Source of the DNA: Sphingobacteriaceae bacterium
GTDB lineage: Bacteria; Bacteroidota; Bacteroidia; B-17B0; Aurantibacillaceae
DNA: 64,000 bases
Assembly (NCBI GenBank): GCA_947480015.1
Contig: CANKBS010000016.1
Location: 1-64,000, forward strand
Direction: 5' to 3'
In this document: piece by piece, positions 1 to 64,000 of the stretch
Layout: every line of letters starts with the position of its first letter
Numbering within the stretch: position 1 is the stretch's first letter
Made by a program: the position numbers and the translations under genes
The notes under the pieces: generated by a model
The model's database searches: none
Seen by the model: the letters and a program-made list of their open reading frames with translations, nothing else
Told to the model about the DNA's origin: nothing

Positions 1-2655
1 CAACCCTTGGCTATGACCTTATTTATGAGTGTTAGCAGTCCAACGGCCTGCGTGGGTGATAGCATTACCGTGGCGGGCATGAATACTGGCGGCTCTCCGC
101 CTTATACCTATACCTGGACAGCCGGACCACCTTCACCCACCTATCAGGTTACGCATGCACTTGGCGGTTCTTATACTTACACGCTAAACAGTACCGATAA
201 TGTGGGTTGTCCCATTTCATCCATTGCTACCATTACGTTTGTACCTAGACCGAGTTTAAGCGTTTCCAATGTTTCCATTTGTCCCTTTGCTGTTGGGACT
301 TTTACGGCCTTAGGCGCGAGTTCGTATACCTGGGCTTCGACTTCGCTCAGCCTGACAGGTGTTACCTTCACAGCTTCTCCGCTGACGAACTCTCAGTATA
401 CACTTATTGGAACGGCCTTGGGATGTACTTCGGTGGCGCATCCGAATATGATTTTGAAACCTGTGCCAAGTGTGAGCTTTAGTTCTAATTCGCCTATTTG
501 CAACGGCCAAAATTTACAATTAATCGCAAGCGGTGGATCTTCTTATGTTTGGACTGGACCACTGGTATATAGCTCTTCCATTTCTAACCCTTTACTCATT
601 GCCGCAAATCCGGCTACTTCAGGTGTTTACCAGTTCACGGCTACTGCCGCTAATTCTTGTACGGCTTCAACAAATGGCACTGTTACCGTTTATCCTACAC
701 CAACCCTTTCTGCCTTGGGCAGCACGGTGTGCAGCACACAAATACTAAGTTTAACGGCCAGTTCCTTTACCGGAGCTACTTTTGTATGGTCGGGCCCCTT
801 AAACTATAACTCGGTTCAACAAACACCCTTTGTCTACAGTCCACTGGTACAAGCCTCGGGTAATTATACGGTAAAAGCCACCAGTGTGCAAGGCTGCACT
901 AACACAGCCATAGCCAATGTAACGGTAACGGGCATGCCGGCGGCTGGCATTATCAGTAATAGTCCCCGTTGTTTTGGCGAGACCTTAAATTTAACCGGTA
1001 CCGGAGGACTATTTTATAGTTGGAGTGGACCAAATGGTTTTAGCTCTACCAATCAAAATCCGCAAATAAACAATGTAACAGTACCGGCAGGGGGTGTTTA
1101 TACCTTGGTTATTACCAGCGGTCCTTGTGTTGCCAGTGCCACCAAAACCATAACGGTTTATGCCTTGCCGCAACCAACGGCTACCAATAACGGACCATTA
1201 TGCCAAACCAAAACCTTGATTTTAAATGCACCCACTAGTGGCGTGTTTTATAATTGGTCGGGCCCACTGGGTTATTCTAATTTTAACCAACATCCAACGC
1301 CACTCGATTCGGTAAAACCGGCTCATGCGGGGGTTTATACCTTGGTGGTAACAGATAATCATAACTGTGTGAACTGGACGACAACGACATTAAGCGTGAT
1401 GCAAAATCCAAGCATTACAGCCATAGGTGCAACGGTATGTTTAAACGATACCGCCGTATTAAAGGCTCAGGGTGCTACGACGTATTTATGGTATGGTCCA
1501 AATAATTATTCTTACAACAAGGCTAATGCCCTTATAAAAAGTGCCACAAGTGTGGCTCCAACTATTTACACGGTGGTGGGCACGGCGGTGAATACCTGCA
1601 GCGATATCACGATAGTAAAATTAGTGACCATTCCCTTACCAATTCCATCACTTACAGCAAAACCAAAAACCCGTTTGTGTTTAAAGGAAACTTTACTACT
1701 GGAAGGATTTGGAGGTTTGAGTTATGATTGGCAATCACCGGGAAGTTTATTGTACTCGGGAAAAACCATTTCGGTTAATTTAATGAGCATGGCTTATGCC
1801 GGTGATTATACCTTAACGGTATGGGACATGAATGCATGCCATAATAGCACCAGCATTGCCATACAAATGGATGACTTACCGAATGGCAATTTGGGAGGAA
1901 ATAAAATGCAGGGCTGTGTGCCATTTAAGTCGGATTTTAGTTTTTATTCAGCACTTAATATCACATCGGTAAAAACCACATGGCAGTTAGACGGTAAAGT
2001 ATTTGCGAGTAAAACCTTTTCATATAATTTTGTAAAAGCGGGCGATTATCCCATAATTGGTGCGTATTTAGATACCCTGACCAATTGCCGCAATACCGGA
2101 AGCTTTGTAGTAAACGCTTATGCCTTGCCGCTGGCTAATTACACGTATAGTCCGGAGAAGCCGGTAGAGAGTGTGGATGATGTTATTTTTACCAATACCT
2201 CGAAGGGAGAATATCAAAAAAGTTGGACCTGGTTTTTTATGGATAACAATCCGATAAAATCAAACAGAGAGCAAATCACTTATTTGTTTAAGGACGCGGG
2301 CATTTATCCGGTGGTGATGATCGTGAAGAACGGCTGGGGTTGCTCAGATACAGTGGTGAAGGCAATAAAGGTAGAAGCTGATTTTAATATTTATGTACCC
2401 AATGCCTTTACCCCCAATGGTGATGGCATGAATGAAGTATTTATGCCGGTATTACGAGGGGTGAAATTTTATCATTTATCAATTTTTGATCGCTGGGGAG
2501 CCGAGTTGTTTGAAAGTGTGGAGATTAACAACGGTTGGGATGGCACCTTTAACACCGTGAACTGTAAACAGGATGTATATGTGTGGAAGATCACGGTCTC
2601 AGCCAATAACGGGCAAGAGAAAGAAATGACGGGGCATGTGAGTTTGTATCGATAG
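1..2655 (+). CDS. T9SS type B surface protein, 5' end outside window
   Basis: The frame is open from base 1, so the N-terminus lies outside the window. What remains is about 880 residues of Ser/Thr/Gly/Pro-rich Ig/PKD-like beta repeats with regularly spaced Cys and Trp (for example YSWSGPNGFSS). The last 85 residues are a classic gliding-motility/CHU_C type B sorting domain: VYVPNAFTPNGDGMNEVF, then FDRWG, GWDGT, and CKQDVYVWK. Such proteins are exported by the type IX secretion system and attached to the cell surface, often as adhesins. It is a close paralogue of the protein at 32,342-36,856, whose middle and end align with it along the whole visible length. The ligand is unknown. Confidence 0.88.
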   Translation, partial: QPLAMTLFMSVSSPTACVGDSITVAGMNTGGSPPYTYTWTAGPPSPTYQVTHALGGSYTYTLNSTDNVGCPISSIATITFVPRPSLSVSNVSICPFAVGTFTALGASSYTWASTSLSLTGVTFTASPLTNSQYTLIGTALGCTSVAHPNMILKPVPSVSFSSNSPICNGQNLQLIASGGSSYVWTGPLVYSSSISNPLLIAANPATSGVYQFTATAANSCTASTNGTVTVYPTPTLSALGSTVCSTQILSLTASSFTGATFVWSGPLNYNSVQQTPFVYSPLVQASGNYTVKATSVQGCTNTAIANVTVTGMPAAGIISNSPRCFGETLNLTGTGGLFYSWSGPNGFSSTNQNPQINNVTVPAGGVYTLVITSGPCVASATKTITVYALPQPTATNNGPLCQTKTLILNAPTSGVFYNWSGPLGYSNFNQHPTPLDSVKPAHAGVYTLVVTDNHNCVNWTTTTLSVMQNPSITAIGATVCLNDTAVLKAQGATTYLWYGPNNYSYNKANALIKSATSVAPTIYTVVGTAVNTCSDITIVKLVTIPLPIPSLTAKPKTRLCLKETLLLEGFGGLSYDWQSPGSLLYSGKTISVNLMSMAYAGDYTLTVWDMNACHNSTSIAIQMDDLPNGNLGGNKMQGCVPFKSDFSFYSALNITSVKTTWQLDGKVFASKTFSYNFVKAGDYPIIGAYLDTLTNCRNTGSFVVNAYALPLANYTYSPEKPVESVDDVIFTNTSKGEYQKSWTWFFMDNNPIKSNREQITYLFKDAGIYPVVMIVKNGWGCSDTVVKAIKVEADFNIYVPNAFTPNGDGMNEVFMPVLRGVKFYHLSIFDRWGAELFESVEINNGWDGTFNTVNCKQDVYVWKITVSANNGQEKEMTGHVSLYR

Positions 2656-2679
2656 CTTTTTCTTTTAAGACTACGTTTA

Positions 2680-2915
2680 GCTTTCTACTCTTTAACCACA
2701 AAGGCGCACAAAGAAAAGGCACAAAGGACACAGAGCTAGATGCCTATTTTTTAATCACCCTTCGTCCGATGGCTATCGGACACAATATGTTTTAAACAAA
2801 GCAAAATATTTTTTTCTGTGCCTCATTTACTCTGTCCCTCAGTGTTAATCTGTACCTCTCTCCCTCTGTGTTGAAAAGAACCGAGACAGTTCCTGAATAA
2901 AACGAAAGCTAATTT
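2680..2915. repeat. Intergenic stretch with short direct-repeat-like text and a small hairpin
   Basis: Near 2,693-2,737 there are repeated ACAAAGG/CACAAAG-like words. Near 2,817-2,871 there are CTCTGTG/CTGTGCC-like words that are roughly their reverse complement. Between them, about 2,764-2,781, lies the hairpin GTCCGA-TGGCTA-TCGGAC. This kind of low-complexity intergenic repeat is common in Bacteroidota genomes. I assign no function. Confidence 0.4.
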
Positions 2916-2918
2916 TTT

Positions 2919-3929
2919 TTATTCTTTAATAATCTTAATCACTTGTTGTTGTACACCATCTATTATCTTAAGACAATAAACACCGGCTTCTAGAGATTTA
3001 AGATCAAGGGCATTCGTGGTTTTTAAGTCAGTTATTTTATACACCTCTTGACCAAAAACATTCTGAATACTTAGCTGCATGTTCTCATAATTTTGATGAC
3101 TGAGATCCAAAAATAATACATCCTTTACCGGATTTGGATAGGCATTCATACTTAAATAATCAGATGTTGAACTTTTTAAACCGGCAAAAATGTTTTTAAT
3201 ATTATCACCCTTTGTACCCATGTAATCCACTGCACAATCGGTATACACGCGAAATGTCCAAAACTGTCTAAAATCACAACCATTGGCGCAAGTGCCCCAA
3301 CCATATGAGTAGGTGAGTTCGGTATAATTTGGGTTAATCGAATCGGTAATATTTCTCACGTCATCGTAACCGCTTTCGATAACTGAGCTATTAACACCCG
3401 GGATGAGTGAAAAGGTTTTTGTTAGAGGAAGTAAATTGTAATTGCTATCGGCTTTAAAAACCACCTTATCGTCGAAGGTGCTTTGATAATAACTCCAAAT
3501 CTGTAAATGGTATTTCGTTATTAAATTATCTACTGTTGGATTAAGTGTTGGCAAAATACTGTTTTTAAGATTTTGCATCCAGGATAGAGAAGGCGTTGCT
3601 GAAACACTTATAAAATTAAGTTCGGGACTAAGGTTGGTATGAATTTTTAAGGTATCAATTACCGTATCGCGTGAACTGGAAGTTGTGAGATTATTAACAG
3701 CTAAGAGCGCTTTCATGTAGAGGCTTCTTAAACTTTGTTTTAAAACAATACTGTCTTTGTAATTATCGTTGCTGTGGTAGGTTCTTCGTTGCGTTAAACG
3801 ATCGGCATCTTTTTGCAATTTCGCTTTTAGAAAATCGCTGCCATTACAATTGGAAGGCGTTTGGGTGCCTTGCCCGATAGCCAGTTGCGACAAAACTAAA
3901 AAACAGCTGAGATATAGAATGTGTTTCAT
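2919..3929 (-). CDS. Secreted protein with T9SS type A sorting domain
   Basis: A 336-residue protein. An N-terminal signal peptide (MKHILYLSCFLVLSQLAIGQ) is followed by a region with no family I recognise, containing a WGTCANGCDF-type Cys pair around residue 215. The last about 75 residues are a Por secretion tail: MNAYPNPVKDVLFLDLS, then LEAGVYCLKI and a basic end. The protein is probably exported through the Sec and T9SS pathways. Its start is 25 nt downstream of the lipoprotein gene at 3,954-4,964 on the same strand, so the two may be co-transcribed. Confidence 0.8.
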   Translation of the reverse strand: MKHILYLSCFLVLSQLAIGQGTQTPSNCNGSDFLKAKLQKDADRLTQRRTYHSNDNYKDSIVLKQSLRSLYMKALLAVNNLTTSSSRDTVIDTLKIHTNLSPELNFISVSATPSLSWMQNLKNSILPTLNPTVDNLITKYHLQIWSYYQSTFDDKVVFKADSNYNLLPLTKTFSLIPGVNSSVIESGYDDVRNITDSINPNYTELTYSYGWGTCANGCDFRQFWTFRVYTDCAVDYMGTKGDNIKNIFAGLKSSTSDYLSMNAYPNPVKDVLFLDLSHQNYENMQLSIQNVFGQEVYKITDLKTTNALDLKSLEAGVYCLKIIDGVQQQVIKIIKE

Positions 3930-3953
3930 TTTAATTAGTTATTGGAAAAATGA

Positions 3954-4964
3954 TTAAGGGAAAACTCTGATTTCGGTGAGTACCAAACTTTGTAAATTTA
4001 ATTCTAAGGATTTGTATTCATGAAATAATTTAGTCGGGCTTAAGGCCTTTATGGTATGACAGGTAAGGGTTAACTCGTCGGGTTTAAATGAAATAATTGG
4101 ATTGTCGTAAATGCGATTGGGGCAGTTTTTTAGAATTAATTCAGGAGTCAGTGTTTTTAGATTACACCTGTATATGCCATTCTTATTGGACCAATACAAA
4201 TTTTCGTCGTTGTTATCGAGACAAAGATCGTCAAAGTAAATTTGGGCGTCTTTTGAATTATATGGACCGGAAAGTAAGGTGCTTTCGCCTTGACCACCCA
4301 TGTCGTGAAGGATCAAATAAACCGCACTGCCACTAGTTCGGAGATAGATAATTTTATCTGATTTTTTAAAAACTGCAGTAAAAGGTATTTCTGTTGGAAC
4401 AGAATTAATAACCAATCCGGATGAATTAATTTTCATTAATTGCGAACTGATGGTGGCGTATGCTTGCTGATAGTAATAAATATTTTTGCCGCTATAATCC
4501 CATTTTGGATCCTGAGTCGTTTTGCCCGTTGTAAGCGCTACCAAACTATCACCATTGGCTTTTATTTTATAAACGGTGTTGTCGCTTGAACTGAAAACTA
4601 ACCAGCCAAATTGATTCATCTGAGGTAAAAAATAACCCGTACCGCCAAGTGGTATTGCGTTTTTCGTTATCAGATTAAAATTTATAACCTGATTAAATCC
4701 ATACAAATCACCATTTACCCTACAAATCACCTCATCGGGATTAAGTGGGTTGTATATAAAAGCATTGATGTTTTTACTTTCATCGGTGGTACTGTCGGTC
4801 CAGCCAAATGGAATAGGCGTTGCAGGCAAGTCCAAACAAGCATTCACACTATCCACCGTAATTAGAGGGGGAGGCGTATCTACTGCCGGCGTGCTTTTTG
4901 AGGGTTTATGGCAATTAACTAAAAGACCGCTCAGCAATGTATATAATAGGTAACGTGTTTTCAA
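3954..4964 (-). CDS. Lipoprotein, TolB/beta-propeller-like
   Basis: 336 residues. The N-terminus MKTRYLLYTLLSGLLVNCHK carries a lipobox (LVNC), predicting a lipid-anchored exported protein. The body has repeated blade-like motifs ending in DGSKI/GKNIYYYQ-type strands (WDYSGKNIYYY, NDENLYWSNKNGIYRC), which suggests a propeller related to TolB or DUF5050-like folds. It lacks a T9SS tail. It lies directly upstream of the T9SS type A protein gene on the same strand. The function is unknown. Confidence 0.7.
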   Translation of the reverse strand: MKTRYLLYTLLSGLLVNCHKPSKSTPAVDTPPPLITVDSVNACLDLPATPIPFGWTDSTTDESKNINAFIYNPLNPDEVICRVNGDLYGFNQVINFNLITKNAIPLGGTGYFLPQMNQFGWLVFSSSDNTVYKIKANGDSLVALTTGKTTQDPKWDYSGKNIYYYQQAYATISSQLMKINSSGLVINSVPTEIPFTAVFKKSDKIIYLRTSGSAVYLILHDMGGQGESTLLSGPYNSKDAQIYFDDLCLDNNDENLYWSNKNGIYRCNLKTLTPELILKNCPNRIYDNPIISFKPDELTLTCHTIKALSPTKLFHEYKSLELNLQSLVLTEIRVFP

Positions 4965-5728
4965 AACTTATGTATCACATAAAGTTATGAAAAATCAGCT
5001 TAGTCCTTTTTAATTTGGAGGTAATGTACTAACACTTGGTTTTTAATTAAAATAAGGTAAATAAAAGTCAATTATTCATGGTTAAGCAATTCGTGTAAAT
5101 TTCCGTAAATGAGTTTAAGTCATTGATTGTTAGCGTAATTTGTTTCATTAGTTCGAACACTACTTTTTCACTAGTTTACTTTTGTTTTCCCTTCTTGAAG
5201 GGCCTTAAATACGATTAGCCGGCGCCCGCCTTCATTCATGCCCTGATTGGTCTTAAACTTAGCACCACTCGGAAACACCAGCATGACGGGTTTTTTTTGG
5301 ATAAATTAAAAAGGGCCAGTTCGCGTTTGTATTCTTTGTGATCAAAGTCTTTCATGGCACGCGCATAATAAAAACTCGGATTATTCCATTTGATGCGCTC
5401 TAAAATTTCTTTATCATAGCCTAAGCCTAACTTACGAATGTATTCCACTGTAGTTTTTATTGCTAAATCTAACTTTTGGATAGGAACAGCTAAACTTCTT
5501 GTTCATTTAGTTTGACTATTGATTGTTTTTTGAATTCTAAACCCAGCTTTATTACTACTGCGTTAATCATTCATAACTCTTTTAGCCAATGCAGTTATTC
5601 CTTTTCAAAAGCAACATACAAAAACCGGGAAATGTATAATTCCCTTACTTTGACTAATTTTTAATTAAAATAAATGTTTTTTAAGCAATGAAGTTTGTAC
5701 CATTTTAGTTCTAACTATAAAACTCAAT
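4965..5728. other. 764-base gap with only a doubtful gene remnant
   Basis: No intact gene is recognised here. There is a minus-strand open frame at 5,236-5,448 (listed separately as a remnant). A TACTTTTG word at 5,176-5,183 matches the Bacteroidota -7 promoter consensus TAnnTTTG, but no gene follows it on the + strand. The rest is AT-rich with no repeat that I can see. Confidence 0.5.
5236..5448 (-). pseudogene. Probable gene fragment, 70 codons
   Basis: The first about 50 residues (MEYIRKLGLGYDKEILERI onward) look like normal soluble protein rich in Lys and Glu. The last about 20 (CWCFRVVLSLRPIRA) look like out-of-frame sequence. This pattern fits a 5' piece of a gene that ends after a frameshift. 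I recognise no family. It could also be a chance open frame. Confidence 0.3.
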
Positions 5729-6763
5729 TTATTCAAATTCTAGTTTGTTTCGCAATTGATTTTTGTTGAAGTAATACACTTCAAAGCTCTCTTTACCAAT
5801 GTCGTGGACTTCTTCGATGACAAATGTTTCAGCGTTTTCGCGGTTAGAAATCACAAAGTTTTGTTGCTCCACCGAAAGTTCCTTAAAGGGGATAACCTGT
5901 TCAAATTCAAAACCCTCATCATAGGTAAATTCTAAACTGTAATTGGCTTGCTGCCATTTTAATTTGGCTTCTACACCTTCTGAAATAGGATTAGCCTGAA
6001 AGCTGCCGTTATTATTTAATAACAGGTCTTTACTTGTTTGAATTAACATAAATAATCCAGAAACAACCATGGCCAGATAACCTGTTTTTTGAAAAATAAA
6101 TTCACTTAAAAATGGCAAAACCCATTTCATGGTAAAGGTTGAGAGCAGAGCCGAGCATGCCACAACCAGACCTATGGATACAACCCTTGCGGTGATGAGA
6201 CCTAACAAAGCATACAGAATAATTTTAATGAGATGTAGAATCACTTCATTGGCTGCGCGGGTAGCAATAATTTCTTCCTTGCTTAAACCATAACGCAAAT
6301 AAAATTTATTAAATAATAAACCAACGGCTCCTGTGAGTCCTGATAAAAACCCTGCACTAAAACCTATGAGCATTAATACCAGTGGACTATGGGTTCTTTT
6401 GGTTAGGGACTCTTTTGGGTTTTTAAATAAAAACGGCAGGTTGCTTAATAAGAACAAACCCATACTAATTTCGATGTAAATGGGATTTAGATACTTTAAT
6501 AAAAAGGCACCGAGTAAAACGGCTGGTAATGCTGCAGGCACAAAATAGCGAACAATGGCCCAACAAATATTTTTTCTAAATACTAGGATACGGGTTCCTG
6601 AGCTGGTAAAGGTTCCGATGGATAAAGCGGAAGGAATAAAACTTACCGGTAACAATCTTCCCAAAACAGGCATGAGCATTAGTCCGGCGCCACCACCCAC
6701 CATGGCACTTAAAGAAAAGGCCAGATAACTGATAATAAAAACAATGACTAGGGTGCTTAGCAT
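5729..6763 (-). CDS. TauE/SafE-like permease with soluble C-terminal extension
   Basis: 344 residues. Residues 1-255 contain about eight hydrophobic segments with Gly/Ala-rich helices typical of the TauE/SafE (DUF81) family of anion or sulfite/organosulfonate exporters (SAMVGGGAGLMLMPVLG at the N-terminus and FSAGFLSGLTGAVGLLFNK in the middle, the duplicated half-motif). Residues about 255-344 form an acidic, soluble tail that normal members lack. The substrate cannot be told from sequence. The gene stands alone between AT-rich gaps, with the DUF2231-like gene upstream on the same strand. Confidence 0.75.
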   Translation of the reverse strand: MLSTLVIVFIISYLAFSLSAMVGGGAGLMLMPVLGRLLPVSFIPSALSIGTFTSSGTRILVFRKNICWAIVRYFVPAALPAVLLGAFLLKYLNPIYIEISMGLFLLSNLPFLFKNPKESLTKRTHSPLVLMLIGFSAGFLSGLTGAVGLLFNKFYLRYGLSKEEIIATRAANEVILHLIKIILYALLGLITARVVSIGLVVACSALLSTFTMKWVLPFLSEFIFQKTGYLAMVVSGLFMLIQTSKDLLLNNNGSFQANPISEGVEAKLKWQQANYSLEFTYDEGFEFEQVIPFKELSVEQQNFVISNRENAETFVIEEVHDIGKESFEVYYFNKNQLRNKLEFE

Positions 6764-6884
6764 TAATCTGAATTTAAGTGATCGTTAGAAAAATAAGTTA
6801 AGGATACATACACTAACATAGAAAAAAAAAGACTCTGATTTAAATCCATCAAAGCCTATTCAACTATACTTACAAATTTTATTA

Positions 6885-7373
6885 TCAATCCTGGTCCGAT
6901 TCTCTTTCTGTTTTCATTAAAATCTTTTCCTGTGCTGAACTAAACTCGGTATGTCTAATTTTACCGCCCAAATAAGCTGTCCAGCCTATCAAGCCAAAGG
7001 CAATAACACAAACAATCATAACCACTTTGGCAAAGCGAAAAGTAAGTGATGATTTTTTATAAATAAAATAAAGACCGATACAGGCAAGGAGTCCCAATAA
7101 AATCATGGATAATAATCCAAGCATGGCAAATTCTTCATGTTGCTCAATACTAGCTTTAACAATTCCCGGCAAATCTTCTATCGCTTCTTCAGCCGGTTCA
7201 CCCGTAAAATATGCAACGCCTGCCCCAAGAGCGGCAATTAAAAGAACCCCATAGGCTGCGGCCTGGGTATCTTCGCTTTTTTTAAATAACCCGTAAATTA
7301 AAACCAAAGCTCCTAACATGGCGCCCATAATAGGAAGATGATTAATTATTAAATGCAAATGTGCCTGACTCAT
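6885..7373 (-). CDS. Four-helix membrane protein, DUF2231-like
   Basis: 162 residues with four hydrophobic segments (residues about 8-26, 38-57, 82-104 and 113-134). HLHLIINHLPIMGAMLG near the start and IEQHEEFAMLG in the middle supply His residues at helix ends, as in DUF2231-type membrane proteins that may bind haem. The C-terminal KIRHTEF motif also fits this group. The role is not established. It is a separate small gene upstream of the TauE-like gene on the same strand. Confidence 0.7.
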   Translation of the reverse strand: MSQAHLHLIINHLPIMGAMLGALVLIYGLFKKSEDTQAAAYGVLLIAALGAGVAYFTGEPAEEAIEDLPGIVKASIEQHEEFAMLGLLSMILLGLLACIGLYFIYKKSSLTFRFAKVVMIVCVIAFGLIGWTAYLGGKIRHTEFSSAQEKILMKTERESDQD

Positions 7374-7618
7374 GGTGTTTTTTTTAAAGGTTATTGACTT
7401 AGAACATAAGGCAAAATTACATGTTAATACTCATAAACCTTACTCCATTAGCTGTTAAACTTGCCTAATTCGCAAGTTTACATGCAAGTTGTATAATAAA
7501 TAATAATAATCAGATACAAGATGAGTGCATAATTCGATAAACTGAGCATGAGCCAGACAATAAAATAAAGCAACTGAGCTATCGCATTGTTTGGGGCGGC
7601 ATCGATGTCCGGTTTTTT

Positions 7619-7905
7619 TCATAAGTCACACAATGATGCGTTTAGCAAAGCCTCATTGTATTCTATATTGCGGTACAAACTTGCTTTTACGCTTCTTCCT
7701 CGTATAAAGGCGGTGTATTCGGTTAATAAATGATGAATGTCGTGAATTTTAACGGCCGTGATACGAGCCTTGGTGTTGGGAACCGGAATAAAAACCGGAC
7801 CGATCTTTATTCCGAAAAATTTGTCATCATAAGCGCCATTGGTAAACTGGTATTTTTTAAAATACAATTCCAGCGCATCGTTTACTTTTAAATCGTCGGC
7901 TTATG
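7619..7905 (-). pseudogene. Decayed Coq4-like gene
   Basis: The readable part is NTKARITAVKIHDIHHLL, close to the H-D-x-x-H signature of Coq4-like ubiquinone-biosynthesis-related proteins that occur in Bacteroidota. The similar reading ADDLKVNDALELYF extends upstream to an in-frame TAA with no ATG, and the protein stops after only about 80 residues where the family runs to over 150. The end (YRNIEYNEALLNASLCDL) is unlike the family. I read this as a gene truncated at both ends. The family call rests on memory of the motif alone. Confidence 0.5.
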
Positions 7906-8024
7906 TTTTTAAATCGGACACCTGTTTTGAAACAAAATTACAACAAATCAGAATTCGAATAATTTATAATGAGATTTATCAAAGCGTGAAGTAAATCGAT
8001 AAAATCGCAAAAAGTATTTTTATT

Positions 8025-9290
8025 TTATACAAACTGCAAATAGATCAGCAAACCTGCGGCCAGTGTCATTATGATGAGTGCCGCAAATCCCAAAACATTA
8101 GTAAGTTTTCCATTCACAAATTCGCCCATTATTTTTTTATTATTTGAAATGTGTAAAATAATGGCAATTAAAACAGGGGCGGTTAATCCATACAATATGG
8201 CGGTGTATATCAAGGCGTCAATAGGGGAGATGCCAATATAATTTAATGAAAGGCCAAGCAGCAGCGAAATGCCAATGATCACATAAAAGGCTTTGGCTTC
8301 GTGAAACTTTTTATCCAGGCCTTGTTCCCAGCCAAAGGTTTCCGTAAACATATAAGACAAAGATCCGCTTAAAACCGGTATGGCTATAAGTCCAGTGCCA
8401 ATTACCCCAATGGCAAATAATAAATAAGCCAGGTTGCCAGCCAAGGGTTTTAATGCCATAGCGGCTTGTTCAACAGTATCTATCTGGTGTACCCCGGCAT
8501 TAAATAAAACAGTACCGGTGGTAAGAATTATAAAATACATTACCAGTCCCGAGAAACTCATCCCAAAATCAACATCGTTTTGAACTTCATTTACCAATTG
8601 CTTGTTCACGACCACATGTCTGCTTTTCTGTTTAAATTCTTCCACTTCAACCGAAGCTTGCCAGAAAAATAAATAGGGTGAAATGGTTGTACCCAGAATA
8701 CCCACAATGATGGCAATAAATTTTTTATCGAAGCGGATGGTTGGAATAAAGGTGGCTTTCAGAATTTCGGCGTAATTTTGTTTGTATAAAAAAGGCACAA
8801 TAAAATATACCAGCATAACGATGCATAAGTACTTTAACACCGAAGCCATTTTTTGATAAGGCAAATAAATGATCATGCCCAATAATAAAAAAGTAAAGAG
8901 CACACTAAAATACATGGCGTCAATGTTAGGGAACAATAAATTACCCACAGCACCCATGCCGGCAATGTCGGCGCCAATGTTCATGACTATGGCAGGGAAA
9001 CTAAAAAGCAACATCACATATAAGATAGGTCTTGGATAGTGTTTTTTTAAAGTACCGGTTAACCCTTGACTGGTAACTAATCCAATGCGGGCGCACATTT
9101 GTTGAATGGCAGCCATTAAAGGAAAGGCCACAATGGACGTCCATAATGTAGCTAAACCATAAGCTGCTCCGGCTTGTGAATAGGTGGCAATTCCCGATGG
9201 ATCATCGTCGCTGGCACCGGTAATCAAACCCGGGCCCAATACTTTCCAAAAACGCGAGAGTTTAGTGCCTTTTTTCTTTTCGGAAGTCAT
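8025..9290 (-). CDS. Nramp-family divalent metal transporter, variant motif
   Basis: 421 residues, about eleven membrane helices. The helix-1 motif is SDDDPSGIATYSQ where canonical Mn/Fe Nramps have DPGN, and the helix-6 region reads ISPYLFFWQASVEVEE where canonical members have an MPH motif. Both changes put it in the NRAMP-related group found in Bacteroidota and other bacteria, whose metal preference may differ (some are linked to Mg). It acts in the inner membrane. It is preceded by a 480-base gap and has no partner gene. Confidence 0.85.
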   Translation of the reverse strand: MTSEKKKGTKLSRFWKVLGPGLITGASDDDPSGIATYSQAGAAYGLATLWTSIVAFPLMAAIQQMCARIGLVTSQGLTGTLKKHYPRPILYVMLLFSFPAIVMNIGADIAGMGAVGNLLFPNIDAMYFSVLFTFLLLGMIIYLPYQKMASVLKYLCIVMLVYFIVPFLYKQNYAEILKATFIPTIRFDKKFIAIIVGILGTTISPYLFFWQASVEVEEFKQKSRHVVVNKQLVNEVQNDVDFGMSFSGLVMYFIILTTGTVLFNAGVHQIDTVEQAAMALKPLAGNLAYLLFAIGVIGTGLIAIPVLSGSLSYMFTETFGWEQGLDKKFHEAKAFYVIIGISLLLGLSLNYIGISPIDALIYTAILYGLTAPVLIAIILHISNNKKIMGEFVNGKLTNVLGFAALIIMTLAAGLLIYLQFV

Positions 9291-9818
9291 GGTTCAAATT
9301 AAGCATTAAGAATCAAAAGGAAAGTTAAGTAGAAAAGCCGAACTTTAATTGTGTATTCTTTGAATACCTTCAGTTTTTTTGTTGTTTAAAAAATTTAGTA
9401 TTTAACTTTATAAGGCTATTAGGTTCCTTTATTTAACAAAATAGTAGTGGTTTTATGCGTACCTTTGTATCGTTATCTTGAAAGGCGATCTTTCTTTCTA
9501 TAGTTAGATTGTTTGCAGAATCAAAACCAAACTCTGGTATAGACTCTGTTTTTTAACAAGCAATTGATTGGTTTAAATTATGAAATCTATTCAAATGTAA
9601 TTTATTCTGCCTAAAAAAATTTAAGCATAGTTAATTACACATTAATTTAAAGTCAATCTTTATCAACATTATTGCTTTCCTCACCTGAAACTTATACCTC
9701 AATTATTTGGATAAAATTACCGAACCCTAGATAAGGAATACGAAGTTTTCATCATATTCTCAAAAGAATAAAGTTGAAATTAAAAAATGAGCGAACAGAA
9801 ATCGATAAAATTAAAATA
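9291..9818. other. Gap with possible promoter of the histidine kinase gene
   Basis: About 500 AT-rich bases without a gene. TACCTTTG at 9,460-9,467 matches the -7 element of Bacteroidota promoters, on the + strand, about 360 bases before the kinase start. No clear TTTG -33 partner is seen at the usual distance. Nothing else is recognised. Confidence 0.35.
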
Positions 9819-11267
9819 ATGATAAACAAGGCCAGTCTGCAGGAAATTACCAAAAAATTATTGGAGGCAAATGAAGAGTTGGCTTATCTAAATTCTGAAA
9901 AGGAAAACAGAGCGGCTGAACTGGCGGTAGCTAATCAGGAATTACTGCATCAAAATTCAGAAAAAGAAAAACGAGCGGCTGAATTGGTTATTGCCAATAA
10001 GGAATTGGTATATCAAAACACAGAAAAAGAAAAACGAGCAGCAGAACTAGTGATCGCTAATCGGGAATTACTGCATCGAAATTCAGAAAAAGAAAAAAGA
10101 GCCGCCGATTTAATATCAGCAAACCAAAAGCTTTCTTTTCAAATGGAAGAAAATAGTATTCAATCGAAGCGGCTTATTGAGTCCTTGAAAAGTACAGCAA
10201 ATTTAGAGTCTGCACAGGTAATTGCGCTCCTCGGAAACTGGGAATTTAATATGGAAACTGAATCATTCCATTGCTCGGATGTAATATATGCCAGTTTGGG
10301 AGTTGATACGCATAAAGAAATTCCTTCAATAGACTATTTTTTATCATTTATTCATCCCGACGACTTAGAGGAAACTAAATTAAGGTTTAATAAAGCCTTA
10401 AGCTATCATAAGTTGAGTGCTTTTCATTTTCGTTTTATTCGCAAGAATGGTCACATTGGTTATGGTTTTACTGAAATAAAATTCGAGTTCGATGAAAATA
10501 ATAAACCCTTACGCGTTTTAGGGGTTTTTCAGGATTTAACAGTGCGCCGACTGGTTGAAATTGAAAAGGAAAAAGTGCATTCGGAGTTAATCCAAAGAAC
10601 TGAAAACCTCGAACAATTCGCCTATATTATATCCCACAACCTTAGTGCTCCGGTAGCTAATATTTTAGGTGTTTCTGATTTACTTAAAGAAAACATTTCA
10701 GAGAAAGATCGCAATAGATGTATGGACGTCATATTTAAGGCAACGAGGCAGCTAGATATGTTACTAAAAGATCTCCATTTTATTCTGAATATTCAATCTG
10801 ATGTTACAGCCGCTGTAAAAGAATCCTTCAATATTGAAAATCTCGTTCTTGACATTGAAGCCAGTATACAAAATTTACTTAAAGAGGAAACAGTTACTAT
10901 TGAAACAGATTTTTTAGCATGCAACCAGATTATTTCAATAAAAGCATATGTTTATAGCGTTTTGTTTAACCTTATTTCAAACAGCATAAAATACCGAAAA
11001 CCCGGAATCCCCTCTGTTATAAAAATTTGCAGCCAATTAACAAAAAAAGGCGTACAAATTAATTATAAAGACAATGGGATTGGAATTGACTTGAGAAAGC
11101 ATGGCAATAAAATCTTTGGCCTGTATCAACGCTTTCATTTTCATAAAGAAGGAAAGGGTTTAGGTTTGTATATGATTAAAACTCAGGTGGAAGCTTTAGG
11201 TGGTAAAATACACGTATATTCTGAACCGAATGAAGGAATAGAATTTGTAATCGATTTGCCGAATTAA
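9819..11267 (+). CDS. PAS-domain sensor histidine kinase with tandem coiled-coil repeats
   Basis: About 482 residues from the ATG at 9,819; a TTG at 9,774 in the same frame would add 15 residues. The N-terminus is a coiled coil made of four near-identical 21-residue units (RAAELVIANKELVYQN and variants), i.e. three heptads each. Next comes a PAS domain with PAC motif (VIALLGNWEFN to VLGVFQDLTV), then a HisKA-like helix with phospho-acceptor His in FAYIISHNLSAPV, and a HATPase domain with NLISNSIKYR (N box), DNGIGID (G1) and KGLGLYMIK (G2). No membrane segment is present, so it is cytoplasmic. No response regulator gene is adjacent. Confidence 0.85.
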   Translation: MINKASLQEITKKLLEANEELAYLNSEKENRAAELAVANQELLHQNSEKEKRAAELVIANKELVYQNTEKEKRAAELVIANRELLHRNSEKEKRAADLISANQKLSFQMEENSIQSKRLIESLKSTANLESAQVIALLGNWEFNMETESFHCSDVIYASLGVDTHKEIPSIDYFLSFIHPDDLEETKLRFNKALSYHKLSAFHFRFIRKNGHIGYGFTEIKFEFDENNKPLRVLGVFQDLTVRRLVEIEKEKVHSELIQRTENLEQFAYIISHNLSAPVANILGVSDLLKENISEKDRNRCMDVIFKATRQLDMLLKDLHFILNIQSDVTAAVKESFNIENLVLDIEASIQNLLKEETVTIETDFLACNQIISIKAYVYSVLFNLISNSIKYRKPGIPSVIKICSQLTKKGVQINYKDNGIGIDLRKHGNKIFGLYQRFHFHKEGKGLGLYMIKTQVEALGGKIHVYSEPNEGIEFVIDLPN

Positions 11268-11649
11268 ATTAGCGATCATCTTCGCTTACGCTTACTTCAA
11301 CTAATGGGGCCCCTTGCCCTTTAGAATTAGACAGTTTGCGACTAATTTTAGGACCTCCGTTTTGTTTTTAGATCTAACTTCCCTGGAAGGCAGATCATTT
11401 GTGTTGTTCTTACACGTGTATCAATTCAAATTTAGGAAATTTCTACTCGCCCGAATAATCCCATGGATTAGAAATTTTGCTGAATGTTAAGCTTTCTTAC
11501 ATCCTTAGTAAATAAAAAACAAACAACTATATGTCCATTTAAAAAGCCATCCTCCCATGCTAAAACCTTTTATAATAAAGACTTAAAGATGACTTTGCTC
11601 AATGGCTCTTACTATCACTAAGCCTAACTTCGTTAAATTAATTCTCAAC
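11268..11649. other. 380-base gap, nothing recognised
   Basis: AT-rich sequence between the histidine kinase and the acyl-CoA synthetase genes. I see no gene, no strong hairpin with a T-run and no promoter element that I can defend. Confidence 0.4.
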
Positions 11650-13704
11650 ATGATTTCAAAAGCACTTTTAAACCCTGATAGCATTGTGGTAGTTGGTGGT
11701 TCAAACGATATCGCCAAACCGGGCGGAAAGGTTTTATTTAATCTCATCACCCATAAGTACCAAGGCAAACTTTATGCCGTAAATCCAAAAGAAACCGAAG
11801 TTCAGCAGGTTCCTTGTTTTGCAAACTGTGAGCAATTACCTCAGGTTGATTTAGCTATAATTGCGGTAGCTGCCAAATTTGTAGAAGAAACCATCAGAGT
11901 ATTAGCCTATGAAAAAAATTGTAAGGGCTTTGTGCTGTTTTCAGCAGGATTTAGCGAAATAGGTGAAGCCGGAAAAGCGCTCGAACAAAAATGTGTCGCC
12001 ATCGTAAATGAAGTAGGAGGAACCCTCATTGGTCCGAATTGTATTGGACTTATAACCGAAAAATACAAAGGAGTTTTTGCTGGACCTATACCCGAATACG
12101 ATCCCATGGGATGCGATTGCGTTTCCGAATCGGGGGCTACCATGGTGTATATTCTCGAAATGGCCATTCCCCGTGGCCTAAAATTTAAAAACATTTATTC
12201 CATTGGTAATTCAGCACAAATAGGCGTTGAAGATTTACTTCAGTATTGGGATGAAACCTTTGATTCACTCACAAGTTCACGTATAAAATTAGTATACATG
12301 GAAAAAGTGAGAGACCCTAAACGTTTCTTAAAACACGCGCGTTCACTGGTTAATAAAGGCTGTCGCATTGCCGCCATTAAATCGGGGGCTACCGACGAAG
12401 GTTCCAGAGCTGTGTCATCGCACACAGGTTCGTTATCAGGTTCAAACGTGGCAGTAAGTGCCTTATTTAGAAAAGCGGGCGTGATTCGCTGCAGTAGTCG
12501 CATTGAGCTGGTATACATGGCAGCCATCTTTACGTTTAAACCATTAAAAGGTAATCGTATTGCTGTGATCACCCATGCCGGTGGTCCTGGCGTAATGCTT
12601 ACCGACGAACTGATTAAAGGTGGTATGCAAGTGCCACATTTAGAAGGCCAAAAAGCCGATCGGCTTTTGGCCGAGTTATTCCCAGGTTCTTCGGTTTCAA
12701 ATCCCATCGATTTTTTAGCAACCGGAACAGCCTCACAATTAGGTAAAATTTTGGATGCGGTAGAAAATGACTTTGATGACATCGATGCTTCGGTAGTTGT
12801 GTTTGGAACCACGGGTATGTGGCGGGTTGATGATGTTTACAAGGTTCTACACGAAAAAATGAATGCCTCGCAAAAACCTATATTCCCCATTCTTCCTTCC
12901 ATCATCCAGGCAGCCGAAGAAGTGAGTTCGTTCAGTACTATGGGGCATGTGAATTTTACCGACGAAGTAAGTTTTGGCTATGTGTTATCGCGCATCTACC
13001 GTCGCCACCGACCCTTCACCGAACCCGTACTTCCGGCAGTAGATACCAAAAAAATAAGAGACATTATTGACCGTGTTCAGAACGGTTATTTGACCCCCGA
13101 ACTCACCCGCGTTTTGTTGGAAGCCGCCGACATTCAAATGGCTCAACAAGTAACGGTTAGCACCTTGTCGCAAGCTGCAAAAGCAATTGACAGGCTTCAT
13201 TTTCCGTTGGTGATGAAAGTCATTGGCCCACTTCACAAATCAGATGCCGGAGGCGTTAAACTCAACATCACTACCAAAGCAGAGGTTGAACGCACCTATT
13301 TGGAACTGATGGCCATTGATGGAAGCAGCGGGGTATTGTTGCAACAGCAACATCATGGAAACGAGGTTTTTATTGGGGCTTCCCGCGAAGAACCATTTGG
13401 TCATGTGGTGATGTGCGGACTAGGTGGAATTTTTATTGAGGTGTTTAAGGATCTTACTTCATCCATTGCACCGGTGAGTAAAGAAGAAGCGCATTCGATG
13501 ATTCGTCATTTAAAATCATATCCTATTATTAAAGGGGTGAGAGGAAAAGAAGGGGTGAATGAAGATTTGTTTGTGGCATCCATTTTAAAATTATCAGCCT
13601 TACTTCAAGCCGCACCCGAAATAAAAGAACTGGATATTAATCCATTCATGGGTACTTCAACATCGCTCATAGCCGTAGATGCCAGAATTAGCATAGAGAA
13701 GTAA
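11650..13704 (+). CDS. Acetate/acyl-CoA synthetase (ADP-forming), fused alpha-beta
   Basis: 684 residues from the ATG at 11,650; an earlier in-frame ATG at 11,602 gives an unlikely 16-residue extension, since family members start right before LLNPDSIVVVGGSND. The order is CoA-binding domain (VVGGSNDIAKPGGKV), two succinyl-CoA-synthetase-like domains with the phospho-His motif SSHTGSLSGS, then a C-terminal ATP-grasp domain (LPLVMKVIGPLHKSDAGGV-like). The enzyme makes ATP from ADP and phosphate while releasing the acid from acyl-CoA, or the reverse. Full length, with no damage seen. Confidence 0.88.
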   Translation: MISKALLNPDSIVVVGGSNDIAKPGGKVLFNLITHKYQGKLYAVNPKETEVQQVPCFANCEQLPQVDLAIIAVAAKFVEETIRVLAYEKNCKGFVLFSAGFSEIGEAGKALEQKCVAIVNEVGGTLIGPNCIGLITEKYKGVFAGPIPEYDPMGCDCVSESGATMVYILEMAIPRGLKFKNIYSIGNSAQIGVEDLLQYWDETFDSLTSSRIKLVYMEKVRDPKRFLKHARSLVNKGCRIAAIKSGATDEGSRAVSSHTGSLSGSNVAVSALFRKAGVIRCSSRIELVYMAAIFTFKPLKGNRIAVITHAGGPGVMLTDELIKGGMQVPHLEGQKADRLLAELFPGSSVSNPIDFLATGTASQLGKILDAVENDFDDIDASVVVFGTTGMWRVDDVYKVLHEKMNASQKPIFPILPSIIQAAEEVSSFSTMGHVNFTDEVSFGYVLSRIYRRHRPFTEPVLPAVDTKKIRDIIDRVQNGYLTPELTRVLLEAADIQMAQQVTVSTLSQAAKAIDRLHFPLVMKVIGPLHKSDAGGVKLNITTKAEVERTYLELMAIDGSSGVLLQQQHHGNEVFIGASREEPFGHVVMCGLGGIFIEVFKDLTSSIAPVSKEEAHSMIRHLKSYPIIKGVRGKEGVNEDLFVASILKLSALLQAAPEIKELDINPFMGTSTSLIAVDARISIEK

Positions 13705-13728
13705 ATAAAATGTTTTTTGCTTAAAAAG

Positions 13729-14145
13729 TTAACGGTGTTTTTCTTTCACCAGTTTACCGGCAATATAAGCCATCGGTAGGTAGGCTAACATAAGGTCAAC
13801 AGCAGTAAACCAAAGAGGAGATGGCAGCAAAAAAATAGTAGTAATTCCTCCAATCAAAAACCATGCACCAATGCCTAAAGCATAACGCATCTTATGGTTT
13901 GTGGCCATGAGCGCAGCCAAATAGGCACCTAATAAGGTCCCCAAAGCATGCGCCAAAAAAGGCAGTAAAAAGTGTTTAGGTTGCATAAGCGGCATGGCTG
14001 CTTTTAAACCTTCCATGGTTTTAAGTTCAGCACCATCGGGTGGTGGAATTATAGAACCACTCATCTTAATAATGAGCATATTAAGTGCACCACCAATAAA
14101 GATGCCGACCACAACAGCAAGTATATTTTTTACAATGGGATTCAT
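13729..14145 (-). CDS. Four-helix membrane protein, unknown
   Basis: 138 residues with four hydrophobic helices: an N-terminal Gly-rich helix (ILAVVVGIFIGGALNMLII), a central one after PKHFLLPFLAHALGTLLGAY, and two near the end, finishing with a basic KLVKEKHR. This arrangement is typical of small conserved Bacteroidota membrane proteins annotated as hypothetical. It lies tail-to-tail with the acyl-CoA synthetase gene, 24 bases away. Confidence 0.65.
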   Translation of the reverse strand: MNPIVKNILAVVVGIFIGGALNMLIIKMSGSIIPPPDGAELKTMEGLKAAMPLMQPKHFLLPFLAHALGTLLGAYLAALMATNHKMRYALGIGAWFLIGGITTIFLLPSPLWFTAVDLMLAYLPMAYIAGKLVKEKHR

Positions 14146-14221
14146 TTTTAATAATTTAAATGATCAATAATCAAATACAGCAACAAAAAAAACCGGGGAA
14201 TCTTTTCGAATGCCCGTGGGT

Positions 14222-14635
14222 TTAGCCTTGTGGGACAGGGAATTTACTCATATCCATATAAAACAGTTCCCAGGTATGACCGTCAAAGTCTTCGATGGTA
14301 CGCTGTTGCATAAAACCATAATCTTTCATTTCACTTGGTTCACCGGCGCCGGCAGAAATGGCATTATCAGCCACTTCATTCATTTTAGCAACACTTTCAA
14401 GCGATAAGGAGTATGATGCAGCCAGCGTGTTTTTAGTATCGGCAATGGGCTTGGTGGCAAATCCTTTAAATTTCTCAGCAGTCATAATCATTAAATAGAT
14501 GTGTTCGCTCCAAACCATGCACTTGGCGGTGTCATCCGAAAACTGCGGGTTATTAGTAAAACCCATTTTGGTGTATAATTGCATCGATCTTTCAAGATCT
14601 TTTACGACTAAATTGATAAATACCTGAGCTGCCAT
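14222..14635 (-). CDS. VOC-family (glyoxalase/extradiol-dioxygenase-like) protein
   Basis: 137 residues in two beta-alpha-beta-beta-beta halves. VFINLVVKDLERSMQLYTKMGF at the N-terminus and DFDGHTWELFYMDMS at the C-terminus are the paired vicinal-oxygen-chelate motifs; the second holds a likely metal-binding His-Glu pair. The subgroup (glyoxalase-like, PhnB-like DUF) has no assigned substrate. It is preceded on the same strand by a 450-base gap. Confidence 0.8.
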   Translation of the reverse strand: MAAQVFINLVVKDLERSMQLYTKMGFTNNPQFSDDTAKCMVWSEHIYLMIMTAEKFKGFATKPIADTKNTLAASYSLSLESVAKMNEVADNAISAGAGEPSEMKDYGFMQQRTIEDFDGHTWELFYMDMSKFPVPQG

Positions 14636-15083
14636 AATTTAACTGTTTATGAGTGAATAACTGTTGTGATAGTAGAGTGAAGATAAAACATTTTTCATTT
14701 GGCTGAGTTAAATTTGGAATAAATTATCGAAAAATTTAGTTTTTATTTGTGTACGATTCTTCAATTTAAAATTTCTGTTTTTTCAAGCGATGTGCGAGTG
14801 CGCTAACACTGGCTTTGGTTTCTACTGTTTGATTTTTTGTCATTTTTGTAATTGTTAATAACAGTCACTTAGGAATGAAATATCAACTAAGTAAAATAAG
14901 GATAATGAAATTTATGACCGCTGTCTTTTCAAATTCTTTGAAAAATTTGCACGTTTTTTTGTGGCAAATTTTCTTGATTAACGATTTTCTTTATAAACCT
15001 GAAGAAAAAAACCGTTAAATTAATCGCAGCTTCATGGATTTTAATTTTTTGGATTCTGTAATAAATGACGAACGTAGTCCCGA
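14636..15083. other. 450-base gap, only a doubtful 37-codon frame
   Basis: AT-rich. A 37-codon + strand frame starts near 14,906 (MKFMTAVFSNSLKNLH), but nothing supports it as a gene. No terminator with a T-run is clear. Confidence 0.35.
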
Positions 15084-15863
15084 TTACAAAATCCGCTTGA
15101 TTACCCTTAGGGTATGCGAATAGCGTTTGGTATCGGAAGTAAAAATACCATAATGATCAAAGCGTTCAATTTTTACACAACCACTGGCATGTATGACCTG
15201 ATGATCATTTAATAAAATACCCACGTGTACAATCTTCCCTTCTTCATTATCAAAAAAGGCCAAATCTCCGGCTTCGGCTTCTTCCACAAAACTTAAAGGT
15301 GTGCCCAATTCAACCTGCTGGTAAGCATCGCGGGGTAAGGTATATCCGTTTAATTTAAAACTTAATTGTGTAAATCCACTGCAATCAATTCCAAAAGGAC
15401 TCCGCCCCCCCCATAAATAAGGCGCATTCATAAATAAAAAAGCGGTTGAAATAATATCTTGAGCAGCGTTCTTTTTTTGAAACTGACTAACCTGACCTTC
15501 AAAACCAAAATCATAGGATTCAAGACGCATGTTTTGATCTTTATAAAAGGGGAGTGTAGCCCCAATGGTGATAGGGTAACGACTTTCGTTGGTTTTATTT
15601 TGGATAACCTGTACCAGTTCGTTGTTTAAAAAAACACTTTGTTTGTTTAATTGTGTAAAAGTGAGTTCAGAAATACAACTGTGTTGTTTCTCACTAATCC
15701 AACAGCTGTATTGATCAAATGCGGTAAGTATTTTTAACCAACCATGGCCTTGTTCTGTTACCGTATAGTGTTCGCCAAATAATAACTGCGTCACCATTTC
15801 ACTGCTACCTGCAGGTTCTTTTCTAGCCGGTACAATACTTAATAAACAAATACCAAAGGTCAT
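15084..15863 (-). CDS. NlpC/P60 cysteine peptidase with SH3-like N-terminus
   Basis: 259 residues. The N-terminal part looks like an SH3-type cell-wall-binding module (GHGWLKILTAFDQYSCWI). The C-terminal half is an NlpC/P60 domain: catalytic Cys in FGIDCSGFTQLSFKL, catalytic His in IVHVGILLNDHQVIHASG. Such enzymes cut gamma-D-Glu-diaminopimelate bonds in peptidoglycan stems, in the periplasm. There is no clear signal peptide from this start, so export is uncertain. Confidence 0.85.
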   Translation of the reverse strand: MTFGICLLSIVPARKEPAGSSEMVTQLLFGEHYTVTEQGHGWLKILTAFDQYSCWISEKQHSCISELTFTQLNKQSVFLNNELVQVIQNKTNESRYPITIGATLPFYKDQNMRLESYDFGFEGQVSQFQKKNAAQDIISTAFLFMNAPYLWGGRSPFGIDCSGFTQLSFKLNGYTLPRDAYQQVELGTPLSFVEEAEAGDLAFFDNEEGKIVHVGILLNDHQVIHASGCVKIERFDHYGIFTSDTKRYSHTLRVIKRIL

Positions 15864-16150
15864 AGGCTAAAAATACTTATTTCCCTTTAATCGTCATATC
15901 AATTTACATCTTTTTTAAGAACAGCTAATTGCAATGGGCTTTTAAAATTGAACCCAAACTAGCCATTGTCTCGAATTAGGAGGCGTTTATAAACCTCATT
16001 AGCCAAAAGTGAAATAAATCATGTTCAATGAAAAGTCTTTAACAGTAAGGGTTCAGAACTTACCCCCAAAGCAAAACAACTCAATTCTCAAAATTTAGGA
16101 AATTATTTAATTTGTTTAAATTTTTAAAATGACTAATTTAGTTACGTTAT

Positions 16151-16621
16151 ATGAATCAGGATATAAAAGACGCTGTTAACAAGATCCTTACTGAGTATTT
16201 GGAGCTTAATAAGCATCGTAAAACATCAGAACGTTTTGCGATCTTAAACGAGATTTACTCGCACGAAGGGCATTTTGACATTGAGGGTTTATACCTCATG
16301 ATGAAAAATAAAAAGTACCGTGTTAGTCGCGCTACGTTATATAATAACATCGAGATTTTATTGGCTGCCGGTTTAGTCATTAAACATCAGTTTGGTAAAA
16401 ATATAGCCCAGTTTGAAAAGGCCTATAAATTCCGTCAACACGATCACCTAATATGCACCGATTGTGAAAAGGTATTTGAATTTTGTGACCCACGCATTAG
16501 TCAAATTCAAAAAAGCACCGAAGAAATGCTTAACTTTAAGGTATTGCATCATTCACTTAACTTTTTTGCGAAATGCCGCACACTTAGTGAAACAGGTACT
16601 TGTCAACATTTAAAAAAATAA
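16151..16621 (+). CDS. Fur-family metal-responsive repressor
   Basis: 156 residues. The N-terminal winged helix ([21 protein letters not shown]) is followed by the dimer/metal domain with [18 protein letters not shown], i.e. the H-x-H and C-x-x-C metal ligands. Whether it senses Fe, Zn or peroxide (PerR) cannot be told. It sits 3 bases before the STAS gene at 16,625, so the two likely form one operon that ends at the hairpin at 16,989. Confidence 0.85.
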
Positions 16622-16624
16622 ACT

Positions 16625-16972
16625 ATGGTTTTTGATTTTACAATTTCTAATCAGGGCACTTATTCGGTTATTAGCCTGAGTGGCAATTTAATTGAAAAGG
16701 GTCAGGCCTTATCGTTGCTCGAAAAGGTGGATGAATTGGCGAAAGATAACTGCAACAAACTGGCAATTGATCTTGAGAAATTAATTTACATGAATAGTTC
16801 GGGCTTAAACACCCTTATTCAGTTACTCACCAAAGCCCGTGTGGCTGGTGGTGAAGCGGTGCTTTACAACATGAATAAAAAAATAAACGAGCTTATTCTC
16901 ATAACCAAATTACATACCCTATTTAAAATTGCCGATACGGAATTAGAGGCACTCAATTTACTCGGCGTTTAA
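16625..16972 (+). CDS. STAS-domain anti-anti-sigma-factor-like protein
   Basis: 115 residues making up a single STAS domain. The motif KLIYMNSSGLNTLIQLL holds the Ser that is phosphorylated by partner kinases in SpoIIAA-like proteins. The partner is not in the window. It is co-oriented with, and probably translated with, the Fur-family gene. Confidence 0.82.
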   Translation: MVFDFTISNQGTYSVISLSGNLIEKGQALSLLEKVDELAKDNCNKLAIDLEKLIYMNSSGLNTLIQLLTKARVAGGEAVLYNMNKKINELILITKLHTLFKIADTELEALNLLGV

Positions 16973-16988
16973 AAAACAATAAGGCATA

Positions 16989-17022
16989 AAAAAAGGTACA
17001 GCTTAAACCTGTACCTTTTTTT
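16989..17022 (+). terminator. Bidirectional rho-independent terminator
   Basis: The stem GGTACAG / CTGTACC with a 7-base loop is flanked by A-run and T-run (AAAAAA before, TTTTTTT after). It lies between the convergent STAS gene and ribBA, so it can stop both transcripts. Confidence 0.8.
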
Positions 17023-17041
17023 ATTTAAATCATAGCATGCC

Positions 17042-18247
17042 TTAGTACGAATGCCCCATTTTATCTTTTTTAGTTTGAAGGTATTTTTCATTATGAGGAT
17101 TGGAGGGAATCACAATGGAAACATTCTCAACAATCTCTAAGCCATAACCAATAAGGCCGGCGCGTTTTTTCGGATTATTGCTCATAAGTCTGATCTTACG
17201 TACACCCAAATCGCGTAAAATTTGAGCCCCTACACCGTAATCACGTTCATCCACTTTAAAACCTAATTCTACATTCGCTTCCACGGTATCTAATCCTTCT
17301 TCTTGTAATTTATAAGCTCGTAATTTATTTAATAAACCAATGCCTCTGCCTTCTTGATTTAAGTAGACAATCACGCCTTTTCCTTCTTTTTGAATCATTT
17401 CCATCGAATGATGCAACTGAGCACCACAATCACAACGGCATGAACCAAAAATATCGCCGGTTACACAACTCGAATGCATGCGAACCAAAATTGCTTCGTC
17501 TTTTTTCCATTCGCCTTTTACTAAAGCTAAATGTTCCTGACCGTTAGTTTCCAGGTGGTAATCAATTAATTTAAAATCGCCCCATTCGGTTGGCATGTTC
17601 ACTTCAACCTGACGTTTTACAATGCTTTCTTTTTCCAAACGGTAGGCAATCAAATCTTCAATGCTTATGATTTTTAAATCAAAACGCTCGGCAATTTTTA
17701 TCAATTGCGGTAAACGAGCCATGGTTCCATCTTCGTTTAAAATTTCCACCAACACCCCACACGGTTCAAAACCGGCTAACACCGAAATATCTACGGTAGC
17801 TTCGGTATGTCCGGTACGACGTAATACCCCGCCCGGTTTTGATTTTAATGGAAATATATGTCCGGGACGTCCAAAATCGGCAGGTTTTATACTTGGATCA
17901 ATTAATGCTTTTACTGTTTTAGAACGATCGGAAGCCGAAATTCCGGTAGTGCAGCCAAATCCAAGCAAGTCCACCGAAACTGTAAACGGCGTTTCATGCA
18001 GGGAGGTGTTTGAAGGCACCATCATATCGAGTTTTAACTCCTGAGCTTTTTCCTCGGTTAGGGGGGCGCAAATTAAACCTCTGCCATGGGTGGCCATAAA
18101 GTTAATCACCTCCGGTGTTGCATTGCGGGCTGCGGTAATAAAATCACCCTCATTTTCACGGTCTTCATCATCCACCACAATTATTACCTTTCCCTTCCGA
18201 ATGTCTTCCAGGGCTTCCTCTATTGTATTTAATTTAAATTCGCTCAT
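17042..18247 (-). CDS. ribBA: Bifunctional RibBA (DHBP synthase / GTP cyclohydrolase II)
   Basis: 401 residues. Residues 1-200 are 3,4-dihydroxy-2-butanone-4-phosphate synthase: [24 protein letters not shown] and [12 protein letters not shown]. Residues 205-401 are GTP cyclohydrolase [21 protein letters not shown] with the three Zn-binding Cys, and [17 protein letters not shown]. Both start riboflavin synthesis, from ribulose-5-phosphate and GTP respectively. All key residues appear intact. The start is divergent from the Nudix gene, 50 bases apart. Confidence 0.95.
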
Positions 18248-18297
18248 AATTAGGCCTCAAATTTACTTAATTTAAGGCTTTTATTCTCGAATTTGTT

Positions 18298-18927
18298 TTG
18301 GAACAATTTATAAATAAGTTAAAGAATGCACTTCTATTACCCTTACCAGGTGAAGAGGTGCAATATCAGATGGCTCCGCTTAACCGACAACGCATTGCCG
18401 TGCAGCGTTTAAAAGTGAGTGAATTCAAACCCAGTGCTGTAATGCTCTTGTTTTGCATGGATGAAGTAGGGGAGCATTTTATCCCACTTACCCAACGACT
18501 CGATTATAACGGCGCACATAGTGGCCAAATTAGTTTGCCCGGTGGGAAATTTGATTCATTGGATGCAAACTTGCAACATACGGCCCTGCGCGAATGTGAT
18601 GAAGAAATAGGGATTAATAGGGTTGAAGTGCTTGGAAAATTAACCCCACTTTTTATCCCTTTAAGCGGCTTTTTAGTGCATCCGTTTGTGGGATTTTGTG
18701 ATGTTAAAAATCCACCTATGCCTTATCAGAAAAGAGAAGTACGATCTATTATAAAACTCACTAAAACTGATTTGCTCAACGACTCTATCATTAAACAAGG
18801 TACCCTTGATTTTATAAATAAAATGAAAATTAAAACCCCTTATTTTGAAGTGAATGAACAGCGGGTGTGGGGTGCCACGGCAATGATGTTGAATGAACTA
18901 AAGGAGATTATAAAAACTATTTCTTAA
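18298..18927 (+). CDS. CoA-type Nudix hydrolase
   Basis: 209 residues, TTG start (the first in-frame ATG is 24 codons in, after conserved-looking sequence). The Nudix box is GGKFDSLDANLQHTALRECDEEIGI-like (key parts ALRECDEEIG) and is preceded by GAHSGQISLPGG, the upstream motif of CoA pyrophosphatases (NudL/UPF0035 type). It likely cleaves CoA or its derivatives to 3',5'-ADP and phosphopantetheine. It ends 11 bases into the convergent gene at 18,917. Confidence 0.82.
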   Translation: MEQFINKLKNALLLPLPGEEVQYQMAPLNRQRIAVQRLKVSEFKPSAVMLLFCMDEVGEHFIPLTQRLDYNGAHSGQISLPGGKFDSLDANLQHTALRECDEEIGINRVEVLGKLTPLFIPLSGFLVHPFVGFCDVKNPPMPYQKREVRSIIKLTKTDLLNDSIIKQGTLDFINKMKIKTPYFEVNEQRVWGATAMMLNELKEIIKTIS

Positions 18928-19708
18928 ACTCAGAAAGACTATTATCGTAACACAAATAGTACTCGCCCTTACCAAGATTGTCAATTTTAACTTGTTTGCC
19001 ATAACCTTTTTTTACGATTACCCCATAGGTATCATAAATTTCGTAAGCCGTCTCGGAAGTAAAATCAACACTCGACATATTTTTTGGAATGATGTAAGAA
19101 GGTTTTTCAACTGTTGAAACCACCATTACATCTTTCGAAACCTTGGTGATGCTGTTGAAACCTCTTTGACGTACTCTGAATTTATTTTCACCACTGTGCA
19201 TGGCTAATTGAAAGCTATATTCGTGGTTTTCGTTGGTTCCTAAACCATCTACTTCTCCAACAGGCACCCATTTATTCCATTTAAACTGCTCAACAATAAA
19301 GGGTAATGCGCCTTGTTCATTTTTGGTATTCCATTTTAATAAGCCACTGACACTCACACTCATCATGATTACCTCAAACGTTGGTTTTGGTTTGAGGTCC
19401 TCCATATTCAATATTTTTGGCGTACAACCATCACTGTGTTCAATTTCAATGATTACATTTTCGCCGTATTTTAGTTGGAGAGATTTTAAATCGATTTCAA
19501 AGGCACTTGAACTTATTTCATCGGTAGTAATTTTACCGTTAACTTTTACTTCTTTAGCACAGAAACCAACTCCACCAGTGCCTGCACCATTGTGCACGTA
19601 TACATTTTTATTCTGATACTTTCCTTCAACAACCAGTACGGCCGAACTAATGGTTTCGCAAAGCGACACGGCAGTTAAAAGTAATAAGATTTTATTCAAT
19701 TTAATCAT
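18917..19708 (-). CDS. Secreted protein with T9SS-like C-terminus
   Basis: About 263 residues from an ATG at 19,708 that opens a good signal peptide (MIKLNKILLLLTAVSLCETI). The frame continues upstream but without signal-like sequence. The last about 50 residues (TAYEIYDTYGVIVKKGYG, then LGKGEYYLCY) resemble a short Por-type secretion tail. The middle has fibronectin-like strands (VEQFKWNKWVPVGEV). Overlaps the 3' end of the Nudix gene by 11 bases. Confidence 0.65.
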   Translation of the reverse strand: MIKLNKILLLLTAVSLCETISSAVLVVEGKYQNKNVYVHNGAGTGGVGFCAKEVKVNGKITTDEISSSAFEIDLKSLQLKYGENVIIEIEHSDGCTPKILNMEDLKPKPTFEVIMMSVSVSGLLKWNTKNEQGALPFIVEQFKWNKWVPVGEVDGLGTNENHEYSFQLAMHSGENKFRVRQRGFNSITKVSKDVMVVSTVEKPSYIIPKNMSSVDFTSETAYEIYDTYGVIVKKGYGKQVKIDNLGKGEYYLCYDNSLSEFKK

Positions 19709-19790
19709 ATATACCATATGTAAATAGACGAGGCAATTATACGCAAATTTAGCGACAAAACGCAATATTTGACGCATGAATCGCCAAAAA

Positions 19791-19982
19791 TTAAAGAAAT
19801 TTCCTGATTTTAACAATTAAAAATTGTACTATTAAAAACAAAATAAGTGCTAAAAGTACTTTATAAGCTTTGTTGAAATGGATTTTATTAAGGGCTTTTT
19901 CTTTACGATAACTCCAAACTAAACCGGATACAAAAACCAACATAAAGATACTTACAAATATGATCCTACCTGTACTAAACAT
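19791..19982 (-). CDS. Small two-helix membrane protein
   Basis: 63 residues from the ATG at 19,982 (an alternative ATG at 20,000 adds six). Two hydrophobic helices (GRIIFVSIFMLVFVSGLVW and AYKVLLALILFLIVQFLI) flank a basic loop SYRKEKALNKIHFNK. Unknown function; a short conserved-looking Bacteroidota membrane protein. Confidence 0.6.
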   Translation of the reverse strand: MFSTGRIIFVSIFMLVFVSGLVWSYRKEKALNKIHFNKAYKVLLALILFLIVQFLIVKIRKFL

Positions 19983-20055
19983 TTTACAAATATAAAACAT
20001 AAATCAGTCATTTTTATTTTGTCGTTTTTTAAAAAATAACAATCTTCACCCCCCC

Positions 20056-22146
20056 TTGAATAAACAATTACATAGTTTTTTAATCGCAAGCTTAACTTGC
20101 ACTTTGCTATTTTCAACGAAGCTTGTTATGGCTGCGAAAGTGGAGAAAGGTTTTGAAGCTTTAAAAGTGAACGATTATTTTCAGGCTAAAAAAATATTCT
20201 CTGAAGTGCTTTCAAAAAAAACCGATGTTTATGCTTCCTATGGTTTAGCGCTTATTTTTTCGCGACAAGATAACCCTTTTAGCAATGGCGACTCTGCCTG
20301 CAAATACATACACCTGAGTTTTAATTTATTTTTACAAAATAAAAAAGCCCTTAGCTTTTTTGATTTTCAGGTGGATAGTATCAGCATCATGAATTTGGCC
20401 GATAGTATCACGCTTAAAAATTACCGCAGCACCAAAAAACAAAACAGCATTGGGGCTTGCAATTATTTTTTGAGAAGTAATTACTTGGCTAAAACCAAAT
20501 ACATTCAGGAAATTGTAGAACAGCGGGATGACTTGGAATTTGATCACATCATTGCCCTGCATAATAGCGATAGCACTACTTATTTTATCCTCACTCATCC
20601 GCTCAGTGCCTTTTATAATGAGGCTTTTATGCTTAAGGACCGACAGATTTACGATGAGCAAACGCAGGGTGAACAAGCCGAAAAGTACATAGCCTTCATT
20701 AAAAATTACCCTAAAAATGTGATGGTGAATATTGCCTATGAAAAACTTTTTGACGTATACCGTCAAAGCGCCGATGTGAAAGGTTTGGCGGGTTTTGTCC
20801 AAAATTTTCCGAATGCGCCACAAAACCTTGAGGCTTGGAAACTCTTATTCTCTCTCAGCGCCAAAGAATTTTCGTACTATGAGTTAAAAGCTTTTGTGGA
20901 TGTATATCCTAATTTTCCTTTAAAAAATTCGATCTTAATTGAACTTGAACTAAACAAAGTAATTCTATATCCCTACCAGCAGGGTGATTTTTCGGGATTT
21001 ATTGACGACAAATTAAAAATAGCTATAAAACCCATGTATGATGAAGCGAGTGATTTTCACGAGGGATTGGCCGTGGTAAGTAAAAATGACTCTGTGTTTT
21101 TTATAAACAAACAAAATGTAAATGCCTTTAATGAATTTTATACAGATGCTTATGTTTTTAGAAACAACATTGCGCCGGTAAAAACCGCTAACAGTTGGTT
21201 TTTTATAAATAGACAGGGACAAATAATATCAAAGGCTTTTGATGAAATTAATGAATTGTGTAATGGGATTTACGTGGTTAAGGTTGGTGATAAATATGGC
21301 GCCCTCGATCATTTTGCACAACGCGTTATTGAACCAAAATTCAGCAAATTGGGGGACTTTAAAAATGATTTTGCCTACTACATTGAAAATGGCCTTTATG
21401 GTTTTGTATCGCGCAGTGGCAATGTGCACAAGGCTGAATTTGATTGGATTTCTGATTTTGATGAACTGCAAATTGCCATTATTAAACAAAATAATAAATA
21501 CGGCCTCATAAACAATGCCGGCAAAATTATTCTGGATTGTCATTATGATCAAATTATTAAAACCGAAGGAACCGATTACGCGCTGGTAATCAATAACAGC
21601 TATGGTTTTTATACCATTAAAGGGTGTTTTATTAGTGGGCTTAGTTTTGATTATTCAAAAGAACAAAATCCGATATTTTACAGTAAGGATAAGTTATATA
21701 AATTAGTAAAGAAGGGCGAGCAGGGCATTGTGGACGCGAATGGACGATGGCTAATTAATTTCGGCAACTATCAGGATATTGGATTTGCGAACTATGGCTT
21801 AATTCGAGTAAAACAAAAAAACAAATACGCTTATCTCGATCAAAAATTAAATCTCATTATCCCTTATAAGTATATGGAAGCCGGTGATTTTATGGATAGT
21901 ATAGCGATTTGTAAAATTAAAGAGAGTTACCTCTTAGTGAACCTGCAGGGTAAGGAAGTTTTTTCAACATCATTCCCAATTTTAAAAATATCCAAACATT
22001 ATTATTTTGTAAACGACGAGGTACGATCAATTATTGATAACAAGGGTGAAGTGATTTTTAGCGATGTGGATAATTATCAAAAACTTGGCTCCAACAAATT
22101 AATTGTGACCCTAAATAGTGGCGAAATAAAATTGTTATCCGATTAA
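20056..22146 (+). CDS. WG-repeat protein, exported
   Basis: 696 residues, TTG start right after a C-run; the N-terminus is a signal peptide (LIASLTCTLLFSTKLVMAA). The first third has TPR-like helical sequence; from about residue 300 on there are WG (KWG)-type repeats such as KYGALDHFAQRVIEPKF, LYGFVSRSGN and KYGLINNAGKIILDC. Such repeats form beta-propeller-like surfaces in the periplasm or outer membrane; ligand unknown. It ends 32 bases before serC. Confidence 0.75.
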   Translation: MNKQLHSFLIASLTCTLLFSTKLVMAAKVEKGFEALKVNDYFQAKKIFSEVLSKKTDVYASYGLALIFSRQDNPFSNGDSACKYIHLSFNLFLQNKKALSFFDFQVDSISIMNLADSITLKNYRSTKKQNSIGACNYFLRSNYLAKTKYIQEIVEQRDDLEFDHIIALHNSDSTTYFILTHPLSAFYNEAFMLKDRQIYDEQTQGEQAEKYIAFIKNYPKNVMVNIAYEKLFDVYRQSADVKGLAGFVQNFPNAPQNLEAWKLLFSLSAKEFSYYELKAFVDVYPNFPLKNSILIELELNKVILYPYQQGDFSGFIDDKLKIAIKPMYDEASDFHEGLAVVSKNDSVFFINKQNVNAFNEFYTDAYVFRNNIAPVKTANSWFFINRQGQIISKAFDEINELCNGIYVVKVGDKYGALDHFAQRVIEPKFSKLGDFKNDFAYYIENGLYGFVSRSGNVHKAEFDWISDFDELQIAIIKQNNKYGLINNAGKIILDCHYDQIIKTEGTDYALVINNSYGFYTIKGCFISGLSFDYSKEQNPIFYSKDKLYKLVKKGEQGIVDANGRWLINFGNYQDIGFANYGLIRVKQKNKYAYLDQKLNLIIPYKYMEAGDFMDSIAICKIKESYLLVNLQGKEVFSTSFPILKISKHYYFVNDEVRSIIDNKGEVIFSDVDNYQKLGSNKLIVTLNSGEIKLLSD

Positions 22147-22178
22147 ACATTAGTACATTTATAGCCTAAAAACACACT

Positions 22179-23252
22179 ATGACCAAGGTACACAACTTTA
22201 GCGCGGGTCCGGGTATATTGCCCGCAGAAGTTTTAAAAGAAGCCTCTGAAGCTTGCATTAATTTCGAAAATTTAAACCTTTCTTTACTTGAAATTTCTCA
22301 TCGCAGCAAAAATTACGAAAAGGTAATGGATGAGGCCCGTTCGTTAGTTAAAGAATTATTTGAGGTAGGTGATGCGCACGAAGTACTTTATTTAGGTGGT
22401 GGCGCCAGTTTGCAATTTGCCATGGTTCCCTACAATTTATTGCGCGAAAATGGCACCGCCGCTTATGTTAACACCGGAGTATGGGCATCCAAAGCCATTA
22501 AAGAAGCTAAAATTATTGGCACTACCAAAGTAATTGCTTCTTCTGAAGATAAAAAATTCACCTACGTTCCAAAAGGTTACGAAATTCCGGCCGATGCCGA
22601 TTATTTGCATATTACCAGCAACAATACCATTTACGGCACACAAATGAAAAGCTTTCCTAAATCACCCATCCCACTTGTGTGCGACATGAGCTCCGATATT
22701 TTTAGCCGTAAAGTCAATGCCAAAGATTTTGATCTTATTTATGCCGGTGCACAAAAAAACATGGGTCCCGCCGGTAGCACCATGGTTATGGTTAAAAAAG
22801 AGGCGCTCGGTAAAACCGGCCGTAACATGTTATCCATGCTCGATTATCAGGTACATATTAAAGGTGGTTCGATGTATAACACCCCTCCGGTGTTTCCAAT
22901 CTATGTTACCATGTTAACGTTAAAATGGCTTAAAAAAAATGGCGGAATTAGCTGGATTGAAAATTTGAATCAGCAAAAAGCCGATGCTATTTATAACGAA
23001 ATAGACCGCAATAGCATGTTTCATGGCACAACCGCCATAGAAGACCGTTCGTTTATGAACGTTTGTTTTTTAATGAATAAACCTGAGCTTGAACCTGAAT
23101 TTGATAAATTTTGGAAAGAAGCCAATATCTCCGGTATTCGCGGGCACCGCGATGTGGGCGGCTATCGGGCTTCCTTATACAATGCCTTACCTTTAGAAAG
23201 TGTAAATGTGCTGGTAGAGGTGATGAAAGCCTTTGAAAAGAAATTTGCTTAA
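22179..23252 (+). CDS. serC: Phosphoserine aminotransferase SerC
   Basis: 357 residues. Starts MTKVHNFSAGPGILP as the family does. The pyridoxal-phosphate Lys lies in DLIYAGAQKNMGPAGST; substrate-binding residues follow in NTPPVFPIYV and IRGHRDVGGYRASLYNAL. Converts 3-phosphohydroxypyruvate and glutamate to phosphoserine in serine synthesis (and the analogous step for vitamin B6). Ends just before a strong terminator. Confidence 0.95.
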   Translation: MTKVHNFSAGPGILPAEVLKEASEACINFENLNLSLLEISHRSKNYEKVMDEARSLVKELFEVGDAHEVLYLGGGASLQFAMVPYNLLRENGTAAYVNTGVWASKAIKEAKIIGTTKVIASSEDKKFTYVPKGYEIPADADYLHITSNNTIYGTQMKSFPKSPIPLVCDMSSDIFSRKVNAKDFDLIYAGAQKNMGPAGSTMVMVKKEALGKTGRNMLSMLDYQVHIKGGSMYNTPPVFPIYVTMLTLKWLKKNGGISWIENLNQQKADAIYNEIDRNSMFHGTTAIEDRSFMNVCFLMNKPELEPEFDKFWKEANISGIRGHRDVGGYRASLYNALPLESVNVLVEVMKAFEKKFA

Positions 23253-23267
23253 AATCATAAAACGCCT

Positions 23268-23303
23268 AAAGCCTCTTAGACACGGTCTGAGAGGCTTTTT
23301 TTG
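23268..23303 (+). terminator. Rho-independent terminator of serC
   Basis: The stem AAAGCCTCTTAGAC / GTCTGAGAGGCTTT (one mismatch) with a 3-base loop is followed by a T-run, 15 bases after the serC stop. Confidence 0.85.
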
Positions 23304-23427
23304 TTTAGGATGCTTGTTTGCCAAGCCAATTTTTGGATGCACTGCATGTTTTCATTTTTTGTTTCTTAAAAAAACCTGCTGTAATTTTATATCTTCGTGC
23401 TTGATGATTAGTATAGTAAACCCTCGT

Positions 23428-24711
23428 ATGAAAAAAGTCCTTTGTTCCGGATTACTTATCTTATTTGTTTTTAGTTCAACACTCAAAGCTCAGGATGTTT
23501 TGAATGCAACCTTATTAAAGGCTGATAAAAGCTATATCAGACGTGATTATCAAACGGCCTTACTGTATTATATTAAATACCTTGAAAAGTTTCCAAGAGA
23601 TTATTATGCCGAAAGACAAACTGCTTTGTGTTATAATAAATTAAATAAACCCGATGATGCCATTGATCACTGGCCTTTGGTTATTGAAAGCAGTGAAGCC
23701 ACCGAGAATGATTTTTTAGAATATGGACGCTCCTTATTAATCAATAACCGCGCTCCCGAAGCCCGTAAAATATTTTTGGTGCTGGCGCATAGTAAAGATA
23801 AATCGCTGTCAGACTGGGCCAAGGTGTATTTAAATCCAAAAGATTTGTTCAAAGATTCGGCTGCAACGAAGGTGATTGAAGTAAATGGTATCAATTCAGA
23901 ATTTCCTGAATTTGCACCGGTTATGTTTAAAGAAAAATTGTTTTATGTTTCCGACAAAAACACCAGTATTCGCGTTTACCATGCTGTTAACGCCATACAA
24001 AGTCAAAATATAGCCGGCGCATTAAAAAAAGATTCTGTTTCCATGTTTCCAACCATTATATACGAGAAACTACAGGCCATGTCCATTAGTGGAGCCTTCA
24101 GTTTTAGCGGTGATGGCGCCTCCTTGTGTTTTTGTAAAGTGATGTCGAATAAAGAACTTAAAATAAAAAGCAAAGAACCTTTTTTTAGGTATCAACTTTT
24201 TACCTTAACCATGAGTACCATGGATAATTATCTGCCTGAAGTGAAACCCTTTCGTTACAATTCTCCTTTATACGACTTTATGCATCCTTGCATTAGTAAG
24301 GACGGCAAACGTTTGTTTTTTGCAAGCAATATGAAAGGTTCTTTAGGTGGAAAAGATATTTTTATGTGTGAGTTAATTAATGGAAACTGGTCGGCACCTA
24401 AAAATGTTGGAGCAGAAGTTAACGGACCCGGAAATGAAATTTACCCACACCTGAGTGAAGAAGGCCTTTTGTATTTTGCCAGTGATCACAAACCGGGTTT
24501 AGGTGGTTTAGATATTTTTTATGCTAAACCGGCTTCTCAAAAAAACAAATTATTTGAAGCATCAAAAAACGCGGGCGCTAATATTAACAGCCGTTTCGAC
24601 GATTTTGGAATTTATGTTCTAAAAGGCGGTAAAAAAGGCTATTTAAGCAGTAACCGAAAAAATAACAGTAGCGACGACATTTATTATTTTGTTAGTAAAG
24701 CGTCTAATTAA
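23428..24711 (+). CDS. PD40/TPR outer-membrane-associated protein
   Basis: 427 residues from the ATG at 23,428 (signal peptide KVLCSGLLILFVFSSTLKAQ). The frame is open further upstream, but that part overlaps the serC terminator. Tetratricopeptide-like helices (residues 20-130) precede WD40-like PD40 repeats: PCISKDGKRLFFASNMKGS, LGGKDIFMCEL, GNEIYPHLSEEGLLYFASD, GLGGLDIFYAKP. The layout is like the N-terminal part of PorE/SprE-type T9SS accessory proteins, but without the OmpA-like end. Peptidoglycan-linked T9SS role is an inference only. Confidence 0.75.
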   Translation: MKKVLCSGLLILFVFSSTLKAQDVLNATLLKADKSYIRRDYQTALLYYIKYLEKFPRDYYAERQTALCYNKLNKPDDAIDHWPLVIESSEATENDFLEYGRSLLINNRAPEARKIFLVLAHSKDKSLSDWAKVYLNPKDLFKDSAATKVIEVNGINSEFPEFAPVMFKEKLFYVSDKNTSIRVYHAVNAIQSQNIAGALKKDSVSMFPTIIYEKLQAMSISGAFSFSGDGASLCFCKVMSNKELKIKSKEPFFRYQLFTLTMSTMDNYLPEVKPFRYNSPLYDFMHPCISKDGKRLFFASNMKGSLGGKDIFMCELINGNWSAPKNVGAEVNGPGNEIYPHLSEEGLLYFASDHKPGLGGLDIFYAKPASQKNKLFEASKNAGANINSRFDDFGIYVLKGGKKGYLSSNRKNNSSDDIYYFVSKASN

Positions 24712-24747
24712 GGCTGTTTAAATGGCATTGCCTTTGATGTAAAGACA

Positions 24748-25518
24748 TTAAAGAAAGGCTAAGAGTAAAATTAAAACTATAACTATAAGGAGAATAGAGG
24801 CGTAAATAGATAAAAGGATAATCCCTAAAATCTTACCTACTTTTGCCATGATCGTTCCTTCGTAATACTTTGGCTGTTCAACAATCTTCCGAAGTGCGAT
24901 ATTGCCGAAAATAATAGCTAAAATAGCACTCACCAGACCTATATAGGGTATTAAGGAAAGTATGCCTAAAATTAAGGATGCAATTGATAACGGATGCGTT
25001 TTAGGTGGTCCGAGATAAGTTTGATTTGTTTGCTCACCGTTTGTTTTAGGGGCATTATCAGATTTAAATACCTCTCTTGTACCATTAGCATATTTAATCA
25101 TAAATAGTTCCGATTTTTTTGTGCTGTAAACCGGCCCTTCTAAATTTTCGCATTTTTTATATTTAATTTCATTCGGCGTTATTTCAATCACCTTCACCAT
25201 GGCTTCGGTACCATCTTTATAAATCAATTGATCACAGGGTTCGTCATAAAGCAACACTTTCTGTTTTGTTGCTAAATCGTGTGTTGTAAGTTCATTTTTT
25301 GTGCTCACCTGCAAAACATCCTTTTGAGTAGGCCTGGCTTGCGTGAGTTCATGTTCTTTGCGAGTAGACTGTTCTTTCGTTTTAGAACTTGGCTTTGCGG
25401 CTAGCGTTTCTGTTTTTTGTTTGTGCCAATCCACATAAAAGCCTTTTTGATATTTACGTTTTTGAACACTGCAGCTTAACACGAGTAAAAATGGCAGAAT
25501 GAATAAGAGTTTTTTCAT
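24748..25518 (-). CDS. Lipoprotein with DUF4190-like membrane domain
   Basis: 256 residues. The lipobox is LVLSCSVQ at residue 14. A low-complexity Lys/Thr-rich linker follows, then a small domain (IYKDGTEAMVKVIEIT to GTREVFK) like the Bacteroidota surface domain also seen in the neighbouring gene at 25,537. The end has two helices with the DUF4190 pattern ASLILGILSLIPYIGLV and AIIFGNIALRKI. Function unknown. Confidence 0.7.
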   Translation of the reverse strand: MKKLLFILPFLLVLSCSVQKRKYQKGFYVDWHKQKTETLAAKPSSKTKEQSTRKEHELTQARPTQKDVLQVSTKNELTTHDLATKQKVLLYDEPCDQLIYKDGTEAMVKVIEITPNEIKYKKCENLEGPVYSTKKSELFMIKYANGTREVFKSDNAPKTNGEQTNQTYLGPPKTHPLSIASLILGILSLIPYIGLVSAILAIIFGNIALRKIVEQPKYYEGTIMAKVGKILGIILLSIYASILLIVIVLILLLAFL

Positions 25519-25536
25519 AAATAAATTAAATAGCGT

Positions 25537-26433
25537 TTAAAAACAAAAGCCTACGTTAAAGCCCATCCAAAAATAAAGCGAAAAGGCGTTACCAACGGCT
25601 TTAATTGTGTTTTTGGTTGTTTGATCAATGATGGAGGCATTTACGGCGTCATTTTTAAAACCCAATGATCCGAAAAAATTGGCATTTAGTCGCGATCGGG
25701 TGCGTATGATAACGCCATTGGTAATGCTCATGGAATAGCGGGTGAGGGTAGAGTTTTTGTATTGGGTACTGGTTACATTATAGATGCCATTGTAAACTGA
25801 ACTGATATAACTTTGTGTGCCGTCGTATTGCATAAATTTAAATACCGGACCAATGTAGTAGTTGACATTCGTTTTAAACGAGGGATAATAATTTACACCA
25901 AATCCAAGTTCAAAAAGTTTTTTATTTAGGGTATAATTCGAACCGTTATAATTAGTATTGTTGCCATTAAAATAAACACTTTGTGTAACGCCCGGTTTAT
26001 CAACACCCACAGCCATGGGTATAACAATACTGTAATTGCTTTTATAATTTTCGTATTGGTACATGAGGCCAAGTTCATTATTCATAAAATTGGCAAAGTT
26101 AATCGACAGGCTTTTGGCGTATTTATAAAAGGCCAGTGAATCGCCTTTGTTCATATATGGATTTGGAACATAAGGGATGGTTTCACGTGGTTGAGTGCTA
26201 ATTAATTCATGTAAACCACTTTCGTAAATAATGAGTACCACATTGCTGCGAGATTCGGTTAATAAGGGGCCATCCAAATTTGTAAAGAGTTTATATCTGA
26301 TTTCATCGGGGTTAACTTCCTTAATTTTAACCAGAATTTTAGAATTATCGCGTTTAAAAAGCTGATCCTGTGCTTTTATTGACTGAAAAAAAAGTAATAA
26401 AAATGCGAGAATACTTAAAGAGGTCTTTGTCAT
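25537..26433 (-). CDS. Exported beta-barrel-like protein, unknown
   Basis: About 298 residues from MTKTSLSILAFLLLFFQSIKAQ (signal peptide); another in-frame ATG lies five codons upstream. The first about 70 residues (NSKILVKIKEVNPDEIRYK, then SNVVLIIYESGLHE) share the domain of the adjacent lipoprotein. The remainder has alternating aromatic strands (FELGFGVNYYPSF, YYIGPVFKFMQYD, LYFWMGFNVGF) that suggest an outer-membrane barrel. Together with the upstream co-directional lipoprotein gene, 18 bases apart, it may form a surface pair. Confidence 0.62.
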   Translation of the reverse strand: MTKTSLSILAFLLLFFQSIKAQDQLFKRDNSKILVKIKEVNPDEIRYKLFTNLDGPLLTESRSNVVLIIYESGLHELISTQPRETIPYVPNPYMNKGDSLAFYKYAKSLSINFANFMNNELGLMYQYENYKSNYSIVIPMAVGVDKPGVTQSVYFNGNNTNYNGSNYTLNKKLFELGFGVNYYPSFKTNVNYYIGPVFKFMQYDGTQSYISSVYNGIYNVTSTQYKNSTLTRYSMSITNGVIIRTRSRLNANFFGSLGFKNDAVNASIIDQTTKNTIKAVGNAFSLYFWMGFNVGFCF

Positions 26434-26601
26434 GATTGGGAATTTCATGAAGTAAAGATAGAAAGTTTTGTTATATAAAAAATTTAACAAACAAATTAAT
26501 GAACCTTTGTGGTGTATTAGCGCTTTTCTTTTAACGTAAACCGGTCAAAAAAATTATATAAAAAAGCCCCTTTCTGCTTTTAAAACATTTAATTTAGCCC
26601 T

Positions 26602-27171
26602 ATGAAACAGTTTTTAAGGTATTTTTTGCAAGGTCTGATCTTGTTTATTCCACTCATTATTACTGTTTGGGTCCTTTACCAACTCTTTGACGTTTTTGCC
26701 AGGCTTTTTTCTTTCATAGGTTTAAGCCAATACTCCTTTTTAAACACACTGCTTGGTTTTACGGTCACCGTATTTTTTGTGGCTTTATTAGGGATCTTAG
26801 CTTCCTCTTGGGTGTTTAAACAAATATTCAGTTTTTTTGAAGAGAAACTCGAACATGCGCCATTTATCAGACATATTTATTCACCGGTAAAGGATTTTAC
26901 AAATGCTTTTGTGGGCAATAAACGTCGATTTAATAAACCGGTTTTAGTACTTACCAATCCCAATGCCAACATTCACGAAATAGGATTTATAACCCAGGAG
27001 GATTTAAAAGAAATGGGCATTCACGATAAAGTGGCTGTGTACTTGCCTTTTTCTTATTCCTTATCCGGTAAACTTATTATTGTACCAAGAGAAAACATTA
27101 AACCACTGGATGCCAATGCTTCAGATGCTATGAAATTTGTTGTGAGTGGCGGTGTAACCGATGTGGATTAA
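26602..27171 (+). CDS. DUF502 membrane protein
   Basis: 189 residues. Two N-terminal membrane helices (YFLQGLILFIPLIITVWVLY and FLNTLLGFTVTVFFVALLGI) are followed by HAPFIRHIYSPVKDFTNAFVG and LVLTNPNANIHEIGFITQE, the DUF502 signature, and VYLPFSYSLSGKLIIVPREN. The family is widespread and of unknown role. The gene is followed by the ABC exporter genes on the same strand. Confidence 0.85.
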   Translation: MKQFLRYFLQGLILFIPLIITVWVLYQLFDVFARLFSFIGLSQYSFLNTLLGFTVTVFFVALLGILASSWVFKQIFSFFEEKLEHAPFIRHIYSPVKDFTNAFVGNKRRFNKPVLVLTNPNANIHEIGFITQEDLKEMGIHDKVAVYLPFSYSLSGKLIIVPRENIKPLDANASDAMKFVVSGGVTDVD

Positions 27172-27242
27172 TTTTTTTCCGTTCATATAAATTATCTTCC
27201 ATCCAATTTAAATTCTTTTAATTTTGATCTTATTTTTTAAAA

Positions 27243-28196
27243 ATGGCTGAAATTCTTCGTATTCAACAGGTTTCTAAACGCTATAGCAATCACGTGGCTC
27301 TTAACGAGGTGTCGCTAAACGTTCAAGAAAAATCGGTGTTTGGTTTACTCGGACCCAACGGTGCCGGTAAAACCTCGCTTATTCGCATTATTAATCAAAT
27401 AACGGGTCCCGACTCGGGTGAAATTATTTTTAAAGGCCATAAATTAGGTGCCGACGATGTCGAACACATTGGTTATTTACCTGAAGAGCGGGGTTTATAT
27501 AAAAAAATGACCGTTGCCGATCAAGTGTTGTATTTAGCGCGCTTAAAGGGTTTGAGTAAATGGGAGGCGAAAAAACGAATTCGTCACTGGTTTGAGAAAT
27601 TTGAAATTAAGGATTGGTCGAATAAAAAAATTGAAGAATTAAGTAAAGGCATGCAGCAAAAGGTTCAGTTTATTGTAACCGTTATTCACGAACCCGAACT
27701 GTTGATCTTGGATGAACCGTTTAGTGGTTTTGATCCTATTAATGCGCAACTCATTAAAAATGAAATTTTAGAATTGAAAAAAAACGGGGCTACTGTTATT
27801 TTTTCGACGCATAATATGGGAAGTGTGGAGGAACTTTGTGATCACATAGCCTTACTTAATAAAGCAGAAAAAATACTGGATGGCGCTGTAAAAGAAATTA
27901 GAAAGACCTACCGCAGCAATACCTACAAAATTAGTTTTAAAGGTTCTGCCATGGGCTTTGCCAACACCTTATGGACAGGCGGAGAGGTACTCGAAAAACA
28001 CACCGAAGACGATGTGCATAGTTTTACCATTAAATTGGTGCCTCAATTAAGTTCTTCAGCTTTTCTACAGGCTGTTTTACCCGGCTGTGAGCTACTTTCA
28101 TTTAACGAAATCATACCCAGTATGAACGATATTTTTATTCAGAAAGTAAATGAAGGCAACGAGGTTTTTGGAACAAAAAGTAATTACACCGACTAA
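27243..28196 (+). CDS. NatA-like ABC transporter ATPase
   Basis: 317 residues. Walker A is GLLGPNGAGKTS, the signature LSKGMQQKVQF, Walker B LLILDEPFSGFDP, and the His switch STHNMGSVEE. The C-terminal about 100 residues are the accessory domain (DUF4162-like) of NatA-type ATPases. It pairs with the permease starting 9 bases downstream. Together they resemble Na+/drug efflux systems; the substrate is not known. Confidence 0.9.
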   Translation: MAEILRIQQVSKRYSNHVALNEVSLNVQEKSVFGLLGPNGAGKTSLIRIINQITGPDSGEIIFKGHKLGADDVEHIGYLPEERGLYKKMTVADQVLYLARLKGLSKWEAKKRIRHWFEKFEIKDWSNKKIEELSKGMQQKVQFIVTVIHEPELLILDEPFSGFDPINAQLIKNEILELKKNGATVIFSTHNMGSVEELCDHIALLNKAEKILDGAVKEIRKTYRSNTYKISFKGSAMGFANTLWTGGEVLEKHTEDDVHSFTIKLVPQLSSSAFLQAVLPGCELLSFNEIIPSMNDIFIQKVNEGNEVFGTKSNYTD

Positions 28197-28205
28197 TAGT
28201 TTATT

Positions 28206-29540
28206 ATGAGCAAAATAGGATTAATTATAGGCCGCGAAATAAAATCAAAATTGTATAATAAAACCTTTATTATCATGACCATATTGGCTCCTTTGCTAAT
28301 AACAGGGTTTATAGCTTTTATGATACAAATGACCCAGTCTGATAAAACCGAACAAAAGGTTTTGGTGCTGGATGAATCGCAGTTGTTTAAAGATAACCTC
28401 AGTGGAAACGATTACATTTCTCTGTCTTATTCTGATCAAAAATTGGAAGAAGCCGTTGATCAATTTTACAATAATGGTTTTACCTGCTTACTATGGATCT
28501 CGCCAACCATTGTAGAAGGTGGGGCAGGGGCCTCCAAACTATTTTATAAAAAATCGCCGGGCTTTGCTTTTCAAACCTATATCAAAGATCAAATGGAGCG
28601 TATCATTTATGAAAATAAATTAAAAGCCAATAACATCGATCCGAATATTATTTTAAACTCCAAACAAAATGTGAGACTTATTTTAGAAAAGGTAAACGAT
28701 AAAGGCAAAACCGAAGAACAAAATAGTTTTGGCTTTTTTGGATTTATATCCGGCGCCCTTATGTTCACCTTTATTTTAATGTATGGCATGATGGTATTTC
28801 GTTCGGTGATGGAAGAAAAAACAAACCGCATTGTGGAAGTGATTGTATCGTCGGTTAAGCCATTTGAACTCATGCTCGGTAAAATACTGGGCATTGCACT
28901 TTTAGGCATGATCCAATTTATCGTTATGGGTATCATTACCTTTGGGCTTACCACAGCCTTGTCGACCATTTACCTCAAAGATATTTCGGCACAATTAAAA
29001 GTTTTTGATCAGCAACAAGAACTGGTAAAGAAAAACGGTACCAGTGTTGATTTTAGTAAACTCGAAAAATTTGACGATAAACTTGAAGTGTTTGATTTGG
29101 TAAGAAAACTCGAAAAAATTAATTTTCTGGAAGTTTTTGTTTGTTTCTTCTTATACTTTATTGGGGGTTATTTGTTCTATAGCTCCATCATGGCAGCCAT
29201 TGGTTCGGCGGTCGATTCGGAGTCCGACTCCCAGCAATTTATAACGCCCGTCATGATTCCACTTATGATTGGGTATTTTATCTCCACTAAAACTATTCTC
29301 GATCCCGACTCAGCCACGGTTTTCTGGGGGTCTATGATTCCATTTACCTCGCCCATTGTGATGATGTCGCGTATCAGCAATGGTGTGCCACTTTGGGAAA
29401 TTGCCCTTTCGTTAACGTCTTTATTTCTTTCTTTTTTCCTTACCACCTGGCTAGCCGGTAAAATTTACCGCACCGGTATTTTAATGTATGGCAAAAAAAC
29501 CAGCTGGCGCGAATTAGGTAAATGGCTGTTCTATAAGTAG
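28206..29540 (+). CDS. NatB-like ABC-2 permease
   Basis: 444 residues. One N-terminal helix (KTFIIMTILAPLLITGFIAF) is followed by a long extracytoplasmic loop (about residues 45-170), then five helices starting GFFGFISGALMFTFILMYG, with the ABC-2 motif RSVMEEKTNRIVEVIVSS and later FYSSIMAAIGSAVDSESDSQQF. It sits in the inner membrane and forms an exporter with the ATPase just upstream. Confidence 0.9.
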   Translation: MSKIGLIIGREIKSKLYNKTFIIMTILAPLLITGFIAFMIQMTQSDKTEQKVLVLDESQLFKDNLSGNDYISLSYSDQKLEEAVDQFYNNGFTCLLWISPTIVEGGAGASKLFYKKSPGFAFQTYIKDQMERIIYENKLKANNIDPNIILNSKQNVRLILEKVNDKGKTEEQNSFGFFGFISGALMFTFILMYGMMVFRSVMEEKTNRIVEVIVSSVKPFELMLGKILGIALLGMIQFIVMGIITFGLTTALSTIYLKDISAQLKVFDQQQELVKKNGTSVDFSKLEKFDDKLEVFDLVRKLEKINFLEVFVCFFLYFIGGYLFYSSIMAAIGSAVDSESDSQQFITPVMIPLMIGYFISTKTILDPDSATVFWGSMIPFTSPIVMMSRISNGVPLWEIALSLTSLFLSFFLTTWLAGKIYRTGILMYGKKTSWRELGKWLFYK

Positions 29541-29619
29541 TTAAAAATCTAATTTATTTAGATATTTGTTATTTTTTTGGAAAAATTCCGTAAATTAGAA
29601 TCACTAATTTCGAATTTCC

Positions 29620-32184
29620 ATGCGGGCTATTCTTATTTTATTGCTACTTTTTTGTTTTAATCTAGCTGCATTTTCTCAGTCGGCAGTTTGTTCTTATAAA
29701 TATCGGAAACGGATCACCATTGATCCCACTAAGGTAAGCGGACCAATTGACCTCACTAATTTCCCGTTACTAATTAGTATTTCTTCTGATAACGATTTGC
29801 GCACGGTAGGCAATTCAGGACATGTTGAAAGTGTCAATGGTTTCGATATTGTTTTTACCGCTTCCGATGGTGTAACCTTACTTTCTTTTCAATCAGAAAA
29901 ATACACTGCCACTTCGGGTTTATACACTGCCTGGGTATTGGTTCCAAACCTGTCTACAAGCATAAACACTTATATTTATATGTATTATGGTAATACGGCT
30001 ATAGTTACCGATCAGTCGAGCTCCGCGGTGTGGAGCAATTACCATGGGGTTTGGCATTTACAAAACGGGAGTTTTTCAGATAATTCACCAAATGGGTATA
30101 ATTTAACCAACAACAGCACCACTAACCAGTCACCTGCGGTGATAAATGACGGAAGGGCCGATAATGGCACCCAGTGGTTGGAGGTGGCTAATACCTTTCC
30201 AAACATCACCACTAATTTTAGTATGTCGGCCTGGTTTTACACGACTGATAATACTAAAACAGGACAACGTGTTTTTTGTGATGATGTGAACAATACCGGG
30301 GGCTATGCTTTGAGTCTGGGAGATAATGGTACAGGTTCACTGCGGTTTTTTTCAAGAAGTTCCAATCCAGTAATTCTTGATTCACCAAATAATACTATTG
30401 CCAATAATACCTGGTATTATGTGAGTGCCTCAGCCGACATTACAAATTTAACCAAGAAGATCTTTGTTAACGGAGTCCAAGTGGCCTCCGGAGCCTATAC
30501 CAACGCCTGGGGAACCGATAACGGTAATTGTTCTGCCGCAGGAGAAACAGCCAGTGGTGAAACGGCGAATCGTTTGAATGGAAGAATTGACGAAGTAAGG
30601 GTGGCAAAATCGGCTTTAACAGCCGACTGGTATTTAACCGAATATAATAACCAAAATTCTCCTTCAACTTTTTATGCCATATCGGTTGAACCAAAAGTAT
30701 GGAATGGAGCTACCAGCACAAATTATAATACGGCGACCAATTGGTTAAATAATGCAACCCCGGTTTCGGGTAATGATGTGATCATCAACAATGGAGCAAA
30801 TCAACCCACCATACAGGCTAACGAACAAGCGGGCAGTTTGTTTGTCAGAACCGGCGCTGTGCTGTCGTTAGGGGCCAACAGTTTATCGGTTAATTATGAC
30901 ATTTCCAATTGCGGCACCATTAGCGGCAATACGGGAGCCGTTGTATTGAACGGAGGAGCAGCAAGCACACAAACGCAGCACATTTCCGGTAGCGGTACCA
31001 ATAACTTCAACAATTTTACTGTAAATAACGTTTTCAGTACGAATCCGGCTGTTGTTTTAAATAAAGACGTGAATGTATCGGGCGCACTGGCCTTAACATC
31101 CGGCCTTGTGTATACCAGTGCCACCAACATATTGGCTCTTGGCACGTCAGCTACTTCTAGCAGTGGTTCCTCAGCCAGTTTTGTATCAGGACCAATGTCT
31201 AAACTTGGTTCTGCCGATTTTGTTTTTCCTATTGGTAAAGGAACACGGTGGAGGAGGGCAGAGGTAAAAAGTTTAACTGCTTCGGCGACCTTTAGAGCTG
31301 AATATTTTAATGCAGCCTATACAAGCACTGCTCCGGTTAATCCACCTCTTAATAATGTAAGCTCCATCGAGTACTGGCAGGTAGATCAGATTGCAGGTTC
31401 GGCCAACGCGGTATTAGGACTCTACTGGGAAGCTGCTAATAACAGCGGTATTACCGATTGTCCCGATTTAACCATTGCACGCTGGAATGGCACTTCCTGG
31501 GATGAAAGAGCGGCGACCACCATTGGCGGATCGAGCTGCACGGGTGCCGGAACGGGTGCTGTGAGAACCAACGCGGTGCTCACAGCTTTTAGTCCTTTTA
31601 CATTTGGGTCCAAACTTTCTACTGTTAATCCATTGCCCATTACCTTACTCGAGTTTAAAGGCAGTTGTTTAAACAACCATGTATTGCTTAACTGGTCGAG
31701 TGCTACTGAATACAATAACGATCATTACCTTGTAGAACGCAGTGTGGATGGAAATGAATGGACCCTGGTGAATACTCAAAAAGGGGCCTTTAATAGTTCT
31801 ACCCGAAAAGATTATTCCTGCACAGATGATTATGTGAGTCAGGAGACCGTGTATTACCGCTTGAGTCAGGTAGATGTAGACGGCACTAAAAACGTGTTTC
31901 ATGTCATAGCGGTTAACTGTGATGCCGATGAAAACCAGATAAAAGTGTATCCGAATCCAAGTAACAAAGAAATAAATCTGGAGTTGGAACTTTCAGGGAA
32001 TTATGGCGATATGACACTTAAATTACTTGATCCATTTGGCAGAACCTGTTTCGAACAAGTGGTTCCCACCAAAAAGGGAAGTGTATCGTTTAAAGTCTTT
32101 ACTAATCTAAATCCCGGAGCCTATGTATTATTACTTGGATCTGATTTACTGACCTTGCCCGCACAAAAAATAATTGTGAACTAA
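29620..32184 (+). CDS. DUF2341/LamG protein with T9SS type A tail
   Basis: 854 residues. Signal peptide MRAILILLLLFCFNLAAFSQ. DUF2341-like domain at about 25-120 (YRKRITIDPTKVSGPIDLTN), then LamG/concanavalin-like at about 140-300 (GVWHLQNGSFSDNS, GRIDEVRVAKSALTADWYL). A cell-surface region follows, then the sorting tail with VYPNPSNKEINLELEL and LNPGAYVLLLG. Secreted by the T9SS; probably binds glycans or substrate polymers. An 8-bp hairpin overlaps the stop codon (CTAAAGGC / GCCTTTAG, 32,181-32,201). Confidence 0.82.
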   Translation: MRAILILLLLFCFNLAAFSQSAVCSYKYRKRITIDPTKVSGPIDLTNFPLLISISSDNDLRTVGNSGHVESVNGFDIVFTASDGVTLLSFQSEKYTATSGLYTAWVLVPNLSTSINTYIYMYYGNTAIVTDQSSSAVWSNYHGVWHLQNGSFSDNSPNGYNLTNNSTTNQSPAVINDGRADNGTQWLEVANTFPNITTNFSMSAWFYTTDNTKTGQRVFCDDVNNTGGYALSLGDNGTGSLRFFSRSSNPVILDSPNNTIANNTWYYVSASADITNLTKKIFVNGVQVASGAYTNAWGTDNGNCSAAGETASGETANRLNGRIDEVRVAKSALTADWYLTEYNNQNSPSTFYAISVEPKVWNGATSTNYNTATNWLNNATPVSGNDVIINNGANQPTIQANEQAGSLFVRTGAVLSLGANSLSVNYDISNCGTISGNTGAVVLNGGAASTQTQHISGSGTNNFNNFTVNNVFSTNPAVVLNKDVNVSGALALTSGLVYTSATNILALGTSATSSSGSSASFVSGPMSKLGSADFVFPIGKGTRWRRAEVKSLTASATFRAEYFNAAYTSTAPVNPPLNNVSSIEYWQVDQIAGSANAVLGLYWEAANNSGITDCPDLTIARWNGTSWDERAATTIGGSSCTGAGTGAVRTNAVLTAFSPFTFGSKLSTVNPLPITLLEFKGSCLNNHVLLNWSSATEYNNDHYLVERSVDGNEWTLVNTQKGAFNSSTRKDYSCTDDYVSQETVYYRLSQVDVDGTKNVFHVIAVNCDADENQIKVYPNPSNKEINLELELSGNYGDMTLKLLDPFGRTCFEQVVPTKKGSVSFKVFTNLNPGAYVLLLGSDLLTLPAQKIIVN

Positions 32185-32341
32185 AGGCTCAAAGCCTTTA
32201 GGGTTTCCTGAAAAAACAAAAAACTGGTGAAACCTTATTTTGGTTGATTGAAGCCTTAGTTTAAGTGATTGAGATTTTATCCAATTTGTCGCCTATTGTT
32301 TAAATTAGTTGGTTAAACACACATGTGATTAGCTTTAGGCT

Positions 32342-35300
32342 TTGAGGTCACTTTTCAAAACATATTTAGCAGGTGTATGTCTTTTTTTAGGCCTGACAAT
32401 TCATTCCCAAAACCAAAACAACAAATGGTATTTCGGAACGAATGCCGGTCTTGATTTTATGTCAAGCCCACCTCTTCTTCTTACGAATAGTGCAATGAAC
32501 ACCATTGAAGGTTGTGCCAGCATAGCCAATGCAGCCGGCAACCTTTTATTTTATACGGATGGTGTAACGGTTTACGATCAAACACATACCGCCATGGCCA
32601 ATGGTACAGGTTTACTGGGCAATAACAGTCCCTGCCAGTCAGCTATCATTATTAAAAAACCCGGGAGTGCTACCCTCTATTATATTTTTACAGTACAGGG
32701 TATTTCAGGTGCCGCCGGCTTAAACTATTCCATAGTTGATATGAGTTTATCTTCCGGAAATGGTTCAGTTACGGTTAAAAATGCGGGCTTGTATAACAGT
32801 GGTTGTGCCGAAAAAATAACTGCTACTAAACATTGTAACGGGATCGATTTCTGGATCGTGACCCATGATTTTAATTCCACTAACATACGGGCGCACTTGC
32901 TTACTTCTGTTGGCATGGTAACCACAGCGGTGCTATCAAGTATCGGTCCTTCCGTTGGTCCTCCTTATTCTTTAGGTTGTTTAAAATTTTCACCCAATGG
33001 CCGGAAACTAGGTATGACCGATTATTACGGTTATGTTGATTTGTTTGATTTTGACAATAATACCGGTACTGCCAGTAATTGGATCTCGCTGCTAACAGGT
33101 TACCCTTCTTATGGCTGCGAGTTTTCACCCGATGGCTCCAAATTTTATGCAGGTTCGTTTGGCAGCACAACCATGCGCCAGTGGAATTTATGTGCCGGTT
33201 CTAACACCGCCATCGTTGCGTCGCAATACACCATTGTTGCCGGAAATCCCTGGAGTATGCAACTAGCCTCCAACGGAAAAATATATGTGGCCAGAAACGG
33301 ATCTGACCTCGGTATTATTCACAATCCAAATGGTTTGGGCGCTGCTTGCAGTTATAGTAATACGGGACAGTCTATCTTTCCCAGAGGTACCGTAAGAAGT
33401 ATTCCTAATATGGTGAATTCGGGTTTTAAGCCCATTCCACCGCCATTCACATTTACGGTAAGCAATGCTTACGGTTGCCAATCTGCCGCATTTATCGCCC
33501 CATTTACGGTACAAACTTACACTCTTACAAATTGTATTGCTTCGGGTTATTCCCTTACAGGTATGGTTTGGAATTTCGGAGATCCGCTTTCAGGCACAGC
33601 CAACACTTCAACGCTGAGCACACCTGTTCACGCTTTTACCAATTTAGGTACTTATACAACCAGTTTAATTTTATATTACAGTTGCGGGGGCGGTACCGAT
33701 ACCATTTTTTTACCGGTGAATATCAATCAAGCCTGCATTAGTGTGAGCAGCACCTCAATTACCTGTGCCAATTTAGGATCGGCCACTGTAGCCGCCACAG
33801 GTGGCATCGGACCTTTTTCTTATACCTGGACTCCAAGTGCCCAGACTTCATCAGTAGCCACAGGACTCAGTCCTGGCACCTATACTTTAACCGTTTTTGA
33901 TTTCGGAAATAATTTTACCTATACCGCTACAACCGTTTTTACTTCGCTCATTCCACTTACGGGTAATTTAAATAACAGTGCTGCTTTAAGTTGTTTCGGT
34001 GCTTCCAATGGTACAGCCAATGTTACTAATTTAGCGGGAGGTTCGGGCAGTCAGACTTATTTGTGGTTTAATACGGTGAACTCCTACACCAATCCAACGG
34101 TAACTACTTTAAGTGCCGGTTTATGGAGTGTAACAGTGACCGATGCATTAACGGGTTGTCAGATCAAACAGAATTTTTATATCACACAGCCACCTGCACA
34201 AAATCTGATTCTCAGTGCCGCTAGTCCCAGTGCCTGCGCCGGTACCAGCGTGGTAGTGAGCGGTACGAATTCGGGAGGAACACCTTATTTAACAGGTGCA
34301 GGTTATACGTTTAGCTGGACAAGCGGACCGGCAAGTTACAGTACCACGGTTACTGAGGCTTTAGCAGGTACTTATATTTACACGCTCAGTAGCAGCGATT
34401 CCTTGCAATGTTTGATAAGCAACACCATCGCCCTCGATTTTATTCCTAACCCTGTTCTTTCAGTACCCGGTGTTTCCATTTGTCCACAAGCCATTGGCAG
34501 TCTTACTGCTTTTGGGGCCAGTTCTTATACATGGACATCTCCTTCGCTAAGCCTTACCGGTGCTAGTTTCACGGCCTCACCTCTTGTTAACACTCAATAC
34601 ACAGTAGTTGGTTCAGCCTTAGCTTGCACCACTGCAGCATACCCCATCATTAGCTTAAAAGCAGTGCCCGGCGTGACCTTTAGTTCTAATTCACCCATAT
34701 GTAACGGACAGAACTTACAGCTAAATGCGGCGGGTGGCGTTGCTTATAGTTGGAGTGGTCCACTGGTATACAGTTCTTCACTTTCTAACCCTTTACTCAT
34801 TGCCGCAAGTCCGGCTAATTCAGGCGTCTATCAATTTACGGCCACTGCCGCTAATTCCTGCACAAATACGGCCAGCGGAACGGTTACCATACATCCAACA
34901 CCCACACTCTCAGCAACAGGTAGCACCGTTTGCAGTACTCAGGCCATCAGTCTTACGGTTAATTCACTTGCAGGCTCGGGCTTTGTTTGGACCTGTCCAC
35001 TAAGTTTTACTTCGTTGCAGCAAACACCCCTTATTTATAATCCTTTAGTACAGGCTTCGGGAAATTATACCGTTAAAGTTACAAGTGCCTTGGGATGCAC
35101 AAATTCAGCGATAGCAGGGGTAACAGTCACAGCCATGCCAAGTGCCAGTATCAGCTCTAACAGTCCGAGGTGTTTTGGAGAGACCTTAAATCTGAACGGT
35201 TCGGGAGGTTTGTTATACAGTTGGGCCGGTCCGAATTCTTTTAGTAGTTTGCTTCAATCGCCAGTTCTACCAAATGTAACGGTGCCTGCGGCAGGTATGT

Positions 35301-36856
35301 ATACACTCACTATTACAACCGGACCCTGTGTTACCAGTGCCACCCGTTCTATAACGGTTTACCCTTTGCCGGTACCAACAGCTTCAAACAACGGACCACT
35401 ATGTGAAACTAAAAAATTACTACTCAGTGCGGGTAACAGTGGCAACCTTTATGTTTGGCAGGGTCCACTTGGTTATACGAATTTTAATCAACATCCGGCA
35501 CCCATCGATTCGGTGAAATTAAACCGCAGTGGTATTTACAGCCTCACCGTTACAGATGCCCATAATTGCAGCAACCAAACCACTACAACGGTTACTGTAT
35601 TGCCGAACCCGGTGGTGACGGCCGTTGGAGCTACGGTTTGTTTGAATGATTCAGCCGTTATTAAAGCAAGCGGTGCCATCACATATGTGTGGTACGGTCC
35701 CGGCAATTATAACTCAAACAAAGCCAATGCCCTTATACCAAAAGCAAGTAATGTTAGTGCTGTTATTTATACAGTGGTTGGAACGGCTGCGAACAGCTGC
35801 ACCCATACTGCCAGCGTTCAGGTAGCCACCATCCCTTTACCAATTCCTGCCTTAAGTACATATCCTAAAAACAGACTCTGTTTATTAGAAACCATACAAT
35901 TGGAAGGTTTTGGCGGACTTTATTACGATTGGGTTTCAGTCCGTAATGTGCATTATACGGGAAAAAAGATAAGTTTTTTACTGAGTAGTTTGGATCAGGC
36001 AGGTGAGTACACTTTAACGGTAACAGACCAGAATGCCTGTAAAGCATTAACAGTTACCACCATCAGTATTGATGATCTGCCCTACGAAAATCTGGAAATG
36101 AGCAGCACACAAAATTGTATCCCTTTTAAATCATTTTTTAAATCGACTTCATCCGGTAATTCAGCAAATGTAAAATCTAACTGGAACATAAATGACCAAG
36201 TGTTCAGCACTAAAACCTTTTCTTATAATTTTACCCGTCCCGGAGATTATACCATGATCGGGAACTTTTTGGATACCACCACCAATTGCAGAAACACAGC
36301 CACCTTTGTGGTGAATGCTTATGCTTTGCCGGTGGCAGATTTCACTTATACTCCTGAAAAACCGGTTGAAAACATGGATGAAGTGGTTTTTACAAATACA
36401 TCTAAGGCCGAAAACCAAAGTAGCTGGAACTGGTTTTTTATGGATAACTCGGGTTACCGATCGAACAAGGAAAACACCCGGGTTTTATTTAAGGATGAAG
36501 GCACTTACCCGGTAGTTATGGTGCTTAAAGACGGGCATGGTTGCAGCGATACCATTGTAAAAGCTGTAAAGGTAGAGGCCGATTTTAATGTGTATGTACC
36601 AAACGCCTTTACGCCAAATGGCGATGAATTAAATGATGTATTCAGGCCGGTACTTCGCGGCATAAAATTTTATGAACTGATGGTGTTTGACCGATGGGGA
36701 CAAGTGATTTTTGAAACAACCGAACTTGAAAAAGGCTGGGACGGCACCTATAAGGGAGAATCCTGCAAACAAGATGTGTATGTCTGGAAAATGAATCTTT
36801 CAAGCAATAGCGGCATTGCCAAAGTGCTAAACGGACAGGTTTCGCTCACAAGATAA
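32342..36856 (+). CDS. Large T9SS type B surface protein (SprB/PKD repeats)
   Basis: 1,504 residues, TTG start followed by a signal peptide (LFKTYLAGVCLFLGLTIHSQ). Residues 25-330 resemble the N-terminal propeller found in such proteins (NKWYFGTNAGLDFMSSPP onward). A PKD-like domain (GMVWNFGDPLSGTANT) follows near 410, and SprB-like repeats (SCFGASNGTANVTNLAGGSG) near 550-620. Ig-like Cys/Trp repeats fill the rest; the type B sorting domain closes it (VYVPNAFTPNGDELNDVF, FDRWGQ, KQDVYVWK). Homologous along its length to the truncated protein at 1-2,655. A likely adhesin exported by the T9SS. Confidence 0.88.
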   Translation: MRSLFKTYLAGVCLFLGLTIHSQNQNNKWYFGTNAGLDFMSSPPLLLTNSAMNTIEGCASIANAAGNLLFYTDGVTVYDQTHTAMANGTGLLGNNSPCQSAIIIKKPGSATLYYIFTVQGISGAAGLNYSIVDMSLSSGNGSVTVKNAGLYNSGCAEKITATKHCNGIDFWIVTHDFNSTNIRAHLLTSVGMVTTAVLSSIGPSVGPPYSLGCLKFSPNGRKLGMTDYYGYVDLFDFDNNTGTASNWISLLTGYPSYGCEFSPDGSKFYAGSFGSTTMRQWNLCAGSNTAIVASQYTIVAGNPWSMQLASNGKIYVARNGSDLGIIHNPNGLGAACSYSNTGQSIFPRGTVRSIPNMVNSGFKPIPPPFTFTVSNAYGCQSAAFIAPFTVQTYTLTNCIASGYSLTGMVWNFGDPLSGTANTSTLSTPVHAFTNLGTYTTSLILYYSCGGGTDTIFLPVNINQACISVSSTSITCANLGSATVAATGGIGPFSYTWTPSAQTSSVATGLSPGTYTLTVFDFGNNFTYTATTVFTSLIPLTGNLNNSAALSCFGASNGTANVTNLAGGSGSQTYLWFNTVNSYTNPTVTTLSAGLWSVTVTDALTGCQIKQNFYITQPPAQNLILSAASPSACAGTSVVVSGTNSGGTPYLTGAGYTFSWTSGPASYSTTVTEALAGTYIYTLSSSDSLQCLISNTIALDFIPNPVLSVPGVSICPQAIGSLTAFGASSYTWTSPSLSLTGASFTASPLVNTQYTVVGSALACTTAAYPIISLKAVPGVTFSSNSPICNGQNLQLNAAGGVAYSWSGPLVYSSSLSNPLLIAASPANSGVYQFTATAANSCTNTASGTVTIHPTPTLSATGSTVCSTQAISLTVNSLAGSGFVWTCPLSFTSLQQTPLIYNPLVQASGNYTVKVTSALGCTNSAIAGVTVTAMPSASISSNSPRCFGETLNLNGSGGLLYSWAGPNSFSSLLQSPVLPNVTVPAAGMYTLTITTGPCVTSATRSITVYPLPVPTASNNGPLCETKKLLLSAGNSGNLYVWQGPLGYTNFNQHPAPIDSVKLNRSGIYSLTVTDAHNCSNQTTTTVTVLPNPVVTAVGATVCLNDSAVIKASGAITYVWYGPGNYNSNKANALIPKASNVSAVIYTVVGTAANSCTHTASVQVATIPLPIPALSTYPKNRLCLLETIQLEGFGGLYYDWVSVRNVHYTGKKISFLLSSLDQAGEYTLTVTDQNACKALTVTTISIDDLPYENLEMSSTQNCIPFKSFFKSTSSGNSANVKSNWNINDQVFSTKTFSYNFTRPGDYTMIGNFLDTTTNCRNTATFVVNAYALPVADFTYTPEKPVENMDEVVFTNTSKAENQSSWNWFFMDNSGYRSNKENTRVLFKDEGTYPVVMVLKDGHGCSDTIVKAVKVEADFNVYVPNAFTPNGDELNDVFRPVLRGIKFYELMVFDRWGQVIFETTELEKGWDGTYKGESCKQDVYVWKMNLSSNSGIAKVLNGQVSLTR

Positions 36857-36862
36857 AATAGT

Positions 36863-36894
36863 AAATCCACACAGATTTATTGCTGTGTGGATTT
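36863..36894. terminator. Perfect 12-bp bidirectional terminator hairpin
   Basis: AAATCCACACAG pairs with CTGTGTGGATTT across an 8-base loop. It lies between the convergent surface-protein gene and the reductase gene, so it can end both transcripts; the T-runs are short. Confidence 0.65.
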
Positions 36895-36908
36895 AACTGT
36901 TTGAGAAA

Positions 36909-37571
36909 TTAACTTACAATCTTAAAATTAAATGCCCCGCTTTGTTTCGCACCGTAAACACGTAACCAAATAGGTAAGGTGGCCTCTGTGGCTCTTGCTG
37001 CGGTAATATCACCAAGGTCGAGCAGGGACTCGTTTTTCCAGCCCAGTTCGTTCAGGAATTTTTTCACCGTATTTTTTGCATCGGCATCGTTGCCGCAAAT
37101 GTAGTTCACATGATCACCATTATTAATCAGGCTTGGATTGATCATCAAACCATTCCACATGGTATTCAAAGTTTTTACCACTTTGGTATTCGGCAACAAA
37201 CGCTGGGTTTCTTCGCCCAGTGAATTGGTATTGCTTAATTCGGGAATGAGGCTGGGAGGCATGCCCTTACTGAAGTCTAGCGGATTGGTAATATCTATCA
37301 ACACTTTACCTCTCAGGTTTTTTTCACCGGCACTTTTAATCACCTCTACTGCAGTGGCGCCTTTACTCACATGAATGACTAATTCACCAAAGGCAGCTGC
37401 CTCGGTAAAGGTGCCGAATTTTACCTCCGGGTTTTTACTAATAAAATCGGCTAAACGTGTTTTAGTGCTTTGTACCTCGCGGGTGCCTAGCATTATGTCG
37501 TGTCCTAATCCCTGTAATCGGGTGGCGAAGGCCTGGCCAACACCACCGGTTCCTAATATTGCTATGTTCAT
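36909..37571 (-). CDS. NAD(P)-binding oxidoreductase, F420-reductase-like
   Basis: 220 residues. An N-terminal Rossmann fold MNIAILGTGGVGQAFATRLQGLGHDIMLGTR binds NAD(P), and the body is similar to NADP-dependent F420 reductase/CoA-like families (VLIDITNPLDFSKG, VVKTLNTMWNGL). In organisms without F420 such proteins are generic NADPH-dependent reductases. It is divergent from the HxlR regulator at 37,688, which likely controls it. Confidence 0.8.
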   Translation of the reverse strand: MNIAILGTGGVGQAFATRLQGLGHDIMLGTREVQSTKTRLADFISKNPEVKFGTFTEAAAFGELVIHVSKGATAVEVIKSAGEKNLRGKVLIDITNPLDFSKGMPPSLIPELSNTNSLGEETQRLLPNTKVVKTLNTMWNGLMINPSLINNGDHVNYICGNDADAKNTVKKFLNELGWKNESLLDLGDITAARATEATLPIWLRVYGAKQSGAFNFKIVS

Positions 37572-37604
37572 GACTGTTTATTTTTTAGTTACTATCAATT
37601 TTAT

Positions 37605-37660
37605 AGTTGCAAAACTATGTATAGTCTTTTATCTTTGCAACAACTGTCAAAAATGACAGT
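37605..37660 (+). promoter_or_regulatory. Divergent promoter with operator-like palindromes
   Basis: TATCTTTG at 37,630-37,637 fits the Bacteroidota -7 element for the HxlR gene, with a TTG about 20 bases upstream. Two inverted repeats overlap it: ACTATGTATAGT at 37,613-37,624 and ACTGTC-AAAAAT-GACAGT at 37,643-37,660. GTTGCAAA / TTTGCAAC also faces across the -7 element. These are good candidates for HxlR operator sites that control both genes. Confidence 0.55.
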
Positions 37661-37687
37661 ATTAAAATTTAACGATTTTTTTTAAAC

Positions 37688-38059
37688 ATGATCATTAAAG
37701 GTAAAGAATACGTTTATAAAATTCATCAAAACACCTATCACTGTGCCATGGATGTTACCATGGATTATATAGGTGGTAAGTGGAAAACCATTGTACTCTG
37801 GTATTTGCGCGATAAAACCTTGCGCTTCGGTGAACTTAAAAAACAAATTCCCGATATCACCGAAAAAATGTTGAGTCTGCAGTTAAAAAAACTGGAAGAA
37901 GATGGTCTGGTTAAACGTGAGGTATTTGCCGAAGTGCCGCTAAGAGTGGAATACTCGCTCACCGAATTTGGTAAAAGCCTTAAACCGGTGGTAGAAGCCA
38001 TTGCCAAATGGGGACGAGCACTCGGCGAAACAGAAGGTAAACTGGTGGAACTGAAGTAG
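37688..38059 (+). CDS. HxlR-family transcriptional regulator
   Basis: 123 residues, all of it a winged-helix HxlR domain. CAMDVTMDYIGGKWKTIVLWYL is the typical Cys-containing N-terminal helix, then LRFGELKKQIPDITEKMLS, and EYSLTEFGKSLKPVVEAIAKWG at the end. HxlR proteins sense electrophiles or oxidants. It is divergent from the NAD(P) reductase with palindromic sites between. Confidence 0.87.
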   Translation: MIIKGKEYVYKIHQNTYHCAMDVTMDYIGGKWKTIVLWYLRDKTLRFGELKKQIPDITEKMLSLQLKKLEEDGLVKREVFAEVPLRVEYSLTEFGKSLKPVVEAIAKWGRALGETEGKLVELK

Positions 38060-38085
38060 TATTATTTTCTTAATTTCACCCTTTT

Positions 38086-39393
38086 ATGAGTCAGCACAAA
38101 ATTGGTTTTAATACAGCTGTGTCGGTAGTTATTGCCAACATGATAGGCACAGGGGTGTTTACCAGCCTGGGTTTTCAGGTTATGGGACTTCAGTCGGGTT
38201 TTTCTATTATTTTATTGTGGATTGTAGGGGGTGTGCTTGCGCTTTGCGGCGCCTTAACCTATGGCGAAATTGGAGCGGCTTTTCCCGAGAGTGGGGGAGA
38301 GTACAATTATCTTTCTAAACTCTATCATCCGGCTTTGGGTTTTTTAAGTGGCTGGGTGAGCCTTACCGTTGGTTTTGCTGCTCCCATTGCGGCGGCATCT
38401 GTAGCTCTGGCGCATTATGTCACAAAAATTTATCCCCAGGCTCAGGCTAATGTTATTTCTTTTTCGGTCATCATTGTTATTACAGCCGTGCACTCGGTTA
38501 ACCTTAGGGCAGGCAGTTTATTTCAACGTGGTTTTACCTGGGTAAAAATTGTTTGCATTCTTATGTTCGTGGGTTTTGGTTTATTTTATGTGCCGCAACA
38601 TCACATCAGTTTTTTACCGGGACCTGGGGTGTGGACCGATATATTTTCGACAGCCTTTGCCGGTTCACTTATATATGTGGTGTATGCTTATAGTGGCTGG
38701 AATGCTGCTGCTTATATTTCGGGCGAAATTGCCAATGTGAAACAAAATCTCCCAAGAGCCTTGTTTGTGGGTACCTTGGTAGTAATGGCCATTTATACCA
38801 TTTTAAATTATGTGTTTTTGTACACGGTACCGGTATCTGAATTAAAGGGCACCCTCGAAGTGGGTTACCTGAGCGCCAACAAAATTTTTGGTTCACAGGT
38901 TGGTCAGTTTATGAGTCTGGTTATTGCCGTATTGCTTATTTCCACCATTAGCGCCATGGTTTTGGCCGGACCACGCGTGATTCAGAGCATGGGAAATAAC
39001 ATTCATGGCTTGCGTTTTTTTGCTACGGCCAATAAAAACAATGTGCCTTATGTAGCCATCATTTTTCAATCCATTATTGCGTTAGTACTTGTGATGACTT
39101 CTTCATTCGAATCGCTGATCACCTACGTGGGCTTCACGCTGAACATTTTTACCTTTCTTACAGTGGCCGGTGTTTTTGTTTTAAGGTTTAAATTCAAACA
39201 GTTAACTACAAGTTATAAAACGCCTTTTTATCCCATCACCCCTTTATTGTTTTTGTCGGTTATCTTTTGGATTTCTTACAATGTGGTACGCGAAAAACCC
39301 ACCGAATCGCTGTATGGCTTAATTACCGTGGCGGTTGGACTAGTGGTGTATTTTTTGACTAATAATAAAAAAAAAGAATCCAGGAAATCATAG
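38086..39393 (+). CDS. APC-family amino acid permease
   Basis: 435 residues, twelve helices. The N-terminus has NMIGTGVFTSLGFQ, the Gly-containing unwound helix 1 of APC transporters. Further landmarks are GEIGAAFPESGGEYNYLS, and YAYSGWNAAAYISGEIAN in helix 6. Inner membrane; exchanges or imports an amino acid that cannot be named from sequence. Possibly co-transcribed with the HxlR gene 26 bases upstream. Confidence 0.88.
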   Translation: MSQHKIGFNTAVSVVIANMIGTGVFTSLGFQVMGLQSGFSIILLWIVGGVLALCGALTYGEIGAAFPESGGEYNYLSKLYHPALGFLSGWVSLTVGFAAPIAAASVALAHYVTKIYPQAQANVISFSVIIVITAVHSVNLRAGSLFQRGFTWVKIVCILMFVGFGLFYVPQHHISFLPGPGVWTDIFSTAFAGSLIYVVYAYSGWNAAAYISGEIANVKQNLPRALFVGTLVVMAIYTILNYVFLYTVPVSELKGTLEVGYLSANKIFGSQVGQFMSLVIAVLLISTISAMVLAGPRVIQSMGNNIHGLRFFATANKNNVPYVAIIFQSIIALVLVMTSSFESLITYVGFTLNIFTFLTVAGVFVLRFKFKQLTTSYKTPFYPITPLLFLSVIFWISYNVVREKPTESLYGLITVAVGLVVYFLTNNKKKESRKS

Positions 39394-39520
39394 AGCCTGA
39401 TAGGAAATAAAAATTAATTCATTCAAATTAGGTAAGCTCATTTTTTTTCTGAGCAATTGAAAAGCCTCTCCTTCTTTTTTTATAATATGTGTGCAATTAT
39501 CGGGATTTAAAATAGGCTAT

Positions 39521-39648
39521 TGCGCCAGGGACAGGGCAGCAAGCCTGTGGCTTGATGAGCCAGTTAGTGCGCAGGGCTTGGTTCTCCGCCTTTTCGGAGG
39601 AAACCGAGGCGATAGCCGAGCCCGGAGTGGCCCGCCCGGGCGCCCAAG
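39521..39648. repeat. GC-rich structured intergenic repeat
   Basis: A 128-base island of high G+C in AT-rich surroundings. It contains the hairpins CAAGCC-TGT-GGCTTG, CTCCG-CCTTTT-CGGAG (extended by GGTT/AACC) and GGC-GATA-GCC; GGGCTTGG can pair with CCGAGCCC to enclose the last two. It has the look of dispersed palindromic repeats seen in Bacteroidota genomes. It lies upstream of no gene start (the helicase-like gene ends at it). Function unknown; a structured RNA or REP-like element are both possible. Confidence 0.45.
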
Positions 39649-39677
39649 ATAATTTGGTCAACTTGTTGAGAATAGAA

Positions 39678-40295
39678 CTATTCTTCTACCTCCACAATGT
39701 GAGGAGCAATAATAAATTTCTCGATCAGTTTTTCAATTTTAGGACTGAGTTCATTGGTAAATACCAGATGCTGACACTTAGGTAAACTCAAGGCCAGACG
39801 ATCTATTTGTCCTTGCAGAAAATTCTTAATAATCATTTCAGCATCATCTATCACAAACAGTTTTATTTTGTTCAGATTTAAGTTTCTTAAAAAGTAAACC
39901 TCCAGGGTGCGTTTGGCTGTACCAATCACAATATCGGAGCCGTCGTCGTATATGTCAATACTTTGCTGGTCGATATTACCACCTTCATATAATAAATGCA
40001 CCCGTAAATCGGTGTATTTGGTGAGGGCGTTAAATTGTTCTTCCATAGCAATGGCCTTCTCTTTGGATGAAACCAAGATAAGTGCCCGCGGTGTTTTTTC
40101 GACAGCTCTTTGTAATTTCTGAATGGTACCCATCACAATGAGGCTCGATTTACCGGCATTGTCGGGACCAATACCGATCACATCAAAACCTCCGGTTATT
40201 TTTGTGAGGCATTGTGCTTGAATGGGTGTAGGTTCAGTAAAACCGTATTCCTCCATGGAGGCGGCCAGTTTTTTATTTAGTTTTTCTTTGAACAT
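39678..40295 (-). CDS. Orphan DEAD-box RecA1 domain with degenerate motifs
   Basis: 205 residues, only the N-terminal RecA-like half of a DEAD-box RNA helicase. Q motif YGFTEPTPIQAQCL is intact. Walker A reads GPDNAGKSS instead of AQTGTGKT, and motif II is VIDDAEMI instead of DEAD. The C-terminal helicase domain is absent and the gene ends normally. It is likely to bind RNA or nucleotide but not to unwind. Sits 16 bases downstream of the response-regulator gene on the same strand, maybe in one operon. Confidence 0.75.
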   Translation of the reverse strand: MFKEKLNKKLAASMEEYGFTEPTPIQAQCLTKITGGFDVIGIGPDNAGKSSLIVMGTIQKLQRAVEKTPRALILVSSKEKAIAMEEQFNALTKYTDLRVHLLYEGGNIDQQSIDIYDDGSDIVIGTAKRTLEVYFLRNLNLNKIKLFVIDDAEMIIKNFLQGQIDRLALSLPKCQHLVFTNELSPKIEKLIEKFIIAPHIVEVEE

Positions 40296-40310
40296 AGTTT
40301 TAGTTTCTGA

Positions 40311-41003
40311 CTAAGCAATAAATTTATAACCCACACCCCTGATGGATAAAAAGTGTTGGGGTTCTTTAGGATTTAGTTCGAAGTGTTTTCTGAAATTTAA
40401 AATATAATTGTCGATGGTGCGGGAAGAGGCATTTTCATTAATGTTCCAGAGCTTATCAATGATCTCGTCACGCGAAATAACCTTGTTTTCATTTTGAGTG
40501 AGTAATTCAAGCAGACCTATTTCGCGTTTGGTTAAACTTTGTTCTACGCCTGCTATATCAACAATGGTAAAGGTTTTAAAATCGATGCGGCAGCTCCCAA
40601 AACTAAAAATGGGATCAATGGGTTTCTGGATGCGTTTTAATAAATTGCTTATACGTAATAAAACTTCTTCCAAGTCGAAGGGCTTGGTGATATAATCATC
40701 GGCCCCTAGTTTTAATCCTTTAATTTTATCGGAGCTTTGATATTTAGCCGTTAAAAAGATTACCGGCACCTCAGGTTTAAGTTCTTTAAATTTTGCACAG
40801 AGTTCAAAACCGTCCATATCGGGCATCATCACATCAAGCAAAACCAAGTCTGCCGGTGGATTAAAATTTTTAAAAGCCTCTAAAGCAGTGATGCCATTGC
40901 TTGCCAAACTCACCACATAATTTTCGAGTTCGAGATTAAGGGCCAGGGTTTTAGCCAGACTCTCTTCATCTTCTACCAAAAGTATGTGAGCTGCTTTTTG
41001 CAT
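40311..41003 (-). CDS. OmpR-family response regulator (RprY-like)
   Basis: 230 residues. Receiver domain with VEDEESLAKTL, phospho-Asp in LVLLDVMMPDMDGFE, and Lys in VIFLTAKYQSSDKI. The C-terminal DNA-binding winged helix ends with RTIDNYILNFRKHFE and HFLSIRGVGYKFIA. The cognate histidine kinase is not adjacent. It may share a transcript with the DEAD-like gene 16 bases downstream. Confidence 0.9.
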   Translation of the reverse strand: MQKAAHILLVEDEESLAKTLALNLELENYVVSLASNGITALEAFKNFNPPADLVLLDVMMPDMDGFELCAKFKELKPEVPVIFLTAKYQSSDKIKGLKLGADDYITKPFDLEEVLLRISNLLKRIQKPIDPIFSFGSCRIDFKTFTIVDIAGVEQSLTKREIGLLELLTQNENKVISRDEIIDKLWNINENASSRTIDNYILNFRKHFELNPKEPQHFLSIRGVGYKFIA

Positions 41004-41093
41004 GTTTAATTAAAAAATTACCGTTTTAAACGAGGCATTAAAGATAATTGAATTAAAGTTTATTTAAAAAAAGGGAGGTGCCAATAATTACCA

Positions 41094-41645
41094 ATGTATC
41101 ATAAAATATTGAAATGCGGGGCTTGTGGCAATTTATATATACCTTCAAGCAAATTCTCAACCATTCGTAAGCCAATTAAAATATACACCGATGGCAGCTG
41201 TCATTCGCAGTTATTACTGGGTGCCTGGGCTTGTTTGGTATTTATAGAGGATGAAAAAGTGATTTTAAAAGGGGAAGAAGAAGCAACCACCCATAACCGA
41301 ATGGAATTACAGGCCGTCATCAAAGCCTTGTTATACATTGATAAGCGTGGCTTCGAGCAACAAGAGCTTGAGATTTATTCCGACAGTCAGTATGTGGTAA
41401 ATTTGCTGGGACGAGAAGAAAAACTGAAATCGAAAAATTTTATCACAGCTAAAGGCACGCCTATTCAGAATGTTGATTTGGTGCAAACCTTGTTGGCATT
41501 GATTAAAAGTCACCACATAAATTTTTTTAAAGTAAAGGCCCACCAAAAAGACGGTGATGTAAATAACCGGGAAGTAGATATTATTGTGCGGCAATTAGTT
41601 CGCAAAAATCAAAGTAAACATGACAACAGAACAAAAATCGAATGA
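41094..41645 (+). CDS. rnhA: Ribonuclease H (type I-like)
   Basis: 183 residues. Catalytic acidic residues are in [34 protein letters not shown] and NREVD (D-E-D-D). The N-terminus has a short CGACGNLY motif that could bind metal. It removes RNA from RNA-DNA hybrids. Its 3' end overlaps the VF530 gene by 26 bases, so translation is probably coupled. Symbol given by family, not by identity. Confidence 0.88.
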
Positions 41646-41856
41646 TCCCTTGCACGGCAAGACCCTTGAGACCATCCTCACGCATTTGGTGAATTATTAT
41701 GGATTTGAGCATTTGGGCAATAAAATAAATATCCGTTGTTTTAATGAGAGCCCGAGCATTAAATCGAGTCTGGTTTTTTTACGCAAAACCGCCTGGGCCC
41801 GCAAAAAGGTAGAAGGTTTGTATGTGACTTTGGTACACGACAATTTGATTGATTAA
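41620..41856 (+). CDS. VF530-family small DNA-binding protein
   Basis: 78 residues. [20 protein letters not shown], then [27 protein letters not shown], matches the VF530 (DUF2132) family, a small all-alpha fold described as DNA-binding. It overlaps the RNase H gene by 26 bases and is followed by a terminator hairpin, so the two form a unit. Confidence 0.85.
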
Positions 41857-41865
41857 ATAAGAAAA

Positions 41866-41893
41866 ACCGCTTTCTCTTGCAGCGGAAAGCGGT
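41866..41893 (+). terminator. Hairpin terminator
   Basis: ACCGCTTTC pairs with GAAAGCGGT over a 10-base loop, shortly after the VF530 stop. There is no long T-run, so the call is moderate. Confidence 0.5.
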
Positions 41894-42078
41894 CAAACTT
41901 AATAACTATACTAGAAAAGGTGAACTACCAAAACACCTTTTCTGCGAACAAAGATACGTTGGTATTTTTGACTATATATTACTTGCAGGTTAACAAAACG
42001 CAAAGGAATTGCAGGCGATCATCATAAAAGGAAAAGCCCTGCAGCAGGCTACAGAGCTTAACAACAAGGCGAAATAAC

Positions 42079-42327
42079 TTACTTTAATAATTTTAAAAAT
42101 TCAGGACAGCAATAGCTGATCACTTCGGCTTTGGGTTCGCCACCTTTAACCGCGTATATACGCAGTTTATTAGGACTACTCGGGTGTTTACGGCATTTAC
42201 GCTTTCCGATTAGTTTTTTTAAGTGATTAAATGCATGTTGTGCAACCGCATTGGAGGTGGTGATCGTTTTTTCATCTGCTTCACTGCTTCCTTGTTCTGT
42301 AAGCAGTTTTAACTCGAATCTAATCAT
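42079..42327 (-). CDS. Small conserved-type protein, unknown
   Basis: 82 residues, basic and soluble (MIRFELKLLTEQGSSEADE; HAFNHLKKLIGKRKCRKHP). Cys residues at the centre and in ISYCCPEFLKLL could bind metal. I do not recognise the family. It lies alone between the VF530 operon and the mobile element. Confidence 0.55.
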   Translation of the reverse strand: MIRFELKLLTEQGSSEADEKTITTSNAVAQHAFNHLKKLIGKRKCRKHPSSPNKLRIYAVKGGEPKAEVISYCCPEFLKLLK

Positions 42328-42467
42328 AGTATCTTTTTTAAGACCTAGTAAATTTATACAAAATTTTTAATTATTCAAATTATTTGATAAGCCTTGACTG
42401 TTAGGCTTGGAAAGGTTAGCGGCAGGGGGTTCTAGGACTGGTGTTCGGAAACTTCTTTTAAAAGTTT

Positions 42468-42704
42468 AAGAATATGTGTTTTGGTTTTATTAAAACCCTT
42501 GGCTCTTTCCATATTATCGTAGGGCAAATCTTCGTACAAATCGAGGTCCTTTAAAGCCTGCTCAAAACCTTGTAATTGGCCGGCAAAGCGGTCTTTATCG
42601 GCCAGCAGGCTTGTGATGCTTTTTACCTGAACTTTAAGGTTGACAAACGGATTATAAATAAGGGCACTTATTTTGTTTTGAAATTCAGTTCACGATTGGT
42701 TCAT
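42468..42704 (-). pseudogene. Small gene with in-frame TGA
   Basis: From an ATG at 42,704 the frame reads MNQS-stop-TEFQNKISALIYNPFV and continues through LLADKDRFAGQLQGFEQAL and YEDLPYDNMERAKG. The stop sits at codon 5 where a Trp (TGG to TGA) would fit. The residue pattern after it looks like real protein, so a point nonsense mutation, a wrong base or a downstream start are all possible. The 3' end is uncertain. Confidence 0.35.
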
Positions 42705-42791
42705 ACGACTATTTATTTATAAAATGAATACCCCGCAACACTTAGCAAACCATTTGGCTATTGATTAAAACCGGAAGCGAAAGGAGGCCTA

Positions 42792-42930
42792 TGATTATGG
42801 TTAATTAGCCCTTAAGTCTTTCCGAAGGAAAGTATCGCAAACCCCGATACGCACAGTGTGGTGGTGTGCGAAGGCAATGAAAGGCCAAATTTTTATTTGG
42901 ACTTCATTAGGGGCTATTTACACATAATCA
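42792..42930. ncRNA. Multi-branched hairpin cluster, possible structured RNA
   Basis: An outer stem TGATTATG (42,792-42,799) / CATAATCA (42,923-42,930) and a second stem TAGCCCTTAA (42,806-42,815) / TTAGGGGCTA (42,907-42,916, one wobble pair) enclose four hairpins in a row: CTTTCC-GAA-GGAAAG, GTATCG/CGATAC, GCACA/TGTGC and CCAAAT-TTTT-ATTTGG. I know no RNA family that fits. It may act as RNA or as folded single-stranded DNA. Confidence 0.4.
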
Positions 42931-42933
42931 ATA

Positions 42934-42988
42934 TTATATTTTGATTCCTCCGAGGCCGCAGGCTGAGCTGGGGAATTAGAATATAATA
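42934..42988. repeat. Imperfect palindrome next to left attachment site
   Basis: TATTATATTTTGATTCC (from 42,932) and GGAATTAGAATATAATA (ending 42,988) are inverted repeats with two mismatches, around a GC-rich loop of about 24 bases (CCTCCGAGGCCGCAGG onward). The right arm runs into the left dif-like core, and the left arm together with CACATAATCA upstream resembles a second dif-like site in the opposite orientation. Confidence 0.5.
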
Positions 42989-43003
42989 AACATTAGGTTT
43001 AAT
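42976..43003. other. attL: dif-like XerC/D site
   Basis: The 28-base unit has 11-base arms around the spacer TAAACA (42,987-42,992). It shares ATAATAAACATTA (42,983-42,995) exactly with the right site at 56,361-56,373. The right arm TTAGGTTTAAT is close to XerD-binding arms (E. coli TTATGTTAAAT). No integrase gene is in the element, which suits use of the host XerC/D. Confidence 0.55.
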
Positions 43004-43267
43004 AAGGCTTTCAGAGATTCAAAGCTTGGGAAGCCTTGTCCACAAAGGTTTTTCAAATTTACTGTTTTTCAACGGGAAATACAATTTCGTATTGAGTCAA
43101 ATTTGACTCAAATGTGCATTTTATTTTTATTAAAAAGGGAATTTTCAACCGGTTATAATTACCGAGTTTCAAAAATTCCGTTTTCTTTGGATTTTTACAA
43201 TGTAGATATTCAAGAATTCATTTACAAACCCAAAATCAAAAAAAATTATGAGGTCGAAATTGACTAA
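42983..43267 (+). pseudogene. 3' part of a reading frame split by integration
   Basis: Starting exactly at the attachment core, one frame is open for 94 codons and stops at 43,265-43,267, overlapping the ATG of the next gene by 20 bases as genes in an operon do. It has no start codon at its beginning. Its frame is the same as that of the small ORF which runs into the core at the right end (56,304). Joined, they give a 113-codon gene. The operator-like palindrome inside it argues for caution. Confidence 0.4.
43092..43111. promoter_or_regulatory. Perfect 20-bp palindrome, operator-like
   Basis: TTGAGTCAAATTTGACTCAA is its own reverse complement. It lies 137 bases upstream of the ATG at 43,248, at the left edge of the element. 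It looks like a binding site for a dimeric repressor; no repressor gene is identified for it. Confidence 0.5.
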
Positions 43268-43547
43268 TGAAGCCCTTTTGGCTATTGCTGAATTTACATC
43301 CGATTTAATTACTGATCAGGATGTTTTTAAAAAATATTTTTTTGATCATTTCGGTGTTCAATTAAATTTTACAGATAAGCGAATTTCAATAGCTCCTGGG
43401 TATTCAGATATTGAAGTTCTTGTAAATGAGCTTTCAAAAGCTGAACGAATCAGTGAAAAGCGTTTTATTGAGTATTTAAAACATCTTCTTCCTCATCATT
43501 CATTTGAATATGTTGGTGTTAAGGATCGGAGGATTGTTTTTAAATAA
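43248..43547 (+). CDS. Small cassette-like protein, unknown
   Basis: 99 residues, predicted soluble and helical (LTNEALLAIAEFTSDLITDQDVFKKYFF). I do not recognise a family. Its TAA stop lies inside the first box of an attC-like palindrome (43,542-43,615), an arrangement typical for integron gene cassettes. Confidence 0.55.
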   Translation: MRSKLTNEALLAIAEFTSDLITDQDVFKKYFFDHFGVQLNFTDKRISIAPGYSDIEVLVNELSKAERISEKRFIEYLKHLLPHHSFEYVGVKDRRIVFK

Positions 43548-43615
43548 CGTTTTGCGGCTACCCGTCCGTTTAGCGTGGCCTGTGCGGAGAAAATGGCGGG
43601 TAGGTGCTGTTATAT
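43542..43615. repeat. attC-like imperfect palindrome 1
   Basis: AAATAAC at the left end and GTTATAT at the right end are inverted (six of seven), and GC-GG-CTACCCG pairs with CGGGTAG-GT-GC inside. The general plan (RYYYAAC ... GTTRRRY with imperfect arms) is that of integron attC sites, but the boxes deviate from the consensus. The stop codon of the upstream ORF overlaps it. Confidence 0.4.
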
Positions 43616-43667
43616 GCTGTTGTGGCTTACACAAATTTAAAGAATAAAAAAGAAAAATAAAAAGTTG

Positions 43668-44561
43668 ATGAAGGTAATAGTACAATTTTCAGGCGGTAAA
43701 GACAGCGAGGCATCTTTGATATGGGCCGTGAATAAATATGGAGTTGAGAAAGTGGAGGCCGTTTTTTGCGATACTGTATGGGAAAATCAATTGACCTACC
43801 AGCATATAATGGACGTAATAAAAAAGCTGGGTGTAAAATATGTGATGCTGACTACCAAAAAGTTTGATGGCTTTCTCGGAATGGTAGCGAAGAAAAAGCG
43901 CTTTCCATCCACTAAGGCGCGGTTTTGTACCGAAGAATTAAAGACAAAACCAATGATTGACTATGTTTTGCAGCACTCAGAACACTTGATTTTAATACAA
44001 GGAGTGAGGGCAGACGAGAGTAAAGACCGTGCAAAGATGAAAGCGCAATGCACATATTTTAAATACTACTACCAGCCATACGGCAAGGACAAAAAGGGGA
44101 AATTAAAATTTCACACATACCGCAAAAAAGACGTTTTTAAATGGAGGGAACAATACGCTGACGATATTATAAGACCTGTATTTACTTGGACGGGACAGCA
44201 GGTAATTGACTACATAATCGAAAACGGCCACAAGCCTAACCCGCTTTATTCAATGGGAATGAACCGCGTTGGATGCTTTCCATGCGTGATGTGCAAGCTG
44301 TCAGAAATTAAACAGATAGCCGACAGGTTCCCGGAGCATATCAAGAAAGTGGCCGATGCTGAAAAGAAGTACAACACCAGCTTTTTTACTCATGGCAAAA
44401 TACCGGACAGATATTGCAGCAAGGAAAAAAACGGCGTGAGATACCCGACCATTGAAGATGTAGTAAACTATGTGCAAAGATTCAAAGACCAGATAGATGC
44501 TTTTAAAGAGGAAACGACCGGAAACACAAGCTGTATGTCATTTTATGGAACGTGCGAATGA
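43668..44561 (+). CDS. PAPS-reductase-family protein (mobile-element type)
   Basis: 297 residues from the ATG at 43,668 (a TTG just before it is also in frame). The PP-loop VQFSGGKDSEASLIWA binds nucleotide. FCTEELKTKP and LIQGVRADESKDR fit the phosphoadenosine phosphosulfate reductase/DndC-like superfamily. CFPCVMCKL near residue 205 and two more Cys at the end may hold a metal cluster. Such genes are common in phages and islands, sometimes linked to DNA modification; no other dnd gene is nearby. It lies between two attC-like palindromes. Confidence 0.75.
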   Translation: MKVIVQFSGGKDSEASLIWAVNKYGVEKVEAVFCDTVWENQLTYQHIMDVIKKLGVKYVMLTTKKFDGFLGMVAKKKRFPSTKARFCTEELKTKPMIDYVLQHSEHLILIQGVRADESKDRAKMKAQCTYFKYYYQPYGKDKKGKLKFHTYRKKDVFKWREQYADDIIRPVFTWTGQQVIDYIIENGHKPNPLYSMGMNRVGCFPCVMCKLSEIKQIADRFPEHIKKVADAEKKYNTSFFTHGKIPDRYCSKEKNGVRYPTIEDVVNYVQRFKDQIDAFKEETTGNTSCMSFYGTCE

Positions 44562-44610
44562 CAACTTTTTATTTTTCCTCCGTAATGCTAAACGGGTCAC
44601 GGCCACAATT

Positions 44611-44661
44611 GCATATAACGAATAGCTTGGAGCCGTTTTAATGGCTCCAAGGTTATGTTAT
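44611..44661. repeat. attC-like palindrome 2 / strong hairpin
   Basis: CTTGGAGCC (44,626-44,634) pairs perfectly with GGCTCCAAG (44,643-44,651) around an 8-base loop. Outside the stem lie ATATAAC and GTTATGT (six of seven inverted match), as the outer boxes of an attC site would. It could alternatively be a plain terminator of the PAPS-like gene, though no T-run follows. Confidence 0.4.
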
Positions 44662-44677
44662 TTAAAACCTAATAATC

Positions 44678-44818
44678 ATGAAAAAATGGATAGCACATAA
44701 CAACTTTTGCCGATTAAATAAATGTTGGCTTTTTTGGGACTTCAACGAAAATCGTTGGCTTTCCTCAAAAAAAGACCTTTCGGTTTACCCGAAAATTTTA
44801 AAAATTAAAAAATTTTAA
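44678..44818 (+). CDS. 46-aa Trp-rich small protein of the phage operon
   Basis: ATG at 44,678, stop just before the next ATG at 44,820. Sequence MKKWIAHNNFCRLNKCWLFW and on to a Lys-rich end. It is short, and only its tight spacing to the next gene supports it. No family is known to me. Confidence 0.4.
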   Translation: MKKWIAHNNFCRLNKCWLFWDFNENRWLSSKKDLSVYPKILKIKKF

Positions 44819-44819
44819 T

Positions 44820-45176
44820 ATGTTTAAAAATTATAGATATAACGGGGATATTACAGGATTTAAAATTTTTATTCTTTTACTTTTTTTTGAATTTCATTTA
44901 TTGACTTTAGGTTTATTAATAAAAACCTTCTTAGGCAATTTAGATTATTGGTTTACTTTCTTTGGTATTATTACCAAACTTTTTTGTTTTCCTTTTTTTA
45001 TAATTTGGATTCTCTTAACTATTCCTTGGATTTGTATAAGGTTAATTAGGATGTTTAAAAAAGGGTATATGGAACTTGATCCAATTGCATTGGATTTAAT
45101 AGATAGAATACCTAATGACAATACTTTAATTTTTTTAAGTATAATTTTATATGCAAATATTTACTTATGGAAGTAA
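44820..45176 (+). CDS. Phage membrane protein, multi-helix
   Basis: 118 residues with several hydrophobic stretches (FKIFILLLFFEFHLLTLGLL, LFCFPFFIIWILLTIPWICI, TLIFLSIILYANIYLW). It overlaps the next gene by 10 bases. Sits at the start of the compact phage operon, before the replication gene. Function unknown. Confidence 0.6.
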   Translation: MFKNYRYNGDITGFKIFILLLFFEFHLLTLGLLIKTFLGNLDYWFTFFGIITKLFCFPFFIIWILLTIPWICIRLIRMFKKGYMELDPIALDLIDRIPNDNTLIFLSIILYANIYLWK

Positions 45177-45571
45177 ACGAAATTCTTCAAGAAACTTTCA
45201 GAGAGTTTTATGGGCCTGAAAATGGTCCCCGTTATTATCAATATTTTTCTTCTGGTGATTTACGTTGTTCTACATTTATAGAACCAATTATTCTTAACCG
45301 AATTTTTAAACGTGCTTTGCATTTAGTCATTAAAAATTCGCTACCAGATGCAGAAAAAAAGCTTGAAAAAACAATTAATCAATTAGCAAATTTTCGAATT
45401 TATTCACCTTATCGTTTTCAACTTTATCATTTTTTTTTAAAAAAATGGCCCGGATATAAGGAAGCTTTTTTTAATAAGCATGATGATTTAACAATCATCT
45501 TAAAATCACAATCAAAATATAACACAAAAAAATTGATAGCCTATGAACTTGCAAATTTTAATAAACAATAA
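45167..45571 (+). CDS. Phage protein of unknown function
   Basis: 134 residues, basic, predicted soluble and helical (EILQETFREFYGPENGPRYY; ADAEKKLEKT-like helix). Overlaps the upstream gene by 10 bases and the downstream gene by 29 bases, so translation is probably coupled. AT-rich codon choice like the rest of the phage block. Confidence 0.55.
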   Translation: MEVNEILQETFREFYGPENGPRYYQYFSSGDLRCSTFIEPIILNRIFKRALHLVIKNSLPDAEKKLEKTINQLANFRIYSPYRFQLYHFFLKKWPGYKEAFFNKHDDLTIILKSQSKYNTKKLIAYELANFNKQ

Positions 45572-45788
45572 TTTTAATGAATTATTTCAAGCAACTATGG
45601 TACTTTGTTGCTTACCATTTATTTATATAATCTTAATGTTATTAAGACATTATATTTTTAATAAATTACTTAATTGGAGCCGTATAAATGAGGCTGTAGA
45701 TAAAAATGATTTATATTATATAATACTTTATTTATTTGCATTTATCATTATAATTTTAGCCATTCTTTTAATGCCTCTGTATTTATAA
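45543..45788 (+). CDS. Phage two-helix membrane protein
   Basis: 81 residues. Two hydrophobic helices: VLCCLPFIYIILMLLRHYIF and YYIILYLFAFIIIILAILLM, joined by a polar loop. Overlaps the preceding gene by 29 bases; four bases separate it from the replication gene. Unknown role. Confidence 0.55.
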   Translation: MNLQILINNNFNELFQATMVLCCLPFIYIILMLLRHYIFNKLLNWSRINEAVDKNDLYYIILYLFAFIIIILAILLMPLYL

Positions 45789-45791
45789 TAT

Positions 45792-47498
45792 ATGGATACA
45801 ATTGTATTTAGATTGCACGATGTTAAAAAGCATTTTTCTTTAGTAAATCAAATTATTGCATCAACTACCGGATATACTATTAATTTAGAATCTGTAGATG
45901 TTACAACTCCATTAAAATCATTATTTCAAAATTTAATTGAACAAATAGAGCAAGGTGTGGTATTGCAAAAAGGTGATATTATAGAAATTATGGATCATAA
46001 GCATGATGGCATTAATTCAGTTTCTGAATTTTTAAAAATGAAAACTGTTATTTTCGGAGATACTAATCGTAAGCTTAACGCTGCTTATCGTGGAAAAAAT
46101 AAAATGCGTTCTTCTAATTATGATCTTACAACTTCAATTTGTTATGATCGTAATTTTATTGAATGGAATTTTTCTATTCCTAAATTTCTTTATGGTACTA
46201 ATCTTTTTCAATTTGTTCCGCATCCTGGTGAACATAATTACAATCATACTGTCATTAATTGGTCTATGTATAAACGAGATCTTTTTGATCGTTTTATGAC
46301 CTTTGCTAAAAATTTTTTTTCAAAAAATTTCATGCTTGGTGGCGAACATAAATTGGACCTTATGGAATTGGAAATTAATCGAATTGACTTTTGTTGGAAT
46401 CAATTTTTTCGTTCTAAGAATGAAGCTTTAGTTCGTCTTGGTTATATTGAAAAAATGAAGTTGCGCGGTGTACGTTCCGGTTCTGAGCGTTTTACAGAGT
46501 ATAATGAGAGCACTATGTGGATTACAGATGGTTATAGTAAAAAAGTTTATCATAAAGGTGCGGAATTTAGAAAAAACGATATGAAGGAACTCACCAAAAA
46601 AGGACATTTTTCTAAAAATGAAATTGAAAATATGGCAGATATGGCCGACAGGTGTTTACGTTTTGAAGTAACATTAAGAAAAAAACATCTTTCTTATTTA
46701 TATCAAACTACTTTGTGGCGTTCTAAATCAGCCGGTCAAAATGAATTCCGGGAGCGCGCAAAGGATGGCCGTAAATTTTACAATCTTAAAAAAGAAAATT
46801 TACCTGAGTATGAGAAGCAATGTAAGCAACTTGGAAAATCTGATATTGATGGCCGTATTAATGCTTATATAATAAATGAAGCTTGTAAAAATTACAGACG
46901 TTGTTTTGTTCTGGGAAATAGTGATTCTGTAAATTATTTCAATGAAAATTTTTCACCAATTGAATTGGATCCAAAAAATAAGGAAATAAGATTGACTAAA
47001 GAAGTCTGCATGAATAAACAAATTTTTAATTTATGGCATGATTTTTTAGAAAATTTTATTTTAGAAACTGAGGTTAAATTCCTTCCTTCTTACGATGCTT
47101 TAGAGGAAAAAATAAGAAAACACAATGAATCTCGATCCATATATCGGGAAACTTTCGATGTAAAATATCTCGAAAGTATTGATAAGGCCACAAGGATGGC
47201 CGCAACAAGAATTTTTCGTTCTTTAAATATTCTCGAAAAAAATACTATTGAGGAAATTGAAAAATTTCAGCTTTTAAGCCGCACAACCATTTGGCGGCTT
47301 AAAAAGGATCTTAAGACTTTAAAAATGGATTTAAATGTAAATATGCATGGTGATAGCGAACGAGTTGCCTTGGCGAGTGATTTTATATCTGCGGCTTATG
47401 ATGACGAAGGCCGCATGATTAGAGAAGAGACAGGCTTTTTAAATTATAGTTCATTCATAATTGATATGAAGAAAGTTCAAAACAAAACATATTGTTAG
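45792..47498 (+). CDS. Phage replication initiator, gene II/X-like
   Basis: 568 residues. The middle part holds DLMELEINRIDFCWNQFF, then VYHKGAEFRKND, and CLRFEVTLRKKHLSYL: the R-x-D, Y-x-K-x-x-E and R-F-E-x-x-L-R pattern of phage/plasmid replication proteins of the gene II/X (Phage_CRI/Phage_X) type. These nick one strand and start rolling-circle replication of ssDNA phage genomes. The C-terminal 100 residues include a helix-turn-helix-like stretch (LLSRTTIWRLKKDLKTL). The catalytic Tyr cannot be fixed without alignment. Confidence 0.72.
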   Translation: MDTIVFRLHDVKKHFSLVNQIIASTTGYTINLESVDVTTPLKSLFQNLIEQIEQGVVLQKGDIIEIMDHKHDGINSVSEFLKMKTVIFGDTNRKLNAAYRGKNKMRSSNYDLTTSICYDRNFIEWNFSIPKFLYGTNLFQFVPHPGEHNYNHTVINWSMYKRDLFDRFMTFAKNFFSKNFMLGGEHKLDLMELEINRIDFCWNQFFRSKNEALVRLGYIEKMKLRGVRSGSERFTEYNESTMWITDGYSKKVYHKGAEFRKNDMKELTKKGHFSKNEIENMADMADRCLRFEVTLRKKHLSYLYQTTLWRSKSAGQNEFRERAKDGRKFYNLKKENLPEYEKQCKQLGKSDIDGRINAYIINEACKNYRRCFVLGNSDSVNYFNENFSPIELDPKNKEIRLTKEVCMNKQIFNLWHDFLENFILETEVKFLPSYDALEEKIRKHNESRSIYRETFDVKYLESIDKATRMAATRIFRSLNILEKNTIEEIEKFQLLSRTTIWRLKKDLKTLKMDLNVNMHGDSERVALASDFISAAYDDEGRMIREETGFLNYSSFIIDMKKVQNKTYC

Positions 47499-47539
47499 TA
47501 ATTTTGATGCATCGAATTAATCATTCAAAAAACATTAAA

Positions 47540-47692
47540 ATGAAAAGAATTTTCAGATGGATCATGAAACCGCTTAACTTGGTTCTAGTGGTTGTAGGCT
47601 TTTTAGCTTTTAAATTTTTCACAAATCCCGCTTTTAAAGCTACGGCAATCGCTCGTTTTCCTTTTTTAGCATCATTAGGCGGAAAAGCATAA
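47540..47692 (+). CDS. 50-aa membrane peptide upstream of capsid gene
   Basis: From the ATG at 47,540; an upstream TTG at 47,492 in the same frame is less likely. A basic N-terminus (MKRIFRWIMK) precedes one hydrophobic helix (LNLVLVVVGFLAFKFF), then a short positively charged tail. It fits a minor virion membrane protein. It precedes the capsid gene by 23 bases. Confidence 0.5.
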   Translation: MKRIFRWIMKPLNLVLVVVGFLAFKFFTNPAFKATAIARFPFLASLGGKA

Positions 47693-47714
47693 TTAACTCT
47701 TAAAAAAAAACAAA

Positions 47715-48698
47715 ATGGACATTTTAGTTGGCAGACAAAAACAATTTATTCTTCAAAATAAATGTGTGCGTGGTTTAAATTTTACTGTGGAATTAATTCA
47801 TGGTACATTAAATACTGACTTAGTTTTAGCAGATTTATTGCCTGAAAATATTATTATTGGTATGACATTGGTTCGCGGTGGCCAAAATATGGTTGTAATG
47901 AACCCAGCCAATTTACGCATCCTTCATTTGGATTCCACTTTCTATCGTGCAAATTGGAATAAAATTGCTCCGAATGTGGCTACTTTAGCCAATTGGACCG
48001 AAATTGTTCAAAAAGGTGCCGCTGCTTATAATAAACGCATTGTTGAATTAGCTTTTGATTTTCATGGTTGTTATGATCTTACCGGAACCGATGAGTTAAT
48101 TGTAGACATTAACTTTCAATCAAATGCTGTTTCTGCTTCTGCAGATACTAACAGTAAATTAGTTGTTACTGAAAATATAGATGATTTTGGATTTGAAAAA
48201 TTCACTCCTTTTTTCAATATTAAACAGATTCAACCTGGTGAGTCTACTTTTCAAGATTCTTACAACAATTTAAAAGAATTGAGAATTATCAATTTAGATA
48301 AAACTAGCATGCTTTATTCAGCTGCTCCGGTTACACAAGCTTCTTTGACTTCTGAATTAGCTTCTTATGTTGATGTTTATTCGACTATGTTGACTAAACG
48401 TGTTAATTCTTTCTTTAACCAAGCTGAATGTGATGCCCGTACACAATGTTTCGACTTATATAATGGCGACATTGCTCGTACCGCAAATTTGAATTTGACT
48501 TTGGCTAGTACTAACATCAATTCAAATAAAAATTACATTGTTTCTCGTCTTGCTTATCAAGATGCTCGTTTGTTTAATTTATATCAGGCTAAAGTTGCTG
48601 CAGATTCTCTGCAAGCCGCTGCAGATTCTGGTGTACCTATTCCAAACAATCAGATTGCACAAGTTTCGCAAGCGATTAGCAATAATACTGTAAATTAA
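47715..48698 (+). CDS. Candidate major capsid protein (double jelly-roll type)
   Basis: 327 residues, beta-strand-rich with few charged runs, e.g. GLNFTVELIHGTLNTDLVLA, IVELAFDFHGCYDLTG, DELIVDINFQSN. It has no signal peptide or membrane helix, and size fits the coat protein of the FLiP phage. It is followed by its own strong terminator, as expected for the most expressed structural gene. In gene order it sits between the replication gene and a ladder of small membrane proteins. Assignment is from context and fold impression, not from a motif. A structure prediction is the test. Confidence 0.6.
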   Translation: MDILVGRQKQFILQNKCVRGLNFTVELIHGTLNTDLVLADLLPENIIIGMTLVRGGQNMVVMNPANLRILHLDSTFYRANWNKIAPNVATLANWTEIVQKGAAAYNKRIVELAFDFHGCYDLTGTDELIVDINFQSNAVSASADTNSKLVVTENIDDFGFEKFTPFFNIKQIQPGESTFQDSYNNLKELRIINLDKTSMLYSAAPVTQASLTSELASYVDVYSTMLTKRVNSFFNQAECDARTQCFDLYNGDIARTANLNLTLASTNINSNKNYIVSRLAYQDARLFNLYQAKVAADSLQAAADSGVPIPNNQIAQVSQAISNNTVN

Positions 48699-48721
48699 TA
48701 TCTTGTGTTCCTTCATCATAA

Positions 48722-48754
48722 AATGCCGGCCGGCTCCGGTCGGCATTTTTTTTA
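48722..48754 (+). terminator. Rho-independent terminator after capsid gene
   Basis: The stem AATGCCG-G-CCG / CGG-T-CGGCATT with loop GCTC is followed by a run of eight T. It lies 24 bases after the capsid candidate's stop. It probably sets the high capsid-to-downstream ratio. Confidence 0.85.
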
Positions 48755-48765
48755 AAATTTAAAAA

Positions 48766-49122
48766 ATGGGCTATTTAGCAAATTTATTCAACGGTAAAAA
48801 ATTAGGCAATGTTCTTGATACTTTCAAGGAAATTCGCATTCATAAAATCGATGCTAAATATGCTTTTAAAACTGCAAAAGTTGACGATAAATATTATGCA
48901 GCTAATCAATTAGCAAATCAGGGAATAGATTCTCAGCATAATACATTTATGGATGCCTTGCCAAGTATGTTTCAAAGTGTTGGCGGTACTGTTTCAAATT
49001 TATTTGGAAATGGCAAGGGTGCCCTTGGGCAATCAATTACACCGGGCAATTCAAACATAATTGTTTATGTTCTTGGTGCGGTTGCTGTTTTATTTATGTT
49101 TATGACAATTAGAAAAAAATAA
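48766..49122 (+). CDS. Phage tail-anchored membrane protein 1
   Basis: 118 residues. Polar, helical N-terminal part (LGNVLDTFKEIRIHKIDAKY) with a Gly/Ser-rich linker, and a single C-terminal helix NIIVYVLGAVAVLFMFMTIRKK ending in basic residues. Anchoring by the C-terminus into the virion inner membrane fits a minor structural protein. The next gene starts 1 base after the stop. Confidence 0.6.
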   Translation: MGYLANLFNGKKLGNVLDTFKEIRIHKIDAKYAFKTAKVDDKYYAANQLANQGIDSQHNTFMDALPSMFQSVGGTVSNLFGNGKGALGQSITPGNSNIIVYVLGAVAVLFMFMTIRKK

Positions 49123-49123
49123 A

Positions 49124-49591
49124 ATGCCAAACGTTGGTGATATAGTAGGTGATATTAAAAATAGTGTTTCTAACGCTGTTAATAATGTTGTTACAACCGT
49201 ACAAAATACGGCCGGTAATATTCAACAAAATGTACAAGGTGAAATTAATATAGTTAAAGATGCCGTACAAGAGGGTATTGATTCTATAAAAAATACTCTT
49301 AATCCAACTGCTCCTGTTGATCCTATTGTCATACCTCCAAAATTTAATCCTGCCGGTACTCAAATAAAAGGCGGTTTGGATGGTGTTGTTCCTGGTTCTG
49401 GTAATTTTGATGAGAATTTTCAAACCGATAAAGGGATTATGACTACTAGCGCACTTAGTGCGCTTGGTTTAAATTCTTGGCAAGTTAACCAAAATTATCC
49501 GGAGCCTGACTTAACCGAAGCTTCTAAGCCATTGATTTTAGGTTTAGCCGTTGCTGGTGCTTTACTTTTACTTTACTTTTTTAAAAAATAA
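49124..49591 (+). CDS. Phage tail-anchored protein 2 with coiled-coil N-terminus
   Basis: 155 residues. The first 60 residues form an amphipathic helix with regular Val/Ile (VGDIVGDIKNSVSNAVNNVV, then VKDAVQEGIDSIKNTL). A Pro-rich linker follows, then a C-terminal helix KPLILGLAVAGALLLLYFFKK-like with basic end. Probable minor virion protein, possibly linking capsid and membrane. Confidence 0.6.
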   Translation: MPNVGDIVGDIKNSVSNAVNNVVTTVQNTAGNIQQNVQGEINIVKDAVQEGIDSIKNTLNPTAPVDPIVIPPKFNPAGTQIKGGLDGVVPGSGNFDENFQTDKGIMTTSALSALGLNSWQVNQNYPEPDLTEASKPLILGLAVAGALLLLYFFKK

Positions 49592-49593
49592 AT

Positions 49594-49812
49594 ATGCGTT
49601 TTTTTTATCTAATAACTGAGGACCAAGCCAATCAAATTGGCTCTTTTCCTTATACTCATGGTAAGGATTTTGATCCTTTGGAATTTCCACAAGGTGATGG
49701 CATTTATGCTATCGATGCCATTTTAATGGATCGCATTGGCCATTTTGAACAATTTTCTCATTTAGATTTTTCTAAATTGGAAATTATTAACGAACTCAAT
49801 TTAAAACAATAA
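49594..49812 (+). CDS. Small phage protein, soluble
   Basis: 72 residues, acidic, no membrane helix (MRFFYLITEDQANQIGSFPY; FPQGDGIYAIDAILMDRIGH). Sits between two tail-anchored proteins, 3 bases after and before its neighbours. Function unknown. Confidence 0.5.
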   Translation: MRFFYLITEDQANQIGSFPYTHGKDFDPLEFPQGDGIYAIDAILMDRIGHFEQFSHLDFSKLEIINELNLKQ

Positions 49813-49815
49813 ACT

Positions 49816-50070
49816 ATGTCAAAAATTTTTGGTGGTAAAATATCACATTGGCTTGAAAATGCCGCTCAATTTACCGGTGACACCGGGAGTGCCGGAAATA
49901 AGATGTTAAATAATATCTCTGGTAAGGTTAATACTTTTTTAACTGATTCTACAAAGGGAATTGGTATTAAAGTTGATAATTCAAGCCTTTTAAAAATTGG
50001 TGGCGTTGGAGCTGCTCTTATTACCCTTTGGTATTTCATGACAAAAAAGAAATCACGTAAAAACCGCTAA
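49816..50070 (+). CDS. Phage tail-anchored membrane protein 3
   Basis: 84 residues. Polar Gly/Asn/Ser-rich N-terminal region and one C-terminal helix (LLKIGGVGAALITLWYFMTKK) with a basic tail (KSRKNR). Same plan as the two proteins at 48,766 and 49,124. Confidence 0.58.
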   Translation: MSKIFGGKISHWLENAAQFTGDTGSAGNKMLNNISGKVNTFLTDSTKGIGIKVDNSSLLKIGGVGAALITLWYFMTKKKSRKNR

Positions 50071-50072
50071 AT

Positions 50073-50363
50073 ATGAAATTTGCAATAAAATTATTATTCA
50101 GGTTAATTTTTCAATTTGTTCCAATTGACGAAGAGGATTCAAGCCGTATTTTAGGTAAGGCCAAAGATTGGGCCGATACTGTCCGGATTGATGATGATGA
50201 GGACAATAAAACTCCTCAAATTTATCGTACAATTGGAAAATATTGTAATATGTGGGGCGTTCAACTTGGTATGTGTGTTGTTTATTTATTCGCATATCAA
50301 AATATGAAGTCAGCTTTCATGGAATCAAAGGATGATGATGATGATAAATTTTCAAATAAATAA
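50073..50363 (+). CDS. Small phage protein with membrane segment
   Basis: 96 residues. Starts with a hydrophobic/basic stretch (MKFAIKLLFRLIFQFVP), has an acidic middle (RIDDDEDNKTP), a likely helix WGVQLGMCVVYLFAYQNM, and an acidic end (ESKDDDDDKFS). Unknown; presumably membrane-associated. Confidence 0.5.
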   Translation: MKFAIKLLFRLIFQFVPIDEEDSSRILGKAKDWADTVRIDDDEDNKTPQIYRTIGKYCNMWGVQLGMCVVYLFAYQNMKSAFMESKDDDDDKFSNK

Positions 50364-50380
50364 AATTTAAATAAAAAATC

Positions 50381-50521
50381 ATGGATGCAATTTTAAATCT
50401 TTTACAAACTTATGTTGGCGAAATAGCTTCCGCCGGAATTACAATGCTTTTTGCTTGGATTCATCGTAAAGCTTCTTTAAAAAACTTAAAAGATTCAGGT
50501 CAATTAATACAAAAGCCATAA
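50381..50521 (+). CDS. 46-aa phage protein with hydrophobic helix
   Basis: ATG at 50,381; MDAILNLLQTYVGEIASAGI then TMLFAWIHRKASLKN. One short hydrophobic helix followed by a basic tail. The gap to the next ATG is 2 bases, consistent with translation coupling. Confidence 0.45.
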   Translation: MDAILNLLQTYVGEIASAGITMLFAWIHRKASLKNLKDSGQLIQKP

Positions 50522-50523
50522 TT

Positions 50524-50649
50524 ATGAAAAAAATAGTTTCAAAAAGTTTATTTCGCAAGCTTTCAGCTGCCGGAAAAAAAGCGGTAATTAAAATCGCTAA
50601 AAAAATGACTTCTCGACGTAAAAAAACTACTAAAAGACGTCGTTATTAA
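50524..50649 (+). CDS. 41-aa Lys/Arg-rich phage peptide
   Basis: MKKIVSKSLFRKLSAAGKKA then MTSRRKKTTKRRRY. Nearly half of the residues are Lys or Arg. It resembles the DNA-condensing peptides of small ssDNA phages (J-type). It lies in the structural part of the operon, 2 bases after and 1 base before its neighbours. Confidence 0.5.
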   Translation: MKKIVSKSLFRKLSAAGKKAVIKIAKKMTSRRKKTTKRRRY

Positions 50650-50650
50650 A

Positions 50651-50881
50651 ATGGCCTTATTTGGTTTAATATCTTTTAGTGGTTTTAAGAAATTAAAACC
50701 AAGTGAGAAAAAAAAACTTCGAAGTGTGGGCGATCTTATAGATTCGTCAAACTTTCAAAGTTTTCTTCCTAAAAAAGTTAGTAAACAAAAAAAAGAAAAA
50801 TATAAAAAACAAACTGAACTATACCAAAAACAAGCCGGTTTTCGTAGGTATTTAAATATGGGTGGTTTTTTAGATAAATAA
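50651..50881 (+). CDS. Basic phage protein
   Basis: 76 residues, Lys-rich (GFKKLKPSEKKKLRSVGDLI; KKVSKQKKEKYKKQTELY), no membrane helix after the first few residues. Could bind DNA together with the 41-aa peptide upstream. Unknown family. Confidence 0.5.
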   Translation: MALFGLISFSGFKKLKPSEKKKLRSVGDLIDSSNFQSFLPKKVSKQKKEKYKKQTELYQKQAGFRRYLNMGGFLDK

Positions 50882-50885
50882 AAAT

Positions 50886-51428
50886 ATGGCACTTAATAAA
50901 AATATGGATTCGCGTGAAGCGAAAGGATGGGGTCAATTAGTCATTTATGCTATTATTGCTCTTGTCATTTTACCAATCTTTTTAAATGTTGGCAAAATTT
51001 TTAAGTTTGGAACTGGTTTCCTAACTAATTTTTTTTCAGATAAAACTGCAACCGATCAAGTTCCTGTTATTCAAGAGCAAGTTGTTGATCCTGTTAAGAA
51101 ACTTTTAGTTAAAAATAAATGTACTAAAGATGATGCTTGGTTTACCTCTACAGCTTTAAAGCTTGAACAAGCAATGCAAGGTTGGGGCTCTGATCGTGGA
51201 ACAATTTCACCGTTAATTTATGCTTTGAATAGTGATGATGATGCTAGGGCCCTTTATATTGCTTTTGGTGTTCGTATAAATACAGATGGCAATAATGAGG
51301 CCGGTGATTTAACTCAGTGGTTTGGTTGGGAGTTCTCCAATTTACCAGAGTGGCTCGGCGGTTCTTCAAATATGGTTTCTTTAATTAAAGATAAATTTCA
51401 AAATAGTGGTATTCCACTTCCTTGGTAA
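50886..51428 (+). CDS. Phage protein with N-terminal anchor and annexin-like motif
   Basis: 180 residues. One N-terminal helix (LVIYAIIALVILPIFLNVG) and a soluble rest. LKLEQAMQGWGSDRGTISPL resembles the annexin-repeat start (AMKGLGTD-type). A few unrelated phage proteins share this pattern, so I take it as a hint only. Possibly a penton- or membrane-linked virion protein. The next gene's ATG overlaps its stop. Confidence 0.5.
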   Translation: MALNKNMDSREAKGWGQLVIYAIIALVILPIFLNVGKIFKFGTGFLTNFFSDKTATDQVPVIQEQVVDPVKKLLVKNKCTKDDAWFTSTALKLEQAMQGWGSDRGTISPLIYALNSDDDARALYIAFGVRINTDGNNEAGDLTQWFGWEFSNLPEWLGGSSNMVSLIKDKFQNSGIPLPW

Positions 51429-51802
51429 TGACAAATAATAGTGTAGATTTTGTAAGAACAAAGGCCTTAGTAATGGATTTTATTGCCAATGCGCTTGGTG
51501 TTACTCCTATTGGAGCTTCTTATTTATTAAGCGGTCCCGGCGGTCCTTTGGGCGTTGGTGTCGCTTTAAATAACGCTGCTTATTTTGGTGATTTGGATAT
51601 AAATTTGAATACTGCTTTAGGCACTAATTTTAAAATTTATACACCTGGATCAGGAATCATAGAAAATAGTGGCGTTATGAATGCCGGTTATAATGGACCT
51701 ATTATTTTACCATTTTCATATAATTCAATTATTTTTAATCGATTTGATTGCAATGCCGGTTCTCATACTTGGCGTTTTCAAGGATGGATAGTAACTTGGT
51801 AG
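51428..51802 (+). CDS. Beta-rich phage protein, possible vertex protein
   Basis: 124 residues from the ATG overlapping the preceding TAA (an in-frame TTG lies two codons earlier). Gly/Asn-rich and beta-type, with a Trp-containing end (GSHTWRFQGWIVTW), no membrane helix. Its position before the membrane and lysis genes suits a capsid vertex or spike base. Speculative. Confidence 0.45.
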   Translation: MTNNSVDFVRTKALVMDFIANALGVTPIGASYLLSGPGGPLGVGVALNNAAYFGDLDINLNTALGTNFKIYTPGSGIIENSGVMNAGYNGPIILPFSYNSIIFNRFDCNAGSHTWRFQGWIVTW

Positions 51803-52077
51803 ATAAAACATTAAAAGGCTTTTATTTGCTTTTTAAGGACTTATTAGCCGTCCCCTTGTCTTTTATCAAGTGGTCGGCTTTTGTCGCATTAGGAAGCTTA
51901 TTAGTTGCTTTATTAGTCGCTTTAGCACCTTTATTTTTGGTTGGTTACATTTTTACTGTTTTTTTTGATCTTTTCAAAAAACCAGATTTAAAACCAAAAA
52001 AAGAAGATAAATATTCGGCATTTCCTGATTTCCTTAAAAGTGGTTTTTCGGCAATGTTAAAAAGACAAGAAAATTAA
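51784..52077 (+). CDS. Phage membrane protein with two helices
   Basis: 97 residues from the ATG at 51,784, overlapping the preceding gene by 19 bases. Two hydrophobic segments: AFVALGSLLVALLVALAPLF and its continuation FLVGYIFTVFFDLF, then a Lys/Pro-rich cytosolic-type tail. Unknown function. Confidence 0.5.
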   Translation: MDSNLVDKTLKGFYLLFKDLLAVPLSFIKWSAFVALGSLLVALLVALAPLFLVGYIFTVFFDLFKKPDLKPKKEDKYSAFPDFLKSGFSAMLKRQEN

Positions 52078-52078
52078 A

Positions 52079-52264
52079 ATGGCCGTTTTAGCATCACTTA
52101 AAGTAGGTGAAAATTTTAAGTTCTATAAAGTAACTCAAAATTATCAAATAACCGGTTCTTTTAAGGTTGGTGAAACACTTTTTATTACTTATAGATCGCG
52201 TTCTACTTTGCGCGTTGGTGATTATAAAAGTACTCGAATTTTTAAACGTATTATCAGAGTATAA
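52079..52264 (+). CDS. 61-aa basic phage protein
   Basis: Beta-strand-like and basic (LKVGENFKFYKVTQNYQI; TYRSRSTLRVGDYKSTRIFK). Shares its last base with the next gene's ATG. No membrane helix. Function unknown. Confidence 0.5.
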   Translation: MAVLASLKVGENFKFYKVTQNYQITGSFKVGETLFITYRSRSTLRVGDYKSTRIFKRIIRV

Positions 52265-52887
52265 TGGAACAAACTTTTTTAAATATATCCAAAGATCGTC
52301 CGGATGAGCAATTTGGCCATTTTACCGGAAAAGAACTTTATTCACGTTCTCTTGATGCGCCAAAAGAACATGAGTTATCTGAGCAAACTGTTAATGCTTG
52401 GAATATTGTTCGAGATTATTATAATAAACCTTTAAAAATCAATTCAACTTATAGGACTAAGCTTCATGAATTAAGTCTTAAAAAAGGTTTTATAGGCGAG
52501 CATTATTATAAACGTGCTATCGATGGCGCGTTTTTAACATCGGTGGATCAAGAAACTTTGTTACCTGATTTCATTGCTCAAATTTTAACACAAGGCACAT
52601 TATTTAAAAAACTACGTAACGCCGGTATTAATGGCTTTGGAGTTTATGATACTTTTGTACATTTAGATTCAAGGCCTCAAAATGGCCTTGCTCATAGAGA
52701 TGAGTTTGGGACTTTTGCTTTTTGGGATAATAGAACAAAAATTGATGGCGTACAAAAGCCTTTTTTTAAATCTTTGTGGGATGGTTATGGCAAGGAGGAT
52801 GGTGATTTAGGTGTGCCCAAAAACGATTCCAGGATCGTAACACTTTTTTTAATTGGCTCTTTTGTAGCTGCTTTTTTTTTTAATTAA
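52264..52887 (+). CDS. M15-type peptidase, probable endolysin
   Basis: 207 residues. A Zn peptidase pattern of the M15 family: INSTYRTKLHE, then EHYYKRAIDG with His and Asp ligands, and FVHLDSRP with the H-x-D motif. Such enzymes cut peptide cross-links of peptidoglycan. An unusual feature is the C-terminal hydrophobic helix (VTLFLIGSFVAAFFFN), which would anchor it in the virion or host membrane. Likely used for DNA entry or lysis. Confidence 0.65.
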   Translation: MEQTFLNISKDRPDEQFGHFTGKELYSRSLDAPKEHELSEQTVNAWNIVRDYYNKPLKINSTYRTKLHELSLKKGFIGEHYYKRAIDGAFLTSVDQETLLPDFIAQILTQGTLFKKLRNAGINGFGVYDTFVHLDSRPQNGLAHRDEFGTFAFWDNRTKIDGVQKPFFKSLWDGYGKEDGDLGVPKNDSRIVTLFLIGSFVAAFFFN

Positions 52888-52905
52888 AGACCGTAAAAAT
52901 AATTA

Positions 52906-53691
52906 ATGAGATTAATCAATTTAATATCTTTTGGCGGCATTAAGCCTACACCCTATACAGATGCCTTAAAATCAAAGGTAATTTTAGCCGGCGGTTTATT
53001 TAATCCAACTTTAGAAAGTGCTTTTAAAACTTTTGAGGGTGCAATGGGTTCTGAATTAGTAAAATATGATAGATTAAATTTTTACGGTGTTAATAATTCA
53101 ATCGCTGCTATTTATGACTTTATTAATCCTACTATTACTGTTTCAGCTGTTGCCTCTCCAACATGGACAAATAATTATGGATTTACCGGAAACGGAACTA
53201 GTTCTTATATAAATACGCGTTTTAACCAATTAACTTCAGGTACTAATTATACTCAAAATTCTAATTCCTTTGGAGCTTATTTTTTAATTAATAAAGGTGC
53301 AACTACAGAGGTTAATATGGGACTTTCGAATGGCTCTAACTTAACTTATTTAATGCCAAACAATGCCGGTTCTTTTTATTTTGTTGCTAATCAGGGAACC
53401 AATACAACAACAACCGGCCAAAATACTTCCGGATTAATTTCAGTACGTAGAACTTCTAGCACTAATGTTGAGGGATACCGTAATTCTTCTTTGATTAGTT
53501 CTATTACTGTATCTTCGGTAGCTTTAATTAGTCAAGAATTTTTCTTAGGCGCATATAATGCATCGGGATCAGCTGCTGGTTTTTCAAGTAATCCTTTTGC
53601 ATTTAGTTACATGGCATCAGGTGATATAAATGTTACTACATTATACAATGCTGTTCAAGCTTTTGCCACTACTATGGGATGGGCTGTTTAA
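52906..53691 (+). CDS. Spike / receptor-binding-like protein (LamG-like)
   Basis: 261 residues, rich in Asn, Ser, Thr, Gly. From about residue 85 the strands resemble concanavalin/LamG-like folds (WTNNYGFTGNGTSSYINTRF; SSLISSITVSSVALISQEFF). The N-terminal third (KSKVILAGGLFNPTLESAFK) may bind the capsid. The high Ser/Thr/Asn content and gene position suit a host-recognition spike. Confidence 0.5.
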   Translation: MRLINLISFGGIKPTPYTDALKSKVILAGGLFNPTLESAFKTFEGAMGSELVKYDRLNFYGVNNSIAAIYDFINPTITVSAVASPTWTNNYGFTGNGTSSYINTRFNQLTSGTNYTQNSNSFGAYFLINKGATTEVNMGLSNGSNLTYLMPNNAGSFYFVANQGTNTTTTGQNTSGLISVRRTSSTNVEGYRNSSLISSITVSSVALISQEFFLGAYNASGSAAGFSSNPFAFSYMASGDINVTTLYNAVQAFATTMGWAV

Positions 53692-53700
53692 ATTTTTTTT

Positions 53701-53898
53701 ATGACAAGTGAAATTTTATTTTCAATAATAGTAGGTCTTTTAACCATTATCTCATATTTTTTGAGATCTATTGGTACTGATATAAAAGAAATAAAGACTT
53801 CAATTGTTTCCCATGGTGAAAAAATTGCCGTTCACGATGTTCATCTGGACAATATAAGGGAAGATGTTAAAAAGCATGACATTGCCCTTTCTAAATAA
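53701..53898 (+). CDS. XhlA/holin-like phage protein
   Basis: 65 residues. One N-terminal helix (ILFSIIVGLLTIISYFL) followed by a heptad-rich helix (TDIKEIKTSIVSHGEKIA). Single-helix proteins with a coiled-coil end, like XhlA, assist phage lysis. Follows the spike gene and precedes the lipoprotein gene. Confidence 0.5.
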   Translation: MTSEILFSIIVGLLTIISYFLRSIGTDIKEIKTSIVSHGEKIAVHDVHLDNIREDVKKHDIALSK

Positions 53899-53930
53899 AT
53901 TTTTCTGTATTTTTGAGGAAAATTACTCAA

Positions 53931-54323
53931 ATGAAAAATTTTAAACTTTTTTTAAAATCTTATCTTTTAGCTTCTCTTTTTGCTTTAGGAATTTTTTTAA
54001 TTTTTTCTGCATGCAAAAAACAAACTTCTGGCTCTGCCGTAATTTGGTATGACAAAACGGCTTCTATCGGCTTATTAAAAGTCGGCTCAACTTCTTTAAA
54101 TTACTATTTTGATGGTTCTTTGATTGGATCATCTGCCTCCGGGACTTTTTGGACAGGACCTCCCGATTGTAGTTCAACCGGGGTTATAACAATAAAAAAA
54201 GACCTTGGCGGCGCCAAAATCAAAAATTTTTCTTATACTATAAAAGATCAATTAAACCGAATTGTTTATTCGGGATCAATGGACATAAAAGATGCTAGCT
54301 GTAATAGTTTGCAGCTTCAATAA
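53931..54323 (+). CDS. Phage-encoded lipoprotein
   Basis: 130 residues from the ATG at 53,931. Signal peptide with lipobox LIFSACKK. The exported part is beta-type (SGSAVIWYDKTASIGLLKVG; ASGTFWTGPPDCSSTG). Similar short lipoproteins exist in Bacteroidota hosts, so it may be a cargo gene, for example for superinfection exclusion. It ends directly next to the convergent minus-strand module. Confidence 0.55.
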   Translation: MKNFKLFLKSYLLASLFALGIFLIFSACKKQTSGSAVIWYDKTASIGLLKVGSTSLNYYFDGSLIGSSASGTFWTGPPDCSSTGVITIKKDLGGAKIKNFSYTIKDQLNRIVYSGSMDIKDASCNSLQLQ

Positions 54324-54563
54324 TTATTCAAAAATTTCCGGGTGTGTTTCGAATATTCGAAGCAATTTAAAGGGAGTAATTTTTTTCAATTTATAAAGTT
54401 CAGCTGCTTTATGCAAAAACAAGTCAATACCTGTTTTAAGCTTCATCCCTTCACTTGAACAAATTAAAACCCACTGAAATTTTGTCCCAGATTTCATGTG
54501 CACTTGTGATTGTAGTTTTTCTTTTCCTGTTGAGGATTGTAGTTTGTATTTTTTTTCTTTCAT
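54324..54563 (-). CDS. Small protein of the minus-strand phage module
   Basis: 79 residues, basic at the N-terminus (MKEKKYKLQSSTGKEKLQSQ), soluble. Its stop codon abuts the stop of the lipoprotein gene. It follows the RadC-like gene in the same direction. Unknown. Confidence 0.5.
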   Translation of the reverse strand: MKEKKYKLQSSTGKEKLQSQVHMKSGTKFQWVLICSSEGMKLKTGIDLFLHKAAELYKLKKITPFKLLRIFETHPEIFE

Positions 54564-54653
54564 GTTTTATTTATTTACGTTATGGTTAACTAGGTACGGG
54601 TGTTTAAGGTCTGGGAGTTAACCCAATAAGTTAAAACTTACTGAGTTTTTAAA

Positions 54654-55124
54654 TCAAATTTCTCCTTCGTCTGAAAAAGAATAATAACTGTTTTCCCCTA
54701 TTATTATATGATCTAATAATAAAATTTGTAGAATTTTTCCCGCTTCTTTTATTTGTCTTGTGATCTGTTTATCTGGATCACTTGGTACGATTTGTCCACT
54801 TGGGTGATTGTGAGCGATTATAATTCCGCTTGCATTTGCTGTTATTGCTATACTCATAATTACCCGAACGTCAATAACCGTTCCCGCAATTCCACCTTGT
54901 GAAATTTTAACCCACCCTAAAACGCTATTAGCTCTGTTTACAAGCAATAAAATGCATTCTTCGTGGTGTTCTATTGTTTCAGCGTTAAAAACCTTTAAAA
55001 ATTCATTGTAAGCGTCTTGGCTACTTTTAATTTTTGGTCTGTCAATTGCCTTAACTTTGGTTTTATAACTAATCATTACCTCTGCTAAATTTTCCGATTT
55101 TTCAATTTTATATCCTGTTTTCAT
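54654..55124 (-). CDS. radC: RadC-like JAB/MPN protein
   Basis: 156 residues. The JAMM-type metal site is IIAHNHPSGQIVPSDPDK, and the family core (CILLLVNRANSVLGWVKIS; IILLLDHIIIGENSYYSF-like) is complete. RadC-like proteins are frequent in phages and mobile islands; the biochemical role is still unclear despite the DNA-repair name. It lacks the N-terminal HhH region of chromosomal RadC. In the minus-strand module with three small genes. Confidence 0.8.
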   Translation of the reverse strand: MKTGYKIEKSENLAEVMISYKTKVKAIDRPKIKSSQDAYNEFLKVFNAETIEHHEECILLLVNRANSVLGWVKISQGGIAGTVIDVRVIMSIAITANASGIIIAHNHPSGQIVPSDPDKQITRQIKEAGKILQILLLDHIIIGENSYYSFSDEGEI

Positions 55125-55135
55125 GGTTTTAAATA

Positions 55136-55167
55136 CGGGAGCCGTTTAACCGGCTCCCGATTTTTTT
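55136..55167 (+). repeat. Strong hairpin CGGGAGCCG / CGGCTCCCG
   Basis: A 9-bp perfect stem with a 6-base loop and T-run on the + strand. The neighbouring genes run on the minus strand, where no T-run follows, so it is not a normal terminator for them. It may stop + strand read-through, or regulate RadC translation. Confidence 0.55.
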
Positions 55168-55381
55168 AGTTTAATAATAATGAAATTACTTCTTCACATT
55201 TTTGCTCAGATGCTAAAGGTCCGACAAGTGTTTGTTCTTTATCATTCAAATAACTAACCTTTAAAAACCAATTTCTTTCTGTGCTTCCTTCCTTTTCTTT
55301 TTGTTGAAATGGTGAAATCATTTTTATTCCTTTGCTTTGTAGATAAACTACTGTTCCGTTCATTAATGTTACTTTTTTCAT
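55166..55381 (-). CDS. Small phage protein
   Basis: 71 residues (MKKVTLMNGTVVYLQSKGIK; WFLKVSYLNDKEQTLVGPLA), soluble. Sits upstream of the RadC-like gene on the minus strand. No known family. Confidence 0.5.
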   Translation of the reverse strand: MKKVTLMNGTVVYLQSKGIKMISPFQQKEKEGSTERNWFLKVSYLNDKEQTLVGPLASEQKCEEVISLLLN

Positions 55382-55462
55382 TTGTTTTGATTCGATTCAC
55401 CGATATATCGAGAGATTTTAGTTAAAATTTAAAATATATTTATTGCTGTCTTTTGTGTCATT

Positions 55463-55666
55463 TTACATTAATTTAAGTTGTGTATTTTGTTTTCCTTTTA
55501 GCCTTTGTATTTCAGAGTGAAGCGAATTTATAGACTCTGTTTGTTGGTGTAAGCATTCATACAAATGAGTTATTAAATCTTTTTTTTCTTCAATCTCTGT
55601 TTTTCCCACTGAATGTCTGGGAAGATTTTTTGTTTGCTGTCCTATTCGTTCTATTAGATTTTTCAT
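55463..55666 (-). CDS. 67-aa coiled-coil phage protein
   Basis: From the internal ATG at 55,666 (MKNLIERIGQQTKNLPRHSV), preceded by an A-run leader. The open frame continues further upstream, but there it crosses the palindromic region and reads unlike protein. The C-terminal half is a heptad-type coiled coil (QTESINSLHSEIQRLKGKQN). First gene of the minus-strand module. Confidence 0.5.
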   Translation of the reverse strand: MKNLIERIGQQTKNLPRHSVGKTEIEEKKDLITHLYECLHQQTESINSLHSEIQRLKGKQNTQLKLM

Positions 55667-55677
55667 TTTTTTTTTCT

Positions 55678-55953
55678 GATGCCTGTGGGTGAGTTTCTCG
55701 TCTCGCTGTGCCAAAGGATCATAAAACTTAAAAAAGGCCTCAGGGATATAAAACCGAGGGCCCCGAAATTTTGAAAAAATTTTGGGTTTCGGTGTGCGTT
55801 TTTGATAGGGCAGGGCTTTGTCCCTGACCATCAAAAAAAGGCTTTGCATAGGCCGGCTTTGTCCGGCCGGCAAAAAGGGTTGTTTATGCTCCCTGAGGCC
55901 TTTTTTAAGTTTTACCTTTGCACGAGCGAACGAGAAAAACTCACCCTGGCATT
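55678..55953. repeat. 275-bp nested palindrome with three internal hairpins
   Basis: Perfect 24-bp inverted arms at 55,723-55,746 and 55,890-55,913 extend outward imperfectly to 55,678 and 55,953. Inside lie three hairpins: 55,763-55,792 (CCGAAA/TTTCGG), 55,799-55,837 (TTTTTGAT/ATCAAAAA with CAGGG/CCCTG inside) and 55,851-55,868 (GGCCGG/CCGGCC). Two loops share the text CTTTGT. Multi-hairpin intergenic regions like this carry the replication origin and packaging signal of ssDNA phages. This one has no gene in it. Confidence 0.6.
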
Positions 55954-55984
55954 CAGTAAAAAAATGAAAAAAGAAAAATTCCAT

Positions 55985-56303
55985 TGGATGGGAGCCGGTT
56001 GAGGCGACCTTTCTAAAAAAAGCGATCCGGATTGTCGTGGAAATCCTTTTTTATCTAAATTAGATTCATTCTAAATAAAAAAGATTGAAACAAAAGCCGG
56101 GTTTTTTATCGCCATAATCTTATTTATAATCATTCTAAATTTCATTTTTAACAATATTGAATGAAATTTTATTTTATATTTGTTGAGGCGAATCAAAATG
56201 CCTACATGATGTGAAGTCTTATAACATATCACATCATGTTTCAGAATGAAACAAATTAGTAATTATTTTAACAATTTTAACAATAATAAAACAATCTAAT
56301 TTT
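55985..56303. promoter_or_regulatory. Promoter/operator region of the integration-split ORF
   Basis: TATATTTG at 56,175-56,182 matches the TAnnTTTG -7 element, on the + strand. Inverted repeat ACATGATGTGA (56,204-56,214) / TCACATCATGT (56,229-56,239) is perfect over 11 bp, and GTTTCA-GAA-TGAAAC lies directly behind. ATTCTAAAT words recur between 56,068 and 56,150. The sites point to a regulated transcript that runs into the ORF at 56,304. Confidence 0.5.
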
Positions 56304-56465
56304 ATGCAAAATTCAATTTATACGGCAAATCAGCCGTTTTTTTTGAAATCTGAAACGGACATAATAAACATTATGTTAAGTAGTATTGGTAAAAGTAAAA
56401 GTATCATTACTGATACTTTCGACATTTATACAGATCTTTTTGCGCTCTGCTCTACCTTGCCATAA
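56304..56465 (+). CDS. Small ORF that crosses the right attachment site
   Basis: 53 codons in the integrated state. The first 19 codons (MQNSIYTANQPFFLKSETD) lie inside the element; then come the attachment core and host-side sequence. With the circular element, the same start would run into the 94 codons at 42,983-43,267 and give a 113-residue protein. It is preceded by a promoter-like element and an operator-like repeat. The 3' part overlaps the small lipoprotein gene on the other strand, so the integrated version of the protein may be accidental. Confidence 0.4.
   Translation: MQNSIYTANQPFFLKSETDIINIMLSSIGKSKSIITDTFDIYTDLFALCSTLP
56354..56381. other. attR: dif-like XerC/D site
   Basis: 11-base arms AACGGACATAA and TTATGTTAAGT around the spacer TAAACA. 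The right arm differs from the E. coli XerD arm (TTATGTTAAAT) at one position. The core ATAATAAACATTA is identical to the left site. The right arm is probably the chromosomal half of the host dif site. Confidence 0.6.
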
Positions 56466-56551
56466 GCAGGACAACGCTCGTGACTTTTACAAGAAGAGAA
56501 AGCTAAAGCTATAACAAATACGATGAGACTTACTGAACTAATCTTTTTCAT
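56426..56551 (-). CDS. 41-aa lipoprotein
   Basis: MKKISSVSLIVFVIALAFSS then CKSHERCPAYGKVE. The lipobox Cys is followed by a short C-x4-CPAYG sequence, a pattern of tiny Bacteroidota lipoproteins. Host gene directly beside the attachment site; it is too short for many gene callers. Confidence 0.6.
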   Translation of the reverse strand: MKKISSVSLIVFVIALAFSSCKSHERCPAYGKVEQSAKRSV

Positions 56552-56644
56552 AATTTAATTTTATGTTCTAAAGGTAAGGTTTTACTTTTACTTACGAATG
56601 TTAAAAAACCAGATTGCCCTAATTTTAATAACAATACAAAGTTA

Positions 56645-57322
56645 ATGATCAAAAGTCTCCCGCTTCACTGGCAAGCATTTCTTCAAGCTGAAACTGATAA
56701 AGCCTATTTTGCCGAGCTTCAAAACGCCTTACTTAAAGCCTGTGCTTCTAAAACGGTTTACCCACCGGCATCTCTTATTTACCATGCCTTTGAGCTCTGT
56801 TCACCCCAACACGTTAAGGTGGTTTTAATTGGTCAGGATCCCTACCATGGTCCGGGTCAGGCCAATGGGCTCAGTTTTTCGGTTAACGACGGCATGAAAT
56901 TACCACCCAGTTTAAAAAATATTTTTAAAGAATTAAAAACAGATATTCCGAATTTTGAATTTCCACTTAGCGGTAATCTCGAAGGCTGGGCCAAACAAGG
57001 GGTTCTGCTCCTTAACGCCGTATTGAGTGTTGAAGCCGGTTTGCCGGGCAGTCACAAAACCTTTGGTTGGGAAAATTTTACCGATGCTGTCATAAAACAA
57101 CTCAGTGATCAAACAACACATCTGGTGTTTTTACTTTGGGGCAATTATGCGCGTAACAAAGCTCCCTTGATTGATTCCAACAAACATTTGATCCTGGAAG
57201 CAGCGCATCCTTCTCCCCTTGCCAGAGGCGCATTTTTTGGTTCAGCTCCTTTTAGTAAAACCAATAAGTATCTGACAGGAAAAGGTTTAGAGCCTATTAA
57301 TTGGGAATTGACTTCGGGTTAA
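56645..57322 (+). CDS. ung: Uracil-DNA glycosylase
   Basis: 225 residues, full-length family 1 UDG. Water-activating loop GQDPYHGPGQANGLSFSV holds the catalytic Asp, and HPSPLARGAFFGS the catalytic His with the DNA-intercalating Leu. It removes uracil from DNA to start base-excision repair. Its 3' end overlaps the convergent gene by 26 bases. The start fits the family (SLPLHWQAFLQAE). Confidence 0.95.
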   Translation: MIKSLPLHWQAFLQAETDKAYFAELQNALLKACASKTVYPPASLIYHAFELCSPQHVKVVLIGQDPYHGPGQANGLSFSVNDGMKLPPSLKNIFKELKTDIPNFEFPLSGNLEGWAKQGVLLLNAVLSVEAGLPGSHKTFGWENFTDAVIKQLSDQTTHLVFLLWGNYARNKAPLIDSNKHLILEAAHPSPLARGAFFGSAPFSKTNKYLTGKGLEPINWELTSG

Positions 57323-58031
57323 ATTTTTCGATGTGTTTGTTTTTACCAAAGGCATCGTAGCTATACCATACGCCGTTTTTATAATAGTGTTTCGTGTCAT
57401 AGGAGTAAACTAAATTGCCTTCTTCTTTTAAAACAGCATTGGGATAATAGCATTTACGCTGGTATTTTTTTGTTTTCAAATCAATCAACTTAAATTCTAA
57501 AGCTATGTTACCGTCGGCATACCAGGTTTTTTCCTGAATCAGGTATTTCTGATCCTTCGAAAATTCGATTTGCCTTTTAGGAATGTTGTTTGAATAATAA
57601 TCGGCTACTTTTTTTACCAAAGCATTGTAATAGATAATCTGACGATGCAAGGTACCATCCTCATAAAAAATATCAAGCACCGAATTAATCGGATCGCTGC
57701 TTTGAAAATTACGTTCGCATTGCCCGTTTTCGAAAAAGTTCTTAAATAACACAAGTTTGCCGTTCTTGTAAAAGCCCTTGTGTAAAGACTTTCCCGAAGG
57801 ATAATAATCTTCAATCCAACCTTGTACCAAAATACCAGTGCCGGTATAACGCATCGAATCGCCGGCTAAAACGTCAATGAGTTTGTTATACGCATTATTA
57901 CCAAACAAGGTATCAATGGCAACCGACTGTCGAATGCCAGCGAGTGTTGCTTTTTTTATTGAGGGATTTTGCGCCTTAACCGGAGAAAAAAACAGTCCCG
58001 TAATTAGAATTATGCTATACTTTGTTTTCAC
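57297..58031 (-). CDS. MORN-like (YwqK-type) exported protein
   Basis: About 244 residues from a GTG start at 58,031, giving a signal-like N-terminus (KYSIILITGLFFSPVKAQ); an ATG further upstream at 58,082 would add 17 residues. The body has MORN-type repeats: YYPSGKSLHKGFYKNGKLV, FYEDGTLHRQIIYYNA, YYPNAVLKEEGNLVY. Such proteins are often annotated as YwqK-like antitoxins, but function is not shown. Overlaps the ung 3' end. Confidence 0.65.
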   Translation of the reverse strand: MKTKYSIILITGLFFSPVKAQNPSIKKATLAGIRQSVAIDTLFGNNAYNKLIDVLAGDSMRYTGTGILVQGWIEDYYPSGKSLHKGFYKNGKLVLFKNFFENGQCERNFQSSDPINSVLDIFYEDGTLHRQIIYYNALVKKVADYYSNNIPKRQIEFSKDQKYLIQEKTWYADGNIALEFKLIDLKTKKYQRKCYYPNAVLKEEGNLVYSYDTKHYYKNGVWYSYDAFGKNKHIEKFNPKSIPN

Positions 58032-58095
58032 TAATTTGCAAAGGTAGCAATTTGAAAGTCCCTTTAAAGTCAAGTAGTACAAGGCTGCGCTTAAT

Positions 58096-58548
58096 TTACT
58101 GATTATTAAGTGTGTATCTCATTTGAACATGAGGGATATCATCTTCCAAATAGTTTTCGCCTTCGGACTCAAAACCTAAGTCGGTATAAAATTTTAAAAG
58201 ATAAAGTTGGGCAGATATGAGTAATTGTTGATTTGGAAAGAGTTCCAGAGATTTACTAATCGCATAATCCATTAATTTTTTTCCGGAGCCATTGCCTCTG
58301 GATTTTGAATCAACTACTACTCTGCCAATGGCCACTTCGGGATAAGCAAAGCCAGGTGGAATAATTCGGCAATAGCCTAAAAGTAAATGATTGTCGAGCA
58401 TCAATACATGAAATGCTTTCAGGTCTTTTTCATCGATGTCCTGATAAGCACAGTTTTGTTCCACTACAAAAACCTTTGCCCGGAGTTTATATATTTCAAA
58501 TAACTCGTTGGTAGATAATTTCTCGAATTCTTTTACGGTAATATGCAT
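58096..58548 (-). CDS. GNAT acetyltransferase, ElaA-like
   Basis: 150 residues. LFEIYKLRAKVFVVEQNCAY and FHVLMLDNHLLLGYCRIIPP are typical of ElaA; acetyl-CoA binding is in VVDSKSRGNGSGKKLMDYAI. Substrate unknown. It starts 1 base after the CoA-binding protein gene ends, so the two are in one operon. Confidence 0.85.
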   Translation of the reverse strand: MHITVKEFEKLSTNELFEIYKLRAKVFVVEQNCAYQDIDEKDLKAFHVLMLDNHLLLGYCRIIPPGFAYPEVAIGRVVVDSKSRGNGSGKKLMDYAISKSLELFPNQQLLISAQLYLLKFYTDLGFESEGENYLEDDIPHVQMRYTLNNQ

Positions 58549-58549
58549 C

Positions 58550-58912
58550 TTAGTAATTTCCTATACTTAAGAGCACCAGCGTACAAGCCTCCAAACAGTC
58601 TATGCCCTTTTCGGCTGCTTGTTTTTCCAATTCTACATTTTCGGTACCGGGATTAAAGATCAATCGTTTGGGTTTTAAACTAAAAATATAATCGGACCAT
58701 GTTGCTTGATTTTTAAGGCCAATGTAAAGCGTAACAGTGTCAACATCAATTATTTGAGGCTGGTTAAGTAAAATGGTTTCTCCATCAATAACACCGGCAT
58801 GCATGCCTACCGGAAATACGTCATGCCCGTGTTTTTTAAGGCTCAAGGTAGCCTTATAACTATAACGTTCGGGATTTGAAGAGGCCCCAATAACAACGGT
58901 TCGTTTACTCAT
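58550..58912 (-). CDS. CoA-binding domain protein (YccU-like)
   Basis: 120 residues. A Rossmann-like CoA-binding fold: TVVIGASSNPERYSYKATLS, then HGHDVFPVGMHAG and LIFNPGTENVELEKQAAEKG. Bacterial YccU-type proteins are widespread, with unknown role. Its start overlaps the end of the MFS gene by 8 bases; it belongs to the same minus-strand operon. Confidence 0.85.
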   Translation of the reverse strand: MSKRTVVIGASSNPERYSYKATLSLKKHGHDVFPVGMHAGVIDGETILLNQPQIIDVDTVTLYIGLKNQATWSDYIFSLKPKRLIFNPGTENVELEKQAAEKGIDCLEACTLVLLSIGNY

Positions 58913-60158
58913 GGTTTTCGGTATAATTAAGATCTTTATGGAAGGTTTCTTTTAAATTGATCCAAGCAATTAGTGCTAATACAGCAACAACAATGCCAAC
59001 CCCAATGGCTGCCATTTTTGAATCGGGTTTACCATTTACATCTAAAAACAGCGATTCAAACATACGAAACAATAAACTTAAAAAGATGACCGAACCCCGC
59101 ACAAAATTAGGCGCCGTAGTGGTTGCGGTAGCGCGAATATTGGTGCCAAATAATTCGGCGGCGGTACTCATAAATACTGCCCAATAACCGGTGGCAAAAC
59201 CAATGATTGTAATAATGACATAATAATAGGTTTCTGAAATAATGGCATATTTAAAATAAAGGATCACCGAAAAGAAGGTCATGATCATAAAAATAGCCAA
59301 GGCCTTTTTTCGGCTTTTTAAAAGTTGGGAGATTAAACCACTTGCCAAATCGCCCACAGTTATTCCTAAGTAGGCAAACATAATCGATTTACCGGCATCG
59401 GGTTTAAACGAGGTTACACCCATTGAAAGGAAGATCTCAGGCGCAAACGTGATGAGGATCCCCATCACATACCAAACCGGTACTGCAATCATGATGACGC
59501 TTAAATATTTTACAGCAGTTGCCCTAGTTTTAAACAAATCGAAAAAATGTCCTTTGCGGTGTTTTCCCTTTTTTATTTCTTCAAACATGCCCGATTCTAA
59601 AATACCAAAACGCAGTACCAATAAGATTAAGCCCATGGCTCCGCCGAGGTAAAAACTATAACGCCAGTTTGTGATCACGTGTCCCATGAAACCGGCTACC
59701 ACAGCGCCAAAAACACCCACAGTAGCCACAATCATCGTGCCAATGCCCCGCCTTTCTTTGCTCATGCTTTCACTAACCAAGGTAATGCCTGCGCCCAATT
59801 CGCCGGCCAAACCAAAGCCTGAAATAAAACGCAATGCGGCATAAGCTGTTACGGTTGTAACCATGCCATTTAAAATATTGGCTAAAGAGTACATCAAAAT
59901 AGAACCAAATAAAACTGAGAGTCGTCCTTTTTTATCACCTAAAATACCCCAAAATAATCCACCAATGAGCATACCGCCCATTTGCCAGTTAAGTAGGGCC
60001 ATGCCAATATTTTTTAAATTTTGTGGAGTGGCCTCGCTACCTAATATTTCGCTAAGTGAATCTTTTCGCTCCACACTAAAAAGCACAAGGTCGTAGATAT
60101 CAACAAAATAGCCTAATGCAGCTACAATGATTATTTTGTTAAGTGATGAAGCTTTCAT
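58905..60158 (-). CDS. MFS transporter, metabolite:H+ symporter type
   Basis: 417 residues from the ATG at 60,158 (an ATG four codons earlier is possible). Twelve helices; GGLFWGILGDKKGRLSVLFG is the MFS loop 2-3 motif, and RRGIGTMIVATVG the mid-protein one. Similar to the sugar/metabolite:H+ symporter families. Inner membrane; substrate unknown. It overlaps the CoA-binding gene by 8 bases and follows the peptidase gene by a few bases. Confidence 0.88.
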   Translation of the reverse strand: MKASSLNKIIIVAALGYFVDIYDLVLFSVERKDSLSEILGSEATPQNLKNIGMALLNWQMGGMLIGGLFWGILGDKKGRLSVLFGSILMYSLANILNGMVTTVTAYAALRFISGFGLAGELGAGITLVSESMSKERRGIGTMIVATVGVFGAVVAGFMGHVITNWRYSFYLGGAMGLILLVLRFGILESGMFEEIKKGKHRKGHFFDLFKTRATAVKYLSVIMIAVPVWYVMGILITFAPEIFLSMGVTSFKPDAGKSIMFAYLGITVGDLASGLISQLLKSRKKALAIFMIMTFFSVILYFKYAIISETYYYVIITIIGFATGYWAVFMSTAAELFGTNIRATATTTAPNFVRGSVIFLSLLFRMFESLFLDVNGKPDSKMAAIGVGIVVAVLALIAWINLKETFHKDLNYTENHE

Positions 60159-60174
60159 TGATCCATACATAAAA

Positions 60175-62082
60175 TCAGCGCTTCAGAATTTTTTTAAGTG
60201 AACTTCCTTTTGACGTTTTTACTTTGACCAAATAAATGGCATCCGCAAGCGCACTACCATTTAATTGAATAAGGGTGTCGTTAGGCTGCATGGCTCCGGT
60301 TAATAATACATGACCCATTAAGTCATAAATTTCAATTGAAATATTTTCGTAAGTAGCCTCCGTTAACTGTATGGTAATGATGTCGGTTACTGGGTCAGAA
60401 AAGGCTTCAAACCCGAAGGTAAGGTCAAATTTTATTTGTTTGAAAGGGGTGGTATCGCTGCAGGGTACACTTAACTGATTATCCACTTTTAAATAAGCTT
60501 GGTAAGTACTTTTAAAGGTATTGGTATAGGTGTGCACAACTGATTGACCGGTTCCGCTTGTGCCATCTCCAAAGTACCAGGTAAAGGCACTCAACGAATT
60601 AGTAATCACAGAAGTGCTGGTGAAACGCACCGATTTATCTTCATACAAATCAACATTAAAAGAAGCCTTTAGGTTACAGGTCCTTACACAGGGCATTTTT
60701 GGTAAGCCCCAACCCATAGCGTTATTCGGACTAAGTGAATTAGTCCCTAATTTTTTTAAGGAATCTAACACTTTCATGGCCGTTAAATTACGATTGGCTT
60801 GCCAGAAACATGCCACAGCACCTGCTAATACAGGCGTTGCAAACGAAGTGCCATTTCCCGGAAAACAAACATTGGGCTGATCACACACCCAGGTATTGCC
60901 CCCGCGGGCAACTAAATCGGGTTTAATGCGACCATCTGATGTTGGGCCCCAGGAGCTAAAACCCGTCACCGCGCCTACACTATCTACCGCTCCTACGGTA
61001 CAAATACTATCGGCATCGGCAGGTACAGCAATGTAATGCCAAGGATTTCCACCTTCATTACCGGCAGCATTTAACACAAATAAACCTTTGCGTGCGGCCA
61101 TCGTTGCGGCAATACTCATGGGAGCTGTTCGGCCATTTAGCGTGGCATACGTATGGTTTTGGGTGGGATCGTCAAATTCATTATAAGCCAATGACGTGGT
61201 TAAAATATCTACCCCAACCGAGTCGGCAAACTCTGCTCCTCTTATCCAATTGTATTCTTCGGAGATGGTTTCTGTTGCTCCATTTTCGGTTACCAATAAC
61301 CAATATTTAGCTTTGGGTGCTGAACCTAAAACGATGCCTGGTTTATTGCCTGCCATGCAAGACAATACCATGGTGCCGTGTGAACCGCCTTGATACGCAT
61401 TGTTATCACCGGTAACAAAATTTCGGGTCCCTAAAATACCGCCACCCTTGCGTAAGCTGTCAAAAACCGGACTCGACTCAACACTAATAAAACCCACATC
61501 CAGCACGGCAATGGTCATTCCTTGTCCACGGTAACCTTTGCCGTGGTAACAATCGACATTGAGTTGTTTATTTTGCCAATACGATCTTCCAAAATTATAG
61601 CCATTGGACGTATCGGCCGCGGTGCCACGCGCTTCAGGTGTAGAAGTATCTTCAAGTAAGGCTTTAGGTTCGGGGATGTTAACTTTATAACGATTTACTT
61701 TAGCCGTGTTTTGAACAAAGGTAAAATTTGAAATGGCCGTTAGAGCTGCCGGAGCCACCGCAGCACTATCAATGGCCACCACTACCCCATTAAGCCATTT
61801 AGAAACATAAAGCACTTTTACACCAGAAACATTTTCAACTTGAGAAATGTAGGTAGGTGTTACGGGTAAATCGCTTGGATGGATGGCTATGTTTTGAGCG
61901 GTACGTCGCGCGATGGATGCTGCGCTTAAAAAGGCAGAAGGATTAGAAATGGTAAATGGCGTTCCGGTTTTGTTTTTAAAATTAACCCAATATTTCACCG
62001 AAGGGGCCGGTGCAGCGTTTAAAGCAAGTACAGAGCAAAAAATCCAACATCCAACAAGTAATGAGATCCTATTCTTATTCAT
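60175..62082 (-). CDS. Subtilisin-family (S8) protease with PKD and T9SS tail
   Basis: 635 residues. Signal peptide (LLVGCWIFCSVLALNAAPAP), propeptide-like N-terminus, then the S8 catalytic triad: Asp in MTIAVLDVGF, His in GSHGTMVLSCMAG, Ser in NGTSFATPVLAGA. A PKD-like domain (FTWYFGDGTSGTGQSVVHTY) and a Por-type sorting tail (FDPVTDIITIQL-like, ADAIYLVKVKTSKG) follow. Exported by the T9SS. It overlaps the upstream lipoprotein gene by 8 bases. Confidence 0.9.
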   Translation of the reverse strand: MNKNRISLLVGCWIFCSVLALNAAPAPSVKYWVNFKNKTGTPFTISNPSAFLSAASIARRTAQNIAIHPSDLPVTPTYISQVENVSGVKVLYVSKWLNGVVVAIDSAAVAPAALTAISNFTFVQNTAKVNRYKVNIPEPKALLEDTSTPEARGTAADTSNGYNFGRSYWQNKQLNVDCYHGKGYRGQGMTIAVLDVGFISVESSPVFDSLRKGGGILGTRNFVTGDNNAYQGGSHGTMVLSCMAGNKPGIVLGSAPKAKYWLLVTENGATETISEEYNWIRGAEFADSVGVDILTTSLAYNEFDDPTQNHTYATLNGRTAPMSIAATMAARKGLFVLNAAGNEGGNPWHYIAVPADADSICTVGAVDSVGAVTGFSSWGPTSDGRIKPDLVARGGNTWVCDQPNVCFPGNGTSFATPVLAGAVACFWQANRNLTAMKVLDSLKKLGTNSLSPNNAMGWGLPKMPCVRTCNLKASFNVDLYEDKSVRFTSTSVITNSLSAFTWYFGDGTSGTGQSVVHTYTNTFKSTYQAYLKVDNQLSVPCSDTTPFKQIKFDLTFGFEAFSDPVTDIITIQLTEATYENISIEIYDLMGHVLLTGAMQPNDTLIQLNGSALADAIYLVKVKTSKGSSLKKILKR

Positions 62083-62791
62083 ATCCGTAAGTTACCAATG
62101 TTTGTTTATAAATGATTCCACTTTCAATTCTATTTTCTACAGGTTTACCGGGCGCAATGGCATTTGAGAGTAGATCAACGATTTCACGGTGCACCAATCC
62201 AATGCCTCTGGCATATTTTTCCTGATAATGTTGATATGAAATTAAGGTTCTGAATTCTTTTTGTTCAACCTGCAGTACTTGCTCTAAGTGAATTTGATTA
62301 ACTACCTCAGGATTATCCAGATAGATATAACTATATAAGCGTTCACCTAGGTTATTATACGCATTACCATTCCAGGTTTTTTTTGTGCTGAGTGGAAAAA
62401 CGAGTTTCGTATAGCGAATATTATCTTCAACTACTTGCACATTAGTTTGATTCGCGTTTACTAACCATACCTGTTTAATCGTCCAGGGTATGCTGTCATA
62501 AGCCATTTTTGGATCGTAACGTTTTATATAGCGCTCGAGGCGAATGGCCGGTTGACCGAGGTTATCGGTAAAACTATCGCTTAATTTTTCTTTGATGCGG
62601 TATTTAAATTGCAGGGTGTCTTTTGGGATTTCGGTGTATACCGTGCTATCTATATCATACACCACAAATTTACCTTTGGTGGTTGGGTAATAATCAAGAC
62701 CTAAATTCAGCTTGCTTTCGGGTATCTTTTTTTTGATACAAGCTTGCAAACTAATGGCCAAAATACAGGCTATGAAACTATTTTTTTTCAA
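62075..62791 (-). CDS. Lipoprotein, unknown
   Basis: 238 residues. Lipobox LQACIKKK after a signal peptide. The rest is beta-rich and ends with GIIYKQTLVTYGYE (GLVHREIVDLL nearby); I recognise no family beyond conserved hypothetical. It shares 8 bases with the peptidase gene downstream, so the two are translationally coupled. Confidence 0.6.
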   Translation of the reverse strand: MKKNSFIACILAISLQACIKKKIPESKLNLGLDYYPTTKGKFVVYDIDSTVYTEIPKDTLQFKYRIKEKLSDSFTDNLGQPAIRLERYIKRYDPKMAYDSIPWTIKQVWLVNANQTNVQVVEDNIRYTKLVFPLSTKKTWNGNAYNNLGERLYSYIYLDNPEVVNQIHLEQVLQVEQKEFRTLISYQHYQEKYARGIGLVHREIVDLLSNAIAPGKPVENRIESGIIYKQTLVTYGYE

Positions 62792-62867
62792 TCATTTAAA
62801 GGTAATAAAAAAAAATAAAAAGAAAGGGGGCTTTAATTATTTTCCAAGCGCGAAAAAAAAACTAAAC

Positions 62868-63725
62868 TTAAAAACCATAACCCTTGTGCGTACGGGTAAA
62901 CTCGTCATCTTCAAACTTTGGATTTACCTGCAGGAAGTGGTAATTGTATTCTTCAAAAAGTCCTTTATCATCATTCACCATCATGGAGATGGGTAAAAAA
63001 TAAAGCATGTCAACATACATGGTAACTGTGCGGGCGTACCAGGTTGGAATTTTTATGACCTGCCCTTTTTTAAGAATATCAAAATAATCGTTGAATTTAG
63101 GATTCTTCTCAAGGATCATGTATTCGGCAATGTGGAATTTACGGGCAATGGAAGTAATACTTTCACCTTCACCAATGGTATAATCAACGTATTTAAAGTC
63201 CTTATTATCAATGAGTATTTTGTAACAGGGGCGGTTATTGATACGTTCTTCACCGGCCAGAATAAAGGTATCGTCAAATTTATCGCCCAAACGATCGATG
63301 GTATTTTGAATAACACTTGCAAAGTAATCGTAACCCATTTCGTTGAGTGTATGGTGTTGATCTTGACGCATGAGGTTACCCATTGGGTCGAGGTTAAGAT
63401 TAAAAAAGGCGAAAGAACTTGGTTTTACTAAGGCTTTATCATCGTTTATACCATGTATCCAAAGCACTTCAATGCCTTTGATATAGAGGTAAATGAGACG
63501 AGGATTACGGTTAAACTTAACGGCACTTTCGTAATGATTAAAACCTTTTTTACCGCGTTCAGTTATTTTTAAATGGTATTTTAAACCCTTCACTTCCTTA
63601 ATGGCTTTGAGGCTTTTTGAAACAATGTCATAACTGCTTAATTCTACTTTTTGAGAAAACGTAAACAGAGTATGCAGTAATAAAACCAGAAATATAAAAA
63701 CGGACCGTTTTGCTTTAAAAATCAT
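62868..63725 (-). CDS. DUF1571/LysM exported protein
   Basis: 285 residues. Signal peptide (SVFIFLVLLLHTLFTFSQ). DUF1571-like region at about 30-175 (FNRNPRLIYLYIKGIEVLWIHG) and a LysM peptidoglycan-binding module (YTIGEGESITSIARKFHIAE, then LKKGQVIKIPTW). It probably acts in the periplasm at the cell wall; reaction unknown. Upstream, on the other strand, starts the HU-like gene. Confidence 0.78.
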   Translation of the reverse strand: MIFKAKRSVFIFLVLLLHTLFTFSQKVELSSYDIVSKSLKAIKEVKGLKYHLKITERGKKGFNHYESAVKFNRNPRLIYLYIKGIEVLWIHGINDDKALVKPSSFAFFNLNLDPMGNLMRQDQHHTLNEMGYDYFASVIQNTIDRLGDKFDDTFILAGEERINNRPCYKILIDNKDFKYVDYTIGEGESITSIARKFHIAEYMILEKNPKFNDYFDILKKGQVIKIPTWYARTVTMYVDMLYFLPISMMVNDDKGLFEEYNYHFLQVNPKFEDDEFTRTHKGYGF

Positions 63726-63826
63726 AGAGCGGCAAAAATACTACATTCGAAAGAATGGCTGACATAAAAAGATTTAATTTTTGAAATTATTTGATAAATA
63801 GTTGATGGAAGGCCTTTTTGTTTCTT

Positions 63827-63834
63827 TATATTTG
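63827..63834 (+). promoter_or_regulatory. -7 promoter element of the HU-CCDC81-like gene
   Basis: TATATTTG matches TAnnTTTG, 30 bases before the ATG at 63,865. A clear TTTG -33 partner at 19 bases is not seen; TTG lies at about 22. Confidence 0.5.
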
Positions 63835-63864
63835 AAATAGAAGATTACATTTGTGATTCTGTAA

Positions 63865-64000
63865 AATGAACGTGCAACAAACCATAATGAAAGGTATTAA
63901 GGAACAACTTTTCCTTAACGACTATTTGGTATTGCCTAATTTTGGGGGGTTTGTGCTAAAGGCGCGACCAGCCCATTTTTCAGTAAGCGGTGCACAGTTA
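63865..64000 (+). CDS. HU-CCDC81-like DNA-binding domain protein, 3' truncated
   Basis: 45 codons to the window end. MKGIKEQLFLNDYLVLPNFG then GFVLKARPAHFSVSG matches the start of the CCDC81-like prokaryotic HU domain, often followed in Bacteroidota by a SPOR domain. The rest is outside the window. Confidence 0.6.

Follow-up and report, generated by a model that had tools for sequence, protein, structure and literature searches.

A probable FLiP-type tailless phage genome integrated at the dif site of a Sphingobacteriaceae bacterium

The element and its dif-derived ends

All coordinates are positions in the window, a 64,000-nt stretch of contig CANKBS010000016.1 of a Sphingobacteriaceae bacterium, read on the forward strand. 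The element described here is 13,378 bp long and has exact dif-derived ends. Its features are given below; the elements used for comparison are L086/L088 (IMGVR_UViG_2595698407, 11.7 kb), L009 (a prophage-like run in genome G302) and L002.

42976..43003, + strand: attL; XerC arm TTAGAATATAA, core TAAACA, degenerate XerD arm TTAGGTTTAAT
43248..43547, +: 99-aa protein, first gene after attL
43665..44561, +: PAPS-reductase-family protein (PF01507; phrog_424)
44820..45788, +: three short genes lying between the cargo gene and Rep, encoding 118 aa (2 TM), 134 aa and 81 aa (2 TM) (ORFs, hydropathy)
45792..47498, +: predicted Rep, G2P/CRI-type rolling-circle replication initiator, 568 aa, intact (Phage_CRI; FLiP gp15 match; alignments)
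47492..47692, +: 66-aa basic single-TM protein between the Rep and capsid genes (L002 and L009 have proteins of 62 and 58 aa there)
47715..48698, +: predicted major capsid protein, FLiP-type double jelly roll, 327 aa (5OAC sequence match; hhalign; Foldseek; VIA-align)
48729..48744, +: terminator-like hairpin after the capsid gene (hairpin and T-run)
48766..50070, +: FLiP gp9-type proteins of 118, 155 and 84 aa, each with a hydrophobic helix at the C-terminus, and a 72-aa protein
50073..50363, +: protein of 96 aa at the gp10 position, hydrophobic stretch, acidic tail (L002 homologue)
50524..50649, +: very basic protein of 41 aa (18 K/R, 0 D/E), ending RRRY
50886..51428, +: gp11 homologue, 180 aa, N-terminal TM (L009 match; weak FLiP gp11 profile match; alignments)
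51422..51802, +: 126-aa protein at the penton (gp12) position (position only)
51748..52077, +: 109-aa protein, 2 TM, shortly before the lysin (hydropathy, position)
52264..52887, +: 207-aa lysin of M15 peptidase type, membrane helix at the C-terminus (PF08291; phrog_894; L086 homologue)
52906..53691, +: spike or receptor-binding candidate, 261 aa (partial podovirus similarity; phrog_26223; position)
53701..54323, +: two proteins, of 65 aa (single TM) and 136 aa (lipoprotein-like)
54324..55666, -: reversed block of a 79-aa protein, a RadC-family protein (54,654-55,124), a 71-aa and a 67-aa protein
55676..55965, no strand: long imperfect hairpin within the largest non-coding stretch of the element (DNA folding)
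56020..56107, +: Flavo-1 RNA (RF01705; 47.7 bits, gathering score 42)
56354..56381, +: attR, the chromosomal dif, AACGGACATAA TAAACA TTATGTTAAGT

The window contains two matches to the dif-like 28-mer, against 0.01 expected from shuffles, and their pairing at the ends of the element is not due to chance. The bounds first proposed for the element, 42,983 and 56,373, both fall inside these 28-mers. In the 3.77-Mb genome attR is the sole dif match at up to 3 mismatches. The attL site shares its core with attR and resembles dif with 3 mismatches in 21 nt; its XerD arm deviates where 30 aligned dif sites vary little or not at all, and is probably the phage-derived arm. A weak copy of the repeat occurs at 45,559, inside an ORF. 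In many congeners dif lies just 5’ of ung, and in three congeneric species (G009, G013 and G039) the site is empty, with the left-flank gene, dif and ung adjacent.

Gene content

The 45,792-47,498 protein contains a Phage_CRI/G2P domain (Pfam, E 4e-7, above the curated cut-off), in agreement with the gene II/X-like replication gene of the preliminary description, and matches FLiP gp15 (E 3e-34). Among 50,697 phage records it matches FLiP and FLiP-2 only. Judged by these similarities it is an M13-type replication initiator. A weak match to this Rep was also seen in G517 (E 1e-3, 47 positions).

The only PDB sequence match of the 327-aa protein is the FLiP capsid protein 5OAC, and it is weak (E 0.016), while profile comparison with the FLiP capsid by hhalign gave a probability of 94.5%. 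An independent profile made from two sister elements had 5OAC as its sole match (E 6.5e-9). Single-sequence AlphaFold gave no usable model (pLDDT 34). Prediction from a four-sequence alignment that included FLiP's own sequence gave a low-confidence model (mean pLDDT 52.7) with two beta-sandwich domains, for which Foldseek returned 5OAC first (E 1.7e-9), the phiCjT23 capsid 7ZZZ second (E 7.7e-6) and then PRD1/PR772. No sequence match to the phiCjT23 capsid, which has a shorter chain (239 residues in 7ZZZ), was found at E up to 10. The two beta-sandwich domains and the top match to 5OAC, albeit from a low-confidence model, therefore argue against a protein of some other fold, and on sequence and model together we identify it as a FLiP-type double jelly-roll capsid protein. 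The capsid candidate had been proposed earlier together with a terminator of its own, which is seen here as the hairpin and T-run at 48,729-48,744.

Gene order 3’ of the capsid gene is largely that of FLiP and of three other elements found, with gp9 recognised by sequence, gp11 by a weak profile match, and gp10, penton and spike by position. The 84-aa protein matches FLiP gp9 at 16.3 bits, and the 118-aa protein of the same group matches the post-capsid gene of L002 at 9.6 bits. The 96-aa protein has a homologue in L002 (E 1e-9 in a small comparison set), and the 180-aa protein matches L009 at 15.2 bits and the FLiP gp11 profile weakly (34% probability). The composition of the 41-aa protein suggests a possible DNA-binding role; basic proteins ending RRRRY or KKRRY are present in L009 and L086. 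The 126-aa protein at the penton position gave no sequence match above noise. The 52,906 protein is 31-42% identical, over part of its length, to large Flavobacterium podovirus proteins annotated as putative YapH, in line with the spike-like protein of the preliminary description. Position or weak similarity thus makes these two proteins penton and spike candidates.

The lysin, which precedes the spike candidate, belongs to a different enzyme family from that of FLiP. An M15 endolysin with a membrane tail had been predicted and is borne out: its Pfam score lies just under the cut-off (PF08291, E 1.4e-4, 22.4 against 23.2), it matches the phrog_894 endolysin (E 1e-9), and its L086 homologue has a Pfam score of 77. 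The 109-aa protein, weakly similar to the L086 gene at the same position, is possibly a holin. A simple hydropathy rule, leaving out the hydrophobic core of RadC, predicts seven single-helix and three two-helix membrane proteins. The earlier count of about ten small single-helix proteins was thus fair as a total, although three of them have two helices.

At the left flank, searches of Pfam, PHROGs, NCBIfam and PADLOC gave nothing meaningful for the 99-aa protein. The PAPS-reductase-family protein (PF01507, E 1.5e-22; phrog_424, E 1e-50) is 53% identical to a Bacteroides phage protein, and its gene is likely to be cargo (a moron). L086 likewise has small genes at the cargo-to-Rep position. At the right flank, the RadC-family protein matches PF04002 (E 5e-38) and phrog_10276.

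DNA folding of the region 55,670-56,080 gives -100.9 kcal/mol, with a z of -12 relative to shuffled sequences. Its hairpin is a candidate complementary-strand origin or packaging signal, and the strongest hairpin of FLiP is likewise intergenic. That it might be a genomic repeat was rejected, as no other copy occurs in its own genome or in 99 others. The Flavo-1 RNA is the sole copy found in the host genome. Flavo-1 is multi-copy in many genomes and, at the gathering score, is missing from FLiP, L088, L009 and 12 dif loci; we therefore reject it as a general phage companion and claim no link.

Interpretation and alternative readings

Sequence, profile, structure, gene order and empty site agree in supporting the preliminary description of a FLiP-like tailless phage integrated as a prophage, and we regard the element as very probably the genome of a temperate phage with a FLiP-type double jelly-roll capsid and a G2P-type Rep, inserted at dif. 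It has the M13/G2P-type Rep and lacks the packaging ATPase, as in the FLiP group sensu Yutin 2018, and resembles phiCjT23 in having dif at both ends and a Rep gene followed by a capsid gene. It may be related to Finnlakeviridae at family level, with a Rep identity of 37% over 229 aa and a capsid identity of about 22-27%, depending on the alignment.

No integrase and no recognised tail gene was found among the element proteins scanned, the only tail-family matches being low-scoring ones to low-complexity membrane proteins and the lysin, and no P-loop motif occurs in any open segment of at least 50 aa. The reported lack of tail genes and of a Zot-type or packaging ATPase is thus upheld, and integration by XerC/XerD is therefore the best mechanism. 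Host XerC/XerD would recombine the double-stranded replicative form of the phage with dif, which would restore a good dif at the right (attR) and leave a weak XerD arm at the left (attL). We therefore propose that the prophage is stable and dif still functional. After excision, Rep would nick the circle and start rolling-circle replication. The ssDNA would be packed without a packaging ATPase into an icosahedral capsid, whose inner membrane would hold many single-helix proteins. Finnlakeviridae virions have a circular ssDNA genome, an internal membrane and a pseudo T=21 capsid with spikes; the many predicted membrane proteins fit such a membrane without proving one. The membrane-tailed M15 enzyme may open the peptidoglycan, at entry or at lysis.

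A possible, though less probable, reading is that the element no longer makes virions and is a remnant, or has been domesticated and persists at dif. Consistent with this would be the opposite-strand RadC block, the cargo gene at the left end and the lack of a recognised repressor among its genes, but Rep, the capsid protein, the gp9/gp11-type proteins and the lysin are open full-length frames and about 88% of the element is coding.

FLiP has no counterpart of the reversed block at 54.3-55.7 kb or of the cargo gene. The opposite-strand RadC block and the length of 13.4 kb, against 9.2 kb in FLiP, leave room for added or composite parts. The locus might consist of two tandem dif-integrated elements whose middle dif has decayed, a FLiP-type element joined by one with RadC, hairpin and Flavo-1 on the right or with PAPS-reductase on the left, and some congeners do have other material near dif. 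We consider this improbable: a scan of the window found no third dif-like site between the ends, the weak repeat copy lying inside an ORF, and FLiP-group contigs of up to 17 kb are among those reported by Yutin et al. (PMC5894146). An inovirus-like (filamentous) prophage would share the Phage_CRI Rep, the dif ends and the many small membrane proteins, but is rejected as extremely unlikely, given the lack of a P-loop and hence of a Zot/pI-type ATPase, the lysin, a Rep nearest to that of FLiP and, above all, the FLiP-matching 327-aa jelly-roll capsid protein.

Relatives and significance

The supposition that integrated relatives with mapped ends were scarce or undescribed is contradicted by 57 phiCjT23-like Flavobacterium prophages of 6.0-8.4 kb with dif at both ends (Kejzar et al. 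2022, PMC9719478), which are likewise temperate. That integrated relatives are few is further contradicted, as far as the passages describing them go, by putative FLiP-like prophages in Pedobacter, Sphingobacteriaceae and Arcticibacter (Makela et al. 2026, PMC13269007) and by FLiP-group contigs in Bacteroidetes genomes (Yutin et al. 2018). In those passages the elements of the last two reports combine a FLiP-type capsid protein with an M13-like Rep in Bacteroidota genomes and a prophage context; mapped ends are not given there, and the likeness to the present element is one of description. Phages of the FLiP kind, integrated ones included, are thus already described, and the element is a good new example. 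What is new is the host order, the large size with mapped ends, the M15 lysin and the PAPS-reductase/RadC cargo.

FLiP and FLiP-2 (Finnlakeviridae) also have a G2P-type Rep, and their double jelly-roll capsid protein is similar in length to the one predicted here, its gene likewise being followed by genes for gp9/gp11-type membrane proteins. One strong intergenic hairpin, a lysis-type enzyme and the absence of a packaging ATPase are further shared traits. Unlike FLiP, the element is integrated, longer, carries cargo genes, has an M15 peptidase where FLiP has a lytic transglycosylase, and resides in another host order. That it represents a lineage of its own, at family level, among temperate ssDNA phages of FLiP type, from a Bacteroidota order in which they were not known before, of 13.4 kb and with the 290-nt hairpin by Flavo-1 as complementary-strand origin or packaging signal, appears doubtful to us; if true, its genome would be among the largest with mapped ends.

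FLiP-type phages, of which there are few isolates, connect ssDNA replication to the double jelly-roll capsid lineage to which PRD1 and adenovirus belong. The element has exact ends, a defined empty site and key genes of full length, and its host apparently belongs to another Bacteroidota order; it would thus widen the known host range. It also offers a testable case of the predicted use of XerC/XerD by a membrane-containing ssDNA phage, and of the maximum genome size for a FLiP-type capsid.

A search of 87 genomes from the family and order of the host found no other carrier, and scans of IMG/VR with the single capsid protein or Rep, or with the L009 capsid protein, returned nothing. L009 resembles the element in Rep, capsid, basic, gp11-type and membrane proteins and differs in having a GH24 lysozyme and a tyrosine recombinase nearby. 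IMG/VR searches with alignments recovered FLiP and one UViG, the 11.7-kb L086/L088. This UViG has the same five kinds of protein and also shares the M15 lysin; its capsid protein, like that of L009, is about 15-21% identical to that of the element.

Replication and structural proteins

This element adds a new and divergent member to the FLiP-type phages. It is 13,378 bp long and about 88% coding, with genes chiefly on the + strand, and is bounded by two dif-like 28-mers, a pair that is far more than chance would give in the window.

Features of the element (structural-gene matches are from a small-set comparison)
42,976-43,003: attL, left dif-like 28-mer
45,792-47,498: Rep, 568 aa, Phage_CRI / G2P domain (E 4e-7)
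49,816: 84-aa protein, matches FLiP gp9
50,073: 96-aa protein, matches the gene in the same position in L002, a contig from genome G168
50,524: 41-aa protein, K/R almost half of residues
50,886: 180-aa protein, matches the gene at the gp11 position in L009, a run in genome G302
51,422: penton candidate, assigned by position
52,264: lysin, matches the M15 lysin of L086 (IMGVR_UViG_2595698407)
52,906: spike candidate, assigned by position; partial similarity to large Flavobacterium podovirus proteins
55,676-55,965: imperfect hairpin, 290 nt, far more stable than shuffled sequences (z -12)
56,020-56,107: Flavo-1 RNA (RF01705)
56,354-56,381: attR, right dif-like 28-mer

The strongest single link to FLiP is Rep, and this link does not depend on gene layout. 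In a tblastn search of 50,697 phage records Rep matched only FLiP (two records) and FLiP-2, over residues 75-303 with 37-38% identity (E about 3e-34).

The 327-aa capsid candidate was assigned to no Pfam or PHROG family, and its sole tblastn match among phage records, the FLiP capsid gene, was below significance (E 0.6). A phmmer search of all PDB sequences gave a single match, the FLiP capsid protein 5OAC (E 0.016), colinear across residues 41-276. A two-sequence profile of the window and G168 proteins aligned with FLiP/FLiP-2 at an hhalign probability of 94.5% (E 7.5e-8, the value for one single comparison), and a profile built from two sister elements, with FLiP and the window both absent, had 5OAC as its sole match (E 6.5e-9). 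The AlphaFold model, from a four-sequence alignment, is of low confidence (pLDDT 52.7, pTM 0.39). With this model Foldseek ranked 5OAC first (E 1.7e-9) and phiCjT23 7ZZZ second (E 7.7e-6), followed by PRD1 and PR772; the FLiP rank is partly non-independent because the FLiP sequence was in the model's alignment. VIA-align placed 246 residues on 5OAC (Z 9.4) with an rmsd of 15 A, and the mutual placement of the two capsid domains in the model is therefore unreliable. For the modelled N-terminal domain (1-156), about 120 residues aligned with the capsid proteins of PRD1 and STIV, at 3.1-3.9 A and with Z scores of 7.2-7.8 (middling by VIA-align's own grade). These predicted fold matches are more independent than the FLiP rank.

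The proteins at 48,766, 49,124 and 49,816 have the common gp9 design of a C-terminal hydrophobic helix and a basic end, and a profile of three gp11-type proteins matched FLiP gp11 weakly. No P-loop motif was found in any open segment of at least 50 aa in the element. This is as expected for a FLiP-type phage, FLiP itself having no packaging ATPase (PMC7654751, PMC5894146).

Integration at dif

When up to 3 mismatches were allowed, the right 28-mer was the sole match in the whole 3.77-Mb genome, and no tRNA gene was found in the 64-kb window. A dif-like site is present in 30 of 40 genomes of the genus, and in many of them it precedes ung by no more than about 300 bp; here attR lies 264 bp upstream of ung. 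Three congeneric genomes (G009, G013, G039) have a homologue of the gene on the window's left flank (42,079-42,327) next to dif and ung, the gap from this homologue to dif being roughly 130-200 bp, while in the window the 13.4-kb element and a repeat-like stretch to its left separate this gene from dif/ung. Over the 30 dif sites the XerD arm hardly varies from TTATGTTAA(A/G)T. This consensus arm is carried by attR, and attL has TTAGGTTTAAT instead. We infer from these arms that the weak attL arm would derive from the phage and that insertion would have restored a good dif. As no encoded recombinase was found in the element, host XerC/XerD is the likely agent of integration, as Kejzar et al. 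proposed for phiCjT23-like prophages (PMC9719478).

The repeat-like stretch directly left of attL (42,803-42,927) resembles two segments close to dif in the congener G001 (locus L077, about 2811-2932 and 5499-5610). The XerC arms near dif in G001 and G017 (locus L081) start ACGG, which resembles attR of the window and differs from most congeners; these arms may mark further dif-integrated elements.

Probable cargo genes and the non-coding right end

One cargo protein, of the PAPS-reductase family, has 53% identity to a Bacteroides phage protein and is also similar to the defence-associated SspD/BrxP/DndC. Since none of the partner genes that go with these systems was recognised here, we read the gene as a common phage cargo gene. 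RadC is the second cargo gene. Another PAPS-reductase gene (48% identity to the window's) lies in an unannotated 7.7-kb fecal phage record (H12, MT837675.1 5972-6874).

The largest non-coding stretch of the element (55,667-56,381) contains the hairpin, found in this element only, and the Flavo-1 RNA. This RNA lies within the prophage, and no second copy was found in the host genome; related genomes have up to about 36. Because the most stable windows of FLiP and of L088, from the same UViG as L086, are also largely intergenic, we would guess from position and stability that the hairpin stretch fits a complementary-strand origin or a packaging signal.

Relatives and host range

The preliminary description held that few or no integrated relatives with mapped ends had been described, a claim overturned by published work (PMC9719478, PMC13269007, PMC5894146). 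Flavobacterium has 57 phiCjT23-like prophages of 6.0-8.4 kb with dif flanks (PMC9719478); another report gives putative FLiP-like prophages with conserved synteny in Sphingobacteriia (PMC13269007), and a third gives FLiP-group contigs in Bacteroidetes genomes as well as contigs of up to 17 kb (PMC5894146). What is distinct here is the host order, the 13.4-kb size with mapped ends, the M15 lysin and the PAPS-reductase-family and RadC cargo.

Three relatives were found: the 3.3-kb G168 contig (L002/L013), with the Rep end, capsid and gp9-, gp10- and gp11-position genes; the full prophage-like run L009, with a GH24 lysozyme and a tyrosine recombinase nearby; and the 11.7-kb UViG (L086/L088), with the M15 lysin and a GTA-type holin. 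Among 87 genomes searched in the host family, the element's Rep was found only in the window's genome. Family and order searches cover the identical 87 genomes, so the host order appears to hold one family, and the host therefore probably lies outside Flavobacteriales and Sphingobacteriales.

A Bacteroidales MAG contig (L011, 6233-9464) has a FLiP-type Rep with a tyrosine-integrase-like gene and a small helix-turn-helix-like protein, and no capsid gene was recognised beside this Rep; it is possibly a plasmid-like integrative element sharing the element's Rep. In a 5.6-kb contig (L012, 1490-4369) a FLiP-type Rep relative adjoins a serine-recombinase-like gene, and a LOOT RNA is also present.
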